The notes under the pieces are model-generated. The model did not search any database. It was not told the origin of the DNA and saw nothing but the letters and a program-made list of their open reading frames with translations. Both the position numbers and the translations under genes were made by a program. A DNA stretch of 64,000 bases. Origin: Ashinkailepas kermadecensis (lineage: Eukaryota; Arthropoda; Thecostraca; Neolepadidae). The first letter of the stretch is position 1. Each line of letters begins with the position of its first letter. The stretch is taken from positions 667,501 through 731,500 of the forward strand of contig JAOTOM010005127.1 in the NCBI GenBank assembly GCA_034440615.1, in the 5' to 3' direction. Of this stretch, positions 1-64,000 are shown piece after piece.

Positions 1-44
1 TTGCGGGCTTCAATAGCGCCGCTTTACCGTCGAGCGAGCCCGCC

Positions 45-449
45 TTACTCGCAGCTCTCTGAGTTGACCTTGACCCTCGACGTGACGGTCGGGCCCGCCT
101 TTGCCCCGTTCTCCACCTTGACCTTCACACGTGACCCGCCGACCTGACCTCCCGCAGAGTTGACCTTGGCCCTCAAAGTGACGGTCGGGTCCGCCTTTGT
201 CCCGTTATCCACCTTGACCTTGACCTTGACACGTGATCCGCCGACCTGACCTCCCTCAGCCGCAAGACTCGACCCCCGCACGCCGGCTGCCGCCACGTTG
301 AGACCAGCCTTGACCTGACGTTTGACACTGGCCCGGAGGTCGACCGCCACCACCACCGCCAGCGTTGTCCTACCGCTTCTCCGGAGCGTCGAACTGGCTG
401 GCTTTAGGTATAGGCTGTGAGCCTTCTGAAAAAAAACACGTGGGTTCAA
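45..449 (-). repeat. Two-unit direct repeat with an open frame
   Basis: Two units of roughly 100 bp lie in tandem at about 60-260. Read on the minus strand, both keep the same frame, giving repeats that begin GGQVGGSRVKVKV. The frame is open for 134 codons and starts ATG. No family is recognised, and this window is full of chance open frames across arrays. It is recorded as a repeat; a real protein is possible but unsupported. Confidence 0.4.
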
Positions 450-521
450 GTGCGTCAGGCGTCAATGCAGAACAGCAGCAGCACATGCGAACCGACCGGT
501 GAGTTGCTACACCACGCCGCA

Positions 522-1005
522 CAGTGTTGAACTAATTATTTTTCGTTAAGTGTGAGATGCCGAAACAAGCAAAGTATGATGTCGAAATTTTGTCATGGAG
601 GCATGCTACTTAAAATGTTGTTTTAATTTTTGAACCTCCACTTTGAGACAATAGGGGACTCATAAGTACATGTTTTCGTTTAATTTATGGGACACCTAAT
701 ACAGAGACACCTATAATAATGATAAGGATTGCAATACCATGGCATCAGCAGATGGTATTGTTCAGCAGACCAGATCATAGATAATTTCTGTACTTGGAAT
801 TGTGTTACGAGATGCATGTGTGTCACAATCCGTAATGGCGAGCTTAAAATCATGGCATTTATACACGACATACCCAGAAACGAGTAACAGGGACGTCATA
901 AGCACATACCAACAAGCACGATGTCGATACTACCTGGGAAAGGAGGTATATTTCATGCTTAGAAAGTGGAATATTCCACCCTATTTCACGAATCATTTAT
1001 CACCG
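522..1005 (-). mobile_element. hAT-like MITE, copy 1
   Basis: A copy of the roughly 470-bp interspersed element also found at 7384, 12582, 36680 and 56114. Here it reads on the minus strand. Its start (CAGTGTTGAACTAATTATT on the plus strand) corresponds to the other copies' 3' end and its CACCG end to their 5' end. The flanking octamers (514-521 and 1006-1013) match at 6 of 8 positions, as expected for an aged hAT target duplication. It has no coding capacity. Confidence 0.75.
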
Positions 1006-1160
1006 ACCCCGTACTCTATCTGGAAACCCGTCTGGGACTCAGCCCCGTACTCCATCTGGGACTCAGCCCCGTACTCCATCTGGAAGCCCGTCTGGGACTC
1101 AGCCCCGTACTCCATCTGGAAACCCGTCTGGGACTCAGCCCCGCACTCAGCACGGACTCC
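1006..1160 (+). repeat. Minisatellite, 'GGGACTCAGCCCCGTACTC' type
   Basis: Four to five imperfect units built from the words GGGACTCAGCCCCGTACTC and CATCTGGAAACCCGTCT. It lies directly before the trinucleotide array at 1172. Confidence 0.85.
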
Positions 1161-1171
1161 GCCGAGCGTCA

Positions 1172-1211
1172 GTGTGGTGGTGGTGGTGGTGGTGGTGGTG
1201 GTGGTGGTGGC

Positions 1212-1282
<71 letters not shown>

Positions 1283-1315
1283 CGGCGGTGGCGGCGGCGG
1301 CGGCGGCGGCGGGGC

Positions 1316-1402
<87 letters not shown>

Positions 1403-1414
1403 CGGCGTCGGCGT

Positions 1415-1446
<32 letters not shown>

Positions 1447-1451
1447 GTGGT
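1172..1451 (+). repeat. (GGT/GGC)n trinucleotide array
   Basis: About 93 triplets: GGT-rich at the start and finish, GGC in the middle, with rare GGGGC and GTCGGC interruptions. All frames are open only because the sequence is a pure triplet repeat (poly-Gly, Ala, Arg, Pro and so on). On the minus strand it continues directly from the 3' tail of the SINE at 1452-1600, so it looks like an expanded SINE tail. Confidence 0.95.
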
Positions 1452-1600
1452 TGATTTTACAACGCGCCCACTGTTCTGGGCCACACGGCGTCATTTTCTG
1501 ATGCCGATCGTTAGCCGGCGAAGAGTAGCGACAGGTGGGATCCGAACCCGCAACTTTTCGGTTGAGGGACGGGCATCTTACCCGCAGACTGCTCGCCCCT
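1452..1600 (-). mobile_element. tRNA-derived SINE (subfamily B), minus strand
   Basis: On the minus strand this reads a tRNA-like head with an A-box-like stretch (CTGCGGGTAAGATGCCCG), a B box (GGGTTCGGATCCCACC) and the body word CTGTCGCTACTCTTCGCC shared with the other SINEs here. It ends TTGTAAAATCAACCACCACC and runs into (GCC)n. It is the inverted partner of the copy at 2343-2490. Confidence 0.8.
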
Positions 1601-1684
1601 GGCATTTTCCAGGCGGTTTTCTCCAAAGCAAAACAGCAACTAATACACGCTATTTGCAACAAGTCAGACACGGTGAATAATAGG

Positions 1685-1915
1685 CATTTACCCATGGTAC
1701 CTTGAATGGACTCATTACACATGGTACCTTGAATGGAGACTCATTACACATGGCACCGTGTATGGAGAGTCACTACCTATGGCACCTTGTATGGGATCTC
1801 ACTACCAATGGCACCTTGTATGGGATCTCACTACCAATGGCACCTTGTATGGGATCTCACTACCAATGGCACCTTGTATGGGATCTCACTACCAATGACA
1901 CCTTGTATGGAGAGT
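1685..1915 (+). repeat. Minisatellite, left arm of an inverted pair
   Basis: About eight units of roughly 29 bp around the words ATGGCACCTTGTATGGGATC and TCACTACCA. The reverse complement of this unit forms the array at 2000-2258, so the two arrays face each other across a spacer of about 85 bp. Confidence 0.9.
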
Positions 1916-1999
1916 CGTCGCCCTGCTTCAAGCACATTCAACATTAGGCCTATGGAGTACGCTGGGTATCCTTGCCTTAAGATGCATTGCGAACCTCAG

Positions 2000-2258
2000 G
2001 AGTGGAAGGATTGGGTGCCATGGGCAATGAGTCTCCATACAAGGTGCCATGGGCAATGAGTCGCCATACAAGGTGCCATGGGCAATGAGTCGCCATACAA
2101 GGTGCCATGGGCAATGAGTCGCCATACAAGGTGCCATGGGCAATGAGTCGCCATACAAGGTGCCATGGGCAATGAGTCGCCATACAAGGTGCCATGGGCA
2201 ATGAGTCTCCATACAAGGTGCCATGGGCAATGAGTCGCCATACAAGGTGCCATTGGCA
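2000..2258 (-). repeat. Minisatellite, right arm of an inverted pair
   Basis: About nine units of 29 bp (GGGCAATGAGTCGCCATACA then AGGTGCCAT). This is the reverse complement of the 1685-1915 unit with a few fixed differences. Units are almost identical to each other, so the array was recently homogenised. Confidence 0.92.
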
Positions 2259-2342
2259 GATTATTATTATTCACCCGTGTCTGACTTGTTGCAAACAACG
2301 TGAATTAGTTACTGTTTAGCTTGGAGAAAACCGCCGGGAAAA

Positions 2343-2490
2343 GGTAAGGTAGTCTGCGGGTAAGGCGCCTGCTTCCCGACCGAAAAAAAAATTCGGGTTC
2401 GAGGCCTACATGTCGCTACTTATCGCTGGCTAATGATGGGCATGAGAGATTAACGCCATGTGGCCCAAAACAGTCGGCGCGTTGTAAAAT
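2343..2490 (+). mobile_element. tRNA-derived SINE (subfamily B), plus strand
   Basis: The head CTGCGGGTAAGGCGCCTG and B box GGGTTCGAGG are followed by the body TGTCGCTACTTATCGCTGGC and the end GGCGCGTTGTAAAAT. With its 5' flank (2260-2340) it mirrors the sequence at 1452-1690. It is therefore one arm of a roughly 1-kb imperfect inverted duplication. Confidence 0.75.
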
Positions 2491-2699
2491 GTCTCCACCT
2501 GTGCATTTGAACTTGCTGACGGGTAATTGCGTTTGTATTTATTTCAACTAGCCAATGGGTGGCTAGTGCAACGCTAGCTAATATCATATTATTAGAGAAT
2601 ATTCCCCCCACGTTATATTACCAGATTACTCCCAGAATATTCTCCCTGCGTTAGTTAGTTAGTTACTTGGTAACATAGCGCCCATATTCCCATATACGT

Positions 2700-3397
2700 C
2701 TGACAAGACACGACGTCACAATCGCATCTGACCAGAGGTGACGTCACACTCGCATCTGACGAGGCACCACGTCACACCCGCATCTGACCAGAGGTGACGT
2801 CACACCCGCATCTGACGAGGCACCACGTCACACTCGCATCTGACCAGAGGTGACGTCACACTCGCATCTGACGAGGCACCACGCAACACTCGCATCTGAC
2901 CAGAGGTGACGTCACACCCGCATCTGACGAGGCACCACGTCACACCCGCATCTGACCAGAGGTGACGTCACACCCGCATCTGACGAGGCACCACGTCACA
3001 CTCGCATCTGACCAGAGGTGACGTCACACTCGCATCTGACGAGGCACCACGTCACACTCGCATCTGACCAGAGGTGACGTCACACCCGCATCTGACGAGG
3101 CACCACGCAACACTCGCATCTGACCAGAGGTGACGTCACACTCGCATCTGACGAGGCACCACGCAACACTCGCATCTGACCAGAGGTGACGTCACACCCG
3201 CATCTGACGAGGCACCACGCAACACTCGCATCTGACCAGAGGTGACGTCACACTCGCATCTGACGAGGCACCACGTCACACTCGCATCTGACCAGAGGTG
3301 ACGTCACACTCGCATCTGACGAGGCACCACGTCACACCCGCATCTGACCAGAGGTGACGTCACACTCGCATCTGACGAGGCACCACGCAACACTCAC
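2700..3397 (-). repeat. Splice-donor-seeded minisatellite of TFAM exon E, CRE-rich
   Basis: About twelve units of roughly 56 bp, alternating TGACCAGAGGTGACGTCACA with TGACGAGGCACCACGTCACA-type half units. On the minus strand the array starts exactly at the 5' splice site of TFAM exon E. The donor stretch GTGAGTGTTGCGTGGTGCC recurs in later units as GCGAGTGTTGCGTGGTGCC. Most units carry the palindrome TGACGTCA. This is intronic or 3'-flanking DNA. Confidence 0.9.
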
Positions 3398-3470
3398 GCC
3401 TCACGAGGTCCGACCGACCCTGCTTGATCATATCCTCCTCCCAGGCCCTCAGGTCGGACATGTACTTCTC
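3398..3470 (-). CDS. TFAM: TFAM-like gene, exon E (end of HMG box 2 and tail)
   Basis: Minus-strand exon with acceptor TTCTCTTCCGCAG and donor GTGAGT; 73 nt, entering in phase 0. It encodes EKYMSDLRAWEEDMIKQGRS and then DLVR. This is the last helix of HMG box 2 and the basic tail; animal TFAM has an acidic WEE(D/Q)MI segment followed by a basic DLLRR segment at this place. It joins exon D in frame. The final coding bases were not found with confidence. A possible terminal exon lies around 2645 (minus strand, CTAACTAACTAACGCAG acceptor), which would add about six residues and a stop, but this is weak. Confidence 0.8.
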
Positions 3471-3570
3471 CTGCGGAAGAGAAGTCGCATAATTAGCAAC
3501 GCGTCCTTCCTGGGCGAGCGTATGTTTAGAGTTGGATACGCTTCACTGCGGGCATAACCACCACCAGGGG

Positions 3571-3773
3571 GCGGGGATGCCGAGTAGCTAAGGTGTTGAG
3601 CTCTGGGTACCAAAGGCCCCGGGTTCAACATTCGCACCACTCAGAACATTTCCCAATCCCGCGGCCCACCGGCGAACGGCCCACCGGCGAAACAGTGTGG
3701 GCGGCGACATTAGCCGTGATCGTGCATAAAGTGCGCCGTGAACCACCCACTAAACAAACAAGAACCAACACCA
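3571..3773 (+). mobile_element. tRNA-derived SINE (subfamily C)
   Basis: The tRNA-like head GCCGAGTAGCTAAGGTGTTG (A box) and CCCCGGGTTCAACATTCGC (B box) are followed by a body ending in an AAACAAACAAGAACC tail. A minus-strand relative is at 11670-11815. It lies in the TFAM intron between exons D and E. Confidence 0.7.
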
Positions 3774-4207
3774 GTGGCTGCGAGATCGTGTGTCGGTCGA
3801 TAAGGTTAACGCGTCTCCCGTACGGGCGGTGTCCAAATTGGGAAATTCAGGTGGAAAACGCGACGTGTGGCGGAACGACCGAGCTTACGTCACAAGCCAA
3901 CACACTTGGCTTTATTTGTATCTTCCACTGTGCTTGATCATTTGCATCCTGGAGATTGCGATGATCATACAGATGACACGAACCGATACAAGTACATCTC
4001 GCAGCTGGCTTGTGCCGAATTTTGCTCTCAATGATGTATATTTTACACAAAGAAACACTTGTAGTAAAAATGCAAAGTACATTTTTTGCAAACTCTTCAC
4101 ACCACAGGTCATATACACAGCTGGTGAATCCAGCCCAGCCCACAATAGTAGCGGCAGTGGTGGTGGCACTGACTGGCAGTGGTGCTGGCACTAACACCGT
4201 CCTGATG
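3774..4207. other. Unannotated intronic DNA
   Basis: No gene, RNA or repeat was recognised. By position this is intron between TFAM exons D and E. Confidence 0.5.
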
Positions 4208-4392
4208 TGGTGGTGACAGTGGCACGGTGGCACAGTGGTGACAGTGACACAGTCCTATCGTGGCCATGGCACAGTCCTATCGTGGCCATGGCACAGTCCT
4301 ATCGTGGCCATGACACAGTCCCATTGTGGCAGTGGCACCGGCACCGTCCTAGTGTGGCAGTGGCACCGCCATATTGTGGCAGCGGCACCACA
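4208..4392 (+). repeat. Minisatellite, 'CAGTCCTATCGTGGCCATGG'
   Basis: About seven imperfect units of roughly 24 bp, degenerating toward the right into GTGGCAGTGGCACCG words. Intronic. Confidence 0.8.
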
Positions 4393-4411
4393 CGGCGGGC
4401 GACAGCCCGAG

Positions 4412-5789
4412 CGACTGACGCGACTGACGCGACTGACGTGACTGACGCGACTGACGTGACTGACGCGACTGACGTGACTGACGTGACTGACGTGACTGAC
4501 GCGTCTGACGCGTCTGACGTGACTGACGCGAGTGACGTGACTGACGCGACTGACGCGAGTGACGTGACTGACGTGACTGACGCGACTGACGTGACTGACG
4601 CGTCTGACGTGACTGACGTGACTGACGTGACTGACGTGACTGACGCGACTGACGCGAGTGACGTGACTGACGTGACTGACGCGACTGACGCGAGTGACGT
4701 GACTGACGTGACTGACGCGACTGACGTGACTGACGCGTCTGACGTGACTGACGTGACTGACGCGACTGACGTGACTGACGCGACTGACGTGACTGACGCG
4801 TCTGACGTGACTGACGCGACTGACGTGACTGACGTGACTGACGTGACTGACGTGACTGACGTGACTGACGCGTCTGACGTGACTGACGTGACTGACGTGA
4901 CTGACGTGACTGACGCGACTGACGTGACTGACGCGTCTGACGTGACTGACGTGACTGACGTGACTGACGCGAGTGACGTGACTGACGCGACTGACGTGAC
5001 TGACGCGAGTGACGTGACTGACGCGTCTGACGTGACTGACGTGACTGACGCGAGTGACGTGACTGACGTGACTGACGCGACTGACGTGACTGACGCGTCT
5101 GACGTGACTGACGCGTCTGACGTGACTGACGTGACTGACGCGAGTGACGTGACTGACGCGTCTGACGTGACTGACGTGACTGACGTGACTGACGCGACTG
5201 ACGTGACTGACGCGAGTGACGTGACTGACGCGTCTGACGTGACTGACGCGACTGACGCGTCTGACGTGACTGACGTGACTGACGTGACTGACGCGAGTGA
5301 CGTGACTGACGCGTCTGACGTGACTGACGCGACTGACGTGACTGACGTGACTGACGTGACTGACGCGACTGACGTGACTGACGCGTCTGACGTGACTGAC
5401 GTGACTGACGTGACTGACGCGACTGACGTGACTGACGCGTCTGACGTGACTGACGTGACTGACGTGACTGACGCGACTGACGTGACTGACGCGTCTGACG
5501 TGACTGACGTGACTGACGTGACTGACGTGACTGACGCGACTGACGCGTCTGACGTGACTGACGTGACTGACGCGTCTGACGTGACTGACGTGACTGACGT
5601 GACTGACGCGAGTGACGTGACTGACGCGTCTGACGTGACTGACGTGACTGACGCGTCTGACGCGACTGACGTGACTGACGTGACTGACGTGACTGACGCG
5701 ACTGACGTGACTGACGTGACTGACGCGACTGACGTGACTGACGCGAGTGACGTGACTGACGCGACTGACGTGACTGACGCGACTGACGT
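4412..5789 (-). repeat. 9-bp satellite (GACTGACGY)n at the TFAM exon D donor
   Basis: About 153 units of 9 bp. Unit types are GTGACTGAC, GCGACTGAC, GCGTCTGAC and GCGAGTGAC in irregular order. On the minus strand it begins at the 5' splice site of exon D (GTACGTCAGTCGCGTCAGTC), so the first unit is the donor itself. The 9-bp period keeps every frame open, producing chance frames of over 500 codons on both strands that are not genes. Confidence 0.95.
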
Positions 5790-5791
5790 AC

Positions 5792-5878
5792 CCGCGACGC
5801 CAGGAAGCGTTTCGCGTACGGCGCCTTCTCGTCGTCAGACATGGTGGCCCACTTCTTGGCCATCTCGGAGGTAAACGC
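5792..5878 (-). CDS. TFAM: TFAM-like gene, exon D (HMG box 2, second half)
   Basis: Minus-strand exon of exactly 29 codons, phase 0 at both ends, with acceptor GTGTGATCCCCAG and donor GTACGT. It encodes AFTSEMAKKWATMSDDEKAP then YAKRFLASR. This is the second and third helices of an HMG box: the hydrophobic/Trp core (KKWATMSDDEK) is diagnostic. With exon C it completes HMG box 2, which in TFAM bends DNA at mitochondrial promoters and packages the nucleoid. Both flanks are tandem arrays: the 9-bp satellite on the donor side and the GTGTGAT...CAG array on the acceptor side. Confidence 0.88.
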
Positions 5879-5894
5879 CTGGGGATCACACGCG

Positions 5895-6690
5895 GTGCAT
5901 AATCGAGCACAGGCATCACACCTGAGCACCGGCATCACATATCATCAGATGTATCACACCTGAGCACATGTATCACATCTCATCAGATGTATCACACCTG
6001 AGCACAGCCATCACACCTGAGCACATGTATCACATCTCATCAGATGTATCACACCTGAGCACAGCCATCACACCTGATCAGGTATTACATCTGACCAGAG
6101 ACATCACATCTGATCAGATGCATCATATCTGATCAGAGGAATCACATCTGATCATAGCTATCATAACAGATCAGAGGTATGACAACTGAGCACAAGTATC
6201 ATACAAGTATCATACATGAACAAGTGAATTCGTTTCAACATTACACACCAAATGGAAAACCATTATTTTAGCAATGATCACACGTGAGCACAGGTATCAC
6301 ACCTGAGCATGTGTATCACACCTGAGCACATGTATCACACCTGAGCATGTGTATCACACCTGAGCACATGTATCACACCTGAGCATGTGTACCACACCTG
6401 AGCACATGTACCACACCTGAGCATGTGTATCACACCTGAGCATGTGTATCACACCTGAGCATGTGTACCACACCTGAGCATGTGTATCACACCTGAGCAC
6501 ATGTACCACACCTGAGCATGTGTACCACACCTGAGCATGTGTATCACACCTGAGCACATGTGTATCACACCTGAGCATGTGTACCACACCTGAGCACATG
6601 TACCACACCTGAGCATGTGTATCACACCTGAACATGTGTACCACACCTGAGCATGTGTATCACACCTGAGCACAGGTATCATAAGTGACC
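5895..6690 (-). repeat. Minisatellite on the acceptor side of TFAM exon D
   Basis: About 40 short units of 18-20 bp, mostly TATCACACCTGAGCACATG on the plus strand. Read on the minus strand each unit carries CAGGTGTGATACA. This resembles the real acceptor GTGTGATCCCCAG next to exon D, so the array may be acceptor-derived, though less clearly than others here. A fragment of the hAT-like MITE 3' end (around 6228-6276, ending ACCATTATTTTAGCA) interrupts it. Confidence 0.8.
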
Positions 6691-7249
6691 ACATGGCTGG
6701 CACAGCAGATGGCATCCACGACCACGACCACGTCACAAACCATAGGACTAGAACTAGCATCGCAAACAAAACACACGTCACATCACACGGGATAACACCT
6801 CCTTCCCCCCCCACTGCCCTATCCGCATCGAACTCGGTGCCATCCGTTCCATTTTCCGGTACGACTTCGAATCGTAACTCACATTAATGCCCCTCTCCAT
6901 GCCCGGTGTTCTCGCCATAGTTTCACGTCTTCTCTCTAGTCTTAAGCATTTCAGCGATACTCCACTCCACCTCGCTGCAATACTGCAGTCTACTCACCAT
7001 ATTCCAATGTGTTTGCCTGCTGTCACTTCTTCAGGCCAACAGTACTTTCCGACATGTCGTCCCGCCAACCCCCATCCCCAGCCATCGTGTTTCGCCTTCC
7101 CAGCCGTTGTTCCCCCCCCCCCCCCCCCCCCCCGTGTTTCAGCGTCTCACCCGCTGTTCTTCGCCCTCCCACTCGCAGTTTTTCACCCTCATCCGTCGTA
7201 TTTTCACCCTGCCGCCCGTTGTTTTCCACTTTCCCAGCCGCCGCTTTTT
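6691..7249. other. Unannotated intronic DNA
   Basis: No gene was recognised. It contains a 19-bp poly-C run near 7113-7131. By position this is the intron between TFAM exons C and D. Confidence 0.5.
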
Positions 7250-7383
7250 CAGCCTCCCACCGGCCGTGCTCCACCCTCCCACCGGCCGTGCTCCACCCTC
7301 CCACCGGCCGTTCTCCACCCTGCCAGCAGCCGTGCTCCACCCCGCCAGCAGCCGTGTTCCACCCTGCCACCGGCCGTGCTCCA
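7250..7383 (-). repeat. 22-bp minisatellite of TFAM exon C donor, distal part
   Basis: About six units of CCACCCTCCCACCGGCCGTGCT and variants, the same unit as 7846-8400. It is cut off from that array by the MITE at 7384-7845. Confidence 0.9.
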
Positions 7384-7845
7384 CAGTGTTAAATTATTCG
7401 TAAAATAGGGTGGAATTTACCACCTTCTGAACACTCAATCGACATCCTTCTTCAAGAAGTATCGACATCCTGCTTCTTGCTGCGTGCTTCGTATCTCCTT
7501 TCTAACATTACCTCGTTTGTTAAGTATCACGATCATGCTCTCGATAAGGGATGGTGATACACGACCATTTCGCAATGCAATTTCAGGTAAAGGGTTTATC
7601 CATAATGCGATATGACATACGGCACCAGTGTATGGAATAAGTTTTTGTCCTCGCTATCCCGAATATAGCTCTTCCTAACATATGAATATCAAAACAACTG
7701 ATGAAGGTACAACCATTGGCTCAAATTTGAGTCTGAATGACATCAAAAGCATTTGAAATGACACTAATTCCATGACAAATTTCGACATCCTACCGTGGTC
7801 GTTTCGACATCTCACACCTAACGAAAAACCATTATTTTAACATTG
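7384..7845 (+). mobile_element. hAT-like MITE, copy 2, inserted in a minisatellite
   Basis: A 462-bp element with imperfect terminal inverted repeats (CAGTGTTAAATTATT against CAATGTTAAAATAAT). A perfect 8-bp target duplication GTGCTCCA lies at 7376-7383 and 7846-7853. The duplicated octamer is part of the minisatellite unit, so the element entered an existing array. It has no transposase. Confidence 0.92.
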
Positions 7846-8406
7846 GTGCTCCACCCCGCCATCGGCCGTGCTCCACCCCGCCAGCCGCCGTGTTCCACCC
7901 TCCCACCGGCCTTGCTCCACCCTCCCACCGGTCATTTTCACCCTCCCACCGGCCGTGCTCCACCCTGCCAGCAGCCGTGCTCCACCCCGCCAGCCGCCGT
8001 GCTCCACCCTCCCACCGGCCGTGCTCCACCCTCCCACCGCCCGTGCTCCACCCCGCCAGCAGCCGTGCTCCACCCCGCCAGCCGCCGTGTTCCACCCTCC
8101 CACCGGCCGTGCTCCACCCTCCCACCGGCCGTGCTCCACCCTGCCAGCAGCCGTGCTCCACCCCGCCAGCCGTCGTGTTCCACCCTCCCACCGGCCGTGC
8201 TCCACCCTCCCACCGGCCGTGCTCCACCCTGCCAGCAGCCGTGCTCCACCCCGCCAGCCGTCGTGTTCCACCCTCCCACCGGCCGTGCTCCACCCTCCCA
8301 CCGGCCGTGCTCCACCCTGCCAGCAGCCGTGTTCCACCCTCCCACCGGCCGTGCTCCACCCTGCCAGCAGCCGTGCTCCACCCCTCCAGCCGCCGCGGAC
8401 GCCTAC
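7846..8406 (-). repeat. 22-bp minisatellite starting at TFAM exon C donor
   Basis: About 25 units alternating CCACCGGCCGTGCTCCACCC with AGCAGCCGTGCTCCACCC types. On the minus strand the array begins within 25 bases of the exon C donor (GTAGGCGTCCGCGGCGGCTG) and the first unit already matches the donor flank. Chance frames in it read as Pro/His-rich or Gly/Arg-rich chains and are not genes. Confidence 0.92.
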
Positions 8407-8610
8407 CGTCTGGTGCAGGTCGCCGCGCTGCCCAATCCCGTCCAACACGAACAGCAGGAACGAGCTGGCCGGCCGGCGCGGCTTGTCGGCGGCCGCAAAG
8501 TCGCGTCGCCGCTGGCGCCGCTGGCGCGACCGCGCCAGCGTCAGCCGGGCGACCAGCAGCTTGTCGCGCGTCTGTCCGCTGAGGTCCGCCTCGAACACCG
8601 CCTTCGACAC
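8407..8610 (-). CDS. TFAM: TFAM-like gene, exon C (linker and HMG box 2, first half)
   Basis: Minus-strand exon of exactly 68 codons, phase 0 at both ends, with acceptor CCGTGACCGGCAG and donor GTAGGC. It opens VSKAVFEADLSGQTRDKLLV, the end of HMG box 1 and the helical linker. A basic run follows (RSRQRRQRRRDF), then KPRRPASSFLLFVLD, the classic KPKRP-x-S-AY/F start of a second HMG box. The order box 1, basic linker, box 2 is the TFAM layout and separates it from single-box HMG proteins. HMGB proteins also have two boxes but end in a long acidic tail, which is absent here. A SINE lies just upstream of the acceptor and a donor-seeded array just downstream. Confidence 0.9.
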
Positions 8611-8621
8611 CTGCCGGTCAC

Positions 8622-8788
8622 GGGCAGGAGTAGTCCGGGGGTGAGTTGCCCGTCTCACAATCGACAGATTGCGGGTTCGAGTCTCGCTTGCCGCTGTTCT
8701 TCTCGCGCGCGGCCAATCGGCGCGAGAGACTGGCGACGCTACATGACTCGACGGTCGATGTGGCGTAAAACCAACAACCAACCAACCC
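8622..8788 (+). mobile_element. tRNA-derived SINE (subfamily A), copy 1
   Basis: Head GGGTGAGTTGCCCGTCTCAC with B box GCGGGTTCGAGTCTC, body ending GACGGTCGATGTGGCG, and tail CCAACAACCAACCAACC. It sits on the opposite strand to TFAM, about 12 bases upstream of the exon C acceptor. Confidence 0.85.
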
Positions 8789-9059
8789 GCGGGTCACGCG
8801 TCAAGGTCAGCGGCAGGTCGCCGGTCAGCGTCGGCCGACCAGTGCGCGCGCCAAGGTCGCCAACCGGGGGCCGACGTCAGCTGCAGCAGGCTGATGATGT
8901 GGAGGGTCGTCTGACCGGGACAACCAGGTGTCGAGACCGCACTGTGGCTGGCGCGAGTTCCTTCTGACGCGTGGCCACACCGAGTGCACTGGCAAAACAC
9001 ACTGGCCATACACACCGGCTTCACACACACCGGCCATACACACCGGCTTCACACATACT

Positions 9060-9445
9060 GGCCACACACACACACACACTGTTGTTTTTTAATTGTTTTT
9101 TTTGTTGTGCTGTATTTTGTTTTTTGTTGTATTATCTAAATATTTTGTCGAAATGTCTCATTATCTAAATGGCTAATTGTCAGTGTCTTATTGTATCAAT
9201 GTCTTATTTTTTTAATGTATAAATGTCCAAATGCATAATTGTCCACTTCCATCAATTGCATTTGTCTAAAGGTCTAATTGTCCAAATGGCTAATTGTCTA
9301 ATTATTTAAATGTCTAATCGTCTAAATGTCTAATTGTATAAATGTCGAATTGTCTAAATGTATAATTGTCTAAATATCTATGACCTAAATGTGTAATTGA
9401 CTAAACGTCTAATTGTTGAAATGTCTAATTGTGCAAATTGTCTCC
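9060..9445 (+). repeat. (CA)n followed by AT-rich 'AATTGTCTAAATGTCT' repeat
   Basis: A short CA run at 9060-9082 and T-rich DNA, then about 20 degenerate units of 13-16 bp (CTAATTGTCTAAATGT) from about 9160 to 9445. Intronic. Confidence 0.8.
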
Positions 9446-9584
9446 GACCTGTGTCGGATAGTCTCTGAACCTTCAAGAAGTTTTCGCTATACCGAGCTGG
9501 TTTTCGAATATCTCGCCATCAATTGTAAAAAAGGGATGAATCTGGAATTGTTAATTATACGCCATGCTTATTTCAGTATTGCAT

Positions 9585-9995
9585 GTGGCGACGCCCCAAT
9601 ATGACTTCAGTGTGACTTCAATGCGAGCAATGTCACGAACATGACTCCAATATTGTTCATCTCGCCAACATGACTCCACTATGATTAATGTGACCAGCAT
9701 GCCTCCAATATGGTTCATCTCACCAATATGACTCCACCACAACTCCACTATGACTTCATTATGATTAATTATATTCACTATAATATCCACCAATATGACT
9801 CCATTATATGATTAATAATGTCACCAACATGACTCCAATATGGTTCATCTGGCCAAGACAACTCCATCTGATTCATTCATCATCATTCATCATGATGAAT
9901 GAATGAGTGAACAAAATCACTTCATCTCATTCATCATTCATCTCACCACGATGACTCCAATATGATCCACATCACCAATATGATCCACATCACCA
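9585..9995 (+). repeat. Degenerate minisatellite, 'ACATGACTCCAATATG'
   Basis: About 20 irregular units built from ACCAACATGACTCCAATATG and GGTTCATCTC words, ending in four ATCACCAATATGATCCAC units near TFAM exon B. Intronic. Confidence 0.75.
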
Positions 9996-10132
9996 ATACG
10001 ATCCACATCACCAGTACGACTCCTCCAACTCGAACCACCGTTTCACCAGCGACACAATGCTTCTCGCACGGCTCGTGACGCCGGCGGCGCCGACCACCGC
10101 AGCCGCCCTGGCCAGACGCCGGCGCCACTCAC

Positions 10133-10230
10133 CTCCCACTGTTTGCGCTCCGCCAGGTACTGCTCGTTGAGGCGCTGGCGAGCCGTCGGGTCGAGAGCTT
10201 TCCACAGTCGAGAGGCTTGCACTAGTATCT
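10133..10230 (-). CDS. TFAM: TFAM-like gene, exon B (HMG box 1, second half)
   Basis: Minus-strand exon of 98 nt with acceptor GTCGTACCCGCAG and donor GTGAGT. Its first two bases complete a Glu codon with the last G of exon A, and it ends in phase 0. It encodes ILVQASRLWKALDPTARQRL then NEQYLAERKQWE. This is helices 2 and 3 of an HMG box, with the core Trp (RLWKAL) and the QRLNEQYLAERKQW helix. TFAM box 1 has the same RIAQRW-type helix here. It joins exon C without a break. Confidence 0.88.
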
Positions 10231-10324
10231 CTGCGGGTACGACAGCAATTTTGGTTGGTTGGCTATTTGGGCTCAGAGGCGCATCGACTGCGTTGGTCGT
10301 ACAGCGCCCAGATAGCAATTTTGG

Positions 10325-10795
10325 AGACATGTCGTCAAATCTGGGACACAGCATCAACTCTGGAGAAATGCTATCAACTCCGGGGACACGATGCCCGCCA
10401 TAGGTGCACAACATTAATTCTAGGGGAGCATCAACCCTGGTGGCACAACACCAACTCTGGGAACACATCACCAACTCTGAGGACACAACACCAACTCTGA
10501 GGACACATCACCAACTCTGAGGACACATCACCAACTCTGAGGACACAACACCAACTCTGAGGACACCACACCAACTCTGAGGACACAACACCAACTCTGA
10601 GGACACATCACCAACTCTGAGGACACATCAACCCTGATGCCCGCCATTAATTCTAGGGGAGCATCAACCCTGGGGGCACAACACCAACTCTGAGGACACA
10701 ACACCAACTCTGAGGACACATCAACCCTGGGGACACAATACCAACTCTGGGGACATGACATCAACCCTGTGAACACAACATCAACTCTTGAGACA
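10325..10795 (-). repeat. 20-bp minisatellite, 'ACACCAACTCTGAGGACACA'
   Basis: About 20 units of ACCAACTCTGAGGACACAAC and near variants, looser at both ends. It lies in the intron between exons A and B, some 100 bases short of the exon B acceptor. Confidence 0.9.
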
Positions 10796-10948
10796 TGTCA
10801 TATGGTCACCACCAGTAGCTGGGAGAACAGCTGTGGTCAGCACCAGTAGCTGGGAGAACAGCTGTGGTCAGCACCAGTAGCTGGGAGAACAGCTGTGGTC
10901 ACCACCAGTAGCTGGGAGTACAGACATGGTCACCACCAGGGACTGGTA
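10796..10948 (+). repeat. 31-bp minisatellite, 'CACCAGTAGCTGGGAGAACA'
   Basis: Four to five units of about 31 bp containing CAGTAGCTGGGAGAACAGCT and GTGGTCA. Intronic, between TFAM exons A and B. Confidence 0.88.
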
Positions 10949-11060
10949 GCACACAGACTTTACATAGGCTGCCCCTCACCTTCACCCTGTCTTGCTTTAT
11001 CAATCCTTCCTTCCACACACACAGTGGAGACACCCCTGACCTGGCCTGACCTCCACTGAC

Positions 11061-11197
11061 CTGTATTGCGAGCATCTGGCTGCTCCGCTCTGAGCTTGGG
11101 CATGATTTCTTTGATGAACTTGATGTAGCCAGTGTGGGGCCTTTTTGGCGGTAAAGACGGCGGATCCGAGTCGGCCGTCTTGGTTCTGGCAGCGCAT
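11061..11197 (-). CDS. TFAM: TFAM-like gene, exon A (HMG box 1, first half)
   Basis: Minus-strand exon with donor GTCAGT after ...AATACAG. The acceptor is either GGGTTCTCAG (start 11197) or CGCTGCCAG (start 11185); both give the same phase. It encodes ARTKTADSDPPSLPPKRPHT then GYIKFIKEIMPKLRAEQPDA and RNT. PPKRPHTGYIKFIKE is the N-terminal strand and first helix of an HMG box. The first residues are low-complexity, as expected just after a mitochondrial targeting peptide. The upstream exon with the start codon and targeting peptide was not found. The acceptor is preceded by an array of TTCTCAG-containing units. Confidence 0.85.
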
Positions 11198-11512
11198 CTG
11201 AGAACCCGACAGGTGTGTCTGAGAACCCTGTGCAGTTTCATACCACTGACAGCACTCCCAACTGGTCTGTCTGAGAACCATGTTTATCTCCACATCACTA
11301 ACAGTGCTCCCAGCTGGTCTATCCGAGAACCCTGTGCAGTTTCACACCACTGACAGCACTCCCAACTGGTCTGTCTGAGAATCCTACTTGGTTTCACATC
11401 ACTAACAGCAGTGCTCCGAACTGGCCTCAGAACCCAGTGTGGTTTCACATATCTGATGGCACTCCCAACTGGTCAGTATGAGAACCCTGTGCAGTTTCAC
11501 ATCACTGTCAGC
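11198..11512 (-). repeat. Acceptor-derived minisatellite upstream of TFAM exon A
   Basis: About five units of roughly 62 bp. On the minus strand each contains CAGGGTTCTCAGACAGACC, matching the genuine acceptor GGGTTCTCAG and its flank. The array abuts exon A. Confidence 0.82.
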
Positions 11513-11519
11513 CCTCCGG

Positions 11520-11650
11520 GGTGGCAGTAGCTCAGTTGGCTGGGTGTTACAATCCTTGATAGCAAGATTATAGGATTGCATCACACGGCCAGCCGGACTG
11601 CCAAGTCGGCCTGCGATCAATTGGCATAGGAGGCTGGTGATGCCACAAAA
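11520..11650 (+). mobile_element. tRNA-derived SINE fragment
   Basis: The head GGCAGTAGCTCAGTTGGCTG is a canonical A box. The B-box position is degenerate (GGATTGCATCACAC), so this is an old SINE and not a working tRNA. Confidence 0.6.
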
Positions 11651-11669
11651 CCTGGCAGTTTGTTTGTTT

Positions 11670-11815
11670 GTTTACCGGGTGTTTCACAGCACACTTTATG
11701 CACAATCATGGCTAATGGTTGGCTAATGGTAATGGGCTCAGAAGTGCAAATGTTGAACTCAGGACCTTTGGTACCCAGGTCTCAACACCTTAACCACTTG
11801 GCCATCCCCACCCTG
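11670..11815 (-). mobile_element. tRNA-derived SINE (subfamily C), minus strand
   Basis: On the minus strand it reads GGCCAAGTGGTTAAGGTGTTG-like A-box DNA, ACCTGGGTACCAAAGG, then the B box AGTTCAACATTTGC. It is a relative of the 3571-3773 element. Confidence 0.65.
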
Positions 11816-12080
11816 TTACCTAGCAGTTGAATGCAAAGTAAAAGAGCCTGTGGTTGTTGTTGTTTTTTTACTGATCGAGCTCACCAAAGCCTTTCAATAT
11901 AGAGGATGTGGGGTAGGTTTTCACTTTTTTGTGGTATTCTGAAGCATGTCAGATATATCCTTCAAGGGAAATGTTTCAAAATGTTGTGCATTACTCCCAT
12001 CCTGTCATGACCATTATGTTGCACCTCAGTGTCCTCGGCTGTTACAACAGCGAGGGATAAGTAGTCTAGGACGAATAGAC
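11816..12080. other. Unannotated DNA
   Basis: AT-rich sequence with no recognised gene or repeat. Confidence 0.4.
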
Positions 12081-12240
12081 GGGGACGAGTAGTCTAGCGG
12101 TAAGTTGCTCGTCTCACAATCGAAAGATTGTGGGTTCAAGTCTCACCTGTCGCTACTCTTCGCCCGCGACCAATCGGCGTGAGAGATTGGCGACGCTACA
12201 TGACTGAACGGTCGATGTGTCGTAAAAACCAACAACCAAC
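12081..12240 (+). mobile_element. tRNA-derived SINE (subfamily A), copy 2
   Basis: Head GGGGACGAGTAGTCTAGCGG, B box GTGGGTTCAAGTCTC, body CTGTCGCTACTCTTCGCCCG and GACGCTACATGACTGAACGG, then the tail AAAACCAACAACCAAC. Over 90% like the copies at 36369 and 44426 by eye. Confidence 0.88.
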
Positions 12241-12581
12241 GGCGAAGGACAACTTTATGTCATTCTCCTGAATTCATGAAAAAGTATCCTTAATGGACTT
12301 GGCTGCATTTAATGGACACACTGCACTCAAATCTTGGCACATTGCAGTATGAATATAAGGTAAAGTTGTGCTTTAAGGAGTTTCATTATTTTGGGGATTT
12401 TTTTGCAATGCCATGTTTATGACGTGATTCTGAAGATGCAACGACTGGTTTTCGCAGCTTATGCTTAATTTTCAAGTTGAACAAAGACATCATAGATGTG
12501 TTGTTATGATTACCTAACCACACAAGCAGTTCTCATACTATATTTTTCGGGAATACCACATTTATGAATGTGATTTTAGTG

Positions 12582-13048
12582 CAGTGATAAATTATTCATG
12601 AAATAGGGTGGAATATACCACTTTCTGAACACTAAATCGACATCCATCCCAATGAAGTATCGACATCGTGTTTCGTGATGAGTCTTTATATCTACTTTTC
12701 AACAGTATCTTGTTGATAAGTACCATGATGCTTATCATTGCAGATTGTAATGCACGAACATCTCTTAGCGCAATTCCAGGTAAGAGGATTACCTATGATG
12801 TGGTCTGTTATACAATATCACTTGATAAGGATATGTATTTTGAATCGTTATTGCTACAATAGTTGTCCCGAAGTTTGATACCTCAAACAAAGAAAAAAGG
12901 TGCACTTATGAGTATGCTGCTGGATCAAAATCGTGCTTAAAGAACCTATCAGTCACGTTAAGTGACATCGTTTCAATGACGAATTTCGGCATCATACTGT
13001 ACTCGTTTCGACATCTCACACCTAACAAGAACCATTATTTTAACACCG
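12582..13048 (+). mobile_element. hAT-like MITE, copy 3
   Basis: Starts CAGTGATAAATTATTCATG and ends CATTATTTTAACACCG. Flanking octamers TTTTAGTG and TTCTGGTG match at 6 of 8 positions. The internal words AGGGTGGAATATACCACTTT and CGTTTCGACATCTCACACCT are shared with the other copies. Non-coding. Confidence 0.82.
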
Positions 13049-13075
13049 TTCTGGTGTTTTTCAGTTATGATTAAG

Positions 13076-13198
13076 GGTTGGTTGGTTGGTTATTGGTTTT
13101 ACGACACGTCGACCGTTGAGTCATATAGCGTCACCAATCTCTCACGCCGATTGGTCGCGGGCGAAGAGTAGCGACAGGTGAGATTCGAACCCACATAT
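13076..13198 (-). mobile_element. tRNA-derived SINE (subfamily A), truncated
   Basis: Minus-strand copy of the SINE body and B box (GTGGGTTCGAATCTCACC). Its tRNA head is missing; the break falls at the start of the MITE at 13209. Confidence 0.82.
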
Positions 13199-13208
13199 TT
13201 TTTTTATA

Positions 13209-13813
13209 CAGGGTATTTTAATGTAAAAATCATGATGCGACCACTCATTTTCTCCGCAAATAATTATTTTTCGGTTGGCAAACAAATACACGACCATAAT
13301 CTTCACTCTGCAAACATAGCACATCGCGTATAATTATCCGTACCTGGTGTCACAGACGTGATAAAGAAGACAATCAACACTTCATGCACTCGATTTAATA
13401 CTCTTTGTCATCAAAAACCTTATGTTTCTGCCTTAATTTGACATTATCTCAGAGAATGAATACTCGCAACACGTCGTGCCAGCAACCGTCGATAAGGGCC
13501 GGAAATTTCTTGTGATGCTGTATTATTTTATTTTCAATATATTTGATGACGTTATGGCGGAAAAACTTGGTTCGGACGATTCTGGTTTTCCGGTTAGGTT
13601 AGGTTAGATTATATTATGATATAATATATTTTATATAGTATGCTACATTATCTTAGTCTAGGTTCGGTTAGGTTAGTTTTTTTTCTTCCCCCGACTTAAT
13701 GCATATGACGTCATCAAATCATTATGACGTCATCAACCGTCACTGACTTAAAAGTAATCATTTGCGGAGAAAATGAGTGGTCGCATCATGATTTTTACGT
13801 TAAAATACCCTGT
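13209..13813 (+). mobile_element. Tc1/mariner-like MITE with about 57-bp TIRs
   Basis: Inverted ends CAGGGTATTTTAATGTAAAA and the complement of TTTTACGTTAAAATACCCTG continue with near identity through the CATCATGATT/GCGACCACTCATTTTCTCCGC stretch. Both ends are bounded by TA dinucleotides (13207-13208 and 13814-13815), the Tc1/mariner target duplication. It is 605 bp, with an AT-rich centre and no transposase. It also holds degenerate GGTTAGG words. Confidence 0.85.
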
Positions 13814-14034
13814 ATTTAAAAAAAAATCAAAAAGATCACATTTTACCTGTTTCTGGAAATTTACCTAAATTTTTTAGTCTCCACCTTTTTCCTCAGATAT
13901 TGCACACAAACACCTGTGCTCCCTAACACCAGAACAGAATGGTGGCAGATGGACATGCCTCCTCCATTCTCTGCCAGAATATATTGCATTTACATATGAG
14001 ATACTGCAACTTTAACAGAATAATAATTAAATAG

Positions 14035-14225
14035 GAAAACCTAACCTAACCTGGCCTAACCCAATCAAATTTCATATAATACAAACTAATATAACCTCAT
14101 AGTATTTCGTAAAAATTAACAAGCTGTAGATGCTAATTCTACCAACATGATAATTGAATTGGAAAACCTAACCTAACCTAACAAAACCCAATCCAACCTA
14201 ACATAAACTAACCTAATCAAATATT
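14035..14225 (+). repeat. Degenerate CCTAA (TTAGG-type) tracts
   Basis: Runs such as CCTAACCTAACCTGGCCTAA and CCTAACCTAACCTAACAAAA are interspersed with AT-rich DNA. TTAGG is the arthropod telomere motif; here the tracts are short, degenerate and interstitial. Confidence 0.6.
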
Positions 14226-15695
14226 ATCCAACCAGAACAAATGTAAACAAAATGTTAATATAAAAATATGTTATAGGTAGTTATATACCTACAGTATATA
14301 TGCATGCACGCTATATGACCTGTGCAGTCGATGCACCCCTGAACCACAATAAAATAACAGTACATATGCACATACCTATATAGGTACCAATGTACTTATA
14401 TTTGTTTATATTATAACAAATGGTATAATATAAACAAATGTTGTAATGACAAAATTAAAGCCATATCTAGGCCATGATGTCATCCTTACCAACATACAGG
14501 ATCTTACTACCACACAAGTTTCTGCTTGAGTGCATGTTGACTAAGATGTTGCAATGATGTTGTAAGCATTTTGAACGTGAAAAATAGTTGAATCAACTCC
14601 ATGCAGTGTTGAATTTCCCTTTAATCATGTCTGAGAGGCATGAGGTGAGGAGTGGATAAATTATGGCACAAAGAACAGCAGTGCAGTATGGATGGTGCAT
14701 TGTAGGGATGATCACTATGATCAACCCTACAATCAACTGATCAACCAATCAACAATCACAACAATACAATCAACCCTACAATCAACCACGAGGTAAGCAC
14801 AAGCTGTGGAAACAAGTGGTCACATGTTCCTGATCATGTGAACTAACATGGTATTCTGAAAGAAAATTCCAAAACAATCCAAAACACATTAAAACACAAA
14901 AAAAACTAGATATAATGCATAGATCAGCCATGATAGATACTAATTGGACTTGGAAGAGTAGCTTTAGTTATCTGTATTTCATTTTGCTGAGCTCATATTA
15001 TACTTTGTTTGATGACTATTTACTGGCAGATGCACTGGCTGCCCACTTGGAAGTATTTAAATTCTGCTTAAAGTACACTTTCCAGCTCCCATTCCTTGCC
15101 CTGTCAATCTATCCATATTTTCTCCAATCTAAAGGATTAGCATAATTGCAGATACCAACTCCACTTGATTGGTCAGGAACTCATCTTTGGATGACATGAA
15201 ACTCAACAATTTGAGGAACCATCCAGGTGAGAGAACATTTTGATGTTTGTGCATTTTGGCCATGCCAAGCAGATACTTCTGTTCGGCAAATCATTCTTAT
15301 TATGATTGGCCACCTTGCCCATGAATTAACATTGCTATTCACCTAGCTTACCAGTAATTAAAGATTGCCACAGTGTGTATTCCCAACTTAACTTGAAGCT
15401 CACCTTAATGAAAGAGATGCCATCATCCTTTCTATCGGGTGATTTCTGGCAAAACCCAAGATTCTCAGCGCCATCTTGCAAATAGAAAACCAGCTTGAGG
15501 AAGATTATACCTTCGAAAAAAATTGTATGGCCAATGCAAGGTTTCAGAACTGGGTTTTACTCCTCGATATAAAATATTACAGACTACCAATGCTGATCAA
15601 CGCGCCACATCCTCGTCATTTTAGCGTCATTACCCCAGACACCCGCGGAAGTAAGGCGACACGTTTTATACCTGCTGTCGTTTGCCAGCCGTCAA
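14226..15695. other. Unannotated AT-rich DNA
   Basis: No exon, RNA or transposon signature was recognised. Short open frames (for example 14915-15145) have no recognisable features. Confidence 0.4.
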
Positions 15696-15702
15696 CTAAC
15701 CA

Positions 15703-16838
15703 TGGATCATGTACGCCTGGATTGGAAACCAACAGCTGTTTGCGTATCGGCCCACTCAGCTGAGGGTAAGTAAAATCACGGAAACGCGGCCGGTTTTAGG
15801 CCGTGCGCCTATGGGATTTCAGGGTACGCATTTCGTATTCGCATTTTTTCCAATTGATTCAGCCATCCCAGAAGGATTGCATCAGCCTTTCACGATACGA
15901 GCTGCCCGACGGAGTAGTCGGGCGGGCGGCCCGGTTCCGATAACTGGAACAGGTAACTGACCTGATAAAGTGCTGCTATATAGGTGACCTGAGGTCACAT
16001 GTCGGGTTTAGCATCTGTGTTTCATCATATAGTAATGTCCAAAACATCATGGATGCCCATTCTGGAGCATTTAAACACATTCACAGCGATCCATAACAAT
16101 GACAAGCCAAGCCACGCAAAACAAGAAAATTTTGACAAATGTGACCTCATTTGACCTTGAAGATATTGACCTAAGGTCATGAAATGTGCACACAATGGAG
16201 TTCACTACCGTACCTATTCACCCTGCGAATTTCGTTCCTCCAGCTTTAATAGGAGCCGAGATCTTAGGGGGGGGCTGAATCCGCCCCCCCCTCCAGTGCG
16301 CGTAATTTTCAGAGACCCTCCAGGGCGCGTGTTAAGGGTGAAACTGCCCCCTCAATGCTTGCTTCCCCCACCCGGAATAATTTCAACTTCTAACATGGGA
16401 GCCTATGGAATGTGACCCCCTATTCATTTTGGTCTGCCTATTGCCTTCATGTATTTTTCCCCCTCCGATCCTTTTAATAAATCAACATTGGTGGGCCGAC
16501 ACTTTCGTATAAATGGGCTCCCTCTCACAGATGCATTCACTTTGCATCACGACAACTTCAGAACGGAGCGTAATAAATCAATAAGGAAATAATGGTAAGG
16601 TTCCTTGATCAATTCTGTATAATGAAAGGCAGATGCAATCCTCCTGGGGTGGCTGAATACATTGGAAAAAATTCAAATACGAAATGCGTACCCCGAGCTC
16701 CCATAGGCGCACGGCCTAAAACTGGCCGCGTTTCCGTGTTTTTACTTACCCTCCGCTAGGTGGCAGGTCGGTGCCGCTGATACGCGCAGATCAAAGGCGC
16801 CGACGCGGAGTTTCCAATCCAGGCGTACATCATCCATG
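15703..16838. mobile_element. Long-TIR foldback element, copy 1
   Basis: A 1136-bp element with inverted arms of roughly 200 bp: CATGGATCATGTACGCCTGG against the complement of CCAGGCGTACATCATCCATG. A perfect 7-bp target duplication AACTAAC lies at 15696-15702 and 16839-16845. The arms share CGCCTATGGGATTTCAGGG-type words with the copy at 31800. Internally it holds one unit (about 16455-16560) of the sequence that is a 13-unit minisatellite in the second copy. It encodes no transposase. Confidence 0.9.
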
Positions 16839-16845
16839 AACTAAC

Positions 16846-17895
16846 TGCTGAATTACGCTGGCATCAAAGGATATTTGGAATAGTTATCCAGGTTAGAATA
16901 GATTAAAATAGCATTGGCTTGAGGGACAGGGTGGAGAAACGTCAGCAAACTAAGTGGAATTTAGCATCAAGCCTATATTGTTGCATGGAAAGAACAACCC
17001 ACGAAAACCCTCCCATATCCTAGAGGGCACGAGGTCAGTGCCGGATCCAGGTTTTGGCCAAGGGGACCCACCCAGACACACATAGTTGTGATGTCTCCTG
17101 AACTTTAGTGCCCTTATAGTGTCGCTGAAAGCTCCCCATCATGAAATGCTTTGTTAACCGCAGTGGAGGCAGTGCGTTGCGAAAATGTATGAGCTTTATT
17201 ACCGGTACCATCGTACCATAGTAGATCTGACGGGAACACCGGGACATGTTCCCGCTCCTCCTGTCCAGATATGAGGTGCGGCACCCCTTCGACTTAATAA
17301 GGAACTTCTCCCAATACGCTCGAGCGTATCCCCTCGCTCAACGAGTTTTGTTTTCAGCCGATGGCTTCCTGCACAGAGTAGAAAATGTGCTTCCTTCGAA
17401 GAAATTGGGCCCCTCTCCAGTGAACATGCGCTCCCGCTCGACCCGCGCACCCGCTCGACAGCGACCTACTATCGACTGGCTGCTATTGATATACAGAACT
17501 CATCCCGACGTATGTTGACATTCCGTGCCAGTTTGCCGATGTCGGCATGCCGCTTACGAGATCGCGGGGTCGTCCCAACACATGTCGAAAGCGGGTCGAC
17601 ATCGGCATGTTTGCTGGGCCCAGAACAAGTGTCCCCACCTCCGGTAAAAATTGCTGCATCCGCCATTGCATAGAATGTGTTCGTCTTCGTGGACTTCATG
17701 GTGTCGAGACAGTTCTCAGCGGATACTTTTTATCAATTCAAGCCTTCTGAAGACGGGTGATGGACTCCTGTTAATGTAAACTCTGCTTTCCAATCTCTCG
17801 TCTTCTATTCTCGACACAGTCACATTCAGGTCGAACACTCATCCCACCTTTGTCCCTCTGCCCTCAGTATCAAACTCCCCTCGCCGTTCTCCGCC
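16846..17895. other. Unannotated DNA
   Basis: Several short open frames on both strands but no recognisable exon or element. Confidence 0.4.
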
Positions 17896-17899
17896 ACCC

Positions 17900-18365
17900 C
17901 GCTGCTGCCGCGACGTGACTACACGGCCACCAATCACCAGCCCTGCACAGCCCCACGTGACCACACGGCCACCAATCACCAGCCCGCTGCTTCCGAGACG
18001 TGACCACACGGCCACCAATCACCAGCCCGGCACAGTCCCACGTGACCACCAATCACCAGCCCGGCACAGCCCCACGTGACCACATGGCCACCAATCACCA
18101 GCCCGGCACAGCCCCACGTGGCCACACGGCCACCAATCACCAGCCCGGCACAGCCCCACGTGACCACACGGCCACCAATCACCAGCCCCAGCACAGCCCC
18201 ACGTGACCACACGGCCACCAATCACCAACCCCGGCACAGCCCCACGTGACCACGCGGCCACCAATCACTAGCCCGGCACAGCCCCACGTGACTACACGGC
18301 CACCAATCACCAGCCCGGCACAGCCCCACGTGACTACACGGCCACCAATCACCAGCTTGGCACAG
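17900..18365 (+). repeat. 43-bp minisatellite, 'CCAATCACCAGCCCGGCACA'
   Basis: About eleven units: CCAATCACCAGCCCGGCACA followed by GCCCCACGTGACCACACGGC. Each unit contains a CACGTG E-box palindrome and CCAAT. No gene start is visible beside it. Confidence 0.92.
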
Positions 18366-19420
18366 CCTAGCGGCGAGGGACTGGTATCGCCCAGCACAGC
18401 CTAGCGGCGAGGGGCTCGCACCGCTCGACACAGCCGGGTCGGCCGCAGCGGACACGGCTCGAGCCGGCCGCCTACACTCAACTAAAAAAAAAACTAATGT
18501 AGCCTTTGTCTTTGGCTAGTGCCCTCTCAGTCAGCTAGGATGCCCGTCCAACGACCCCAGTCCTTCTCAATCGGTATAGAAGTCGGTCTAGAAGCATTCA
18601 GCTTTTCCCAGCTCGAGACTTTCAACTTCCGCCAGTGAGCGCTCCCCGTCGACTCGGTGGCCCTTATCGTCGGCCCGAGATCTTTTCCATCAACCTGGGG
18701 CCCTTTATAAGGTCCCGGGCTAGGGCCCTGATCCAGGGGCCTCTTATGTCGGTCCAGGGACACCGTATGTCGGTCCGGGGGCTTTTCACGTCGACCTGGA
18801 GCCCTCAACGGCCACCCGGAGGCACCGGCAAAAGTTTCTGCAACATAAATATGCACTTGTCTTGAACTTGCTTGTAAGACCCACTCGTTTTAAACGGGGC
18901 GCAACTGACCTCCATGGTCCGGCATGTCGCTAAACAAACTCGCCCTTCGCCCTCCCAACACCTCCCCTGCCCTACGCGCGACACGATGCCACTCGCGGCC
19001 GGCTCGAGTGGCCGTGCGACAGCCCGCGGCGCGTCCACGGCTGCGCTGACAAGGCCAGCTTCTGCCGTGACAACTTCTGGCCAACTTGACCAACTCCTGC
19101 CGTGACAAGAAGCAGTCGTCTCCACCGACCGGGCAAAGCCCGCCTTCCAGCACCCGCCGTCCGTCACCTCCCTGACCACCACAGCTCGACACTCGCCGAT
19201 CACCGCAGCCCGATGCTCGTCGCCACCTGTTGCCGCCGCCATTCCACTGGATGGGCAGCGGCTGCTGTTGCCGCCGTCGCCGCCGCCACCTGTCTCACAC
19301 TCGCTCCGGCGGCGCGGTGATCATTCCCGCGCGGTACGTTGTTCGCCACTTCACCTTCGCCGATGCCGTGTCCGGGAACGATAGCGGACCGCATCTGTAC
19401 GCCATCTGCACAGCGCATGC
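18366..19420. other. Unannotated GC-rich DNA
   Basis: GC-rich, with several overlapping open frames on both strands, but no domain or splice structure could be recognised. Confidence 0.35.
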
Positions 19421-19424
19421 ACAG

Positions 19425-20286
19425 TATAGGGTAGTTTTTTCCCTGGCCGTGGGAAATCTAGGGATAGACCAATCGCTTCCGCTTTGTATACCCCAGAACA
19501 GTAGGTGGACAGCTCACTCGTTAAAACTCCGTGATGAGTGACTTCCCGGGCTGGATGCTTCCTCGGCCCGCCAACTACGTTGAGTCGCGACAGGCGAACG
19601 CAAGTCCGCTCCGAAATCGCAAAGACGTGATGGTTCTACCTCGTAGTCCGAGTCTAGGTCGAGTCTCGAGCTCCGTCTCGAGCTCCGTCTCGAGCCCCGT
19701 CTCGAGCTCCCCGTTTATTTTCATTTGCACTCATATATATACACACGAGTCCGCCCACGTAAATACATTGACGGCGTACAACCCGCACTGCTATTGGCTG
19801 GTTCTACATAACACGCCAACCCGCAAGTGAACCGGGCCGTGGTTGGCCCGACACGCCAGCGGCCATTGCCCTCGCTGGACGTTGCTGACTGTTGATTCGC
19901 CGCAGGTCATGGGTTCAGTTCTAATGCACTTCTCGCACGCTGAGATTGCAGTTTTGCACGGCAGCCTGGCTGCTCGGTCGCGTGGCAACCAGCGATGACT
20001 CGTGGACGTACCCGACTGGTGGCGCCAGTAGCCTTGTGGTATGCGAACTCATCGACACGAGCTCCGGTTCTTATCAGTTATAACCTCGTAAGGTGATCTC
20101 ATCGCGGTGGCTAATAATCGAACAATGCGAGCGGCACTTGGCCTTATCTGTGATAGATCGGGTGGGCCGCATGCCTGACGCTCTTGTTGTGACAGGTGTG
20201 TGGGTGCCTCATGCGGCCCCATCGCGGTGACACATACAGTACATTCCAGAGGCTGGCTCGTTCGTATTAACTTTAACTTCGTTACA
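19425..20286 (-). repeat. 3' LTR of the gypsy element
   Basis: 862 bp, TGTAACGAAG...CTACCCTATA on the minus strand. Contains TCGAGCTCCGTCTCGAGCTC direct repeats (about 19672-19710). It differs from the other LTR at about six positions. Confidence 0.93.
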
Positions 20287-20880
20287 AATACAACGCGAGT
20301 GCTGACCTCGTGAATACGGATTGTCCAATTCGATTCTGCGATCCATTAGATTATTACGGCCATGATACATCGTGAAGTTGCGTGGTGATACATACACTTT
20401 TTATTTTATACGATTGTTTCAGTTTTCTACATGGGTTAAACTACTGGGATTTGTAGGGTTCCCAACTTCCCTGGTCCATGTTAGTTACCATGTTACACAA
20501 TGATCCTTAAATAAACATGGCACAAAATCCCCTAAATAAACATGTTACATGACATCCCCTAAATAAACACATTACATGATTACACAAGGTTATTTACGAC
20601 ACGACCCTCACTACGTTATTCCAACTATAGTTCTGTCCGTAGACGACGAGCGACCACTGCTCGTTGTCCGTCACCTCTGCACTTTTTCTCCTTTATCACT
20701 CCGATTCAGTTGGGCTAGGTGCTCTGCCTTCCATGTGCTGATGAAACAGCATGACACTCCGTCGTATCTTCTCCATTAAGTCGGCGGTGCTATCCGGCTC
20801 GTCAGGCTCGGTCAGTTGGGCGAGCTTCGGTAATGGTAACGGTCCGTTAGCATCCGCACTCGCTGTAGCGCGTACCTTCG
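20287..20880 (-). other. 3' non-coding part of the gypsy element
   Basis: Holds a short tandem repeat of CCCCTAAATAAACATGTTAC (about 20510-20580). No coding signal. Confidence 0.5.
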
Positions 20881-21435
20881 CTACTCCGGTTGCAATGTGT
20901 GATGCACCGGTGCATCCTGCAGCGTGTCTGCCAGGTGTGATTCATCAGTCACACCAATGTCCGCGTAGTCAGCTAGGTTGCTGGCCCTGCACACGGCGTC
21001 GGCGGGGACGGTGTTGCCTGCTGTGTCAGCCGTAACGGTAACGTCCTCAGAGCTGCTTACGTCGGCTGTGGGCTCGGCGGAGGCGTCCGCGGTTGCATCA
21101 CCGGCGTTCTCGGGGATGCTGGGCAGCATCGGATCACGAGCTGACGGTTCCGTGTGATGCTCCATGGGCTGGCGGCACGTGGTACACCACATTCCGTCAC
21201 CTTGATACGAAAATGGCTTGGTTATCCGCGGTCCTGGACGGCCCTGTAGTCCGAAACGGTTGATGGGGAACGTTTCCCCATCGACTGTTTTGCGGAGCAG
21301 AAGGTCTGACGGTACGAATTTGGCGAGTTCCCACGTTGCCTGTGACAACGGGAGGCCTTGCCATCCGCACAAATATTCTGTGACGCCACTGCAGTCATAC
21401 CTGACTGCAAGGATTCGTGTAATCTCGAAGTCCAT
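20881..21435 (-). pseudogene. Chromodomain-like frame of the gypsy element
   Basis: A 184-codon frame. Its first 45 or so residues resemble a chromodomain: an initial acidic/aromatic strand, the TEYLCGWQGLPLSQATWE core (compare YLVKWKGY...TWEP) and a following helix. Chromoviral Ty3/gypsy integrases often end in a chromodomain that steers integration. Here the frame stands alone because the integrase core is missing upstream. The remainder is Ala/Asp/Thr-rich with no recognised fold. Confidence 0.6.
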
Positions 21436-22018
21436 TATGAACGCGGGTTAGCGTCGGTGGCGCTGGCAGGGATGGTCCGGACCCTCGACAGCTGCTGACG
21501 GGTTACTGCAGGTCAAGAATGCATACGTCGTGATTCATTCCGAGGGTAGCGCTCGGTTCCGGCGCACGTACTGCGCCGCTGCAGTCATCAGTACTTTGCT
21601 GTCGTAAGCAGAACTGTTGAACTCGTGGTCAGGTCTGACGCTGGCATGAGCTGAAGACAGCTCATCTTCACCGGGAGGGTAACTGAATGGATTTAAGGTT
21701 TGCCGCTGCTTTCAGGTACAGAGATGCGGTACTCGGTTCAGAGGTACGGAAGCAATGATAGGCATTAATTTTGACCACCGTACACGTTTTTATACAGTAT
21801 AACAGCGTAACACACCGTACATCGGTTGGGGTGTCGTTACAGCGTCCCATTAGCACCCATACGCGTCATAGCGTTCCATTAATATCCACATGCCAGTATA
21901 TGGCAATCCATTAAGGATGACGTCACCGCGCCATCGAAGGTGGCTTCACTGAGCCTGGTATCAACACGTCATACTAATTTGCAGTGACTCACTAGTACAC
22001 ATTACATTTCAGCATTAA

Positions 22019-24154
22019 TTAATCCAGCATCGACTTAAACGTTTCCATCTGCGCTTTCATCTGTGCCATCAGCATTGCATTCTGGTCCTTTACAAAGGCG
22101 GCAAATTCCCTCCTTCTATCTAGTTTGACCGCTATTTGTTCTACGTCAGTATCATACTCATTGGATGACGTATCAGCATGTATCTGCAGCTTGTCGGGAG
22201 GGCAATCATCGTCTGACGTTAGTTCTAATGGCCGTTTTTCGGGGGCAACACCTGGTGGGCTTTCTGCTGTTTTTCTCAAACGAAGGGCTAATTCTGCTAG
22301 AGGTACATGGTCTTCCGAGTCACTACTCTGAAGTTTTGTGCATTTCGTTGCGCGTGGCTGCGACTTTTCATTCTCCGATTCGCTAGACGTGGGTAATGGG
22401 CGTTTTGCTATTCGCCGGGATAATTCGGCCAGTGGTAAGTCGTCCTCGGACTCACTGGTACCTGGGAGTTGACTTGGTTCGGCTAACTGGGTGGGTGATG
22501 ATTCAGCTTCTCGTCGGCCTGTCTCGACCGGCGGGTCTGGCCTTGTGCCAGTTATGTCTGGGGCCCGTGTCGGCATGTCGACGTCATCGTCTGCTGACCC
22601 TACTGGCCAGTCCGTGTCCATGAGCTCATAGCCACAACTTGGCTGCTGGCTGAGTTCGGCTTCCGCGCGCTTAGCTAGCCTTGATGGCTGGATACGTTCG
22701 GATAATTGTAGTCCAGGGAACGGTCCACAGCGTGGTCCTTCGCTAATTTTGTAAATGAGTTTGTCTAACTCCATATAGTGTAAAACTACATTTTTATAAT
22801 CCGCGTGATTTTTATCGCTTATCATTTTCCGAATTTGTCCTATTTCCTCGTCTGTTCGCTGAAGTAAGTCAATATTTTCCCATCTTACTAATACATCCTT
22901 GAATTTTTCTTCTCGACTCAATTCTTCCTCCGGTTTACTGAATTCGGTTCCCTTGAAGTCTCCTATGGGAACGTGGTCGGAATCGATTACATTTATTTCC
23001 TGATTGGTTTCACTTATACGGCTGAGATGATCTGCCACAACATTCTTTGAGCCTTTAATGTATACTATTTCACAGTTGTGCTCGGAAAGCATGATAGCCC
23101 ATCTCTGTGTCATTGGGTTTTTCATCTCTGAAAGATTTAAAAATGTAAGTGGTCTGTGATCAGTCAGGATGGTGAATTTTGATCCCAGTAAGTATTGACG
23201 TAATTTTGAGACTGCGTAAATGACGGCATATGTCTCGAGCTGCACAATCGGCCATTTTTGTTGTGTTTCGTTAAGTTGTTTAGACAAATATTGGATCACT
23301 TTCTCTTCTCCATTGTGTTCCTGTACTAAAACTGCTCCTACCGCTCTCAGTGAGGCGTCGGTATACAACTTATAGTCTTTTGTGACATCTGGATAAGCCG
23401 GTACTGGTGCAGAAGCCAGCTTGTGTTTTAGTGTTGTGAAAGCGTTTTCGCAATCATTGGTCCAATTGAAGGTTGCATGTTTCCTCGTTAAGTCAATCAG
23501 TGGTGTGGCAATCTGGCTAAATTTGGGGATGAAACGTCGATAGTAAGAACACATGCCGATAAATGATCGGACTCCTTTCACAGTAGTCGGAGCTGCCATG
23601 TACTGTATAGCTTCTACCTTCTCCGGGTTTGGCTTGATGCCAGAGGCTGATACTACGTGTCCTAGATATTGTACTTCCTTTTTTAGAAACTCACATTTTG
23701 ATAGTTTCAACTTTAACTGTGCTTTTCGCAGGCGTCGAAAAACTTCCTCCAAATGAGCTAGATGTTCTTTGAATGTTTTTGAATATATTATTATGTCGTC
23801 GATGTATGCTGTTGCGAATTGATTCTGTATTCCAGATAGAACTTTGGACATCACTTGCGCAAAGAGGCTCGGAGCGTTGCAAATTCCAAAGGGCATTTTT
23901 CTGAAGTTCCACAAACCCATGAAGCAGATAAAGGCTGTCTTAGGTATGCTATCTTTTGCCATTGGGATTTGCCAATATCCTGACTTTAGATCCAGTGACG
24001 AGAAGAAGTTTGCTCCGCCTAGAGACGCGAGAATATCTTCTATTAGTGGAAGGGGATAGCTGTTTTCTTCGTGATATTGTTTAATTTCCGATAATCGACA
24101 GCAAACCTGTTCGATCCGTCCTTCTTCCGAACTATTACGATGGGTGCAGCCCAC
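22019..24154 (-). pseudogene. Gypsy pol, second segment: RT core, RNase H and novel tail
   Basis: A 711-codon frame. In order: most of the reverse transcriptase with the catalytic YIDDIIIYS motif near residues 115-125, then LSKCEFL and YLGHVVS; RNase H with YTDASLRAVGAVL and TDHRPLTFL; then a short linker. Where the HHCC zinc finger and DDE integrase should follow, the frame instead enters an acidic, Ser/Pro-rich tail of roughly 230 residues. That tail has two related units (SEDDLPLAELSRRIAKR and SEDHVPLAELALRLRK) and ends in a Met/Gln-rich helix. The frame differs from the upstream pol segment, so RT is split. Confidence 0.85.
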
Positions 24155-25308
24155 GGACTGTCGGATTCCTCTATTATACCAGCTTTTAGCATGATACGTA
24201 TCTGTTCCTCCACATATTTTCGTTGGCTAAACGGCGTTTTGTAAGGCGGCTGACGGACGGGAGCGTGGTCACCAGTCTCTATCTCCATCTCAGCAAGGTC
24301 AGTTGTACCGAGGTCGGCGTCACTCGCGGCAAACAGGTCAGCATTGGCTCGTAACAGCTGTTCGAGATCGTCCCTGTCAGCGTCGGTCAGATGAGCCAGT
24401 CGCGCTTGCTCAACTGGGTCAGTGGGTGAGGTGGTCGGGGCTAAGTCAAGGTCTTGTGGCACGTCAACAAGATACTCCAGATCCGAGTCATCTATTCTCT
24501 CAGCGTAGGCGATCACTTGATTGTTATACATTGTGAAGTCTCGGGTAGACGTATTTATAATTCTCACTGGTAGTCGCTTATGGCGGTCTGGTTTTGCCAC
24601 TATCTCGGCTATGATTAAGCCTGGCTCCTCGGAAATTACTGGTGTATTGTCCAGTGACCTCACATAGCACGTTTGATTCACTAGTTGCGTCCTATTCACA
24701 GCTGCCAGACACTCCACGACCGTATTGGCCGGGATAAACGTGCGTCCTTTGATCCTGACTAGCGAACTCGCCTTTTCGCTAATCGTGCGCTGCTGAGGGC
24801 GAAGCGGAATCATACTACCTTCGATACACAAGGCTTTTTTCTCGAAATCTAATTTTGCTCCGAACTCCGTTAAGAAATCGTTTCCTAACATGCATTGTTG
24901 TTTCAGTCCTGCTACAATTTGAAAGCTGAATGGTTTACTGAATTTACTCATCTCGACTCTAAATGTTCCTACACCAATGTTTTTCAAACGATGCCCGCTT
25001 GCTGAAATGAGTGGGATGCGGTCTTTTGGGTCCTCTGAAAATCTGAGAGTCTGCTTTTCCGTGATTTTATCAAAAAGTTCCTTTGAGATTAAGGAAATAT
25101 CGGCGCCCGTATCAACGAGCGTATAAGCTTTTTGACTTCCGACTTTGATCCAGCACATGGGAGTGTTGGGTTTAACACGAATGTGCTGTACATTTTTGTG
25201 GTTCAAGTTCTGTTTCTGCGGGTTTCGCTTCCTACGGATGTTTTTTCTTTCCTTACTCTGTGGTTTCTGATTCCAATTAGCTCTAGCTCTACCGTGGTGG
25301 TCGTTCAC
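24043..25308 (-). pseudogene. Gypsy pol, first segment: protease and RT N-terminus
   Basis: A 421-codon frame with an aspartic protease (LVDTGADISLI near residue 65) and the start of reverse transcriptase (SPWAAPIVIVRKKDGSNRF then DYRKLN). It runs out of frame at about 24050-24085, inside the RT fingers; the rest of RT continues in another frame. This indel would block a full-length Pol. Confidence 0.85.
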
Positions 25309-26329
25309 AGCAGAGCTCGGCCGTTTCCCGTTTCTCTAGGAGACGTTGGGCAGGAACGACACTGCCATCCCACGTGACCTACCTTGGTGCATCTGTGACA
25401 AATGGGTCGGCCGTCCGGGGTCCATTGATACGAGGGATTAGGCGGGTTTGGCGGTCGAGGTTTCCACGTCGCGGGGCCGAAAGAGGGGCGCGGCATTGGA
25501 GGTCCATAGTTGGGTCGGGGAACGTACGGTCTGGGTGGTCGCGGGTATGGTGGATAGGTCGGGGTGAATACACGTGGTCCTGATTGTGGCTGGGTTTGTG
25601 GTTTCGGGGGTCCAGTTTTTGAGCTGCCAGTTTTGATACAGTCTCTCCTAGGGATACTACCAGTTTCTCGATTTTGTCCAACCGTTCATTTCCACTTTGC
25701 ACCATATCAACTTCCATGGGTTCCTCATCCGTTTTCTGTGATCCCCGACATAATAAAAATGTTTTCAGCAGTTGCTGTTCATGCACAGCGAATTGAATTG
25801 CCTCCTCAAGGGTCTGAAAGGTATGCCTATATAATTTTTCTGCTAGCTGTTGGCTTTTTACTCCTTTGTTGAACACATCTAACAAAATTTGTTGGGTAGC
25901 GGGGCTATCAATGTCTGTATAAGCTTCCTTGGCTAGTGAAATGATTCTCTCAGAGTAATTCTGAATCGACTCAACGCGGAATTGTTTTGTTCTTCTTAAG
26001 GTTTCTTGAGCGTTTTTCTGATCGGCAAGGTCAGAATAGCGTTCCTTCATTAATTGTTTAATATCTGCCCACGTTAGATTTGCCTGTAGCGCTAGCATAC
26101 GTTGGAGAAATTCAGCTGCGGGTCCACCAAGTGTTTTTAAGCAAATGATTCTCATCTGTTCATTATCTATACTGTAGCTAATTCTTTCCAGCTGTTTTAA
26201 CCAGTCCATTAACTTATTATGGCTGTCGCCTGTATATTGTTTAATGTTGTTACTTAAGCCCTGAGCTCTTAATTCCATCCTGATTTGATTAAAACTCTCA
26301 GAGATACGATCCAGCGGAATCTCGGTCAT
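25305..26329 (-). pseudogene. Gypsy gag with a displaced CCHC zinc knuckle
   Basis: The main frame (26329 to 25379) begins MTEIPLDRISESF and carries a retrotransposon Gag domain (ETLRRTKQFRVESIQNYSER and following helices). The nucleocapsid knuckle CHRCTKVGHVGWQC (CX2CX4HX4C) is present at about 25376-25417, but in a different frame. A frame change therefore falls near 25500-25600. The knuckle frame differs from the pol frame too, which is compatible with a programmed shift or with decay. Confidence 0.8.
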
Positions 26330-26680
26330 TGTTCCTTTACTTTAATTAAATTCTCAAAATAAAATTTCGATTCACACAGGTTTTGCGGAGAGGTGTGCGA
26401 CTAATTAGTTTCCTAATCCACGTACAGTTCATACATGTAGTACACAATGAACACGCGAACACTTCAATACTATGCAGTGGTCAAAATTTGGCACAGGTAT
26501 TGTTTGGAGGATGTTAGGAATTTCCGGGCTTACTGCGTTGTTGAGGTAGTCGGATTGATTTGCTCCTCCTGCAGACAGATGTACTCGTAGTCGGATGTGC
26601 TGACCTCAGGTCGTCCGATGTGATGCCCGAAGATCACCAGCACCAGATGTGACAGCTTGGTGACTGTCCAGGGGCCTACA

Positions 26681-26698
26681 TCCGCGGTCTCGGCACCA
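26681..26698 (-). promoter_or_regulatory. Primer-binding site of the gypsy element
   Basis: TGGTGCCGAGACCGCGGA on the minus strand starts two bases inside the 5' LTR and begins with TGG, the complement of a tRNA CCA end. The priming tRNA was not identified. Confidence 0.7.
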
Positions 26699-26700
26699 GT

Positions 26701-27562
26701 TATAGGGTAGTTTTTTCCCTGGCCGTGGGAAATCTAGGGATAGACCAATCGCTTCCGCTTTGTATACCCCAGAACAGTAGGTGGACAGCTCACTCGTTAA
26801 AACTCCCTGATGAGTGACTTCCCGGGCTGGATGCTTCCTCGGCCCGCCAACTACGTTGAGTCGCGACAGGCGAACGCCAGTCCGCTCCGAAATCGCAAAG
26901 ACGTGATGGTTCTACCTCGTAGTCCGAGTCTAGGTCGAGTCTCGAGCTCCGTCTCGAGCTCCGTCTCGAGCCCCGTCTCGAGCTCCCCGTTTATTTTCAT
27001 TTGCACTCATATATATACACACGAGTCCGCCCACGTAAATACATTGACGGCGTACAACCCGCACTGCTATTGGCTGGTTCTACATAACACGCCAACCCGC
27101 AAGTGAACCGGGCCGTGATTGGCCCGACACGCCAGCGGCCATTGCCCTCGCTGGACGTTGCTGACTGTTGATTCGCCGCAGGTCATGGGTTCAGTTCTAA
27201 TGCACTTCTCGCAAGCTGAGATTGCAGTTTTGCACGGCAGCCTGGCTGCTCGGTCGCGTGGCAACCAGCGATGACTCGTGGACGTACCCGACTGGTGGCG
27301 CCAGTAGCCTTGTGGTATGCGAACTCATCGACACGAGCTCCGGTTCTTATCAGTTATAACCTCGTAAGGTGATCTCATCGCGGTGGCTAATAATCGAACA
27401 ATGCGAGCGGCACTTGGCCTTATCTGTGATAGATCGGGTGGGCCGCATGCCTGACGCTCTTGTTGTGACAGGTGTGTGGGTGCTTCATGCGGCCCCATCG
27501 CGGTGACGCATACAGTACATTCCAGAGGCTGGCTCGTTCGTATTAACTTTAACTTCGTTACA
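26701..27562 (-). repeat. 5' LTR of the gypsy element
   Basis: 862 bp, the same length as the 3' LTR with about six substitutions and no obvious indel. Followed on its outer side by the ACAG target duplication. Confidence 0.93.
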
Positions 27563-27624
27563 ACAGTGTCACACTCTGTAGCCACTCTATAGCCATTCTA
27601 TAGTCACTCCATAGCCACTGTATA

Positions 27625-28341
27625 CAGGGGTGTCGATTTGTATCCTTTTGTGGGGGCCATGGCCCCACCAATGTTGATCTTGGCCCCCCCAATGCTGATT
27701 TGGGCCCCCCCCCCCCCCCAATAACCTATGCTATTGTATGCTGATAAGAAAGCTAAAGGGGAAAAAATGAAGAACACCATGCTAAGTAGAAACATTGATG
27801 TTAACCAGCACATTTTGTACTCAAAAGAAACAGATTTGGATTAGATTGTGGACTGACCCTCCACCTTTTGCTGAAAAATGTACAATTGTGTGCAAAAACA
27901 AACAAAATAGCTGGAATTCCCTCCACTGTGGAAGTACAGCTTACATCATAAAATGTTGAGATTAGCGATGCGGATGCATTTTAAACCAGATTGTCTGAAA
28001 TAAAATCAGCTAAGCAACTAAACAACAATTGCATGGTCATACTGATGTTTGTACACACCATCAATGGCAAAACCACATTAATTCCAAAATAATTCACTGA
28101 TGCTCACATTCACATTAATTCACACTGCTCTTTTATTTATGTGACTTCACCAGTTATTAGACGATTTTCCCTGTTGGTGAGGATGCTGAATAAACATAAA
28201 CATACACATCGTCGAATACAAAATCAGAATTTCTGAGATCCGAAAATATAGTGGGCTAAATCCGTTGAGTTTTTTTTTCGGGGGGGCTAGTGCGTTGGCA
28301 CTTCGGCCCCCCCCAATGTTTTTAAAAAATCGACACCCCTG
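27625..28341. mobile_element. hAT MITE, 717 bp
   Basis: Terminal inverted repeats CAGGGGTGTCGATT and its complement, with a perfect 8-bp target duplication ACTGTATA at 27617-27624 and 28342-28349. Poly-C/G stretches lie just inside both ends (GGCCCCCC type). It has no transposase. It landed in a small TAGCCACTCTATA repeat whose remnants flank it. Confidence 0.93.
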
Positions 28342-28349
28342 ACTGTATA

Positions 28350-28894
28350 GCCACTCTATTCTCTCTGTGACATCGTCGGTGCGTGGGCGCGTCATCGCAA
28401 AGTTTGCTACAAGACAATATCGGCGCACGGGTGCGTCACGGTTGTGCTTGCCCCGAAGCCTGCAATATCGTCGGTAGCGACATATTGATGCGAGGGGGAC
28501 TGGGGGTTATGTGTCCCCTCTCCCTATGATACGTCAGCTTCGGCCGGGAAAAGGCGCCCTCCGGGAAGGCTCGAGCACATTCCTTCCTCGAATTATTCAG
28601 CCAGAGGCGCCCCTGAGAAGACAAAGCCGCCTCTCTAGGTAGTTTCGCAGTGGCGCCCCTCCGGACATGTGACCCCATGGCAATTTCTGTATCCGCCCCT
28701 TGCGTGAGTTCACAAGAAAATATCATTCCAATGCTACTCGCCCTCACCACACATCACTGTTTCCGTTCAGTACAAGCCGTCGTCCGCATCTCTACAAGTC
28801 TGTGGCAACACGCCAGCAGTGAAGTGGGCAGTCGTGTCTCCGGTCAAGAAGCGATGCACGTCTGACTCCACCAAACGCATGCCGGTTTGCTTTG
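28350..28894. other. Unannotated DNA
   Basis: No recognised gene or element. Confidence 0.4.
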
Positions 28895-28941
28895 GCAACG
28901 TTGGTATGGATCCAGAGGTTCAGGATCCATACCAACGTTGC
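28895..28941. repeat. Perfect 19-bp hairpin
   Basis: GCAACGTTGGTATGGATCC at 28895-28913 is repeated as its exact reverse complement at 28923-28941, with a 9-nt loop. No transposon end or terminator context was seen around it. Confidence 0.9.
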
Positions 28942-29660
28942 TAACGTTATCAGTTTTTGAACATGCTCTCAACTCTGCTGGCAAAATTCGCTAGCAGTGC
29001 GAAACCATTGTACGAAACAGTCGAGAACGAGCTCGCGAGGTAATGAGATAAAATAAAATTGTTGTCCAAGTTCGTTGTTTATCTGATCTATAAAGTACGC
29101 TGTTGCTCTTATACTTGTATTTATGTAATTTTTTTCTTCACTAAACATAACTTTCTTCAGGGAGCAGAAATCATTTAATTTATTCTGAACGTCTTGAATT
29201 GGATGCCGACGGCTGAAGTGGCGAGATAGACGAAACCGGTGAACAGAGTTCATCGAACTATTAGTTATTTTCTCGTTTCTGCAGTAGGCGACAGAGCTGC
29301 ATGGGTGGAGTAGTTGAAGGTATCTTGAGTGGTTGTGTTATTGTCTCTGGCTCCTATCGCCAGAGTTCAATTTGAGCACAGCAGTTCGAGGGGTTCTTTT
29401 CGCTCATATATGGTAGGTGGTTCTTGAACACGTCCGATAGTTGTAAAAGGAACACCGGTTCCTGATCGTCAATGTGTTTAATGTTTCGCTGGGCGTAACG
29501 ATCGCATGATAGGTCCGTACTACCGACTGTAACGACAGCACGCACGGTCTGTACCAGCGTACGTAGCGAGCGTAAGTATGAACGGTCTCTACCTACCGTT
29601 CGGCAGTGGAACGTGCATACTTTCTGTACGTATGGGCGGTGCCGGCTGGGGTGGAGTGGA
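28942..29660. other. Unannotated DNA with short minus-strand frames
   Basis: Two minus-strand frames (29253-28969, 94 codons; 29545-29354, 63 codons) have ordinary amino-acid composition but match no family I recognise. They may be remnants of a decayed element. Confidence 0.35.
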
Positions 29661-29662
29661 GG

Positions 29663-29800
29663 CCGATTGTGACCTCATTTGACCCTGAAGACGTTGACCT
29701 ATGGTCATGAAATGTATAATGCAGCGAGTTCACTACAGCTGTAATTCCTCCAAATTTTGTGCTTCTAGTTTCAGATCTTAGGTGCCCGAACCCCCCCCCA
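29663..29800 (+). repeat. Fragment shared with the foldback element interior
   Basis: The words TGTGACCTCATTTGACC, GGTCATGAAATGT and CAGATCTTAGG occur in the same order at 16138-16275 inside foldback copy 1. This is a partial copy, probably of a longer parent transposon. Confidence 0.7.
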
Positions 29801-30114
29801 GTGAACGTTATGTGAGAGGCATGTTGACCGGGTATCTTCTGCACTTCCTACGGTAGCATTGCTTGCACTTGAAATGCAACGGAATGTGGTGCATACAGAA
29901 CCGGGCTGTTAAAATAAACAACTTGAACTGGATATGGATGCAATGTTTCCTTCCAGAGAAAGTTCCATGACGACAATTCCAAATGGTCCAATTGGACATT
30001 CATTGCATGAGTGGGCTTTAATTAAGTATTTCCCTCTTTACTTTCATGGACAAATATTATTACAGAAAGCAACTCATATGATAGTGTAAAGTAATCTAAA
30101 GTGCGACATTAACC

Positions 30115-30240
30115 AACGGCCCTGACCGGTGACCACTAACGATTGTGTGATTGGGTTAGAAGTGTGAAGGCGCCGAGATTCTAACCCACCACCATCCGTA
30201 TGGAAAGCGGACGCCTTAACCAACTACGCCAATTGTCGGC
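30115..30240 (-). mobile_element. tRNA-derived SINE fragment, minus strand
   Basis: On the minus strand it reads TGGCGTAGTTGGTTAAGGCG (A box) and GGTGGGTTAGAATCTCGGCG (degenerate B box). The anticodon arm lacks clean pairing, so it is called a SINE. Confidence 0.65.
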
Positions 30241-30494
30241 ATGGTGTGGGCCGGGTACGCGATGTAGAGCATGCTGACTGAGGAGATGTTCATTTCCTCG
30301 ACGATCTGATGAAGAGTCACATGTTCTTTACACACCACCTTAATGTTTTCAGCTGGTGCTATTTTGTATGGTGTACACGAACTGAAAAGTATGCATTTGC
30401 AGAGAAAATGAAGTCACATCATTCACCTTCATACCTACCTACCTACCTAAGTAACTGCTTACAACCAGCCATTGCCAACTCGTGAATTATTTAT

Positions 30495-30907
30495 AGGTGG
30501 GTAGGGTACCTACCGTTAATCTTCAAGTATTACCCCTCACACTTGCTTTATATCAACAATGCATCCGAGTCACCGTCAGCTGACTGCCAGTCAGCTGTTG
30601 GTGACGTCACTCGAACATACAGAGGGGAGGGTGTGCAGATGCTATTTCACTATGGTGAAAACCTAACCTAACACTAACCTAACCTAACCTAACCTAACCT
30701 AACCTGACCGTTATAAATATTCCTGGTGATGCCCTTGGATCATTCAGTGCACCCAGCTGCGGGGTGTCAGTACATTTGAGTGACGTCACCAACAGCTGAC
30801 TGGCAGTCAGCTGATGATGGCTTGGATACATTGGTGAGATAAAAGAAGTGAGGGGTAATACTTGAAGAATACCGTACCTACCTAGGTACCTACCTAGGTA
30901 GGGTACC
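30495..30907. mobile_element. Palindromic foldback MITE with a CCTAA-repeat loop
   Basis: Left arm (about 30520-30620) and right arm (about 30776-30872) are inverted copies. Key words are CAGCTGACTGCCAGTCAGCTG against CAGCTGACTGGCAGTCAGCTG (the arms are themselves palindromic), GGTGACGTCACT, and CAAGTATTACCCCTCAC. The loop holds about nine CCTAA units (30662-30708). No coding capacity. Confidence 0.82.
30662..30708 (-). repeat. Interstitial (CCTAA)n / TTAGG tract
   Basis: About nine nearly perfect 5-bp units. TTAGG on the minus strand is the arthropod telomere motif. It lies inside a MITE loop, so it is not a chromosome end. Confidence 0.9.
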
Positions 30908-31569
30908 GAATGAGGAATAGTGGAAAATTGCAAAATAAAAAGCTGAACAATCAAACCCAACCTAGGTACTGATGTCTGATCACCTACCTATAGCCTACTG
31001 ATGTTGGATTGCCTAAAACCTGCTGATGTTGGATCATGAAGTATCATTGTCACTAGAGGAGTCCGCATCACCCAGAATGGTCAATGTGTGATTAAAAATA
31101 GTGAAGGTCTTTAATGTCTTGCTTACATGTGATTTCCCAAAGAAATGGTAAATGAGAAATAATGGTAAGTTTGCATTTAAAGGTAATTTTTTATTTCTTG
31201 GATTTTTTTTCTAATGCTATGCTAACCCACTCCATCTTGGGGGGTTGATAGTGAAAGAATAACGTGTGGTAGTGTGCCAAAATTTGGCATCCCTTTTCCC
31301 ACATCAATTTGGCATGTTGTGCTAAATAAATATAGTTAGGTGTGTTAGGGCATCTAAAAGACTGGCTGGAATCAAATTAGCTTAAGCATCAGGCAATGCT
31401 TCTTTGGTTCTTTAGTTTAGTTTTAGTTTTTTAGTTCAGAGGTTCTTTAGTTCCTACAACTTAGTCAACATCACTTACAAAGTCTAAAAAGTGTAGTGTA
31501 GGGCCACTGGAGATAGATGGTAAAACAGTGATTGATGATCATGATATAGTGAGTCCCTAAGCAAATAAT

Positions 31570-31799
31570 TTTCATCAGTGTTTACTAAAGAGAACTCTGG
31601 TGCATTGTAAGCAACTGAAAGCTATGCCATAGTAGGTGATAGATTGAATGATTTTACAATAACAACAGCAGAAGCTGTAGAAAAACAGTTGCAGAATATA
31701 AAACCTAATAAAGCTTCTGGGCCTGATGATATATATATATATATATATATATATATGCTAGGATCTTAGTGAAGTGTGCTAAAGCATTGGCAGTTCCAC
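31570..31799 (+). pseudogene. Non-LTR retrotransposon RT remnant, 5' part
   Basis: The broken frame reads FTITTAEAVEKQLQNIKPNK then ASGPDD, the region before RT motif 1 in Jockey/RTE-type elements (KASGPDG). It is followed by an (AT)n run at 31729-31756 and by the insertion point of the foldback element at 31800; the remainder continues at 34248. Confidence 0.8.
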
Positions 31800-34247
31800 C
31801 ATGGATAATGTATGCCTGGATTGGAAACCAACAGCTGTTTGCATATCAGCCCACATAGCGGAGGGTAAGTAAAAACATGGAAACGCAGCAGGTTTTGGGC
31901 TGTGCGCCTATGGCAGTTCAGGGTACGCATTTCGTATTGGCATTTTTCCAATTGATTCAGCCATCCCAGGAGGATTGCATCAGCCTTTCATGATGCAGAA
32001 TTGATCAAGGACTTTTCCGTTCTTTCCCTATTGATTTATTACGCTCCGTTCAGAAGTTGTCATGGTGCAAAGTGAAGACATCTGTGAGAGAGAGAGAGAG
32101 CCCACCTCGCCCCAAGGGTCGGGCCACCGATGTTGATATTTTGATGATCTTTATCTTCAATCTTTATATCTTATCTCTCTATCTTTATCTTGATCTTGAA
32201 ATGATTGGATGGGCAAAGTACATGAAGGCAATGGGCAAACCAAAATGAATTGAGGGGCACATTCCATTGGCTCCCATGTTAGAAGTTGAAATAATTGCTG
32301 GGGTGGATTAAGAAAACATTGGGGTGGAAGTTCCCCCTCAAAGGTATATAAAGCAACACCCCTGAGTCGAATGACTGGCAAGTGGTAGCGAATCGGCGAG
32401 AGGTAGTGGCAAAAGTGCACCCCTTATGACCTGAAGGATGCTTGAAGACCTGAAGGTTCCAGTGTACCCCTCCCTCAAATTTCTCAACACAATGCGCTCC
32501 TCGGCCTGGGAATGGCAGTCCTCTTGTAGTCTGAATGTATGCCACAATTTTTTTAGATAGGCACTCCTCTGATAAAAACAAATGGTGCCCCTCTGGGAGA
32601 TCAGAGTGTATCCCGTCCAAATGTTCTGGACCAAGAGCCACCCCTCTGGAGAAATGATGCCTCCTTGGCAAAATCATAAATCTGTCAGTGGTATGGTGTA
32701 GGGTGATGGGGCTTGTACTCTCCATGGATCTTCTGCTCAATCCTCTTTGTGGATTGGTGGATATGCCGAAGTCTGTACTCACCCATTCAGTTGTGTTAAG
32801 TACTCCACCAGAAAATATCAGCCACATATCCAGAGAGCAATGAGGGTAGGGGCGAAAGCAGAACCGCCCATTCTTATCTTTGAGGGTGAAACTGCCCCCT
32901 CAATGCTTGCTTCCCTCCACCCACAATAATTTCAAACTTCTAACATGGGAGCCTATGGCATGTGACCCCCCCCCCCCCGTATTAATTTTGGTCTGCCTAT
33001 TGCCTTCATGTAAATTGCCCCTCCAATCAATTTAGGAAATCAACATCGATGGGCCGACCCTTTCAGCGAAATGGGCTCCCTCTCACAGATGCCTTCATTT
33101 AGGAAATCAACATCGATGGGCCGACCCTTTCAGCGAAATGGGCTCCCTCTCACAGATGCCTTCATTTAGAAATCAACATCGACGGGCCGACCCTTTCCGA
33201 TGCTCCCTCCGTTTAGGAAATCAACATCGATGGGCCGACCCTTTCAGCGAAATGGGCTCCCTCTCACAGATGCCTTCATTTAGATCAAATCGACGGCCCC
33301 CTTCAGAAATGGCTCCCACAGATGCCTTCATTTAGGAAATCAACATCGATGGGCCGACCCTTTCAGCGAAATGGGCTCCCTCTCACAGATGCCTTCATTT
33401 AGGAAATCAACATCGACGGGCCGACCCTTTCGGCGAAATGGGCTCCCTCTCACAGATGCCTTCATTTAGGAAATCAACATCGACGGGCCGACCCTTTCGG
33501 CGAAATGGGCTCCCTCTCACAGATGCCTTCATTTAGGAAATCAACATCGACGGGCCGACCCTTTCAGCGAAATGGGCTGGTGGCGAAATGGGCTCCCTCT
33601 CACAGATGCCTTCATTTAGGAAATCAACATCGACGGGCCGACCCTTTCGGCGAAATGGGCTCCCTCTCACAGATGCCTTCATTTAGGAAATCAACATCGA
33701 CGGGCCGACCCTTTCGGCGAAATGGGCTCCCTCTCACAGATGCCTTCATTTAGGAAATCAACATCGACGGGCCGACCCTTTCGGCGAAATGGGCTCCCTC
33801 TCACAGATGCCTTCATTTAGGAAATCAACATCGATGGGCCGACCCTTTCAGCGAAATGGGCTCCTCTCTCAGATGCCTTCTTTAGGAAATCAACACCGGC
33901 GGGCCGACCCTTTCGGCGAAATGGGCTCCCTCTCACAGATGCCTTCACTTCGCATCGCAATACCTTCGGAACGGAGCGCAATAAATCAATAATGAAAGAA
34001 CCGTAAGTTTCCTTGATCAATTGTTTATCATGAAAGGCAGATACAATCCTCCTGGGGTGGCTGAATCAATTGGGAAAAAATGTCAATACGAAATGCGTAC
34101 CCCGAACTCCCGTAGGCGCACAGCCTAAAACTGGCCGTGTTTCCGTGTTTTTACCTACCCTCCGCTAGGTGGCAGGGTGGTGCCGCTGATATGCGCAGAT
34201 GAAAGGAGCCAACGCGGAGTTTCCAATCCAGGCATGCATCATCCATG
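31800..34247. mobile_element. Long-TIR foldback element, copy 2, with an internal minisatellite
   Basis: A 2448-bp element with inverted arms of over 300 bp (31800-32140 and 33870-34247) homologous to copy 1 at 15703. The 7-bp target duplication GTTCCAC/GTTCCCC differs at one base. It is inserted inside the reverse transcriptase remnant. The interior has an otherwise unique stretch (32150-32820) and a minisatellite. It encodes no transposase. Confidence 0.9.
33015..33960 (+). repeat. About 70-bp minisatellite inside foldback copy 2
   Basis: About 13 units of CTCACAGATGCCTTCATTTA, GGAAATCAACATCGACGGGC and CGACCCTTTCGGCGAAATGG, with two shortened units near 33180 and 33290. Copy 1 of the element has a single diverged unit at the same place, so the array expanded after the copies separated. 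Confidence 0.93.
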
Positions 34248-35070
34248 GTTCCCCTAGGTATCATTTTCCGGCATTCTGTGGAGTATTCGAAAGTACTGGA
34301 AGATTGGCCAAATCTTCCAGTACTTTAGATAGGATATACAAATGCAAATAAATGCAGTACCAATTTTCAAAAAGGGAAGTATCAAGTGTGTAGGAAAATA
34401 CAGGCCAGTCAGTTTGACTTGAATAGTTTGCAAGGTGCTACAGAAACTTGTTAAACAGAATATTCACTTCTAGATAGACACAACATTCTAATGGATATCC
34501 AATGTGGATTTTGATCTTGAAGATCTTGTTTAGCTAACATATTGGAGTTTATGGAGTATGCAACTAAAGAAATAGACAATCAAAGCAGGATGGATATAGT
34601 GCACTTTGACTTCAGCTTTTGATTAAGTTCCACATGGGCATCTAATTCAGCAACTAGAGCAGCATGGCATTGATGATGAGGTTCTAGGTTGGATTGAAGC
34701 ATACTTAAGGGGACGAAAACAAAGGGTAGTATTAAATGGATTTAAATCTGAATGGAAGGATGTTCTGAGTGGAGTGCCACAGGGCTCTGTTCTAGGCCCA
34801 GTGCTCTTTATCATCTTTTTGAATAGCTTGAGGTAGGTTTGAGGAATAGGGTGTTCAAATTTGCTGATGTGATCAAATTTGTATGAGTGGCTAACAGTAG
34901 TGAGCAATCTAGTAATATTCAACTAGACTTGGAGGACCTAGAAACCTAGAAAAGAAACCTAGAGACCTAGAAAAGTTGGCTGTCCGATGGCAGATGTCTT
35001 TCAACTATGAAAAATGTAAGGCTATGCATCTTGGGTCTGAAGGTGACTTTCAACCATAAAATGACTAGAA
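34248..35070 (+). pseudogene. Non-LTR retrotransposon RT remnant, 3' part
   Basis: Continues the reverse transcriptase interrupted at 31799. Recognisable pieces in changing frames are VPIFKKGS, KYRPVSLT, then [33 protein letters not shown], a corrupted FADD motif and MSFNYEKCKAMHLG. Several stops and shifts make it inactive. The order of motifs is that of Jockey/CR1/RTE-type elements. Confidence 0.85.
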
Positions 35071-35442
35071 CACTTGTGCAACACATCACTCAAAATCGAA
35101 TAAATAACATTCTTATCCCATCACATTCCTCAATGTCATCAATTATTCAATGTCATCAATCATTCAAAATATAATGCATTCATCCTATGCAAATTTAGTC
35201 ATCTCATACTTAGGGCTTTATTACAGACATTTTGACAATTTATTTATTATCCACACTATGTCACTTGTCATAGTGTGGATGAGTCATTGACATCTGCCTC
35301 ACTCGGCCTTCTTAATTTCCTTTTTGTATCCCTATCTGTCATATTGCATCTCAGTTTAAGCCATTGAGCACAGACTGACAACAGCCAAGTCATCGTCAGC
35401 AGTAATGATATGATATGGCTGAATGTGTATGTGTGATGATGA

Positions 35443-35593
35443 GGGCGTCGGTAGCTCAGTGGTTAAGCTGAGCGACTGGCACGCCTGAGGTACGGGGTTC
35501 GGTTCCCCGCGATGCCCGCCCTTCCTGCCGGGGTGAGAGGCAGGCGACTCCACATGGTCTCAGCTGCTGAGTGCGTCGTAAAGCCACAATCCA
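35443..35593 (+). mobile_element. tRNA-derived SINE (subfamily D)
   Basis: Head GGTAGCTCAGTGGTTAAGCTG (A box), B box GGGGTTCGGTTCCCCGC, then a body GGGGTGAGAGGCAGGCGACT ending CGTCGTAAAGCC. The body distinguishes it from a functional tRNA. Confidence 0.75.
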
Positions 35594-35954
35594 TCCATGT
35601 GTTTGATGATGTGCCAAATGAGGATTGTGCTGGCTGTCACTGTATACCCTCTGTTTGTTGGCAGGTACCATGTGTGTCGGTCCATTCCGCCGCATGTGCC
35701 ACTGGGGCCCTCTGATTGCGCTAGGTAAGTGTTAGCAGCTAGTGTTGGCAGGTAAGTTAGTCTCTCACTTAGTCTCTTAGTCCCATAGTATAGAGTGTCA
35801 TCGATGTCTTGGTGTGCCATCAGTGCAACCTAGCTGAGGGCTGCTTCTCATCTACATGGGCGCCGCATGACCGACGCAGTCGATTCGCCCCTGAACTCCG
35901 ATAACTAGCTAGGGCTGCTTCTGCATCACCGTCTGCTTTGTGGCCGTGGGTGAG

Positions 35955-36050
35955 GAGACCCTCTCGACCCTCTCGACCCTCTCGACCCTCTCGACCCTCG
36001 ACCCTCTAGACCCTCTAGACCCTCTCGACCCTCGACCCTCTAGACGTGAG
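35955..36050 (+). repeat. 'CTCTCGACC' short tandem repeat
   Basis: About ten units of CTCTCGACC/CTCTAGACC. Confidence 0.9.
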
Positions 36051-36054
36051 GTAG

Positions 36055-36180
36055 TCGAAAGTGTGCCGATTGGGGTCCTACCTGTTGTCGCTCTTACCTG
36101 CTACCGATTGCCGTGAGAATTTGGCGACGCCATGTGTCCTAAGTGCGGTCGATGTACCATTAAGCCAAGAACGACAACAA
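36055..36180 (+). mobile_element. SINE body fragment
   Basis: Contains TTGTCGCTCTTACCTGC, TTGGCGACGCCATGTGTCC and GCGGTCGATGTACC, in the order of the subfamily A body. The tRNA head is missing. Confidence 0.55.
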
Positions 36181-36368
36181 ACGTTTACTTTGCTCTTCAT
36201 GCTGCTGCCAAACTTTTGAATGATTGTCCTCGGCCACAAAGCTTTGTAGCTCAAAAAGTACGTTATTTTTGAAAATTACCAGCATGCAGTTGCCTAAATA
36301 AAAGGAAAAATTAAACATCACGTGGTGTTTTCCATATCATCCATGCATGTAATGAAAGTCAGATGACA

Positions 36369-36529
36369 GGGGACGAGTGGTCTAGGGGTAAGATGCTCGT
36401 CTCACAATCGAAAGGTTGTGGGTTCGAGTCTCACCTGTCGCTACTCTTCGCCCGCGACCAATCGGCGTGAGAGATTGGCGACGCTATATGACTCAACGGT
36501 TGACGTGTCGTAAAAACCAATAACCAACC
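36369..36529 (+). mobile_element. tRNA-derived SINE (subfamily A), copy with intact target duplication
   Basis: Complete element flanked by a perfect 14-bp target duplication AAAGTCAGATGACA (36355-36368 and 36530-36543). Head GGGGACGAGTGGTCTAGGGG, B box GTGGGTTCGAGTCTC, and tail AAAAACCAATAACCAACC. The flanks define the element's true ends. Confidence 0.95.
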
Positions 36530-36679
36530 AAAGTCAGATGACATAATTTATTTTGGTTTTAATTGGTTGTTGTAACTGTTTGAATCCATGGTTGTGGTTT
36601 TAAGTGGTTGTTGTGACTGTTCGAAGGCATCTACCATCGTGCTAATTGGCGGCTGGGGTCGTCGCGTGTCGTCTGAGAG

Positions 36680-37203
36680 CAGATATAAATTATTCGCGAA
36701 ATGGGGTGGAACATGCCACTTACTGAGCACTGAATCGACATCCTCCGCAAGGAAGTTTCGACATCGGGCTTCTTGGTGCCTGTTTGTGAGTTATTCATGC
36801 CTCGTTTTTAGCTGTATCCCTTTTACAAGTGTCACACTTTTGCTCACCACAACGGATCCAGGATCGTGATAATGAACATCCCGTAGAACGACCCTGGGTA
36901 AAGGGATTGATCACCTATGATGTCCTTTGTTATGCAGTGCCAATTTATAGCTTACTGCCAATTTATAGCGTACGTATTTGTATCGTTATCGTTGATATTG
37001 GCATCCCTAAATTAGGTACCTTCCAAAACACGCAAAACGGGAAATATACGCAAAAATTCAGTCGCATGTACACAGTTGTCTCAAAACTGGCTTTGAAGGA
37101 CTTAACAAGATTTTAAATAGCATTAATTCCATGGCCATTTCGACATCCTGTTGTACTCGTTTTGACATCTCACACCTAACGAGAAACCATTGTTTGAACT
37201 CTG
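36680..37203 (+). mobile_element. hAT-like MITE, copy 4
   Basis: Begins CAGATATAAATTATTCGCG and ends near GTTTGAACTCTG. Internal words are shared with the other copies (GGTGGAACATGCCACTTACT, GACATCTCACACCTAACGAG). Flanking octamers match only partly, so it is old. Confidence 0.75.
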
Positions 37204-37214
37204 TCTGGATGACG

Positions 37215-37600
37215 TGCTTATGCTTGTGCTCATGCTCATGTCGTTTGGATGATGTCTGGTGGGCATGTGTCTGGATGACGTCAGATGATCATGTCCTGTC
37301 TGAATGACGTCACATGACCATATCATGTCTGGATGACGTCACAGGTCATGCCCTGTCTGAATGACGTCACATTACCATGCCATGTCTGGATGACGTCACA
37401 GACCATCCCCTGTCTAAATGACGTCACATGATCATGTCCTGTCCGAATGACATCACATCACCATGTCATGTCTGGATATACATCACATGATCATGTCCTG
37501 TCTGGATGACGTTGTATGGCCATGTCCTGTCCGGATGACGTCACATGGCCACGTCCTGTCTGACTGACGTCAGATGACCACGTCCTGTCCGACTGACGTT
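37215..37600 (+). repeat. CRE-rich minisatellite upstream of ZDHHC6 exon 2
   Basis: About twelve degenerate units of roughly 31 bp (GTCTGGATGACGTCACATGA, CCATGTCCT). About eight carry the full palindrome TGACGTCA. The array ends some 35 bases before the exon 2 acceptor. It is intronic if the missing first coding exon lies upstream. Confidence 0.88.
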
Positions 37601-37634
37601 GTCAGCTGGTGATGTGGCGTCTGTGTGGCGGCAG

Positions 37635-37819
37635 GCATCATCAAGGCCGTCTCGCTGATGTCCATCCACTGCTGCTACCTGCTGTGGCCGGTCGGCAGCG
37701 GCAGCATCAGCGGCCGGCTCCACTTCTGGCTGTTCGTGGCGTTCAGCGGCGCCACACTGTACACGTTCCTGAACGCGCTGCTGGTGGGGCCGGGCGCCGT
37801 GCCGCGGCGGTGGCGACCG
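37635..37819 (+). CDS. ZDHHC6: ZDHHC6-like palmitoyltransferase, exon 2 (TM1-TM2)
   Basis: Acceptor GTGTGGCGGCAG, donor GTGAGT; 185 nt, entering two bases into a Gly codon and leaving in phase 0. It encodes IIKAVSLMSIHCCYLLWPVG (first membrane segment), a short loop SGSISGRLH, and WLFVAFSGATLYTFLNALLV (second segment), then the DHHC-family GPGAVP motif and RRWRP. GPG-x-VP followed by W(K/R)P is the family signature at the end of TM2. The upstream exon with the start codon, probably only 20-25 residues, was not found. A donor-seeded array follows. Confidence 0.9.
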
Positions 37820-38215
37820 GTGAGTGGCGACGTGGAGGGAGAGGAAGGGGAGCGGAGAGGGGTCAGGTGGAGACCGGTGGGTGGGGCGGGGTAGGGAGAG
37901 TGAGGGAGTGATCAGGTGTCAGGTGGAGGCCGGTGGGTGGGGCGGGGTAGGGGGAGTGAGGGAGTGGTCAGGTGTCAGGTGGAGGCCGGTGGGTGGCGGC
38001 GGGGGAGGGAGGAGTCAGGCGACAGGTGGAGGCCGGTGGGTGGGGCGGGGTAGAGAGAGAAGGGGAGCGGTGAGGGTTCAGGTGCCAGGTGGAGACCGGT
38101 GAGCGAGGGAGGGAGCAGCGGTGAGGGGTCAGGTGACGACCGGTGAGTGGCGGAGGGTAGGGAGAGGGAGTAGGAACGGTGAGGGTTCAGGTGCCAGGTC
38201 GAGACCGGAGCGAGG
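37809..38215 (+). repeat. Donor-seeded array after ZDHHC6 exon 2
   Basis: About six imperfect units of 55-70 bp. Each repeats the exon end and donor GGTGGCGACCGGTGAGTGG as GGTGGAGACCGGTGGGTGGG, GGTGGAGACCGGTGAGCG or GGTGACGACCGGTGAGTGG. Confidence 0.85.
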
Positions 38216-38650
38216 TGAGGGAGTGTAGGACTACTTTAAAAGTGAAACGTTCCAGTTGTTGATTTTTCTCAACTTTTTTGGGGGATTCTCATGTCATTAC
38301 ATATCGAAATTCCGATATAGCAGCTGCTGTCTGCTATAGAACTGCTGTCGCGCTATAACTGAGCGAGGGCATTGCACGTTGTCTTAGAGTCTATAATTTT
38401 GGCATGTACGCATGTCTTCAAAAGCCGAACGTCAGGTAAAGTGACCGTCACTTGCGGCGGACCCATGGTGACACGGAAGGTGTTTATCATTTCAATATGT
38501 AGATACTTGATCCATGTGTATAATAATTGGTAATCCATCCTACGTTGCATGGGCGACGATTCTAAGCTGAAATAGGATCTAAGACAACTTCGATGTCTGT
38601 ACCGCTGTGGACGATAACGAGAAGACTTGCCCGGGGAGGAGGAACAAGGA
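38216..38650. other. Unannotated intronic DNA
   Basis: Nothing recognised between the two arrays in intron 2. Confidence 0.45.
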
Positions 38651-38654
38651 CGCC

Positions 38655-40062
38655 GCTGACAGCCGATGGCCGGATGTGTTGTGACTGCACTGTTGTGTTG
38701 TGTTGTGATGCAGCGCCTGTCTCTCCGCGTCCATCAGGCGGGCCCGGGGGGGGGCGCTGACAGCCAATGGCGGGAGTGTTGTGACTGCACTGTTTTGTTG
38801 TGTTGTGTTGTGTTGTGCTGTGTTGTGATGCAGCGCCTGTCTCTCCGCGTCCATCCAGGCGGAGCCCGGGGGAGGAGGGGCAAGGACGCCGCTGACAGCC
38901 GATGGCGGGATGTGTTGTGACTGCACTGTTGTGTTGTGTTGTGATGCAGCGCCTGTCTCTCCGCGTCCATTCAGGCGGAGGCCCGGGGGAGGAGAGGCAA
39001 GGACGCCGCTGACAGCCGATGGCGGGATGTGTTGTGTTGTGTGTGTTGTAATGTGATGCAGCGCCTGTCTCTCCGCGTCCATCCAGGTGGAGGCCCGGGG
39101 AGGAGGGGCAAGGACGCCGCTGACAGCCGATGGCGGGATGTGTTGTGACTGCACTGTTGTGTTGTGTTGTGTTGTGTTGTGCTGTGTTGTGTTGTGATGC
39201 AGCGCCTGTCTCTCCGCTCCATCCAGGCGGAGCCCGGGGGAGGAGGGACAAGGACGCCGCTGACAGCCGATGGCGGGATGTGTTGTGACTGCACTGTTGT
39301 GTTGTGTTGTGATGCAGCGCCTGTCTCTCCGCGTCCATCCAAGCGGAGCCCGGGGAGGAGGGGCAAGGACGCCGCTGACAGCCGATGGCGGGATGTGTTG
39401 TGACTGCACTGTTGTGTTGTGTTGTGATGCAGCGTCTGTCTCTCCGCGTCCGTCAGGCGGAGGCCCGGGGAGGAGGGGCAGGACGCCGCTGACAGCTGAT
39501 GGCGGATGTGTTGTGACTGCACTGTTGTGTTGTGTTGTGATGCAGCGCCTGTCTCTCCGCGTCCGTCAGGCGGAGCCCGGGGGAGGAGGGGCAAGGACGC
39601 CGCTGACAGCCGATGGCGGGATGTGTTGTGACTGCACTGTTGTGTTGTGTTGTGATGCAGCGCCTGTCTCTCCGCGTCCTTCAGGCGGAGGCCCGGGGAG
39701 GAGGGGCAAGGACGCCGCTGACAGCCGATGGCGGGATGTGTTGTGACTGCACTGTTGTGTTGTGTTGTGTTGTGATGCAGCGCCTGTCTCTCCGCGTCCA
39801 TCCAGGCGGAGCCCCGGGGAGGAGGGACAAGGACGCCGCTGACAGCCGATGGCGGGATGTGTTGTGACTGCACTGTTGTGTTGTGTTGTGCTGTGTTGTG
39901 ATGCAGCGCCTGTCTCTCCGCGTCCATCCAGGCGGAGGCCCGGGGAGGAGGGACAAGGACGCCGCTGACAGCTGATGGCGGGATGTGTTGTGACTGCACT
40001 GTTGTGTTGTGTTGTGCTGTGTTGTGTTGTGATGCAGCGCCTGTCTCTCCGCGTCCATCCAG
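38655..40062 (+). repeat. Acceptor-seeded array before ZDHHC6 exon 3
   Basis: About twelve units of roughly 115 bp. Each ends with the acceptor tract CTCTCCGCGTCCATCCAG and continues with the start of exon 3 (GCGGAGGCC), then diverges (CGGGGAGGAGGGGCAAGGAC). TGTTGTGTTG runs vary in length between units. The last unit is the real splice site. Chance frames run through it on both strands. Confidence 0.93.
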
Positions 40063-40147
40063 GCGGAGGCCGAGGCCGAGAAGCTGCTGCAGTTCTGCTC
40101 GTTTTGTGACGGCTTCAAAGCGCCGCGCGCCCACCACTGTCGAAAGT
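40063..40147 (+). CDS. ZDHHC6: ZDHHC6-like palmitoyltransferase, exon 3 (start of DHHC zinc domain)
   Basis: Acceptor CGCGTCCATCCAG, donor GTGAGT; 85 nt, phase 0 in, one base over at the end. It encodes AEAEAEKLLQFCSFCDGFKA then PRAHHCRK, with the last T starting a Cys codon completed by exon 4. FCSFC and HHCRKC supply the first zinc ligands of the cysteine-rich domain, in the CX2C...KAPRxHHCRKC spacing of the family. An alternative acceptor 29 bases upstream (GATGCAG) would read out of frame. Confidence 0.92.
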
Positions 40148-40500
40148 GTGAGTCCGGAGTCCAGTGCTGAGTCCCAGAGCCCACCACTGTCGAAAGTGTG
40201 AGTCCGGAGTCCAGTGCTGAGTCCCAGAGCCCAGCACTGTCGGGAAGTGTGAGTCCCAGAGCCCAGCACTGTCGAAAGTGTGAGTCTGGAGTCCAGTGCT
40301 GAGTCCCAGAGCCCAACACCGTCGAAAGTCTGAATCCCAGAGTCCAGCACTGAGGGGAGTGTGAGTCCGTAGTCCAGGGCTGAATCCCAGAGCTCAGCAC
40401 TGTCGAAAGTGTGAGTACGAGCTCTAGGGTTGTCCCAGAGCGCACCACTGTCGAAAGTGTGAGTCTGGAGTCCAGTGCTGAGTGCCAGAGCCCGGGGCTG
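40130..40500 (+). repeat. Donor-seeded array after ZDHHC6 exon 3
   Basis: About seven units of 45-60 bp. The first copies CCCACCACTGTCGAAAGTGT across the junction exactly, so 18 exonic bases plus the donor GTGAGTCC are duplicated. Later units read CCCAGCACTGTCGAAAGTGT. Confidence 0.92.
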
Positions 40501-40930
40501 CGTCCCTGGAGATGAGCACTAAAATCCACTTCCGGGCTTCAGTCCAGAGTCCAAGTGCCATGCAGGGTCGCAGTTCGATCCACGGATCCAAGTCTTAGTC
40601 CAAAATGACCCTCCTGAGTCCGAGTCGCGTCCTTTTATCGCGCCTGAGTCTCGTCATTCAGCAGTGTTTTTGTATTTATTGTTCGAGTAGCAGTTGTCTC
40701 ATGGTGGACGACCTATAGCAGATTGCTCCACAGAAGAATAGCATTGATGATACACGGATTTTATGGTGACGGGCACCCGTGTGCGATTAACATGCAGGTT
40801 GATCAGTGCCGAGCGTGTTAGCCCAGGACATGTTTTGGCTGTGTAAATTAGGCTACATGGTCGACGCGCCCTAAAGCCCAAATTACTAACTAACTTAGGC
40901 TACTCATCATCTGTATGTGTGGCATGCTGG
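40501..40930. other. Unannotated intronic DNA
   Basis: No gene or element recognised. Confidence 0.4.
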
Positions 40931-40934
40931 ACTT

Positions 40935-41392
40935 TAGATGGCTTCAGTATTTGTTGCCGACGTGTCTGTGATGTGCACACAATAGCTCCAGTATTGGCTG
41001 CCGATGCTTATGTGATGTGCACACAATAGCTTCAGTGTTGGCTGCCGACGTTTCTGTGATGTGCACACAATAGCTTCAGTATTGGCTGCCGATGCTTGTG
41101 ACGTGCACACAATAGTGTTGGCTGCCGACGTGTCTGTGATGTGCACACAATAGCTCCAGTGTTGGCTGCCGATGCTTGTGACGTGCACACAATAGTGTTG
41201 GCTGCCGACGTGTTTCGTATGTGATGTGCACACAATAGCTCCAGTATTGGCTGCCGATTTTGCCAAAGCTTCAGTGTTGGCTGCCGATGTCTGTGACGTG
41301 CACACAATAGCTTCAGTGTTGGCTGCCGACGTTTCTGTGATGTGCACACGATAGCTTCAGTATTGGCTGCCGACGTGTCTGTGATGTACATC
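40935..41392 (+). repeat. Minisatellite, 'AGTGTTGGCTGCCGATGCTT'
   Basis: About eleven units of 40-52 bp: AGTGTTGGCTGCCGACGTGT, CTGTGATGTGCACACAATAG, CTCC. Intron 3. Confidence 0.9.
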
Positions 41393-41469
41393 ATGCCACC
41401 CGGTCCCATTTCCCCTGCTTATTTGCTTTCAGTTCTCTCATCCGCAATATCGTCGTTCATTAGCATCTA

Positions 41470-41582
41470 TCTTTGTATTGTTAATGGACACGGATACTTT
41501 GTATTGTTAATGGACATGGATACTTTGTATTGTTAATGGACACGGATACTTTGTATTGTTAATGGACACGGATACTTTTAAT
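41470..41582 (+). repeat. 27-bp minisatellite, 'TTTGTATTGTTAATGGACAC'
   Basis: Four units of TTTGTATTGTTAATGGACAC followed by GGATACT. Confidence 0.92.
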
Positions 41583-41734
41583 AGTAAGAGATCTCCCGCG
41601 CCCAGCCATTTCACATCAAAGCACTTTTATCAATTCACTGTCTTGTGCCAAAGTTCATTCTGTTCCTCCTGCCTGGTATCTCTTGTTCAGTGTTGCTCCA
41701 GGCAGTGGTTGCACGGGGTTAAAGTAATGGTTTT

Positions 41735-42120
41735 CATTTGATGTGCAACATCCAAAAGAACTCAGCAGAATGTCGAAATTCGCCATGGACTGTCACACAA
41801 TTATTTATCAGCTCCTGTAAGATTATGAAAGCCAATAAGATGCTTGTAACAGCATACTTTCGTTGTGTTTAGGGGTAATTATATAACACATCGCACTATG
41901 TTAGGTCACAGTACCTGTAATTGTATCATGAAGTGTGTGTTGCACTGTCCATAATAATAATCATGTGCATGATAATTCCTAAATTATAAATAAAGCACTG
42001 TTTTCAGCACGAAATGCAGACTCTAAGCACATCCATAAGCATTGTGTTCGAAATTGATCCGAAAGGACGTCGATTCAGCATTCAAAAAGGTGAAATGTTC
42101 CACCAATTTCTACCACAAAC
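41735..42120 (-). mobile_element. Degenerate hAT-like MITE copy
   Basis: On the minus strand it reads GGTGGAACATTTCACC, GAATGCTGAATCGACGTCC and CATGGCGAATTTCGACATTC in the order of the hAT-like MITE family, but the ends are not definable. Confidence 0.55.
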
Positions 42121-42149
42121 GTATCACCATGGTTACAGAGCCAGCCATT

Positions 42150-42402
42150 GTACACGTCTGTTGTGGGCTGGTAGCCAATGTCTGGCGTTGCGTTGTGGTA
42201 GCCTGGCGTCGTGTTGTGGGCTGGTAGCCAGTGTCTGGCGGTGTTGTGGTAGCCTAGCGTCGTGTTGTGGGCTGGTAGCCAATGTCTGGCGGTGTGTTGT
42301 GGTAGCCTGGCGTCGTGTTGTGGGCTGGTAGCCAGTGTCTGGCGGTGTGTTGTGGTAGCCTAGCGTCGTGTTGTGGGATAGTAACCAGTGTATGGCGTGC
42401 TC
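42150..42402 (+). repeat. Array before ZDHHC6 exon 4, acceptor-like
   Basis: About four units of roughly 60 bp containing GGTAGCCAATGTCTGGCG and TGTTGTGGTAGCCTGGCG. The repeated GGTAGCCAATGT resembles the exon 4 start GGTAACCGATGT. The final unit ends in the real acceptor GGCGTGCTCAG. Confidence 0.78.
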
Positions 42403-42404
42403 AG

Positions 42405-42568
42405 GTAACCGATGTGTGATGAAGATGGACCACCACTGCCCGTGGATCAACGCGTGCGTGGGCCACCGCAACCACGCCTACTTCACCTACTTTCTGCTGC
42501 TGGCCGTGCTGGGCTCCGTGTACGGCGCCGGCCTCATGAGCTACACCCTCTACCACGTGTTCACCGGC
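42405..42568 (+). CDS. ZDHHC6: ZDHHC6-like palmitoyltransferase, exon 4 (DHHC active site and TM3)
   Basis: Acceptor GGCGTGCTCAG, donor GTGAGT; 164 nt, its first two bases completing the Cys codon from exon 3. It encodes NRCVMKMDHHCPWINACVGH then RNHAYFTYFLLLAVLGSVYG and AGLMSYTLYHVFTG. DHHC is the catalytic motif: its Cys accepts the acyl group from acyl-CoA. The CPW-x-N-x-CVG-x-xN-x-x-F extension and the following hydrophobic segment (TM3) are standard. In ZDHHC6 the domain faces the cytosol at the ER membrane. Confidence 0.96.
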
Positions 42569-42745
42569 GTGAGTCCAGCAGAGGTACACTCTCTACCACA
42601 TGTTCACCGGGATCAGTCCAGCAGGGGTACACCCTCTCCCACGTGTTCACCGGCGTGAGTCCAGCAGAGGTACACCCTCTACGACGTGTTCACCAGCGTG
42701 AGTCCAGCAGGGGTACACCCTCTACCACGTGTACACCGGCGTGAG
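42543..42745 (+). repeat. Donor-seeded array after ZDHHC6 exon 4
   Basis: About four extra units of roughly 45 bp, each copying CTCTACCACGTGTTCACCGG C and the donor GTGAGTCCAGCAG. About 26 exonic bases (codons for TLYHVFTG) are therefore duplicated into the intron, with scattered substitutions. Confidence 0.93.
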
Positions 42746-43079
42746 TCCAGAAGAGTTGCACTATGACGCCACCATGATTATCTAGCTGAATCATTTTCAG
42801 CGAAGTCAGCCTTTCATAAAAAAAACCTCATCTTCTGCTGCCTGTCTTCAGGCTACTAGTTTCCTCAGGGGCTGCATAAGTCCTTAATGCTGCAAACAAT
42901 TGCTGTGCAAAGCCCCTCTGCGCCTGCGACAAGTCATGTAAAGAAATGGCAGGGATCGTGATGTTTCGTCTGCGATGTTCACGTCGCCTCAGTCGCGAAT
43001 GTGGCAATGCTGCTGTGAAATGGACAGCCGGGAGGTGGGCACAGCGGGTGGCAGTCCGGCCCGCGGCTGGTGCCCATGG

Positions 43080-43635
43080 CCGGACCCAGCCGTGGCGTCA
43101 CCAGCCGTGGCGTCACCAGTCGTGGCGTCACCAGCCGTGGCGTCACCAGTAATAGCGTCATCAGCCATGGCGTCACCAGCCGTAGCGTCACCAGCCGTAG
43201 CGTCACCAGCCATGGCGTCACCAGCCAAGGCGTCACCAGCCGTAGCTTCACCAGCCATAGCGTCACCAGCCGTGGCGTCACCAGCCGTGGCGTCACCAGC
43301 CGTGGCGTCACCAGCCGTGGCGTCACCAGCCGTAGCGTCACCAGCCGTGGCGTCACCAGCCATGGCGTCACCAGCCATGGCGTCACCAGCCGTAGCGTCA
43401 CCAGCCGTGGCGTCACCAGCCATGGCGTCACCAGCCATGGCGTCACCAGCCATGGCGTCACCAGCCATAGCGTCACCAGCCGTGGCGTCACCAGCCATGA
43501 CGTCACCAGCCATGGCGTCACCAGCCATAGCGTCACCAGCCGTAGCGTCACCAGCCATGGCGTCACCAGCCGTGGCGTCACCAGCCATGACGTCACCAGC
43601 CATGACGTCACCAGCCATAGCGTCACCAGCAGCGC
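43080..43635 (+). repeat. 15-bp satellite, 'GGCGTCACCAGCCGT'
   Basis: About 37 units of 15 bp, varying mainly at two positions (GCCGTGGCGTCACC, GCCATAGCGTCACC). The period keeps all frames open, giving chance chains such as VASPA and GVTSR. Intron 4. Confidence 0.95.
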
Positions 43636-44215
43636 GAACGTTTTGGCCACTGGGTGTTATTAACTGGAATGCCTGAAATTGGAAAACTTTACATTTTTCA
43701 TTGATTTGCGTAGGTGCAATTTCAGCCGTGTGAGGTGACTTGTCAAGGGATGTCAAGAGAAAAACCATCGAACAGGATGGGAGGGGTTGAAATCCGGTGA
43801 CTCAGAAACGATGGTAGATTTGGCCCCCTTTACAGGGCAATTAAGTTGGTCACGAATCGTTATATTTAAAAAAGAGGTAAAAATGGAGCCCTTTTGAAAG
43901 AAATAGTGGTCGAAGTCCAAGAACGTGTTTGTAATTGGGTGGGTGGGCCCACTCCAAATCCGTCTCCCCTCCCCTAGCGCAAATCCTGGGTGCGCCACTG
44001 GGAAGGCCTGAATGCAAGTCGCAAGTCCTACACAGATTCACTACGTGATGCGTGATGATTTCGGCGCTCTGTGATAGGGAACACGTAAGAGGTCACCTGA
44101 TCCGTGAGAGGTCACCTGACTTGTGATAGGTCATCTAGCTGGTGGCTCTGCCTAGGTCCCAAACAAACTCAGCTCGTCGGTTAATGCTGGACACGACAGG
44201 CCTGTATGAGTCACG
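43636..44215. other. Unannotated intronic DNA
   Basis: No gene recognised. The end (CGCAAATCCTGGGTGCGCCACTG) may be a transposon terminus, but no partner was found. Confidence 0.4.
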
Positions 44216-44219
44216 CACA

Positions 44220-44425
44220 TCTCTCTCCCCCTCCCCTCTCCTCCCCTCTCCTCTCCTTCCCTCCCCTCCTCCCCTCCCCTCCCCCTCCCCTCCCCTCCCC
44301 TCCCCCCTCCCTCCCTCCCCTCCTCTCCCCCCTCCCCTCCTCTCCTCTCCTCTCCTCTCCTCTCCTCTCCTCTCCCTCTCCTCTCCTCTCTCCCTCCTCT
44401 CCTCTCCTCTCCTCTCCTCTCCTCT
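44220..44425 (+). repeat. Polypyrimidine (CTCCC/CTCCT)n tract
   Basis: About 200 bp of nearly pure C and T, continued after the SINE at 44586-44660. The SINE inserted into this tract. Confidence 0.95.
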
Positions 44426-44585
44426 GGGGACGACTGGTCTAGGGGTAAAATGCTCGTATTACAATCGAAAGGTTGTGAGTTCGAGTCTCACCTGTCGCTA
44501 CTCTTCGCCCGCGACCAATCGGCGTGAGAGATTGGCGACGCTACATGACTCAACGGTCGACGTGTCGTAAAACCAATAACCAACC
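44426..44585 (+). mobile_element. tRNA-derived SINE (subfamily A), copy 3
   Basis: GGGGACGACTGGTCTAGGGG head, GTGAGTTCGAGTCTC B box and the full body and tail, close to the copy at 36369. It splits a polypyrimidine tract. Confidence 0.9.
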
Positions 44586-44724
44586 TCTTCTCCCCTCCCC
44601 TCCCCTCCCCTCCCATCTCCTCCCCTCCCCTCCCATCTCCTCCCATCCCCTCCCACCCAGCCTGACCCCGACCACACTGAACATTGAGGTGACGATCGAT
44701 CCGACTCCCCGCCCCTGTCCGCAG

Positions 44725-44853
44725 ATCTACCACCGCTGGCCGCCCGCCGCCCAGCCCATCGTCATGAGCCTGCACGCGCTCATGCTGTGCCTGTTCTGCC
44801 TCGGCCTGGCCATCGGCGTGGTGATGGCCGTCGGGATGCTGTTCGTCTACCAG
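44725..44853 (+). CDS. ZDHHC6: ZDHHC6-like palmitoyltransferase, exon 5 (TM4)
   Basis: Acceptor CCCCTGTCCGCAG, donor GTGAGG; exactly 43 codons, phase 0 both ends. It opens IYHRWPPAAQPIVMSLHALM and continues LCLFCLGLAIGVVMAVGMLF VYQ, the fourth membrane segment. The position and GMLF ending match the ZDHHC6 group. A GTGAGGTG-rich array follows the donor. Confidence 0.9.
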
Positions 44854-45410
44854 GTGAGGTGTCGCTGTGTGCGGCTGTGGTGTTGTGTGGTGTGGGTTTT
44901 GCTGCTTGTGGTGTGGGTTGTTGCTGTGATGTTGCTGTTTGGTGTGAGGTGTTGCTATGTGCTGGCTGTGGTGTTGCTGTGTGGTGTGAGGTGTTGCTGT
45001 GTGCCTGCTGTGGTGTGAGGTGTTGCTGTGTGCCAGCTGTAGCGTTGCCATGTGATGTGAGATGTTGCTGTGTGCTGTGAGATGTTGCTGTGTGCGAGCT
45101 GTGGTATTTGTATGTGGCGTGAGGTGTTGATGTGTGATGTGAGGTGATGGTGAGGTGTTGATGTGTGATGTGAGGTGGTGGTGACGTGTTGCTGTGTGAT
45201 GTGGGGTGGTGGTGACGTGTTGCTGTGTGATGTGAGGTGGTGGTGACGTGTTGCTGTGTGATGTGGGGTGGTGGTGACGTGTTGCTGTGTGATGTGGGGT
45301 GGTGGTGACGTGTTGCTGTGTGATGTGAGTTGGTGGTGACGTGTTGCTGTGTGGTGGTGACGTGTTGCTGTGTGATGTGGCGTAGTGGTGCGATGCTTGT
45401 GCATAGTGTG
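44852..45410 (+). repeat. Donor-derived array after ZDHHC6 exon 5
   Basis: About 20 irregular units starting with the donor word GTGAGGTGTCGCTGTGTG and continuing as GTGAGGTGTTGCTGTGTG, later GGTGGTGACGTGTTGCTGTG. Only the intronic donor bases are copied, not exon. Confidence 0.82.
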
Positions 45411-45789
45411 AGGTTTTCCTGCGGCAGGTTTCGTGTCGGTGAGGAAGTTGTTTCCTGGATGTATGCTGCTCAGTTCGCATCAACTAAAGTGGTGTGTGTC
45501 AGTTAGGGCCGTGTCAGAGCTCCAGCGTCTCAAACCCTCGACATGCTTAGTACCCCGATTTTCACCAAACATTGAAATTTCGTGCCTTCAAGCCTCGAAA
45601 TGACGGCAAATAGCTTTTTGCTATGTTTTTGTTATTCTGCCTATACTTATGCTTTTTACTTATTGCTTATATTATGTTTATGCTTATGCATTTTTCTCGG
45701 AATATGTTATCCTTGCACCATCTTCCCAAATCGTCCACTCCGACGACCTGGCTTACGGAGTTTCAGAGCCATGTAGTGGGGAAGACCAC
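45411..45789. other. Unannotated intronic DNA
   Basis: Nothing recognised. Confidence 0.4.
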
Positions 45790-46405
45790 ACCGGCTCCTG
45801 GGAGGACATTGTGGCCCGGTGTGACCTCGGGAGGGCGTTTTGGCCCGGTGTGACCTCGGGAGGGCGTTGTGGCCCGGTGTGACCTCGGGAGGGTGTTGTG
45901 GCCCGGTGTGACCTCGGGAGGATATTGTCGTATGGTGTGACCTCCGGAGAACATTGTGGCCTGGTGTGACCTCTGGAAAACATTGTGCCCTGGTGTGACC
46001 TCGGGAGGACATTGTGGCTCGGTGTGACCTCGGATGGATATTGTGGCCCGGTATGACCTCTGGAAAATATTGTGGCCTGATTTGACCCTGGAAAGACATT
46101 GTGGCCCGGTGTGATCTCGGGAGAACATTGTGACCTGGTGCGACCTCTCAGGAGGACATTATGACCTGGTGTGACCTCTCAGGAGGACATTGCGACCCGG
46201 TGTGACCTCGGGAAGACATTGGGACCTGGTGCGACCTCTCAGGAGGACATTGTGACCTGGTGCGACCTCTCAGGAGGACATTCCACTTCAGGAGGACATT
46301 GTGACCTGGTGCGACCTCTCAGGAGGACATTGTGACCCGGTGTGACTTCTGTGAAACCTCGTGACCCGGTGTGACCTCGGGAAGACACTGTGACCCGGTG
46401 TGACC
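45790..46405 (+). repeat. Minisatellite before ZDHHC6 exon 6
   Basis: About 20 units of 29-31 bp, TGTGGCCCGGTGTGACCTCG followed by GGAGGACAT. The last unit (GACCCGGTGTGACCTGG) runs into the acceptor CTTTGTCTGGCAG. The acceptor itself is not repeated. Confidence 0.92.
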
Positions 46406-46421
46406 TGGCTTTGTCTGGCAG

Positions 46422-46541
46422 ACGCTGTCGATCGTGCGTAACCGGACCGGCGTGGAGGACTGGATCCTGGAGAAGGCTGTCTACCGGCGCCGGCTGATCT
46501 TCCAGCGCCGTTTGGGCCAGCTGCTGGAGCGGCAGGAGCAG
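46422..46541 (+). CDS. ZDHHC6: ZDHHC6-like palmitoyltransferase, exon 6
   Basis: Acceptor CTTTGTCTGGCAG, donor GTCAGG; exactly 40 codons, phase 0 both ends. It encodes TLSIVRNRTGVEDWILEKAV then YRRRLIFQRRLGQLLERQEQ. NRTGVEDWI corresponds to the TTxE-type motif that follows TM4 in DHHC enzymes and packs near the active site. The rest is a basic amphipathic cytosolic segment. Confidence 0.9.
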
Positions 46542-46735
46542 GTCAGGGACCCTCCCACATGCCCCATCCAGCAGGTTGCGGACTCTCCCACATACCCCAC
46601 CCCACTCAGCAGGTTAGTGACTCTCCCACATACCTCACCCAGCAGGTTAGGCACTCTCTTGCATACCACACCCAGCAGGTTAGGCACTCTCCCATATACC
46701 CCACCCAGCAGGTTAGGCACTCTCCCACATTGAGT
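46535..46735 (+). repeat. Donor-derived array after ZDHHC6 exon 6, part 1
   Basis: About five units of roughly 34 bp. The junction GAGCAGGTCAGGGACCCTCC is echoed as CAGCAGGTTGCGGACTCTCC and CAGCAGGTTAGGCACTCTCC, with CACATACCCCACC between. Confidence 0.85.
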
Positions 46736-46989
46736 CTCCCACATGCTTCTTATTGTATAATTTATGTGCACGCACCTTGCCCTTGATTTCTCAGCACCCT
46801 TCCATTCCTTGACCCGATACCTACCCTCTGTCCTTGTTTCAGTCTATTGAGCCGGCGCCGACTGGCTGCAGTGCTCTAGAATGCAACGTCCTTAATCGCT
46901 ACGTCCTTTGCCATTTAGCTGATTTATTTATTCATATCCATCCTGTGCAATAATAGCCACCAGCTGCGTGGATGTACTTGTAAGTCAAT

Positions 46990-47190
46990 ACAATACACAT
47001 ACCCCATCCAGCAGGTTAGGGACTCTCCCACATACCCCACTCAGCAGGTTAGTGACTCTCCTACATACCTCACCCAGCAGGTTAGAGACCCTCCTCCATA
47101 CCCAACCCAGCAGGTTAGTGGCTTCCCCCACCACACCCACTGCCCCCCCACCACCACCACCCTCCTCAGTACCCACCGAGCAGGTGAGTG
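46990..47190 (+). repeat. Donor-derived array after ZDHHC6 exon 6, part 2
   Basis: The same unit (CAGCAGGTTAGGGACTCTCC) resumes after about 250 bp of unrelated DNA, for five or six copies, the last as GAGCAGGTGAGTGACACACC. The intervening DNA is probably an insertion. Confidence 0.82.
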
Positions 47191-47775
47191 ACACACCCCA
47201 GGTGACGTGGCAGATAGGTTGTTTGCCGTGTTTGTATGCGTCTAATCCCACTTCTCCCAAGGTTCCCCAAATCCCATTCCCGTTTCCCAAAGGCTTCATG
47301 TGGTGGCGACGTTGTGCAGTCGGTATCCGTCTAGTGTTCGGCGGCTTGATGCGCTGGATGTGATCGGTGTTGCTGAATGAAACTGGCTCTAAGTGTGGTT
47401 TTTCGTTAAAGGCGGAAATGGCACTGGCGGGGTGGGCTGGTTCGCGCAACGCATTGGCGCCATGTTGAAGCTCTTTGAAGCTCGTGGGGCCATTTTGAAG
47501 CTCGAATCATGCGCACGCAGTCGAAACGTACCGCTGCGTGAAGCAACAGATAATGATGACGAAAAAGACTGCTTGAAGTTTAACCTCCATCCAGCTGTAG
47601 ACTGGAAGTCAAAATATAGTGGATGCTTCGCGTCTGTTTGCGGTTGTTTCGTATAATCTTGTAAATTCGTAAAGTCGTGGATGCTGCGGTAATTTCAGCA
47701 ACTAGTGGTGAACTGAAATTCGATCAAAACTTTGCGCTCAGGCGGCCGTTTTCGTAGGCAGCGCTACATATGGCG
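47191..47775. other. Unannotated intronic DNA
   Basis: No recognised gene or element. Confidence 0.4.
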
Positions 47776-48062
47776 ACATCCGCAGGCTGATTTCAACACC
47801 GGGAATTGTCATATTTGTGTTGTCATATGTGAATAATCTTAGCTGAATTATCGTATGGGAAGCAGGGTGGACAAATTTATCCAGTTCAGTAATCGTGTTT
47901 TTTTTGTATTCTACAATGTGGAGTGGTGAGATGGCGAAAGTTAGGTGGACAAAGTTACCTTCATGCAGGTGAGTCACGCGTGTGTTACGGGAGCTCTAGT
48001 GAACATCCGCAGGCTGATTTCAACACCGGGAATCGTCATATTTGTGTTGTCATATGTGAATC
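47776..48062 (+). repeat. Spaced direct duplication of about 58 bp
   Basis: CATCCGCAGGCTGATTTCAA followed by CACCGGGAATTGTCATATTT and GTGTTGTCATATGTGAAT occurs at about 47777-47835 and again at 48004-48062 with one or two differences. Confidence 0.88.
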
Positions 48063-48524
48063 TAGATGCTGTGGTAGATGTCGTCCTTAGAACTCTGGAT
48101 ATGTGGCTCCAATTATGCACTAACATTATATGACTGGATGACTTCATGTTGTTTTATGTTTTGCGTGTGCAGAATTCCCCGCAATCGTTCACGGGCGTGC
48201 GTCACGTCAGCCTCCTCTGTTGGGTTCTGTGCAGTGGCATTCCTTTCAACTTCGGCCACCGTGATGTTCAACTTGCTGAGTGCAACTGGCCCCGTCCGTC
48301 ACGTCCGACGCGCGGCGCCCTGCTGCAACATCAACGGCTTGGTCTGGAGCAACCTCGGCAAATGCAGCCTGCTGATTGGCCGCCCAACTTCCGCGCCACG
48401 CGGTGATTGGCTGTCACCGGGTTTTCCCGCCCGACTCCGCCCCGTGTTCGGGTTTTGTCTCGACTCAGCCGTGCGATTGGCCGCCGCCGGCCGGCCGACC
48501 TGACGCCGCGCCGTGATTGGCCAG

Positions 48525-48695
48525 GGCGAGGACGTGACGTCAGAGGAGGCGGCGCTGCGGCCCGAGTCGTTCCCCAACCCGTACGACCTGGGCGGCTGGC
48601 TCAACTGGCGCATGGTGATGTGGCCGCCGTCCGAGTTGGCCGACGACGGCCTCACGTGGCCCGTGCGGGCCGGCTGTGGCCAGTACACGCTGACG
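48525..48695 (+). CDS. ZDHHC6: ZDHHC6-like palmitoyltransferase, exon 7
   Basis: Acceptor CGTGATTGGCCAG, donor GTGAGC; exactly 57 codons, phase 0 both ends. It encodes GEDVTSEEAALRPESFPNPY, DLGGWLNWRMVMWPPSELAD and DGLTWPVRAGCGQYTLT. F-x-x-PYD(L/M)G-x-W-x-N and DGL-x-WPV-x-xGC-x-QY-(S/T)LT are ZDHHC6-specific features. The word GATTGGC occurs four times in the 160 bases before the acceptor. A large donor-seeded array follows. Confidence 0.93.
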
Positions 48696-49650
48696 GTGAG
48701 CCGACCAATACCGGATATAACCGGTGCACGCTGACGGTGAGCCGACCAATACCGGATATAACCGGTACACGCTGACGGTGAGCCGACCAATACCGGATAT
48801 AACCGGTATACGCTGACGGTGAGCCGACCAATACCGGATATAACCGGTACACGCTGACGGTGAGCCGACCAATACCGGATATAACCGGTACACCCTGACG
48901 GTGAACCGACCAATACCGGATATAACCGGTACACCCTGACGGTGAGCCGACCAATACCGGATATAACCGGTGCACCCTGACGGTGAGCCGACCAATACCG
49001 GATATAACCGGTACACGCTGACGGTGAGCCGACCAATACCGGATATAACCGGTACACCCTGACGGTGAGCCGACCAATACCGGATATAACCGGTGCACGC
49101 TGACGGTGAGCCGACCAATACCGGATATAACCGGTGCACCCTGACGGTGAGCCGGCCAATACCGGATATAACCGGTGCACCCTGACGGTGAACCGACCAA
49201 TACCGGATATAACCGGTACACCCTGACGGTGAGCCGACCAATACCGGATATAACCGGTACACGCTGACGGTGAGCCGACCAATACCGGATATAACCGGTA
49301 CACGCTGACGGTGAGCCGACCAATACCGGATATAACCGGTGCACGCTGACGGTGAGCCGACCAATACCGGATATAACCGGTACACCCTGACGGTGAACCG
49401 ACCAATACCGGATATAACCAGTACACGCTGACGGTGAGCCAGCCAAAACCGGATATAACCGGTGCACGCTGACGGTGAGCCGACCAAAGCCGGATATAAC
49501 CGGTGCACGCTGACGGTGAGACGGCCAATACCGGATATAATCGGTACACCCTGACGGTGAACCGACCAATACCGGATATAACCAGTACACGCTGACGGTG
49601 AGCCGACCAATACCGGATATAACCGGTACACGCTGACGTGAGACGGCCAA
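48683..49650 (+). repeat. Donor-seeded array after ZDHHC6 exon 7, about 23 units
   Basis: Unit of 41 bp: GTACACGCTGACGGTGAGCC, GACCAATACCGGATATAACC, G. It contains the last 13 exonic bases (GTACACGCTGACG) and the donor GTGAGC. Nearly every unit keeps an intact donor. Units are more than 90% identical by eye. The array also makes long chance frames on the minus strand. Confidence 0.95.
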
Positions 49651-49689
49651 TACCGGTGTGTAGCTAGTATATGCCGATGGCGAGCCGGT

Positions 49690-50140
49690 TAGAACACTTG
49701 TCATGTGTGTGGCCTGGCCTGTGGCTTGACCTGATCTCTGACCTGACCTTGTGATCTCTGGCCTGATATCAGACAGACCTGCCACTTGGGCTGGCATGTG
49801 TCGGCACTTCGTGATGTCTGGCATGACCTCTGCCCTAACCTGTGACCTAATGTCTGATGTCTGGCCTGTGACCTGGTACCTGACCTGTGACCTAGCCTCT
49901 AATCTGTGACCTAACCTCTAATCTGAGACCTTACCTCTGATATTTCACCTAACTTCTGATATGTGACATAACGTCTGATCTGTGACCTGACCTGTGACCT
50001 AGCCTCTATTATGTGACCCAACCTCTGATACGTAACCTAATGTCTAACCTGTGACCTAACGTCTGACCTGTGAACAAACGTCTGACCTCTAACCTAACGT
50101 CTGATACGTGTCCTGATATGTTACCTGACCTGTGACCGAT
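49690..50140 (+). repeat. Degenerate 'GACCTAACCTCTGATCTGT' repeat before exon 8
   Basis: About 25 irregular words of 10-20 bp (CTGACCTGTGACCTAACGTC). It reaches to within ten bases of the exon 8 acceptor GATCCACACAG. Confidence 0.8.
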
Positions 50141-50148
50141 CCACACAG

Positions 50149-50245
50149 GTCGAGCAGCTGCAGCAGAAGGCCGAGAAGCGAGCCAGGATGCGTGAATACG
50201 CCATCATCGAAGACTACTCCGGCTCCTGGCTGCCCATCTCTAAAG
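50149..50245 (+). CDS. ZDHHC6: ZDHHC6-like palmitoyltransferase, exon 8 (start of SH3-like domain)
   Basis: Acceptor GATCCACACAG, donor GTCAGT; 97 nt, phase 0 in, one G left over. It encodes VEQLQQKAEKRARMREYAII then EDYSGSWLPISK. EQL-x-QKA-x-KR is a helix, and (V/I)IEDYSG opens the C-terminal SH3-like domain that ZDHHC6 has and most DHHC enzymes lack. The two adjacent cysteines that vertebrate ZDHHC6 has after YSGA are Ser-Trp here. Confidence 0.9.
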
Positions 50246-50725
50246 GTCAGTTGGGCCGGCGTGGTGGCAGGGTGGACTTGTCTGCCCATATCTAAAGGGC
50301 AGTGTGACCGGCGTGGTGGCAGGGTGGACTTGTCTGCCCGTCTCCAAAGGTCAGTTGGACCGGCGTGGTGGCAGGGTGGACTTGTCTGCCCGTCTCAAGG
50401 TCGTTACCGCGTTGACTTTCCCCATCTCTAAAGGGCATGTGACCGGCGTGGCAGTGGACTTGTCTGCCCGTCTCCAAGGTCAGTTACCGGCGTGGTGGCA
50501 GGTGGACTTGTCTGCCCTTCCGGTCATACCGCGTGGTGGCGGGTGGACTTGTCTGCCCATCTCAAGGTCAGTTCCGCGTGGTGGCAGGGTGGACTTGTCT
50601 GCCCATATCTAAATGGCAGTGTGACCGGCGTGGTGGCAGGGTGGCTTGTCTGCCCGTCTCCAAAGGTCAGTTGACCGGCGTGGTGGCAGGGTGGACTTGT
50701 CTGCCCATCTCTAAAGGTCAGTGTG
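50234..50725 (+). repeat. Donor-seeded array after ZDHHC6 exon 8
   Basis: About nine units of 45-60 bp. Each carries the exon end CTGCCCATCTCTAAAG with donor GTCAGT (variants CCCGTCTCCAAAGGTCAGT, CCCATATCTAAAGGGCAGT) followed by TGACCGGCGTGGTGGCAGGG and TGGACTTGT. Several units have lost bases. Confidence 0.93.
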
Positions 50726-50901
50726 ACTCGGACTCGGGAGGGAGGGGTGACTCGGAGAGTATGAACTCCGGACCCGCCGCGTACTCTCAGCTGGGGTTTC
50801 CTGTGCTAAGGATGACCTTGCCGCCCCGGGTCAGTGTTGTGCCGCCGAGCTGGTCGAGGCAGGAGTGTGACGGTGGTATACGACACCAAAATTATCAGAA
50901 T

Positions 50902-51046
50902 GAAAAGAACAACCTTGTGAGAGAGACCAATCTCACGCCGAATGGTCGCGGGTGGACTCGGTAAACGTCGTCGGCTGTGAGATTCGAACCCACAATCTTG
51001 CGCTCAAGAGTCCGACGTTCCACCAACTGAGCTACCGCGGCCCCCT
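50902..51046 (-). mobile_element. tRNA-derived SINE with perfect 15-bp target duplication
   Basis: CAAAATTATCAGAAT at 50887-50901 and 51047-51061 flanks a minus-strand element. It begins GGCCGCGGTAGCTCAGTTGG (A box), has GTGGGTTCGAATCTCAC (B box), and ends with a short body that lacks most of the subfamily A sequence. The unbroken target duplication indicates a young insertion. Confidence 0.95.
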
Positions 51047-51322
51047 CAAAATTATCAGAATCTGATTTAGTGTGGCACCCAGTAAAGCGTGCGTTTTGCC
51101 CTTTGCCTTTCATTTTCGTCAATAATTGTACCCTCCTTGTCTGCCCCAGCTATCTTTTCAGTTTGTCGTCGGTTGCTGTCCCCTCGTTGTCCATCACAGC
51201 TATCTTTTGGTTTAATTTTGGAGTGCCAGCACGCTGCAACTGAAAATCGCAACGCATCTGGTAATCAAATATCTGTATCTGGCACCACAGGTTGGCATAC
51301 AACGCGCCGGGTGGTGCACAGG

Positions 51323-51736
51323 GACTAAAGGACTGTTCACACCTAGCGTAATCTCGACGCAAAAAGCCAGCGCAATGACGGACTAGGCGTAATCCCGACG
51401 CACTGGGCGTAATTTCGACGCGTCGACAGACCAGTGAAGATCAGCAAATATAGCAGCAAATATATAATCGAAGATCAGTAAATATGGCGACCGCAGTTTA
51501 CCCCGAGCAGTCTGTCGACCTTGCGTCAAGGCCGCTGGTGCGCCGAGCGGAAAAAGTTGAGAAAACCCAACTTTGTCCGCTCGGAAATCGCCAGCTTTTT
51601 GTAGGACTCGGCAGATAGCTGACGCAAGGCCGGCAGAATCGGCAGACTCGTTGGGCCCCATGCTAACTGTCCGCTAGCTTTGCGTCGATTTCGACAGTGC
51701 GTCGAGATTACGCTAGGTGTGAACAGTCCATTAGTC
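51323..51736. mobile_element. MITE with 38-bp TIRs
   Basis: GACTAAAGGACTGTTCACAC then CTAGCGTAATCTCGACGC at the left is mirrored at 51699-51736 with one mismatch. A second inverted word (TTTGCGTCG / CGACGCAAA) lies inside. The target duplication is not clear, so the superfamily is undetermined. Non-coding, 414 bp. Confidence 0.85.
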
Positions 51737-52220
51737 TCACAACGGGCGTCACATCAAAACTTGGATACCGCGTGCGTTCAAGACCGGGCTCGGAAAGTAG
51801 GCGGCTCCTGTTTTTTTTCGGCATTCAGAGCGGGTGTCCTCTCCAGAAATGCATCCTCATTTCTCTCATTGTATGGTCGAATGGTACTGTTTGACAATGA
51901 AATGCCATCTGATAAAGTGCACAAGACTCGCTGGAAAGTGCAAACTAAGATTCTGATGTCGCAGGTTTGAAGAAAAACATCCTCTCCGTATTCGCTCGGC
52001 ACAAAATTGTGCTCTCCACACCCAGAATTGCAAAGCACAAATCCAACCCTGCCCGAGACCGTTCGGACGACAAAGAAGCTACGATAATGTGTGGCCTGTT
52101 CGGAATATTTTTTTATTCAGTCCGAATTCTTGCTTGGGATGGCTTTATGAACCATGGTTCTATTGCTAAGCAGAGCTTGTTGCGTGAACCCCAGCCCCAC
52201 CACCCGATCAGTGAATTCCA
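51737..52220. other. Unannotated intronic DNA
   Basis: Nothing recognised. Confidence 0.4.
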
Positions 52221-52224
52221 CTTC

Positions 52225-52435
52225 AACGGCATAATTTTGGCCGGGAGTTTAACGTGCCGTCAATGCACCGACACGGCCGCCCCGGTAGCTCGTCCCGGCC
52301 CTATCTGGCCAGCTGCCAACCGACCCTCCCAGTTAAATGCGAGCCCGTGAAGCGACTCGAACCCTGTGTTGCCGGGACACGAGAGACCAGTACAGGCCGG
52401 CGCTCTAACCAACTCAGATACCGGGGCGAGGTTAC
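52225..52435 (-). mobile_element. tRNA-derived SINE, minus strand
   Basis: On the minus strand it reads GGTATCTGAGTTGGTTAGAG (A box), a long variable region, then CAGGGTTCGAGTCGCTTCAC (B box) and GC-rich DNA. The spacing between boxes is too long and the stems too poor for a working tRNA. Confidence 0.6.
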
Positions 52436-52772
52436 ATCCATGGTGCCGTTGGAAGCCATCCGGACGCCAAATAAAATCCATCGGAAATCCCATAAATAGT
52501 ATCCCGGGCGCGCAGAATATGCTCGGTATTCGGTCGGTTACGGTTTTTGCACTTTCTATTTTTTAGACGCATGCTTCACGAAGTTGGTGTGGTCCAGGAA
52601 AAGATGGTGGGATCAGAGCCCGACCAAACGTATAAGAAACTTCACCTTCGCCCCCGCGTCCCGATGTCAAAAATGTCTTTGTAGCCCAGGCCACCTTCCA
52701 GTAGAAGGTCGATTCGTTTGACCGTGAGATTCGGCATAATTTAGCTACGTTACAGAGCCTCGGCATCCCACC

Positions 52773-52843
52773 GCGCCGCTGGTGTAGTGGTATCATGCAA
52801 GATTCCCATTCTTGCGACCCGGGTTCGATTCCCGGGCGGCGCA
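52773..52843 (+). tRNA. tRNA-Gly (CCC)
   Basis: A complete 71-nt cloverleaf. The acceptor stem GCGCCGC pairs with GCGGCGC and the discriminator base is A. The A box is TGGTGTAGTGGTATCATGC. The anticodon arm CAAGA-TTCCCAT-TCTTG gives anticodon CCC. The T arm is ACCCGGGTTCGATTCCCGGG. A TTTT run five bases downstream suits Pol III termination. As far as I recall it matches the metazoan tRNA-Gly-CCC very closely. It lies inside a ZDHHC6 intron on the same strand. Confidence 0.96.
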
Positions 52844-52859
52844 CGCTTTTCGGCTTTGT

Positions 52860-53295
52860 TGATCCTTTCTTACCAATCCGGTGCGGTTCTCACGTGCTTT
52901 ACTACTGTTCGTGAGAAGAGCTATGCATGTGATAGCCAATGTTATGCTATTATGCATCATTGAAAATCTGTCGGCGCTGCTGGTTCGGTTCCCGACCGGC
53001 GAGAGTTTCATTAGGTGAATAGGTTGCGGAATGCTACACCAAGTTGTAATTAATGTCTTGTCATCGTGGTTGCTGATGTTGCGTGTTCGCTAACGCCCAA
53101 AGCATGCGGGTATGTGGTGCATGCTTGGATGCACACCCAAGTGTACCCGCCCCCTTAATGCTTGGGATTTTATGATCCTGCAAACTTAAAAATCAAGACG
53201 AAACGAATCGTCTCCATTCCCTGCCATCTTCGCCCGCTGAACGAGCTTTTTTCCCTGAAAACGAGGCCTTCTGAACATACAGATCAAGCCTGCTC
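52860..53295. other. Unannotated intronic DNA
   Basis: No recognised gene or element. Confidence 0.4.
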
Positions 53296-53299
53296 CTTC

Positions 53300-53957
53300 A
53301 AAAATATGTGCTGCAGGTGTACTGGCGTGTGCCCTATGTGTATTTGCCACAGGTGTACTGGCGTGTACCCCATGTGTATGTGCCGCAGGTGTACAGGCGT
53401 GTGCTGTGTTTCTCAGGTGTGCTGCTATGTGTGCCGTACGCGCTGATATGTGCCGCAGATGTGCTGATATGTGTGCGATATGTGCTCATGTGAGCCGTAC
53501 GTGCGCCAGGTGTGCTGATATATGTGCCGTTTGTGGCGCAGGTGTGCTGATTGTATGCTGTATGTGCTGATATGTGCCGTGTGTGCCGCAGATGTGCTAA
53601 TATGTGTGTCGTATGTGCCTCAGGTGGCCTGCTGTGTGTCGTATGTGGTGGTGTGTGCCGTGTGTGCCACAGGTGTGCTAATATATATGCATGTGTGCTG
53701 GCTGATATGTGCCGTATGTACTGATGTGTGCCGTATATGCGGCAGGTGTGCTGATAAGTGTGGCGTATGTGCTGATGTGTGCCGTTTGTGTCACAGGTGT
53801 GCTGATGTGTGCCGTATGTGCCGCAGGTGTGCTGATATATGTGCTGCGGTGTGCTGATATATGTGCCATATGTACTGATGTGTGTCGTATGTGCTGATGT
53901 GTGCCACAGGTGTGCGGGCGTGCTGATGTGTGCTGATGTATGCCGTATGTGCCGCAG
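53300..53957 (+). repeat. Acceptor-seeded array before ZDHHC6 exon 9
   Basis: About 25 irregular units of 24-30 bp containing TATGTGCCGCAGGTGTGCTG, the same as the genuine junction TATGTGCCGCAGGTTTGCGG. Many units keep a consensus CCGCAG or CACAG acceptor followed by GTGTGC. Confidence 0.9.
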
Positions 53958-54048
53958 GTTTGCGGGTGTGCTGCCACCCGCCCTGCACGGACGAGAGTCG
54001 GCTCGCCGTCGGCCGGGGCGACTGCGTGGTGGTGTCACGCTGGCGGAA
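53958..54048 (+). CDS. ZDHHC6: ZDHHC6-like palmitoyltransferase, exon 9 (SH3-like domain)
   Basis: Acceptor TATGTGCCGCAG, donor GTACGT; 91 nt. The first two bases complete a Gly codon with exon 8 and the last two begin a Lys codon finished by exon 10. It encodes LRVCCHPPCTDESRLAVGRG then DCVVVSRWR. PCT(D/E)E(S/P)R and the following G(D/E)-x-(V/I) strand match the ZDHHC6 SH3-like domain. The Cys in PPCTDE is retained. A neighbouring Cys pair (VCC) sits ten residues downstream of where vertebrates have theirs. Confidence 0.9.
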
Positions 54049-54064
54049 GTACGTGCCGACCGAG

Positions 54065-54465
54065 AGCGAGGAGGTCATGACACGAGGAGGGAGCACACGA
54101 CAGGGCACCGTCACAATACCCTCACTGGTGTCACGAGGAGGTCATGACATGAGGAGGGAGTACACGGCAGGGCACCGTCACAATACCCCCACCGGTGTCA
54201 CGAGGAGGTCATGACATGAGGAGGGAGTACACGGCAGGGCACCGTCACAATACCCCCACCGGTGTCACGAGGAGGTCATGACATGAGAAGGAGACACACG
54301 GCAGGGCACCGTCACAATACCCTCACTGGTGTCACGAGGAGGTCATGAGGGAACACACGGCAGGGCACCGTCACAATACCCCCACCGGTGTCACGAGGAG
54401 GTCATTACATGAGGAGGGAGTACACGGCAGGGCACCGTCACAATACCCCCACCGGTGCAAGGAAA
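54065..54465 (+). repeat. Array just downstream of the exon 9 donor
   Basis: About six units of roughly 64 bp: GAGGAGGTCATGACATGAGG, AGGGAGTACACGGCAGGGCA, CCGTCACAATACCCCCACCG. It starts about 20 bases after the donor; the donor itself is not repeated. Confidence 0.92.
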
Positions 54466-54629
54466 TTAATATTTTCTAGTGGATGCACCGGCCAGCAAGA
54501 TTTATTTCACATCCGTTCTGCCTTTGCCCACACCCCTTTGGTACGTGAATTATGACTTGGAAACACGAGGTCTCAGTACATTTATCAGCCTGCCAGTAAA
54601 TGACAGGAATTCACAGTCGACCGCCACGA

Positions 54630-55665
<1,036 letters not shown>

Positions 55666-55954
55666 CCTCTCCCTCTCCCTCTCCCTCTCCCCTTCTCCCT
55701 TTATATCTCTCACCCCACCCTCTTCATCTCGTTCACCCTCTCCCACTCCATCTCCCTTATCCACTCCTCCCTCCCCTTATCCGCCCTCTCCCTCTTCCTC
55801 TCCTTCACCCTCGCCATCGCCCTCTCCATCGCCCACCCTCATCATCGTCCTCATCCTCAACCTCGTCCTCATCCTATCCCTCTCTATCTGTATCTCTGAG
55901 ATGTGCAGTCGTAAACTACCAACGCCTATGACATCCACCGCTGCGTGACAGGTC

Positions 55955-56085
55955 ACGGGTGACAGGTCTGACAGGTGACAGATCACAGCATTTCAGGTCA
56001 CGGTATGACAGGTCTGACATGTGACATGTCACGGCATGACAGGTCTGACCGGTCACGCCATGTCAGAGGTGACATACGCTGACGT
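55955..56085 (+). repeat. 'TGACAGGTCTGACATGTGAC' repeat
   Basis: About five irregular units of TGACAGGTCTGACAGGTGAC with CACGGCATGACAGG. Confidence 0.8.
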
Positions 56086-56113
56086 CGTATGTGCTAGATG
56101 CCGTCTTTGTTTG

Positions 56114-56597
56114 CAGTGATAAAGTACTCGTGAAATTGGATGGAATATACCACTTTCTGAGCAATCAATCGACATCCTTCTCCAAAAAGTATGGACATCC
56201 TGCTTCGTGATGCGTGATTCGATGAAGTTTTCGTGTATCCTTTCTAGCAGTATCTCGTTCATAATCATCATGCGCATGCCCTCGATAAAGGACAAATACA
56301 CGAACATTTCACAACGCAATTTCAGGTAAAGGGATTACCTATGATATGATATGGCATACAATACCAGTTTATAGCATAAGTTTTTTTTCTCGCTGTCAAG
56401 GATATAGCTCTTCTTAAATTATGAATATCAGAACAAGTGACAAAGGTACAGTCAGAAGTACGCCATTAGCTCAAATTTGAGTCTGAAAGACATCAGGAGC
56501 AATTTAAAGGACATTAATTCCATGGCAAATTTAGACATCCTACTGTGCTCGTTTCGACATCTCGCACCTAACAAAAAAAACTATTATTTCCACTCTG
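56114..56597 (+). mobile_element. hAT-like MITE, copy 5, with perfect target duplication
   Basis: 484 bp from CAGTGATAAAGTACTCG to ATTTCCACTCTG, flanked by TTTGTTTG at 56106-56113 and 56598-56605. It shares GGATGGAATATACCACTTTC and the CGTTTCGACATCTCGCACCT word with the other copies. It sits just before the exon 10 array. Confidence 0.93.
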
Positions 56598-56654
56598 TTT
56601 GTTTGTGACGTGTTCACAGGTTCTGACACTGCATGTGCGTGGCAGGTCAGTGAC

Positions 56655-59600
56655 CCTGTGTGTGTGTGTACCACAGGTACTGGCTGTACGGGGAGCGGCG
56701 GGTCCCAGTACCCGTCTGACGGTGACTGTGTGTACCACAGGTACTGGCTGTACGGGGAGCGGCGGGTCCCAGTACCCGTCTGACGGTGACTGTGTGTGTG
56801 TACCGCAGGTACTGGCTGTACGGGAAGCGGCGGGTCCCAGTACCCGTCTGACGGTGACTGTGTGTGTACCACAGGTACTGGCTGTACGGGGAGCGGCGGG
56901 TCCCAGTACCCGTCTGACGGTGACTGCGTGTACCACAGGTACTGGCTGTACGGGGAGCGGCGGGTCCCAGTACCCGTCTGACGGTGACTGTGTGTGTGTA
57001 CCACAGGTACTGGCTGTACGGGGAGCGGCGGGTCCCAGTACCCGTCTGACGGTGACTGTGTGTGTACCACAGGTACTGGCTGTACGGGGAGCGGCGGGTC
57101 CCAGTACCCGTCTGACGGTGAGTGTGTGTGTGTACCACAGGTACTGGCTGTACGGGGAGCGGCGGGTCCCAGTACCCGTCTGACGGTGACTGTGTGTACC
57201 ACAGGTACTGGCTGTACGGGGAGCGGCGGGTCCCAGTACCCGTCTGACGGTGACTGTGTGTACCACAGGTACTGGCTGTACGGGGAGCGGCGGGTCCCAG
57301 TACCCGTCTGACGGTGACTGTGTGTGTACCACAGGTACTGGCTGTACGGGGAGCGGCGGGTCCCAGTACCCGTCTGACGGTGACTGTGTGTGTGTGTACC
57401 ACAGGTACTGGCTGTACGGGGAGCGGCGGGTCCCAGTACCCGTCTGACGGTGACTGTGTGTGTACCACAGGTACTGGCTGTACGGGGAGCGGCGGGTCCC
57501 AGTACCCGTCTGGCGGTGACTGTGTGTACCACAGGTACTGGCTGTACGGGGAGCGGCAGGTCCCAGTACCCGTCTGACGGTGACTGTGTGTACCACAGGT
57601 ACTGGCTGTACGGGGAGCGGCGGGTCCCAGTACCCGTCTGACGGTGACTGTGTGTACCGCAGGTACTGGCTGTACGGGGAGCGGCGGGTCCCAGTGCCCG
57701 TCTGACGGTGACTGTGTGTGTGTACCACAGGTACTGGCTGTACGGGGAGCGGCGGGTCCCAGTACCCGTCTGACGGTGACTGTGTGTGTGTACCACAGGT
57801 ACTGGCTGTACGGGGAGCGGCGGGTCCCAGTACCCGTCTGACGGTGACTGTGTGTACCACAGGTACTGGCTGTACGGGGAGCGGCGGGTCCCAGTACCCG
57901 TCTGACGGTGACTGTGTGTACCACAGGTACTGGCTGTACGGGGAGCGGCGGGTCCCAGTACCCGTCTGACGGTGACTGTGTGTACCACAGGTACTGGCTG
58001 TACGGGGAGCGGCGGGTCCCAGTACCCGTCTGACGGTGACTGTGTGTACCACAGGTACTGGCTGTACGGGGAGCGGCGGGTCCCAGTACCCGTATGACGG
58101 TGACTGTGTGTACCACAGGTACTGGCTGTACGGGGAGCGGCGGGTCCCAGTACCCGTCTGACGGTGACTGTGTGTGTACCACAGGTACTGGCTGTACGGG
58201 GAGCGGCGGGTCCCAGTACCCGTCTGACGGTGACTGTGTGTACCACAGGTACTGGCTGTACGGGGAGCGGCGGGTCCCAGTACCCGTCTGACGGTGACTG
58301 TGTGTGTACCACAGGTACTGGCTGTACGGGGAGCGGCAGGTCCCAGTACCCGTCTGACGGTGACTGTGTGTGTGTACCACAGGTACTGGCTGTACGGGGG
58401 AGCGGCGGGTCCCAGTACCCGTCTGACGGTGACTGTGTGTGTACCACAGGTACTGGCTGTACGGGGAGCGGCAGGTCCCAGTACCCGTCTGACGGTGACT
58501 GTGTGTACCACAGGTACTGGCTGTACGGGGAGCGACGGGTCCCAGTACCCGTCTGACGGTGACTGTGTGTGTGTACCACAGGTACTGGCTGTACGGGGAG
58601 CGGCGGGTCCCAGTACCCGTCTGACGGTGACTGTGTGTGTGTACCACAGGTACTGGCTGTACTGGGGAGCGGCAGGTGCCAGTACCCGTCTGACGGTGAC
58701 TGTGTGTACCACAGGTACTGGCTGTACGGGGAGCGGCGGGTCCCAGTACCCGTCTGACGGTGACTGTGTGTGTGTACCACAGGTACTGGCTGTACGGGGA
58801 GCGGCGGGTCCCAGTACCCGTCTGACGGTGACTGTGTGTGTACCACAGGTACTGGCTGTACGGGGAGCGGCGGGTCCCAGTACCCGTCTGACGGTGACTG
58901 TGTGTACCACAGGTACTGGCTGTACGGGGAGCGGCGGGTCCCAGTACCCGTCTGACGGTGACTGTGTGTACCACAGGTACTGGCTGTACGGGGAGCGGCG
59001 GGTCCCAGTACCCGTCTGACGGTGACTGTGTGTGTGTACCACAGGTACTGGCTGTACGGGGAGCGGCGGGTCCCAGTACCCGTCTGACGGTGACTGTGTG
59101 TGTGTACCACAGGTACTGGCTGTACGGGGAGCGGCGGGTCCCAGTACCCGTCTGACGGTGACTGTGTGTACCACAGGTACTGGCTGTACGGGGAGCGGCG
59201 GGTCCCAGTACCCGTCTGACGGTGACTGTGTGTGTACCACAGGTACTGGCTGTACGGGGAGCGGCGGGTCCCAGTACCCGTCTGACGGTGACTGTGTGTG
59301 TGTACCACAGGTACTGGCTGTACGGGGAGCGGCGGGTCCCAGTACCCGTCTGACGGTGACTGTGTGTGTGTACCACAGGTACTGGCTGTACGGGGAGCGG
59401 CGGGTCCCAGTACCCGTCTGACGGTGACTGTGTGTGTACCACAGGTACTGGCTGTACGGGGAGCGGCGGGTCCCAGTACCCGTCTGACGGTGACTGTGTG
59501 TGTGTACCACAGGTACTGGCTGTACGGGGAGCGGCGGGTCCCAGTACCCGTCTGACGGTGACTGTGTGTACCACAGGTACTGGCTGTACGGGGGAGCGGC

Positions 59601-62600
59601 GGGTCCCAGTACCCGTCTGACGGTGACTGTGTGTGTACCACAGGTACTGGCTGTACGGGGGAGCGGCGGGTCCCAGTACCCGTCTGACGGTGACTGTGTG
59701 TGTGTACCACAGGTACTGGCTGTACGGGGAGCGGCGGGTCCCAGTACCCGTCTGACGGTGACTGTGTGTGTGTACCACAGGTACTGGCTGTACGGGGAGC
59801 GGCGGGTCCCAGTACCCGTCTGACGGTGACTGTGTGTGTACCACAGGTACTGGCTGTACGGGGAGCGGCGGGTCCCAGTACCCGTCTGACGGTGACTGTG
59901 TGTGTGTACCACAGGTACTGGCTGTACGGGGAGCGGCGGGTCCCAGTACCCGTCTGACGGTGACTGTGTGTGTACCACAGGTACTGGCTGTACGGGGAGC
60001 GGCGGGTCCCAGTACCCGTCTGACGGTGACTGTGTGTACCACAGGTACTGGCTGTACGGGGAGCGGCGGGTCCCAGTACCCGTCTGACGGTGACTGTGTG
60101 TGTACCACAGGTACTGGCTGTACGGGGAGCGGCGGGTCCCAGTACCCGTCTGACGGTGACTGTGTGTGTACCACAGGTACTGGCTGTACGGGGGAGCGGC
60201 GGGTCCCAGTACCCGTCTGACGGTGACTTGTGTGTACCACAGGTACTGGCTGTACGGGGAGCGGCGGGTCCCAGTACCCGTCTGACGGTGACTGTGTGTG
60301 TACCACAGGTACTGGCTGTACGGGGAGCGGCGGGTCCCAGTACCCGTCTGACGGTGACTGTGTGTGTGTACCACAGGTACTGGCTGTACGGGGAGCGGCG
60401 GGTCCCAGTACCCGTCTGACGGTGACTGTGTGTACCACAGGTACTGGCTGTACGGGGAGCGGCGGGTCCCAGTACCCGTCTGACGGTGACTTGTGTGTAC
60501 CACAGGTACTGGCTGTACGGGGAGCGGCGGGTCCCAGTACCCGTCTGACGGTGACTTGTGTGTACCACAGGTACTGGCTGTACGGGGAGCGGCGGGTCCC
60601 AGTACCCGTCTGACGGTGACTGTGTGTGTGTACCACAGGTACTGGCTGTACGGGGAGCGGCGGGTCCCAGTACCCGTCTGACGGTGACTTGTGTGTGTAC
60701 CACAGGTACTGGCTGTACGGGGAGCGGCGGGTCCCAGTACCCGTCTGACGGTGACTGTGTGTGTACCACAGGTACTGGCTGTACGGGGAGCGGCGGGTCC
60801 CAGTACCCGTCTGACGGTGACTGTGTGTGTGTACCACAGGTACTGGCTGTACGGGGAGCGGCGGGTCCCAGTACCCGTCTGACGGTGACTGTGTGTGTGT
60901 ACCACAGGTACTGGCTGTACGGGGAGCGGCGGGTCCCAGTACCCGTCTGACGGTGACTGTGTGTGTACCACAGGTACTGGCTGTACGGGGAGCGGCGGGT
61001 CCCAGTACCCGTCTGACGGTGACGTGTGTGTGTACCACAGGTACTGGCTGTACGGGGAGCGGCGGGTCCCAGTACCCGTCTGACGGTGACTGTGTGTACC
61101 ACAGGTACTGGCTGTACGGGGGAGCGGCGGGTCCCAGTACCCGTCTGACGGTGACTGTGTGTACCACAGGTACTGGCTGTACGGGGAGCGGCGGGTCCCA
61201 GTACCCGTCTGACGGTGACTGTGTGTACCACAGGTACTGGCTGTACGGGGAGCGGCGGGTCCCAGTACCCGTCTGACGGTGACTGTGTGTACCACAGGTA
61301 CTGGCTGTACGGGGAGCGGCGGGTCCCAGTACCCGTCTGACGGTGACTGTGTGTATCACACGGATAGTGGGTGCGGGGGGGCGGCGGGTCCCAGTACCCG
61401 TCTGACGGTGACTGTGTGTACCACAGGTACTGGCTGTACGGGGAGCGGCGGGTCCCAGTACCCGTCTGACGGTGACGTGTGTGTGTACCACAGGTACTGG
61501 CTGTACGGGGAGCGGCGGGTCCCAGTACCCGTCTGACGGTGACTGTGTGTGTGTACCACAGGTACTGGCTGTACGGGGAGCGGCGGGTCCCAGTACCCGT
61601 CTGACGGTGACTGTGTGTACCACAGGTACTGGCTGTACGGGGAGCGGCGGGTGCCAGTACCCGTCTGACGGTGACTTGTGTGTACCACAGGTACTGGCTG
61701 TACGGGGGAGCGGCGGGTCCCAGTACCCGTCTGACGGTGACTGTGTGTGTGTACCACAGGTACTGGCTGTACGGGGAGCGGCAGGTCCCAGTACCCGTCT
61801 GACGGTGACTGTGTGTACCACAGGTACTGGCTGTACGGGGAGCGGCGGGTCCCAGTACCCGTCTGACGGTGACTGTGTGTGTGTACCACAGGTACTGGCT
61901 GTACGGGGAGCGGCAGGTCCCAGTACCCGTCTGACGGTGACTGTGTGTACCACAGGTACTGGCTGTACGGGGAGCGGCAGGTCCCAGTACCCGTCTGACG
62001 GTGACTGTGTGTGTGTACCACAGGTACTGGCTGTACGACGGGAGCGGCGGGTCCCAGTACCCGTCTGACGGTGACTGTGTGTACCACAGGTACTGGCTGT
62101 ACGGGGAGCGGCGGGTCCCAGTACCCGTCTGACGGTGACTGTGTGTGTGTACCACAGGTACTGGCTGTACGGGGAGCGGCGGGTCCCAGTACCCGTCTGA
62201 CGGTGACTTGTGTGTGTACCACAGGTACTGGCTGTACGGGGAGCGGCGGGTCCCAGTACCCGTCTGACGGTGACTGTGTGTGTGTACCACAGGTACTGGC
62301 TGTACGGGGAGCGGCGGGTCCCAGTACCCGTCTGACGGTGACTGTGTGTGTGTACCACAGGTACTGGCTGTACGGGGAGCGGCGGGTCCCAGTACCCGTC
62401 TGACGGTGACTGTGTGTGTGTACCACAGGTACTGGCTGTACGGGGGAGCGGCGGGTCCCAGTACCCGTCTGACGGTGACTGTGTGTGTGTACCACAGGTA
62501 CTGGCTGTACGGGGAGCGGCGGGTCCCAGTACCCGTCTGACGGTGACTGTGTGTGTACCACAGGTACTGGCTGTACGGGGAGCGGCGGGTCCCAGTACCC

Positions 62601-62966
62601 GTCTGACGGTGACTTGTGTGTGTACCACAGGTACTGGCTGTACGGGGAGCGGCGGGTCCCAGTACCCGTCTGACGGTGACTTGTGTGTGTACCACAGGTA
62701 CTGGCTGTACGGGGAGCGGCGGGTCCCAGTACCCGTCTGACGGTGACTGTGTGTGTACCACAGGTACTGGCTGTACGGGGAGCGGCGGGTCCCAGTACCC
62801 TTCTGACGGTGACGTGTGTGTGTACCACAGGTACTGGCTGTACGGGGAGCGGCGGGTCCCAGTACCCGTCTGACGGTGACTGTGTGTACCACAGGTACTG
62901 GCTGTACGGGGAGCGGCGGGTCCCAGCACCCACCCGTCTGACGGTGACTGTGTGTGTGTACCGCAG
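56655..62966 (+). repeat. 6.3-kb array of exon 10 splice acceptors, about 97 units
   Basis: Unit of about 65 bp: a TG-rich tract ending TGTACCACAG, then GTACTGGCTGTACGGGGAG, CGGCGGGTCCCAGTACCC and GTCTGACGGTGAC. The first part is the 3' splice site of ZDHHC6 exon 10 and the second is the exon's start. Length varies by TG copy number. Substitutions are rare (GCAGG for GCGGG, CCGCAG for CCACAG). One degenerate unit at about 61350-61400 has lost the acceptor. Very long frames cross it on both strands, up to about 2200 codons, and are artefacts. Confidence 0.98.
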
Positions 62967-63105
62967 GTACTGGCTGTACGGGGAGCGGCAGGTCCCGTCT
63001 CCGGCCGGCAGCCCGTCGGAGCGGCCGCGCGGCTGGTTTCCGCGCCGGTGCGCCGTGGAGGAGATGGGCGCCGCGCGCACAGCCGACAAGCGCAAGTCCC
63101 AGTAG
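62967..63105 (+). CDS. ZDHHC6: ZDHHC6-like palmitoyltransferase, last exon
   Basis: Acceptor GTGTGTGTACCGCAG is the last of about 97 in tandem. It is chosen because only from here does the frame continue beyond 14 codons into a conserved end. The first G completes the Lys codon of exon 9. It encodes YWLYGERQVPS, a Ser/Pro loop, RPRGWFPRRCAVEE and a basic end KRKSQ with stop TAG at 63103. RYWLYG and RGWFPR(K/R)C are conserved in ZDHHC6 and close the SH3-like domain. Lys at -3 and -5 forms a KxKxx COPI retrieval signal, fitting ER residence; vertebrate ZDHHC6 has a dilysine end too. Confidence 0.95.
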
Positions 63106-64000
63106 CGGCGCGCCGCGTCGGCACCTCAGGGAACGGCTGACGGGTCGAGTGGTGACGTCACTCCGCGGTGGTGACGTCACTGCCGGGCACAGAGCGGCGG
63201 CGGCGGCGGTCGGTGTGTCGGTATCGTGGTGGTTGCCCAAATGTGCTGCGGTGAACGTGCGTGGTTGATGTTAGTGGAGCTGATTTTTTTTTCAAGCGGG
63301 TACTTCGTAATTGTGCATTGCTTGAAATGCTTTCAAAGAAGGCTGCTGCAAAGGCTGCTGCAAAGGATGTCTGACGTGAAGATGTTCAGTTGTATAGGAT
63401 TGGGGAGGGGGAGGACGGGAGGGTCATCCACCGTTCCATGCGCATTTTGGACGACGTTGTTTTTCGCTCGATGGAGGTGGCATGAAAAACAATCTTGAAA
63501 CTGTTTTTACCTCCCCAGCTCCGAAATAGTTCCTACGGACGAACTGAATGCTCGACTTCGACACGAGATTGTCAGCTTGCAAGCTAACTTGCGCGGTATA
63601 TATAAAGCAGCTCCACCAAGGCGTTTCCTGGAAGTGTCCGGACCCAACAGACAACTCCTTATCTTGGTGTTGGCACCGTGCACCGCGTCCAGCACGTCGA
63701 AGTGTGACACGGCCTCTGAACGATCTGCACACAGCTCTTAATTATCAGCCCGGCTCCGGTCATCCACTTCCCAACAAAATTGATCGTTGGCAATGCATGT
63801 GCCCGATCCAGCCGTGAGGAGCTCGCTACAAAACGAGCAGAAGCCCGATGCAGGCGAACGAGAAGTCGGCGCTCGCTCGGTCGGTACACCCCCACGTGGC
63901 GACAGTCGGCAGTTGGGCCTGACATCTAGTGGCGCACGGAGTAACTAGTGCTTTAAGGTCACCAGTAGATTAAATGAGCGTCAGGATAATGCGAGTAGCC
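63106..64000 (+). other. ZDHHC6 3' UTR and flank
   Basis: No AATAAA was seen. One ATTAAA lies at 63969-63974. A TATATATAAAG stretch at about 63597-63607 could be a TATA box of another gene, but no coding exon follows within the window. Confidence 0.35.

Follow-up and report, generated by a model that had tools for sequence, protein, structure and literature searches.

Junction-spanning tandem arrays at half of the splice junctions of a barnacle ZDHHC6-like gene

In the ZDHHC6-like gene of the barnacle Ashinkailepas kermadecensis, we found intronic tandem arrays whose repeat units contain the adjacent exon-intron boundary at half of the splice junctions (9/18). Arrays of this kind have been named 'mirages' in amphioxus, and the barnacle arrays are an instance of it in a phylum new to it; the kind is ordinary while the extent is unusual. 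We consider it probable, at roughly 0.78, that they are mirage-type minisatellites, namely tandem duplications that straddled a splice junction, were tolerated through splicing at the outermost copy and were then amplified. The window is the whole stretch of 64,000 nucleotides, and the sample consists of one haplotype.

The ZDHHC6-like gene and its arrays

The gene encodes a ZDHHC6-like palmitoyltransferase in ten coding exons separated by GT-AG introns (9/9), with an open reading frame of 1236 nt (411 codons plus stop).

35670..63105, + strand, ZDHHC6-like gene
35670-35724, 37635-37819, 40063-40147, 42405-42568, 44725-44853, + strand, exons 1-5
46422-46541, 48525-48695, 50149-50245, 53958-54048, 62967-63105, + strand, exons 6-10

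Exon 1 was located by tblastn with the Pollicipes protein and exons 2-10 by reading the sequence. The latter contain a Pfam DHHC domain (E 1.2e-34). With exons 2-10 as the query, the closest proteins among the best 120 of 861 relatives are the ZDHHC6-like proteins of Pollicipes pollicipes (71% identity) and Amphibalanus amphitrite (70%), and the next relative after both barnacles is from a decapod (51%). Pollicipes belongs to the Cirripedia. The gene is a complete barnacle ZDHHC6 orthologue with an intact frame. Its arrays are listed below; the coordinates and anatomy given in a first-pass annotation of this DNA were confirmed.

37809..38101, + strand, array at the exon 2 donor, unit 47-56 bp, 11 exonic bases (TRF)
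38629..40072, + strand, array at the exon 3 acceptor, unit about 115 bp, 8-13 exonic bases (TRF)
40129..40493, + strand, array at the exon 3 donor, unit about 50 bp, up to 19 exonic bases
42155..42397, + strand, array near the exon 4 acceptor, stops 7 bp short, junction outside the array
42538..42755, + strand, array at the exon 4 donor, unit 43 bp, up to 31 exonic bases
44854..45379, + strand, array at the exon 5 donor, starts exactly at the splice site, 1 exonic base
45800..46406, + strand, array near the exon 6 acceptor, unit 29 bp, stops 15 bp short, junction outside the array
46537..47118, + strand, array family at the exon 6 donor, unit 33 bp, blocks 46537-46730 and 46996-47118, 5 exonic bases (AGCAG/GT)
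48683..49656, + strand, array at the exon 7 donor, unit 41 bp, about 24 copies, 13-16 exonic bases
50230..50727, + strand, array family at the exon 8 donor, unit about 51 bp, blocks 50230-50396 and 50448-50727, up to 19 exonic bases
53305..53952, + strand, degenerate array family at the exon 9 acceptor, 6-16 exonic bases
54067..54457, + strand, array near the exon 9 donor, unit 67 bp, begins 18 bp downstream, junction outside the array
56661..62996, + strand, array at the exon 10 acceptor, unit about 64 bp, about 96 copies, about 30 exonic bases

Each junction was represented by a 24-mer centred on the splice site, with half of its bases (12) in the exon and half in the intron, and matches of at least 19/24 were counted as copies in the intron of that junction versus the eight others. 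In this strict test, own-intron copies were present at eight of the 18 junctions, that is, at donors D2 (2 copies), D3 (5), D4 (4), D7 (22) and D8 (4) and at acceptors A3 (7), A9 (5) and A10 (94). Donor 6 was added when only 4-8 of the 24 bases were exonic. Intronic tandem arrays whose unit holds the adjacent exon-intron boundary, as mirages are defined, are hence found at 8/18 junctions by the strict test and at 9/18 with fewer exonic bases: donors 2, 3, 4, 6, 7 and 8 and acceptors 3, 9 and 10, each copied within its own intron. The first-pass annotation had spoken of almost every junction; its nine clear cases were confirmed, but copying is confined to these nine, and it is an array edge within 45 bp that is found at 15 of the 18 intron ends. 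As for the two cases that it had called weaker, the array at donor 5 starts right at the splice site and takes in a single exonic base; acceptor 4 found no support, and the array there stops 7 bp short.

The unit sequence is specific to each junction. None of the 18 junction 24-mers has a copy in the eight other introns of the gene, and the same was true with 8 or 16 exonic bases, which agrees with the earlier description of the arrays as mutually unrelated. For this gene, a shared mobile unit, such as an introner-like element, was rejected on the same observation.

How far the copies reach into the exon varies by junction. By gapped alignment, the largest exonic reach is 11 bases at D2, 19 at D3, 31 at D4, 1 at D5, 5 at D6, 16 at D7 and 19 at D8, and 13 at A3, 16 at A9 and 30 at A10, with no exonic reach at D1, D9, A2, A4, A5, A6, A7 and A8. 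The range over the nine copied junctions is therefore 5-31 bases, smaller than the limit of about 40 given previously. When the 24-mers extended 24 bases into the exon, copies were found at 5/18 junctions; at 36 bases one junction remained and at 40 bases none. Wholly exonic 24-mers rarely have a copy in the adjoining intron (36/1006), and in the acceptor 10 array a 24-mer lying entirely within the exon edge is still matched in 85 copies. None of the nine junction arrays showed a breakpoint fixed on the splice signal, and the varying exonic share fits random breakpoints with no fixed offset.

The alignment of the ZDHHC6 protein with those of Pollicipes and Amphibalanus is free of gaps at the exon edges. 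At most edges, the codons that have been copied are conserved among these barnacles, for example AHHCRKC at donor 3, QYTLT at donor 7 and YWLYGER at acceptor 10; at acceptor 3 they are not. The conservation of most copied codons indicates that most units took their exonic part from the exon and that copying did not run the opposite way, and the comparison thus supports exon-to-intron copying as the probable direction for most units, acceptor 3 excepted.

Splice signals within the copies

The splice dinucleotide, GT or AG, is retained in 162 of 167 aligned copies, which were picked by their likeness of at least 70% to the junction. Over the nine arrays, its retention is 0.950 versus 0.905 for other dinucleotides (P 0.076; P 0.090 when the dinucleotide was masked for the selection of copies), a trend toward better keeping that falls short of significance. 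At donor 8, the GT is lost in three of six copies. If spliced, 159 of the 162 signal-bearing copies would shift the frame or run into a stop, and the three that would keep the frame occur one each at D2, D6 and A10.

Joining the exons at the outermost splice sites yields the complete open frame of the ZDHHC6-like gene. For the protein to be intact, the outermost sites must therefore be used, and we infer that the transcript would be spliced at the outermost copy, namely at the first donor and the last acceptor of each array. Recursive splicing makes stepwise use of a ratchet motif, a pyrimidine-rich tract followed by CAG/GT(A/T)AG. Of the 11 AGCAGGT matches around the exon 6 donor, most resemble this motif, and the first match is the real junction.

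Arrays at exon edges and in the rest of the window

Tandem repeats are abundant in the window, with 142 TRF rows compared with 13-17 in five locally shuffled windows. Counted per base, splice junctions are not enriched, as 8/18 junctions are repeated versus 59% of the intronic 24-mers of the gene, each within its own intron (52% as the mean of introns, 44% without intron 9). The repeated share changes with distance from the splice site: it is 66-83% from the donor and 51-81% from the acceptor at 0-200 nt, and 33% on the donor side and 47% on the acceptor side at 400-800 nt. At 25-200 nt from the splice site, the share of 68-83% is above the 33-47% seen at 400-800 nt, and on the donor side it climbs back to 59% at 800-1600 nt.

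Since an inner array that has grown takes up many bases while a junction is covered once, we also counted per array, with each TRF array reduced to one unit, the introns collapsed accordingly and uniform placement as the null. At the present length of the collapsed introns, 8/30 arrays extend 5 bp or more into an exon versus 1.7 expected (P about 1e-4), and 15/30 are found within 45 bp of one versus 4.5 expected, a number that was reached in 0 of 5000 simulations. The excess is stable over eight threshold settings. When the arrays were reshuffled inside their introns, 0.07 touched intron ends were expected versus 9/18 observed (including D5), and 3.0 ends with an array edge within 45 bp versus the 15/18 observed. 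The shared position of the arrays at exon edges, which the first-pass annotation had pointed out, thus stands above uniform seeding in this gene. Its own ground for refutation, that repeats are no likelier at splice sites than elsewhere, describes this gene per base (8/18 versus 59%) and does not describe it per array.

The result changes with the intron length from which the arrays are assumed to have arisen. With introns at half of the collapsed length, the expectation is 3.2 spanning arrays versus 8 (P 0.007); at a quarter it is 5.8 and the difference is not significant (P(>=8) 0.19). We also merged the arrays by hand into families with units of at least 25 bp and at least three copies, and 14 of these 16 families lie at most 35 bp from a splice site versus 9.5 expected under the quarter-length null (P 0.006), where the list, the thresholds and the merging were chosen post hoc. 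The edge excess in this gene is present when arrays are counted, and it depends on the ancestral intron length assumed.

For comparison, we used a second gene of the window, which encodes two HMG boxes (Pfam) in four exons.

5792..11197, - strand, gene with two HMG boxes, exons 11061-11197, 10133-10230, 8407-8610 and 5792-5878

The domain order suggests a TFAM-like gene; none of 123 candidate homologues reached E <= 0.001. Arrays cover 48% of it, compared with 59% of the ZDHHC6-like gene and 8% of 12000-35669. By the strict test, none of its eight junctions is spanned (8/18 vs 0/8, P 0.031), and with 4 exonic bases one is, marginally (9/18 vs 1/8). Four of the eight junctions have an array edge close by, at 7, 23, 26 and 2 bp. 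In the three closed introns, 2/11 arrays come within 45 bp of an exon versus 1.7 expected, none enters an exon, and the units are mostly shorter, at 13-34 bp; for the outer introns, the far ends were assumed, giving 2500 and 3500 bp. The spanning pattern is not general in the window, as the second gene does not repeat it. The region 12000-35669 includes an LTR element whose LTRs are almost identical, so that array cover there is lowered for a separate reason. A Pfam scan of ten open frames in the window gave matches in two only, which represent a retroelement.

Origin of the arrays and known systems

In the mirage-type origin that we favor, a short local tandem duplication with a unit of about 30-115 bp would by chance straddle a splice junction. 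The outer copy would stay with the coding exon and the inner copies would end up in the intron, where slippage or unequal exchange may enlarge and homogenise the array. The array would be tolerated because splicing at the outermost copy keeps the protein unchanged. The neutrality of the arrays and this mechanism of growth are what we infer from their structure. Outward growth from the exon found no support, as copy identity shows no significant trend with distance in the five arrays, out of nine, that were compared (rho 0.00 to -0.46, none positive, p 0.11-1.0). Assembly noise is probably not the main cause, given that the array copies differ from one another and that the frame across the exons is intact.

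Behind the excess at exon edges may lie a preference in seeding or, alternatively, introns that were once short together with survivorship. Evenly arising tandem duplication without any junction-directed process, in introns that were formerly a few hundred bases long, in which duplications would often have straddled an edge, and that were later lengthened by insertions and array growth, is possible though we would not bet on it. It accords with the quarter-length expectation, with a repeat cover of 44-59% for intronic 24-mers and a comparable one for junctions, and with the lack of spanning arrays in the HMG gene by the strict test, and aquaporin introns of Balanus improvisus measure between 200 bp and almost 6 kbp (PMC5513457). 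The expectations at present and at half length speak against it, as does the clustering of the long-unit families even under the quarter-length null, with the post hoc choices noted above; the mean intron of B. improvisus is 706 bp, a value termed likely heavily underestimated (PMC8270832). Preferential seeding at exon edges throughout the genome, by a lesion linked to transcription or chromatin (an R-loop, a nucleosome edge or splicing-coupled pausing), is doubtful. The array excess at the edges of the ZDHHC6-like gene, the high array cover of both genes and the array edges 2-26 bp from 4/8 junctions of the HMG gene would fit such seeding, but the closed introns of the HMG gene are at expectation with no exon-entering array, and the low cover of 12000-35669 has another cause in its LTR element. 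Furthermore, the coding-strand GC skew of the spanning arrays runs from +0.68 to -0.40, with no common G-rich strand or strand asymmetry, and skew of both signs gives no support to a single R-loop mechanism, which had been among the first suggestions for these arrays.

A stronger version, in which a barnacle mutational process would target exon-intron borders genome-wide by seeding tandem duplications at splice junctions, with each intron extending outward from its ends as the junctions are amplified, is unlikely, and so is its corollary that functional-looking splice-site arrays occur at most borders of many genes. Survivorship, by which exon-touching arrays are shielded on one side because deletions that invade the exon are selected out while inner arrays are lost, would yield terminal clustering, including the arrays that end 7-43 bp short of exons without the junction; alone it leaves the exonic bases within the units unexplained, and we regard it as quite unlikely. 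That long introns are under selection for additional splice signals, as also raised in the first-pass annotation, or for decoy ones is very improbable: the retention of GT or AG in nearly all copies and the trend in the dinucleotide counts lean its way, but GT or AG is kept no better, at the level of significance, than other dinucleotides, half of the donor 8 copies have lost their GT and hardly any copy keeps the frame.

The mirage-type origin has precedents, although the first-pass annotation knew of no described system of this kind. Mirages were named in amphioxus Adh3 as tandem repeats across exon-intron boundaries, at the 5' or 3' side, and are also reported in the globins BflGb6 and BflGb9 and other loci, with units of 10-72 bp in Adh3 and 150-160 bp in the globins and a varying number of repeats (PMC3087553); amphioxus TnC and PGBD5 carry them too (PMC3902484). 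As in amphioxus, the array units of barnacle ZDHHC6 span boundaries on the donor or the acceptor side. In contrast to amphioxus, the host is an arthropod, nine junctions of one gene are involved and the copies number up to about 96. The splicing of amphioxus mRNA is reported to be regular despite the mirages (PMC3087553, PMC3902484). In human CBS, a 31-bp VNTR lies at the exon 13-intron 13 boundary and enzyme activity is reported to be lowered by more repeats (PMC5188458); this too is a boundary tandem repeat, at one junction only. Intron gain through tandem duplication of AG/GT proto-splice sites has been proposed by Rogers, by Gao and Lynch and by Zhuo et al. (PMC3087553), and like the barnacle arrays it involves tandem duplication that carries splice signals. 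Unlike in that model, barnacle ZDHHC6 has no sign of a new intron, with its protein alignment free of gaps at the edges. In the barnacle Balanus improvisus, repeats are reported to make up at least 40% of the genome, mostly new or diverged (PMC8270832). A search of titles and abstract beginnings in the open-licence literature found no arthropod report of boundary-spanning arrays.

The density of arrays, at half of the borders of one gene, exceeds that in the published mirage descriptions as far as these were examined. A curiosity of a few lancelet genes is hereby extended to another phylum and to half of one gene's borders, and so becomes countable. Should exon edges prove to be seeding sites, intron lengthening could be studied with barnacle genomes as a test bed, the choice of the spliceosome among tens of near-identical sites would become approachable, and the arrays could serve to probe whether exon borders are damaged by splicing or transcription. 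If they are not, the arrays would suggest that splicing tolerates tens of upstream acceptor copies.

Mobile element and short repeats in the window

Several features lie in the window alongside the exon-edge arrays:

12088-12148, weaker tRNA-like match (Rfam)
14165-14216, short AACCT array
19425-27563, LTR retrotransposon, coding domains on the minus strand
30660-30709, short AACCT array
35443-35520, tRNA-like match (ARAGORN only)
36376-36436, weaker tRNA-like match (Rfam)
44430-44499, weaker tRNA-like match (Rfam)
52773-52843, tRNA-Gly, good match (Rfam, 61.6 bits), within intron 8 of the ZDHHC6-like gene

The retrotransposon was recognized by its paired direct repeats of 863 bp (19425-20287 and 26701-27563; 857/863 positions identical) and by the domains that this pair encloses, namely reverse transcriptase, RNase H and aspartyl protease, all encoded on the minus strand. 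The weaker Rfam matches, at 29.5-36.1 bits, are possibly tRNA-derived short repeats. Both AACCT arrays resemble TTAGG, the arthropod telomere repeat.

Open frames and the exon 10 edge

The 64-bp array at the exon 10 acceptor carries minus-strand frames without a stop for >2200 codons (56540-63270), and the 18-bp array at 4413-5789 also contains several long open frames; these are likely by-products of stop-free units. In Amphibalanus ZDHHC6 (P0002), the linker contains a repetitive Gly/Ser-rich insert a short distance past YWLYGERR, near the edge of exon 10 (exon at 62967-63105) that seeds the largest array in the Ashinkailepas gene.

Repeated unit of the exon 6 donor family

In the 33-bp family at the exon 6 donor (46537-47185), the repeated unit consists of a C/T-rich stretch followed by AGCAG/GT (slash, junction), the GT mostly reading GTTAG. 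Searching with the 7-mer AGCAGGT itself gave 11 matches in the family, the first being the real junction. Recursive splicing uses a motif in which an acceptor is directly joined to a donor, and the family, judged by its sequence, appears to resemble such an acceptor fused straight to a donor.
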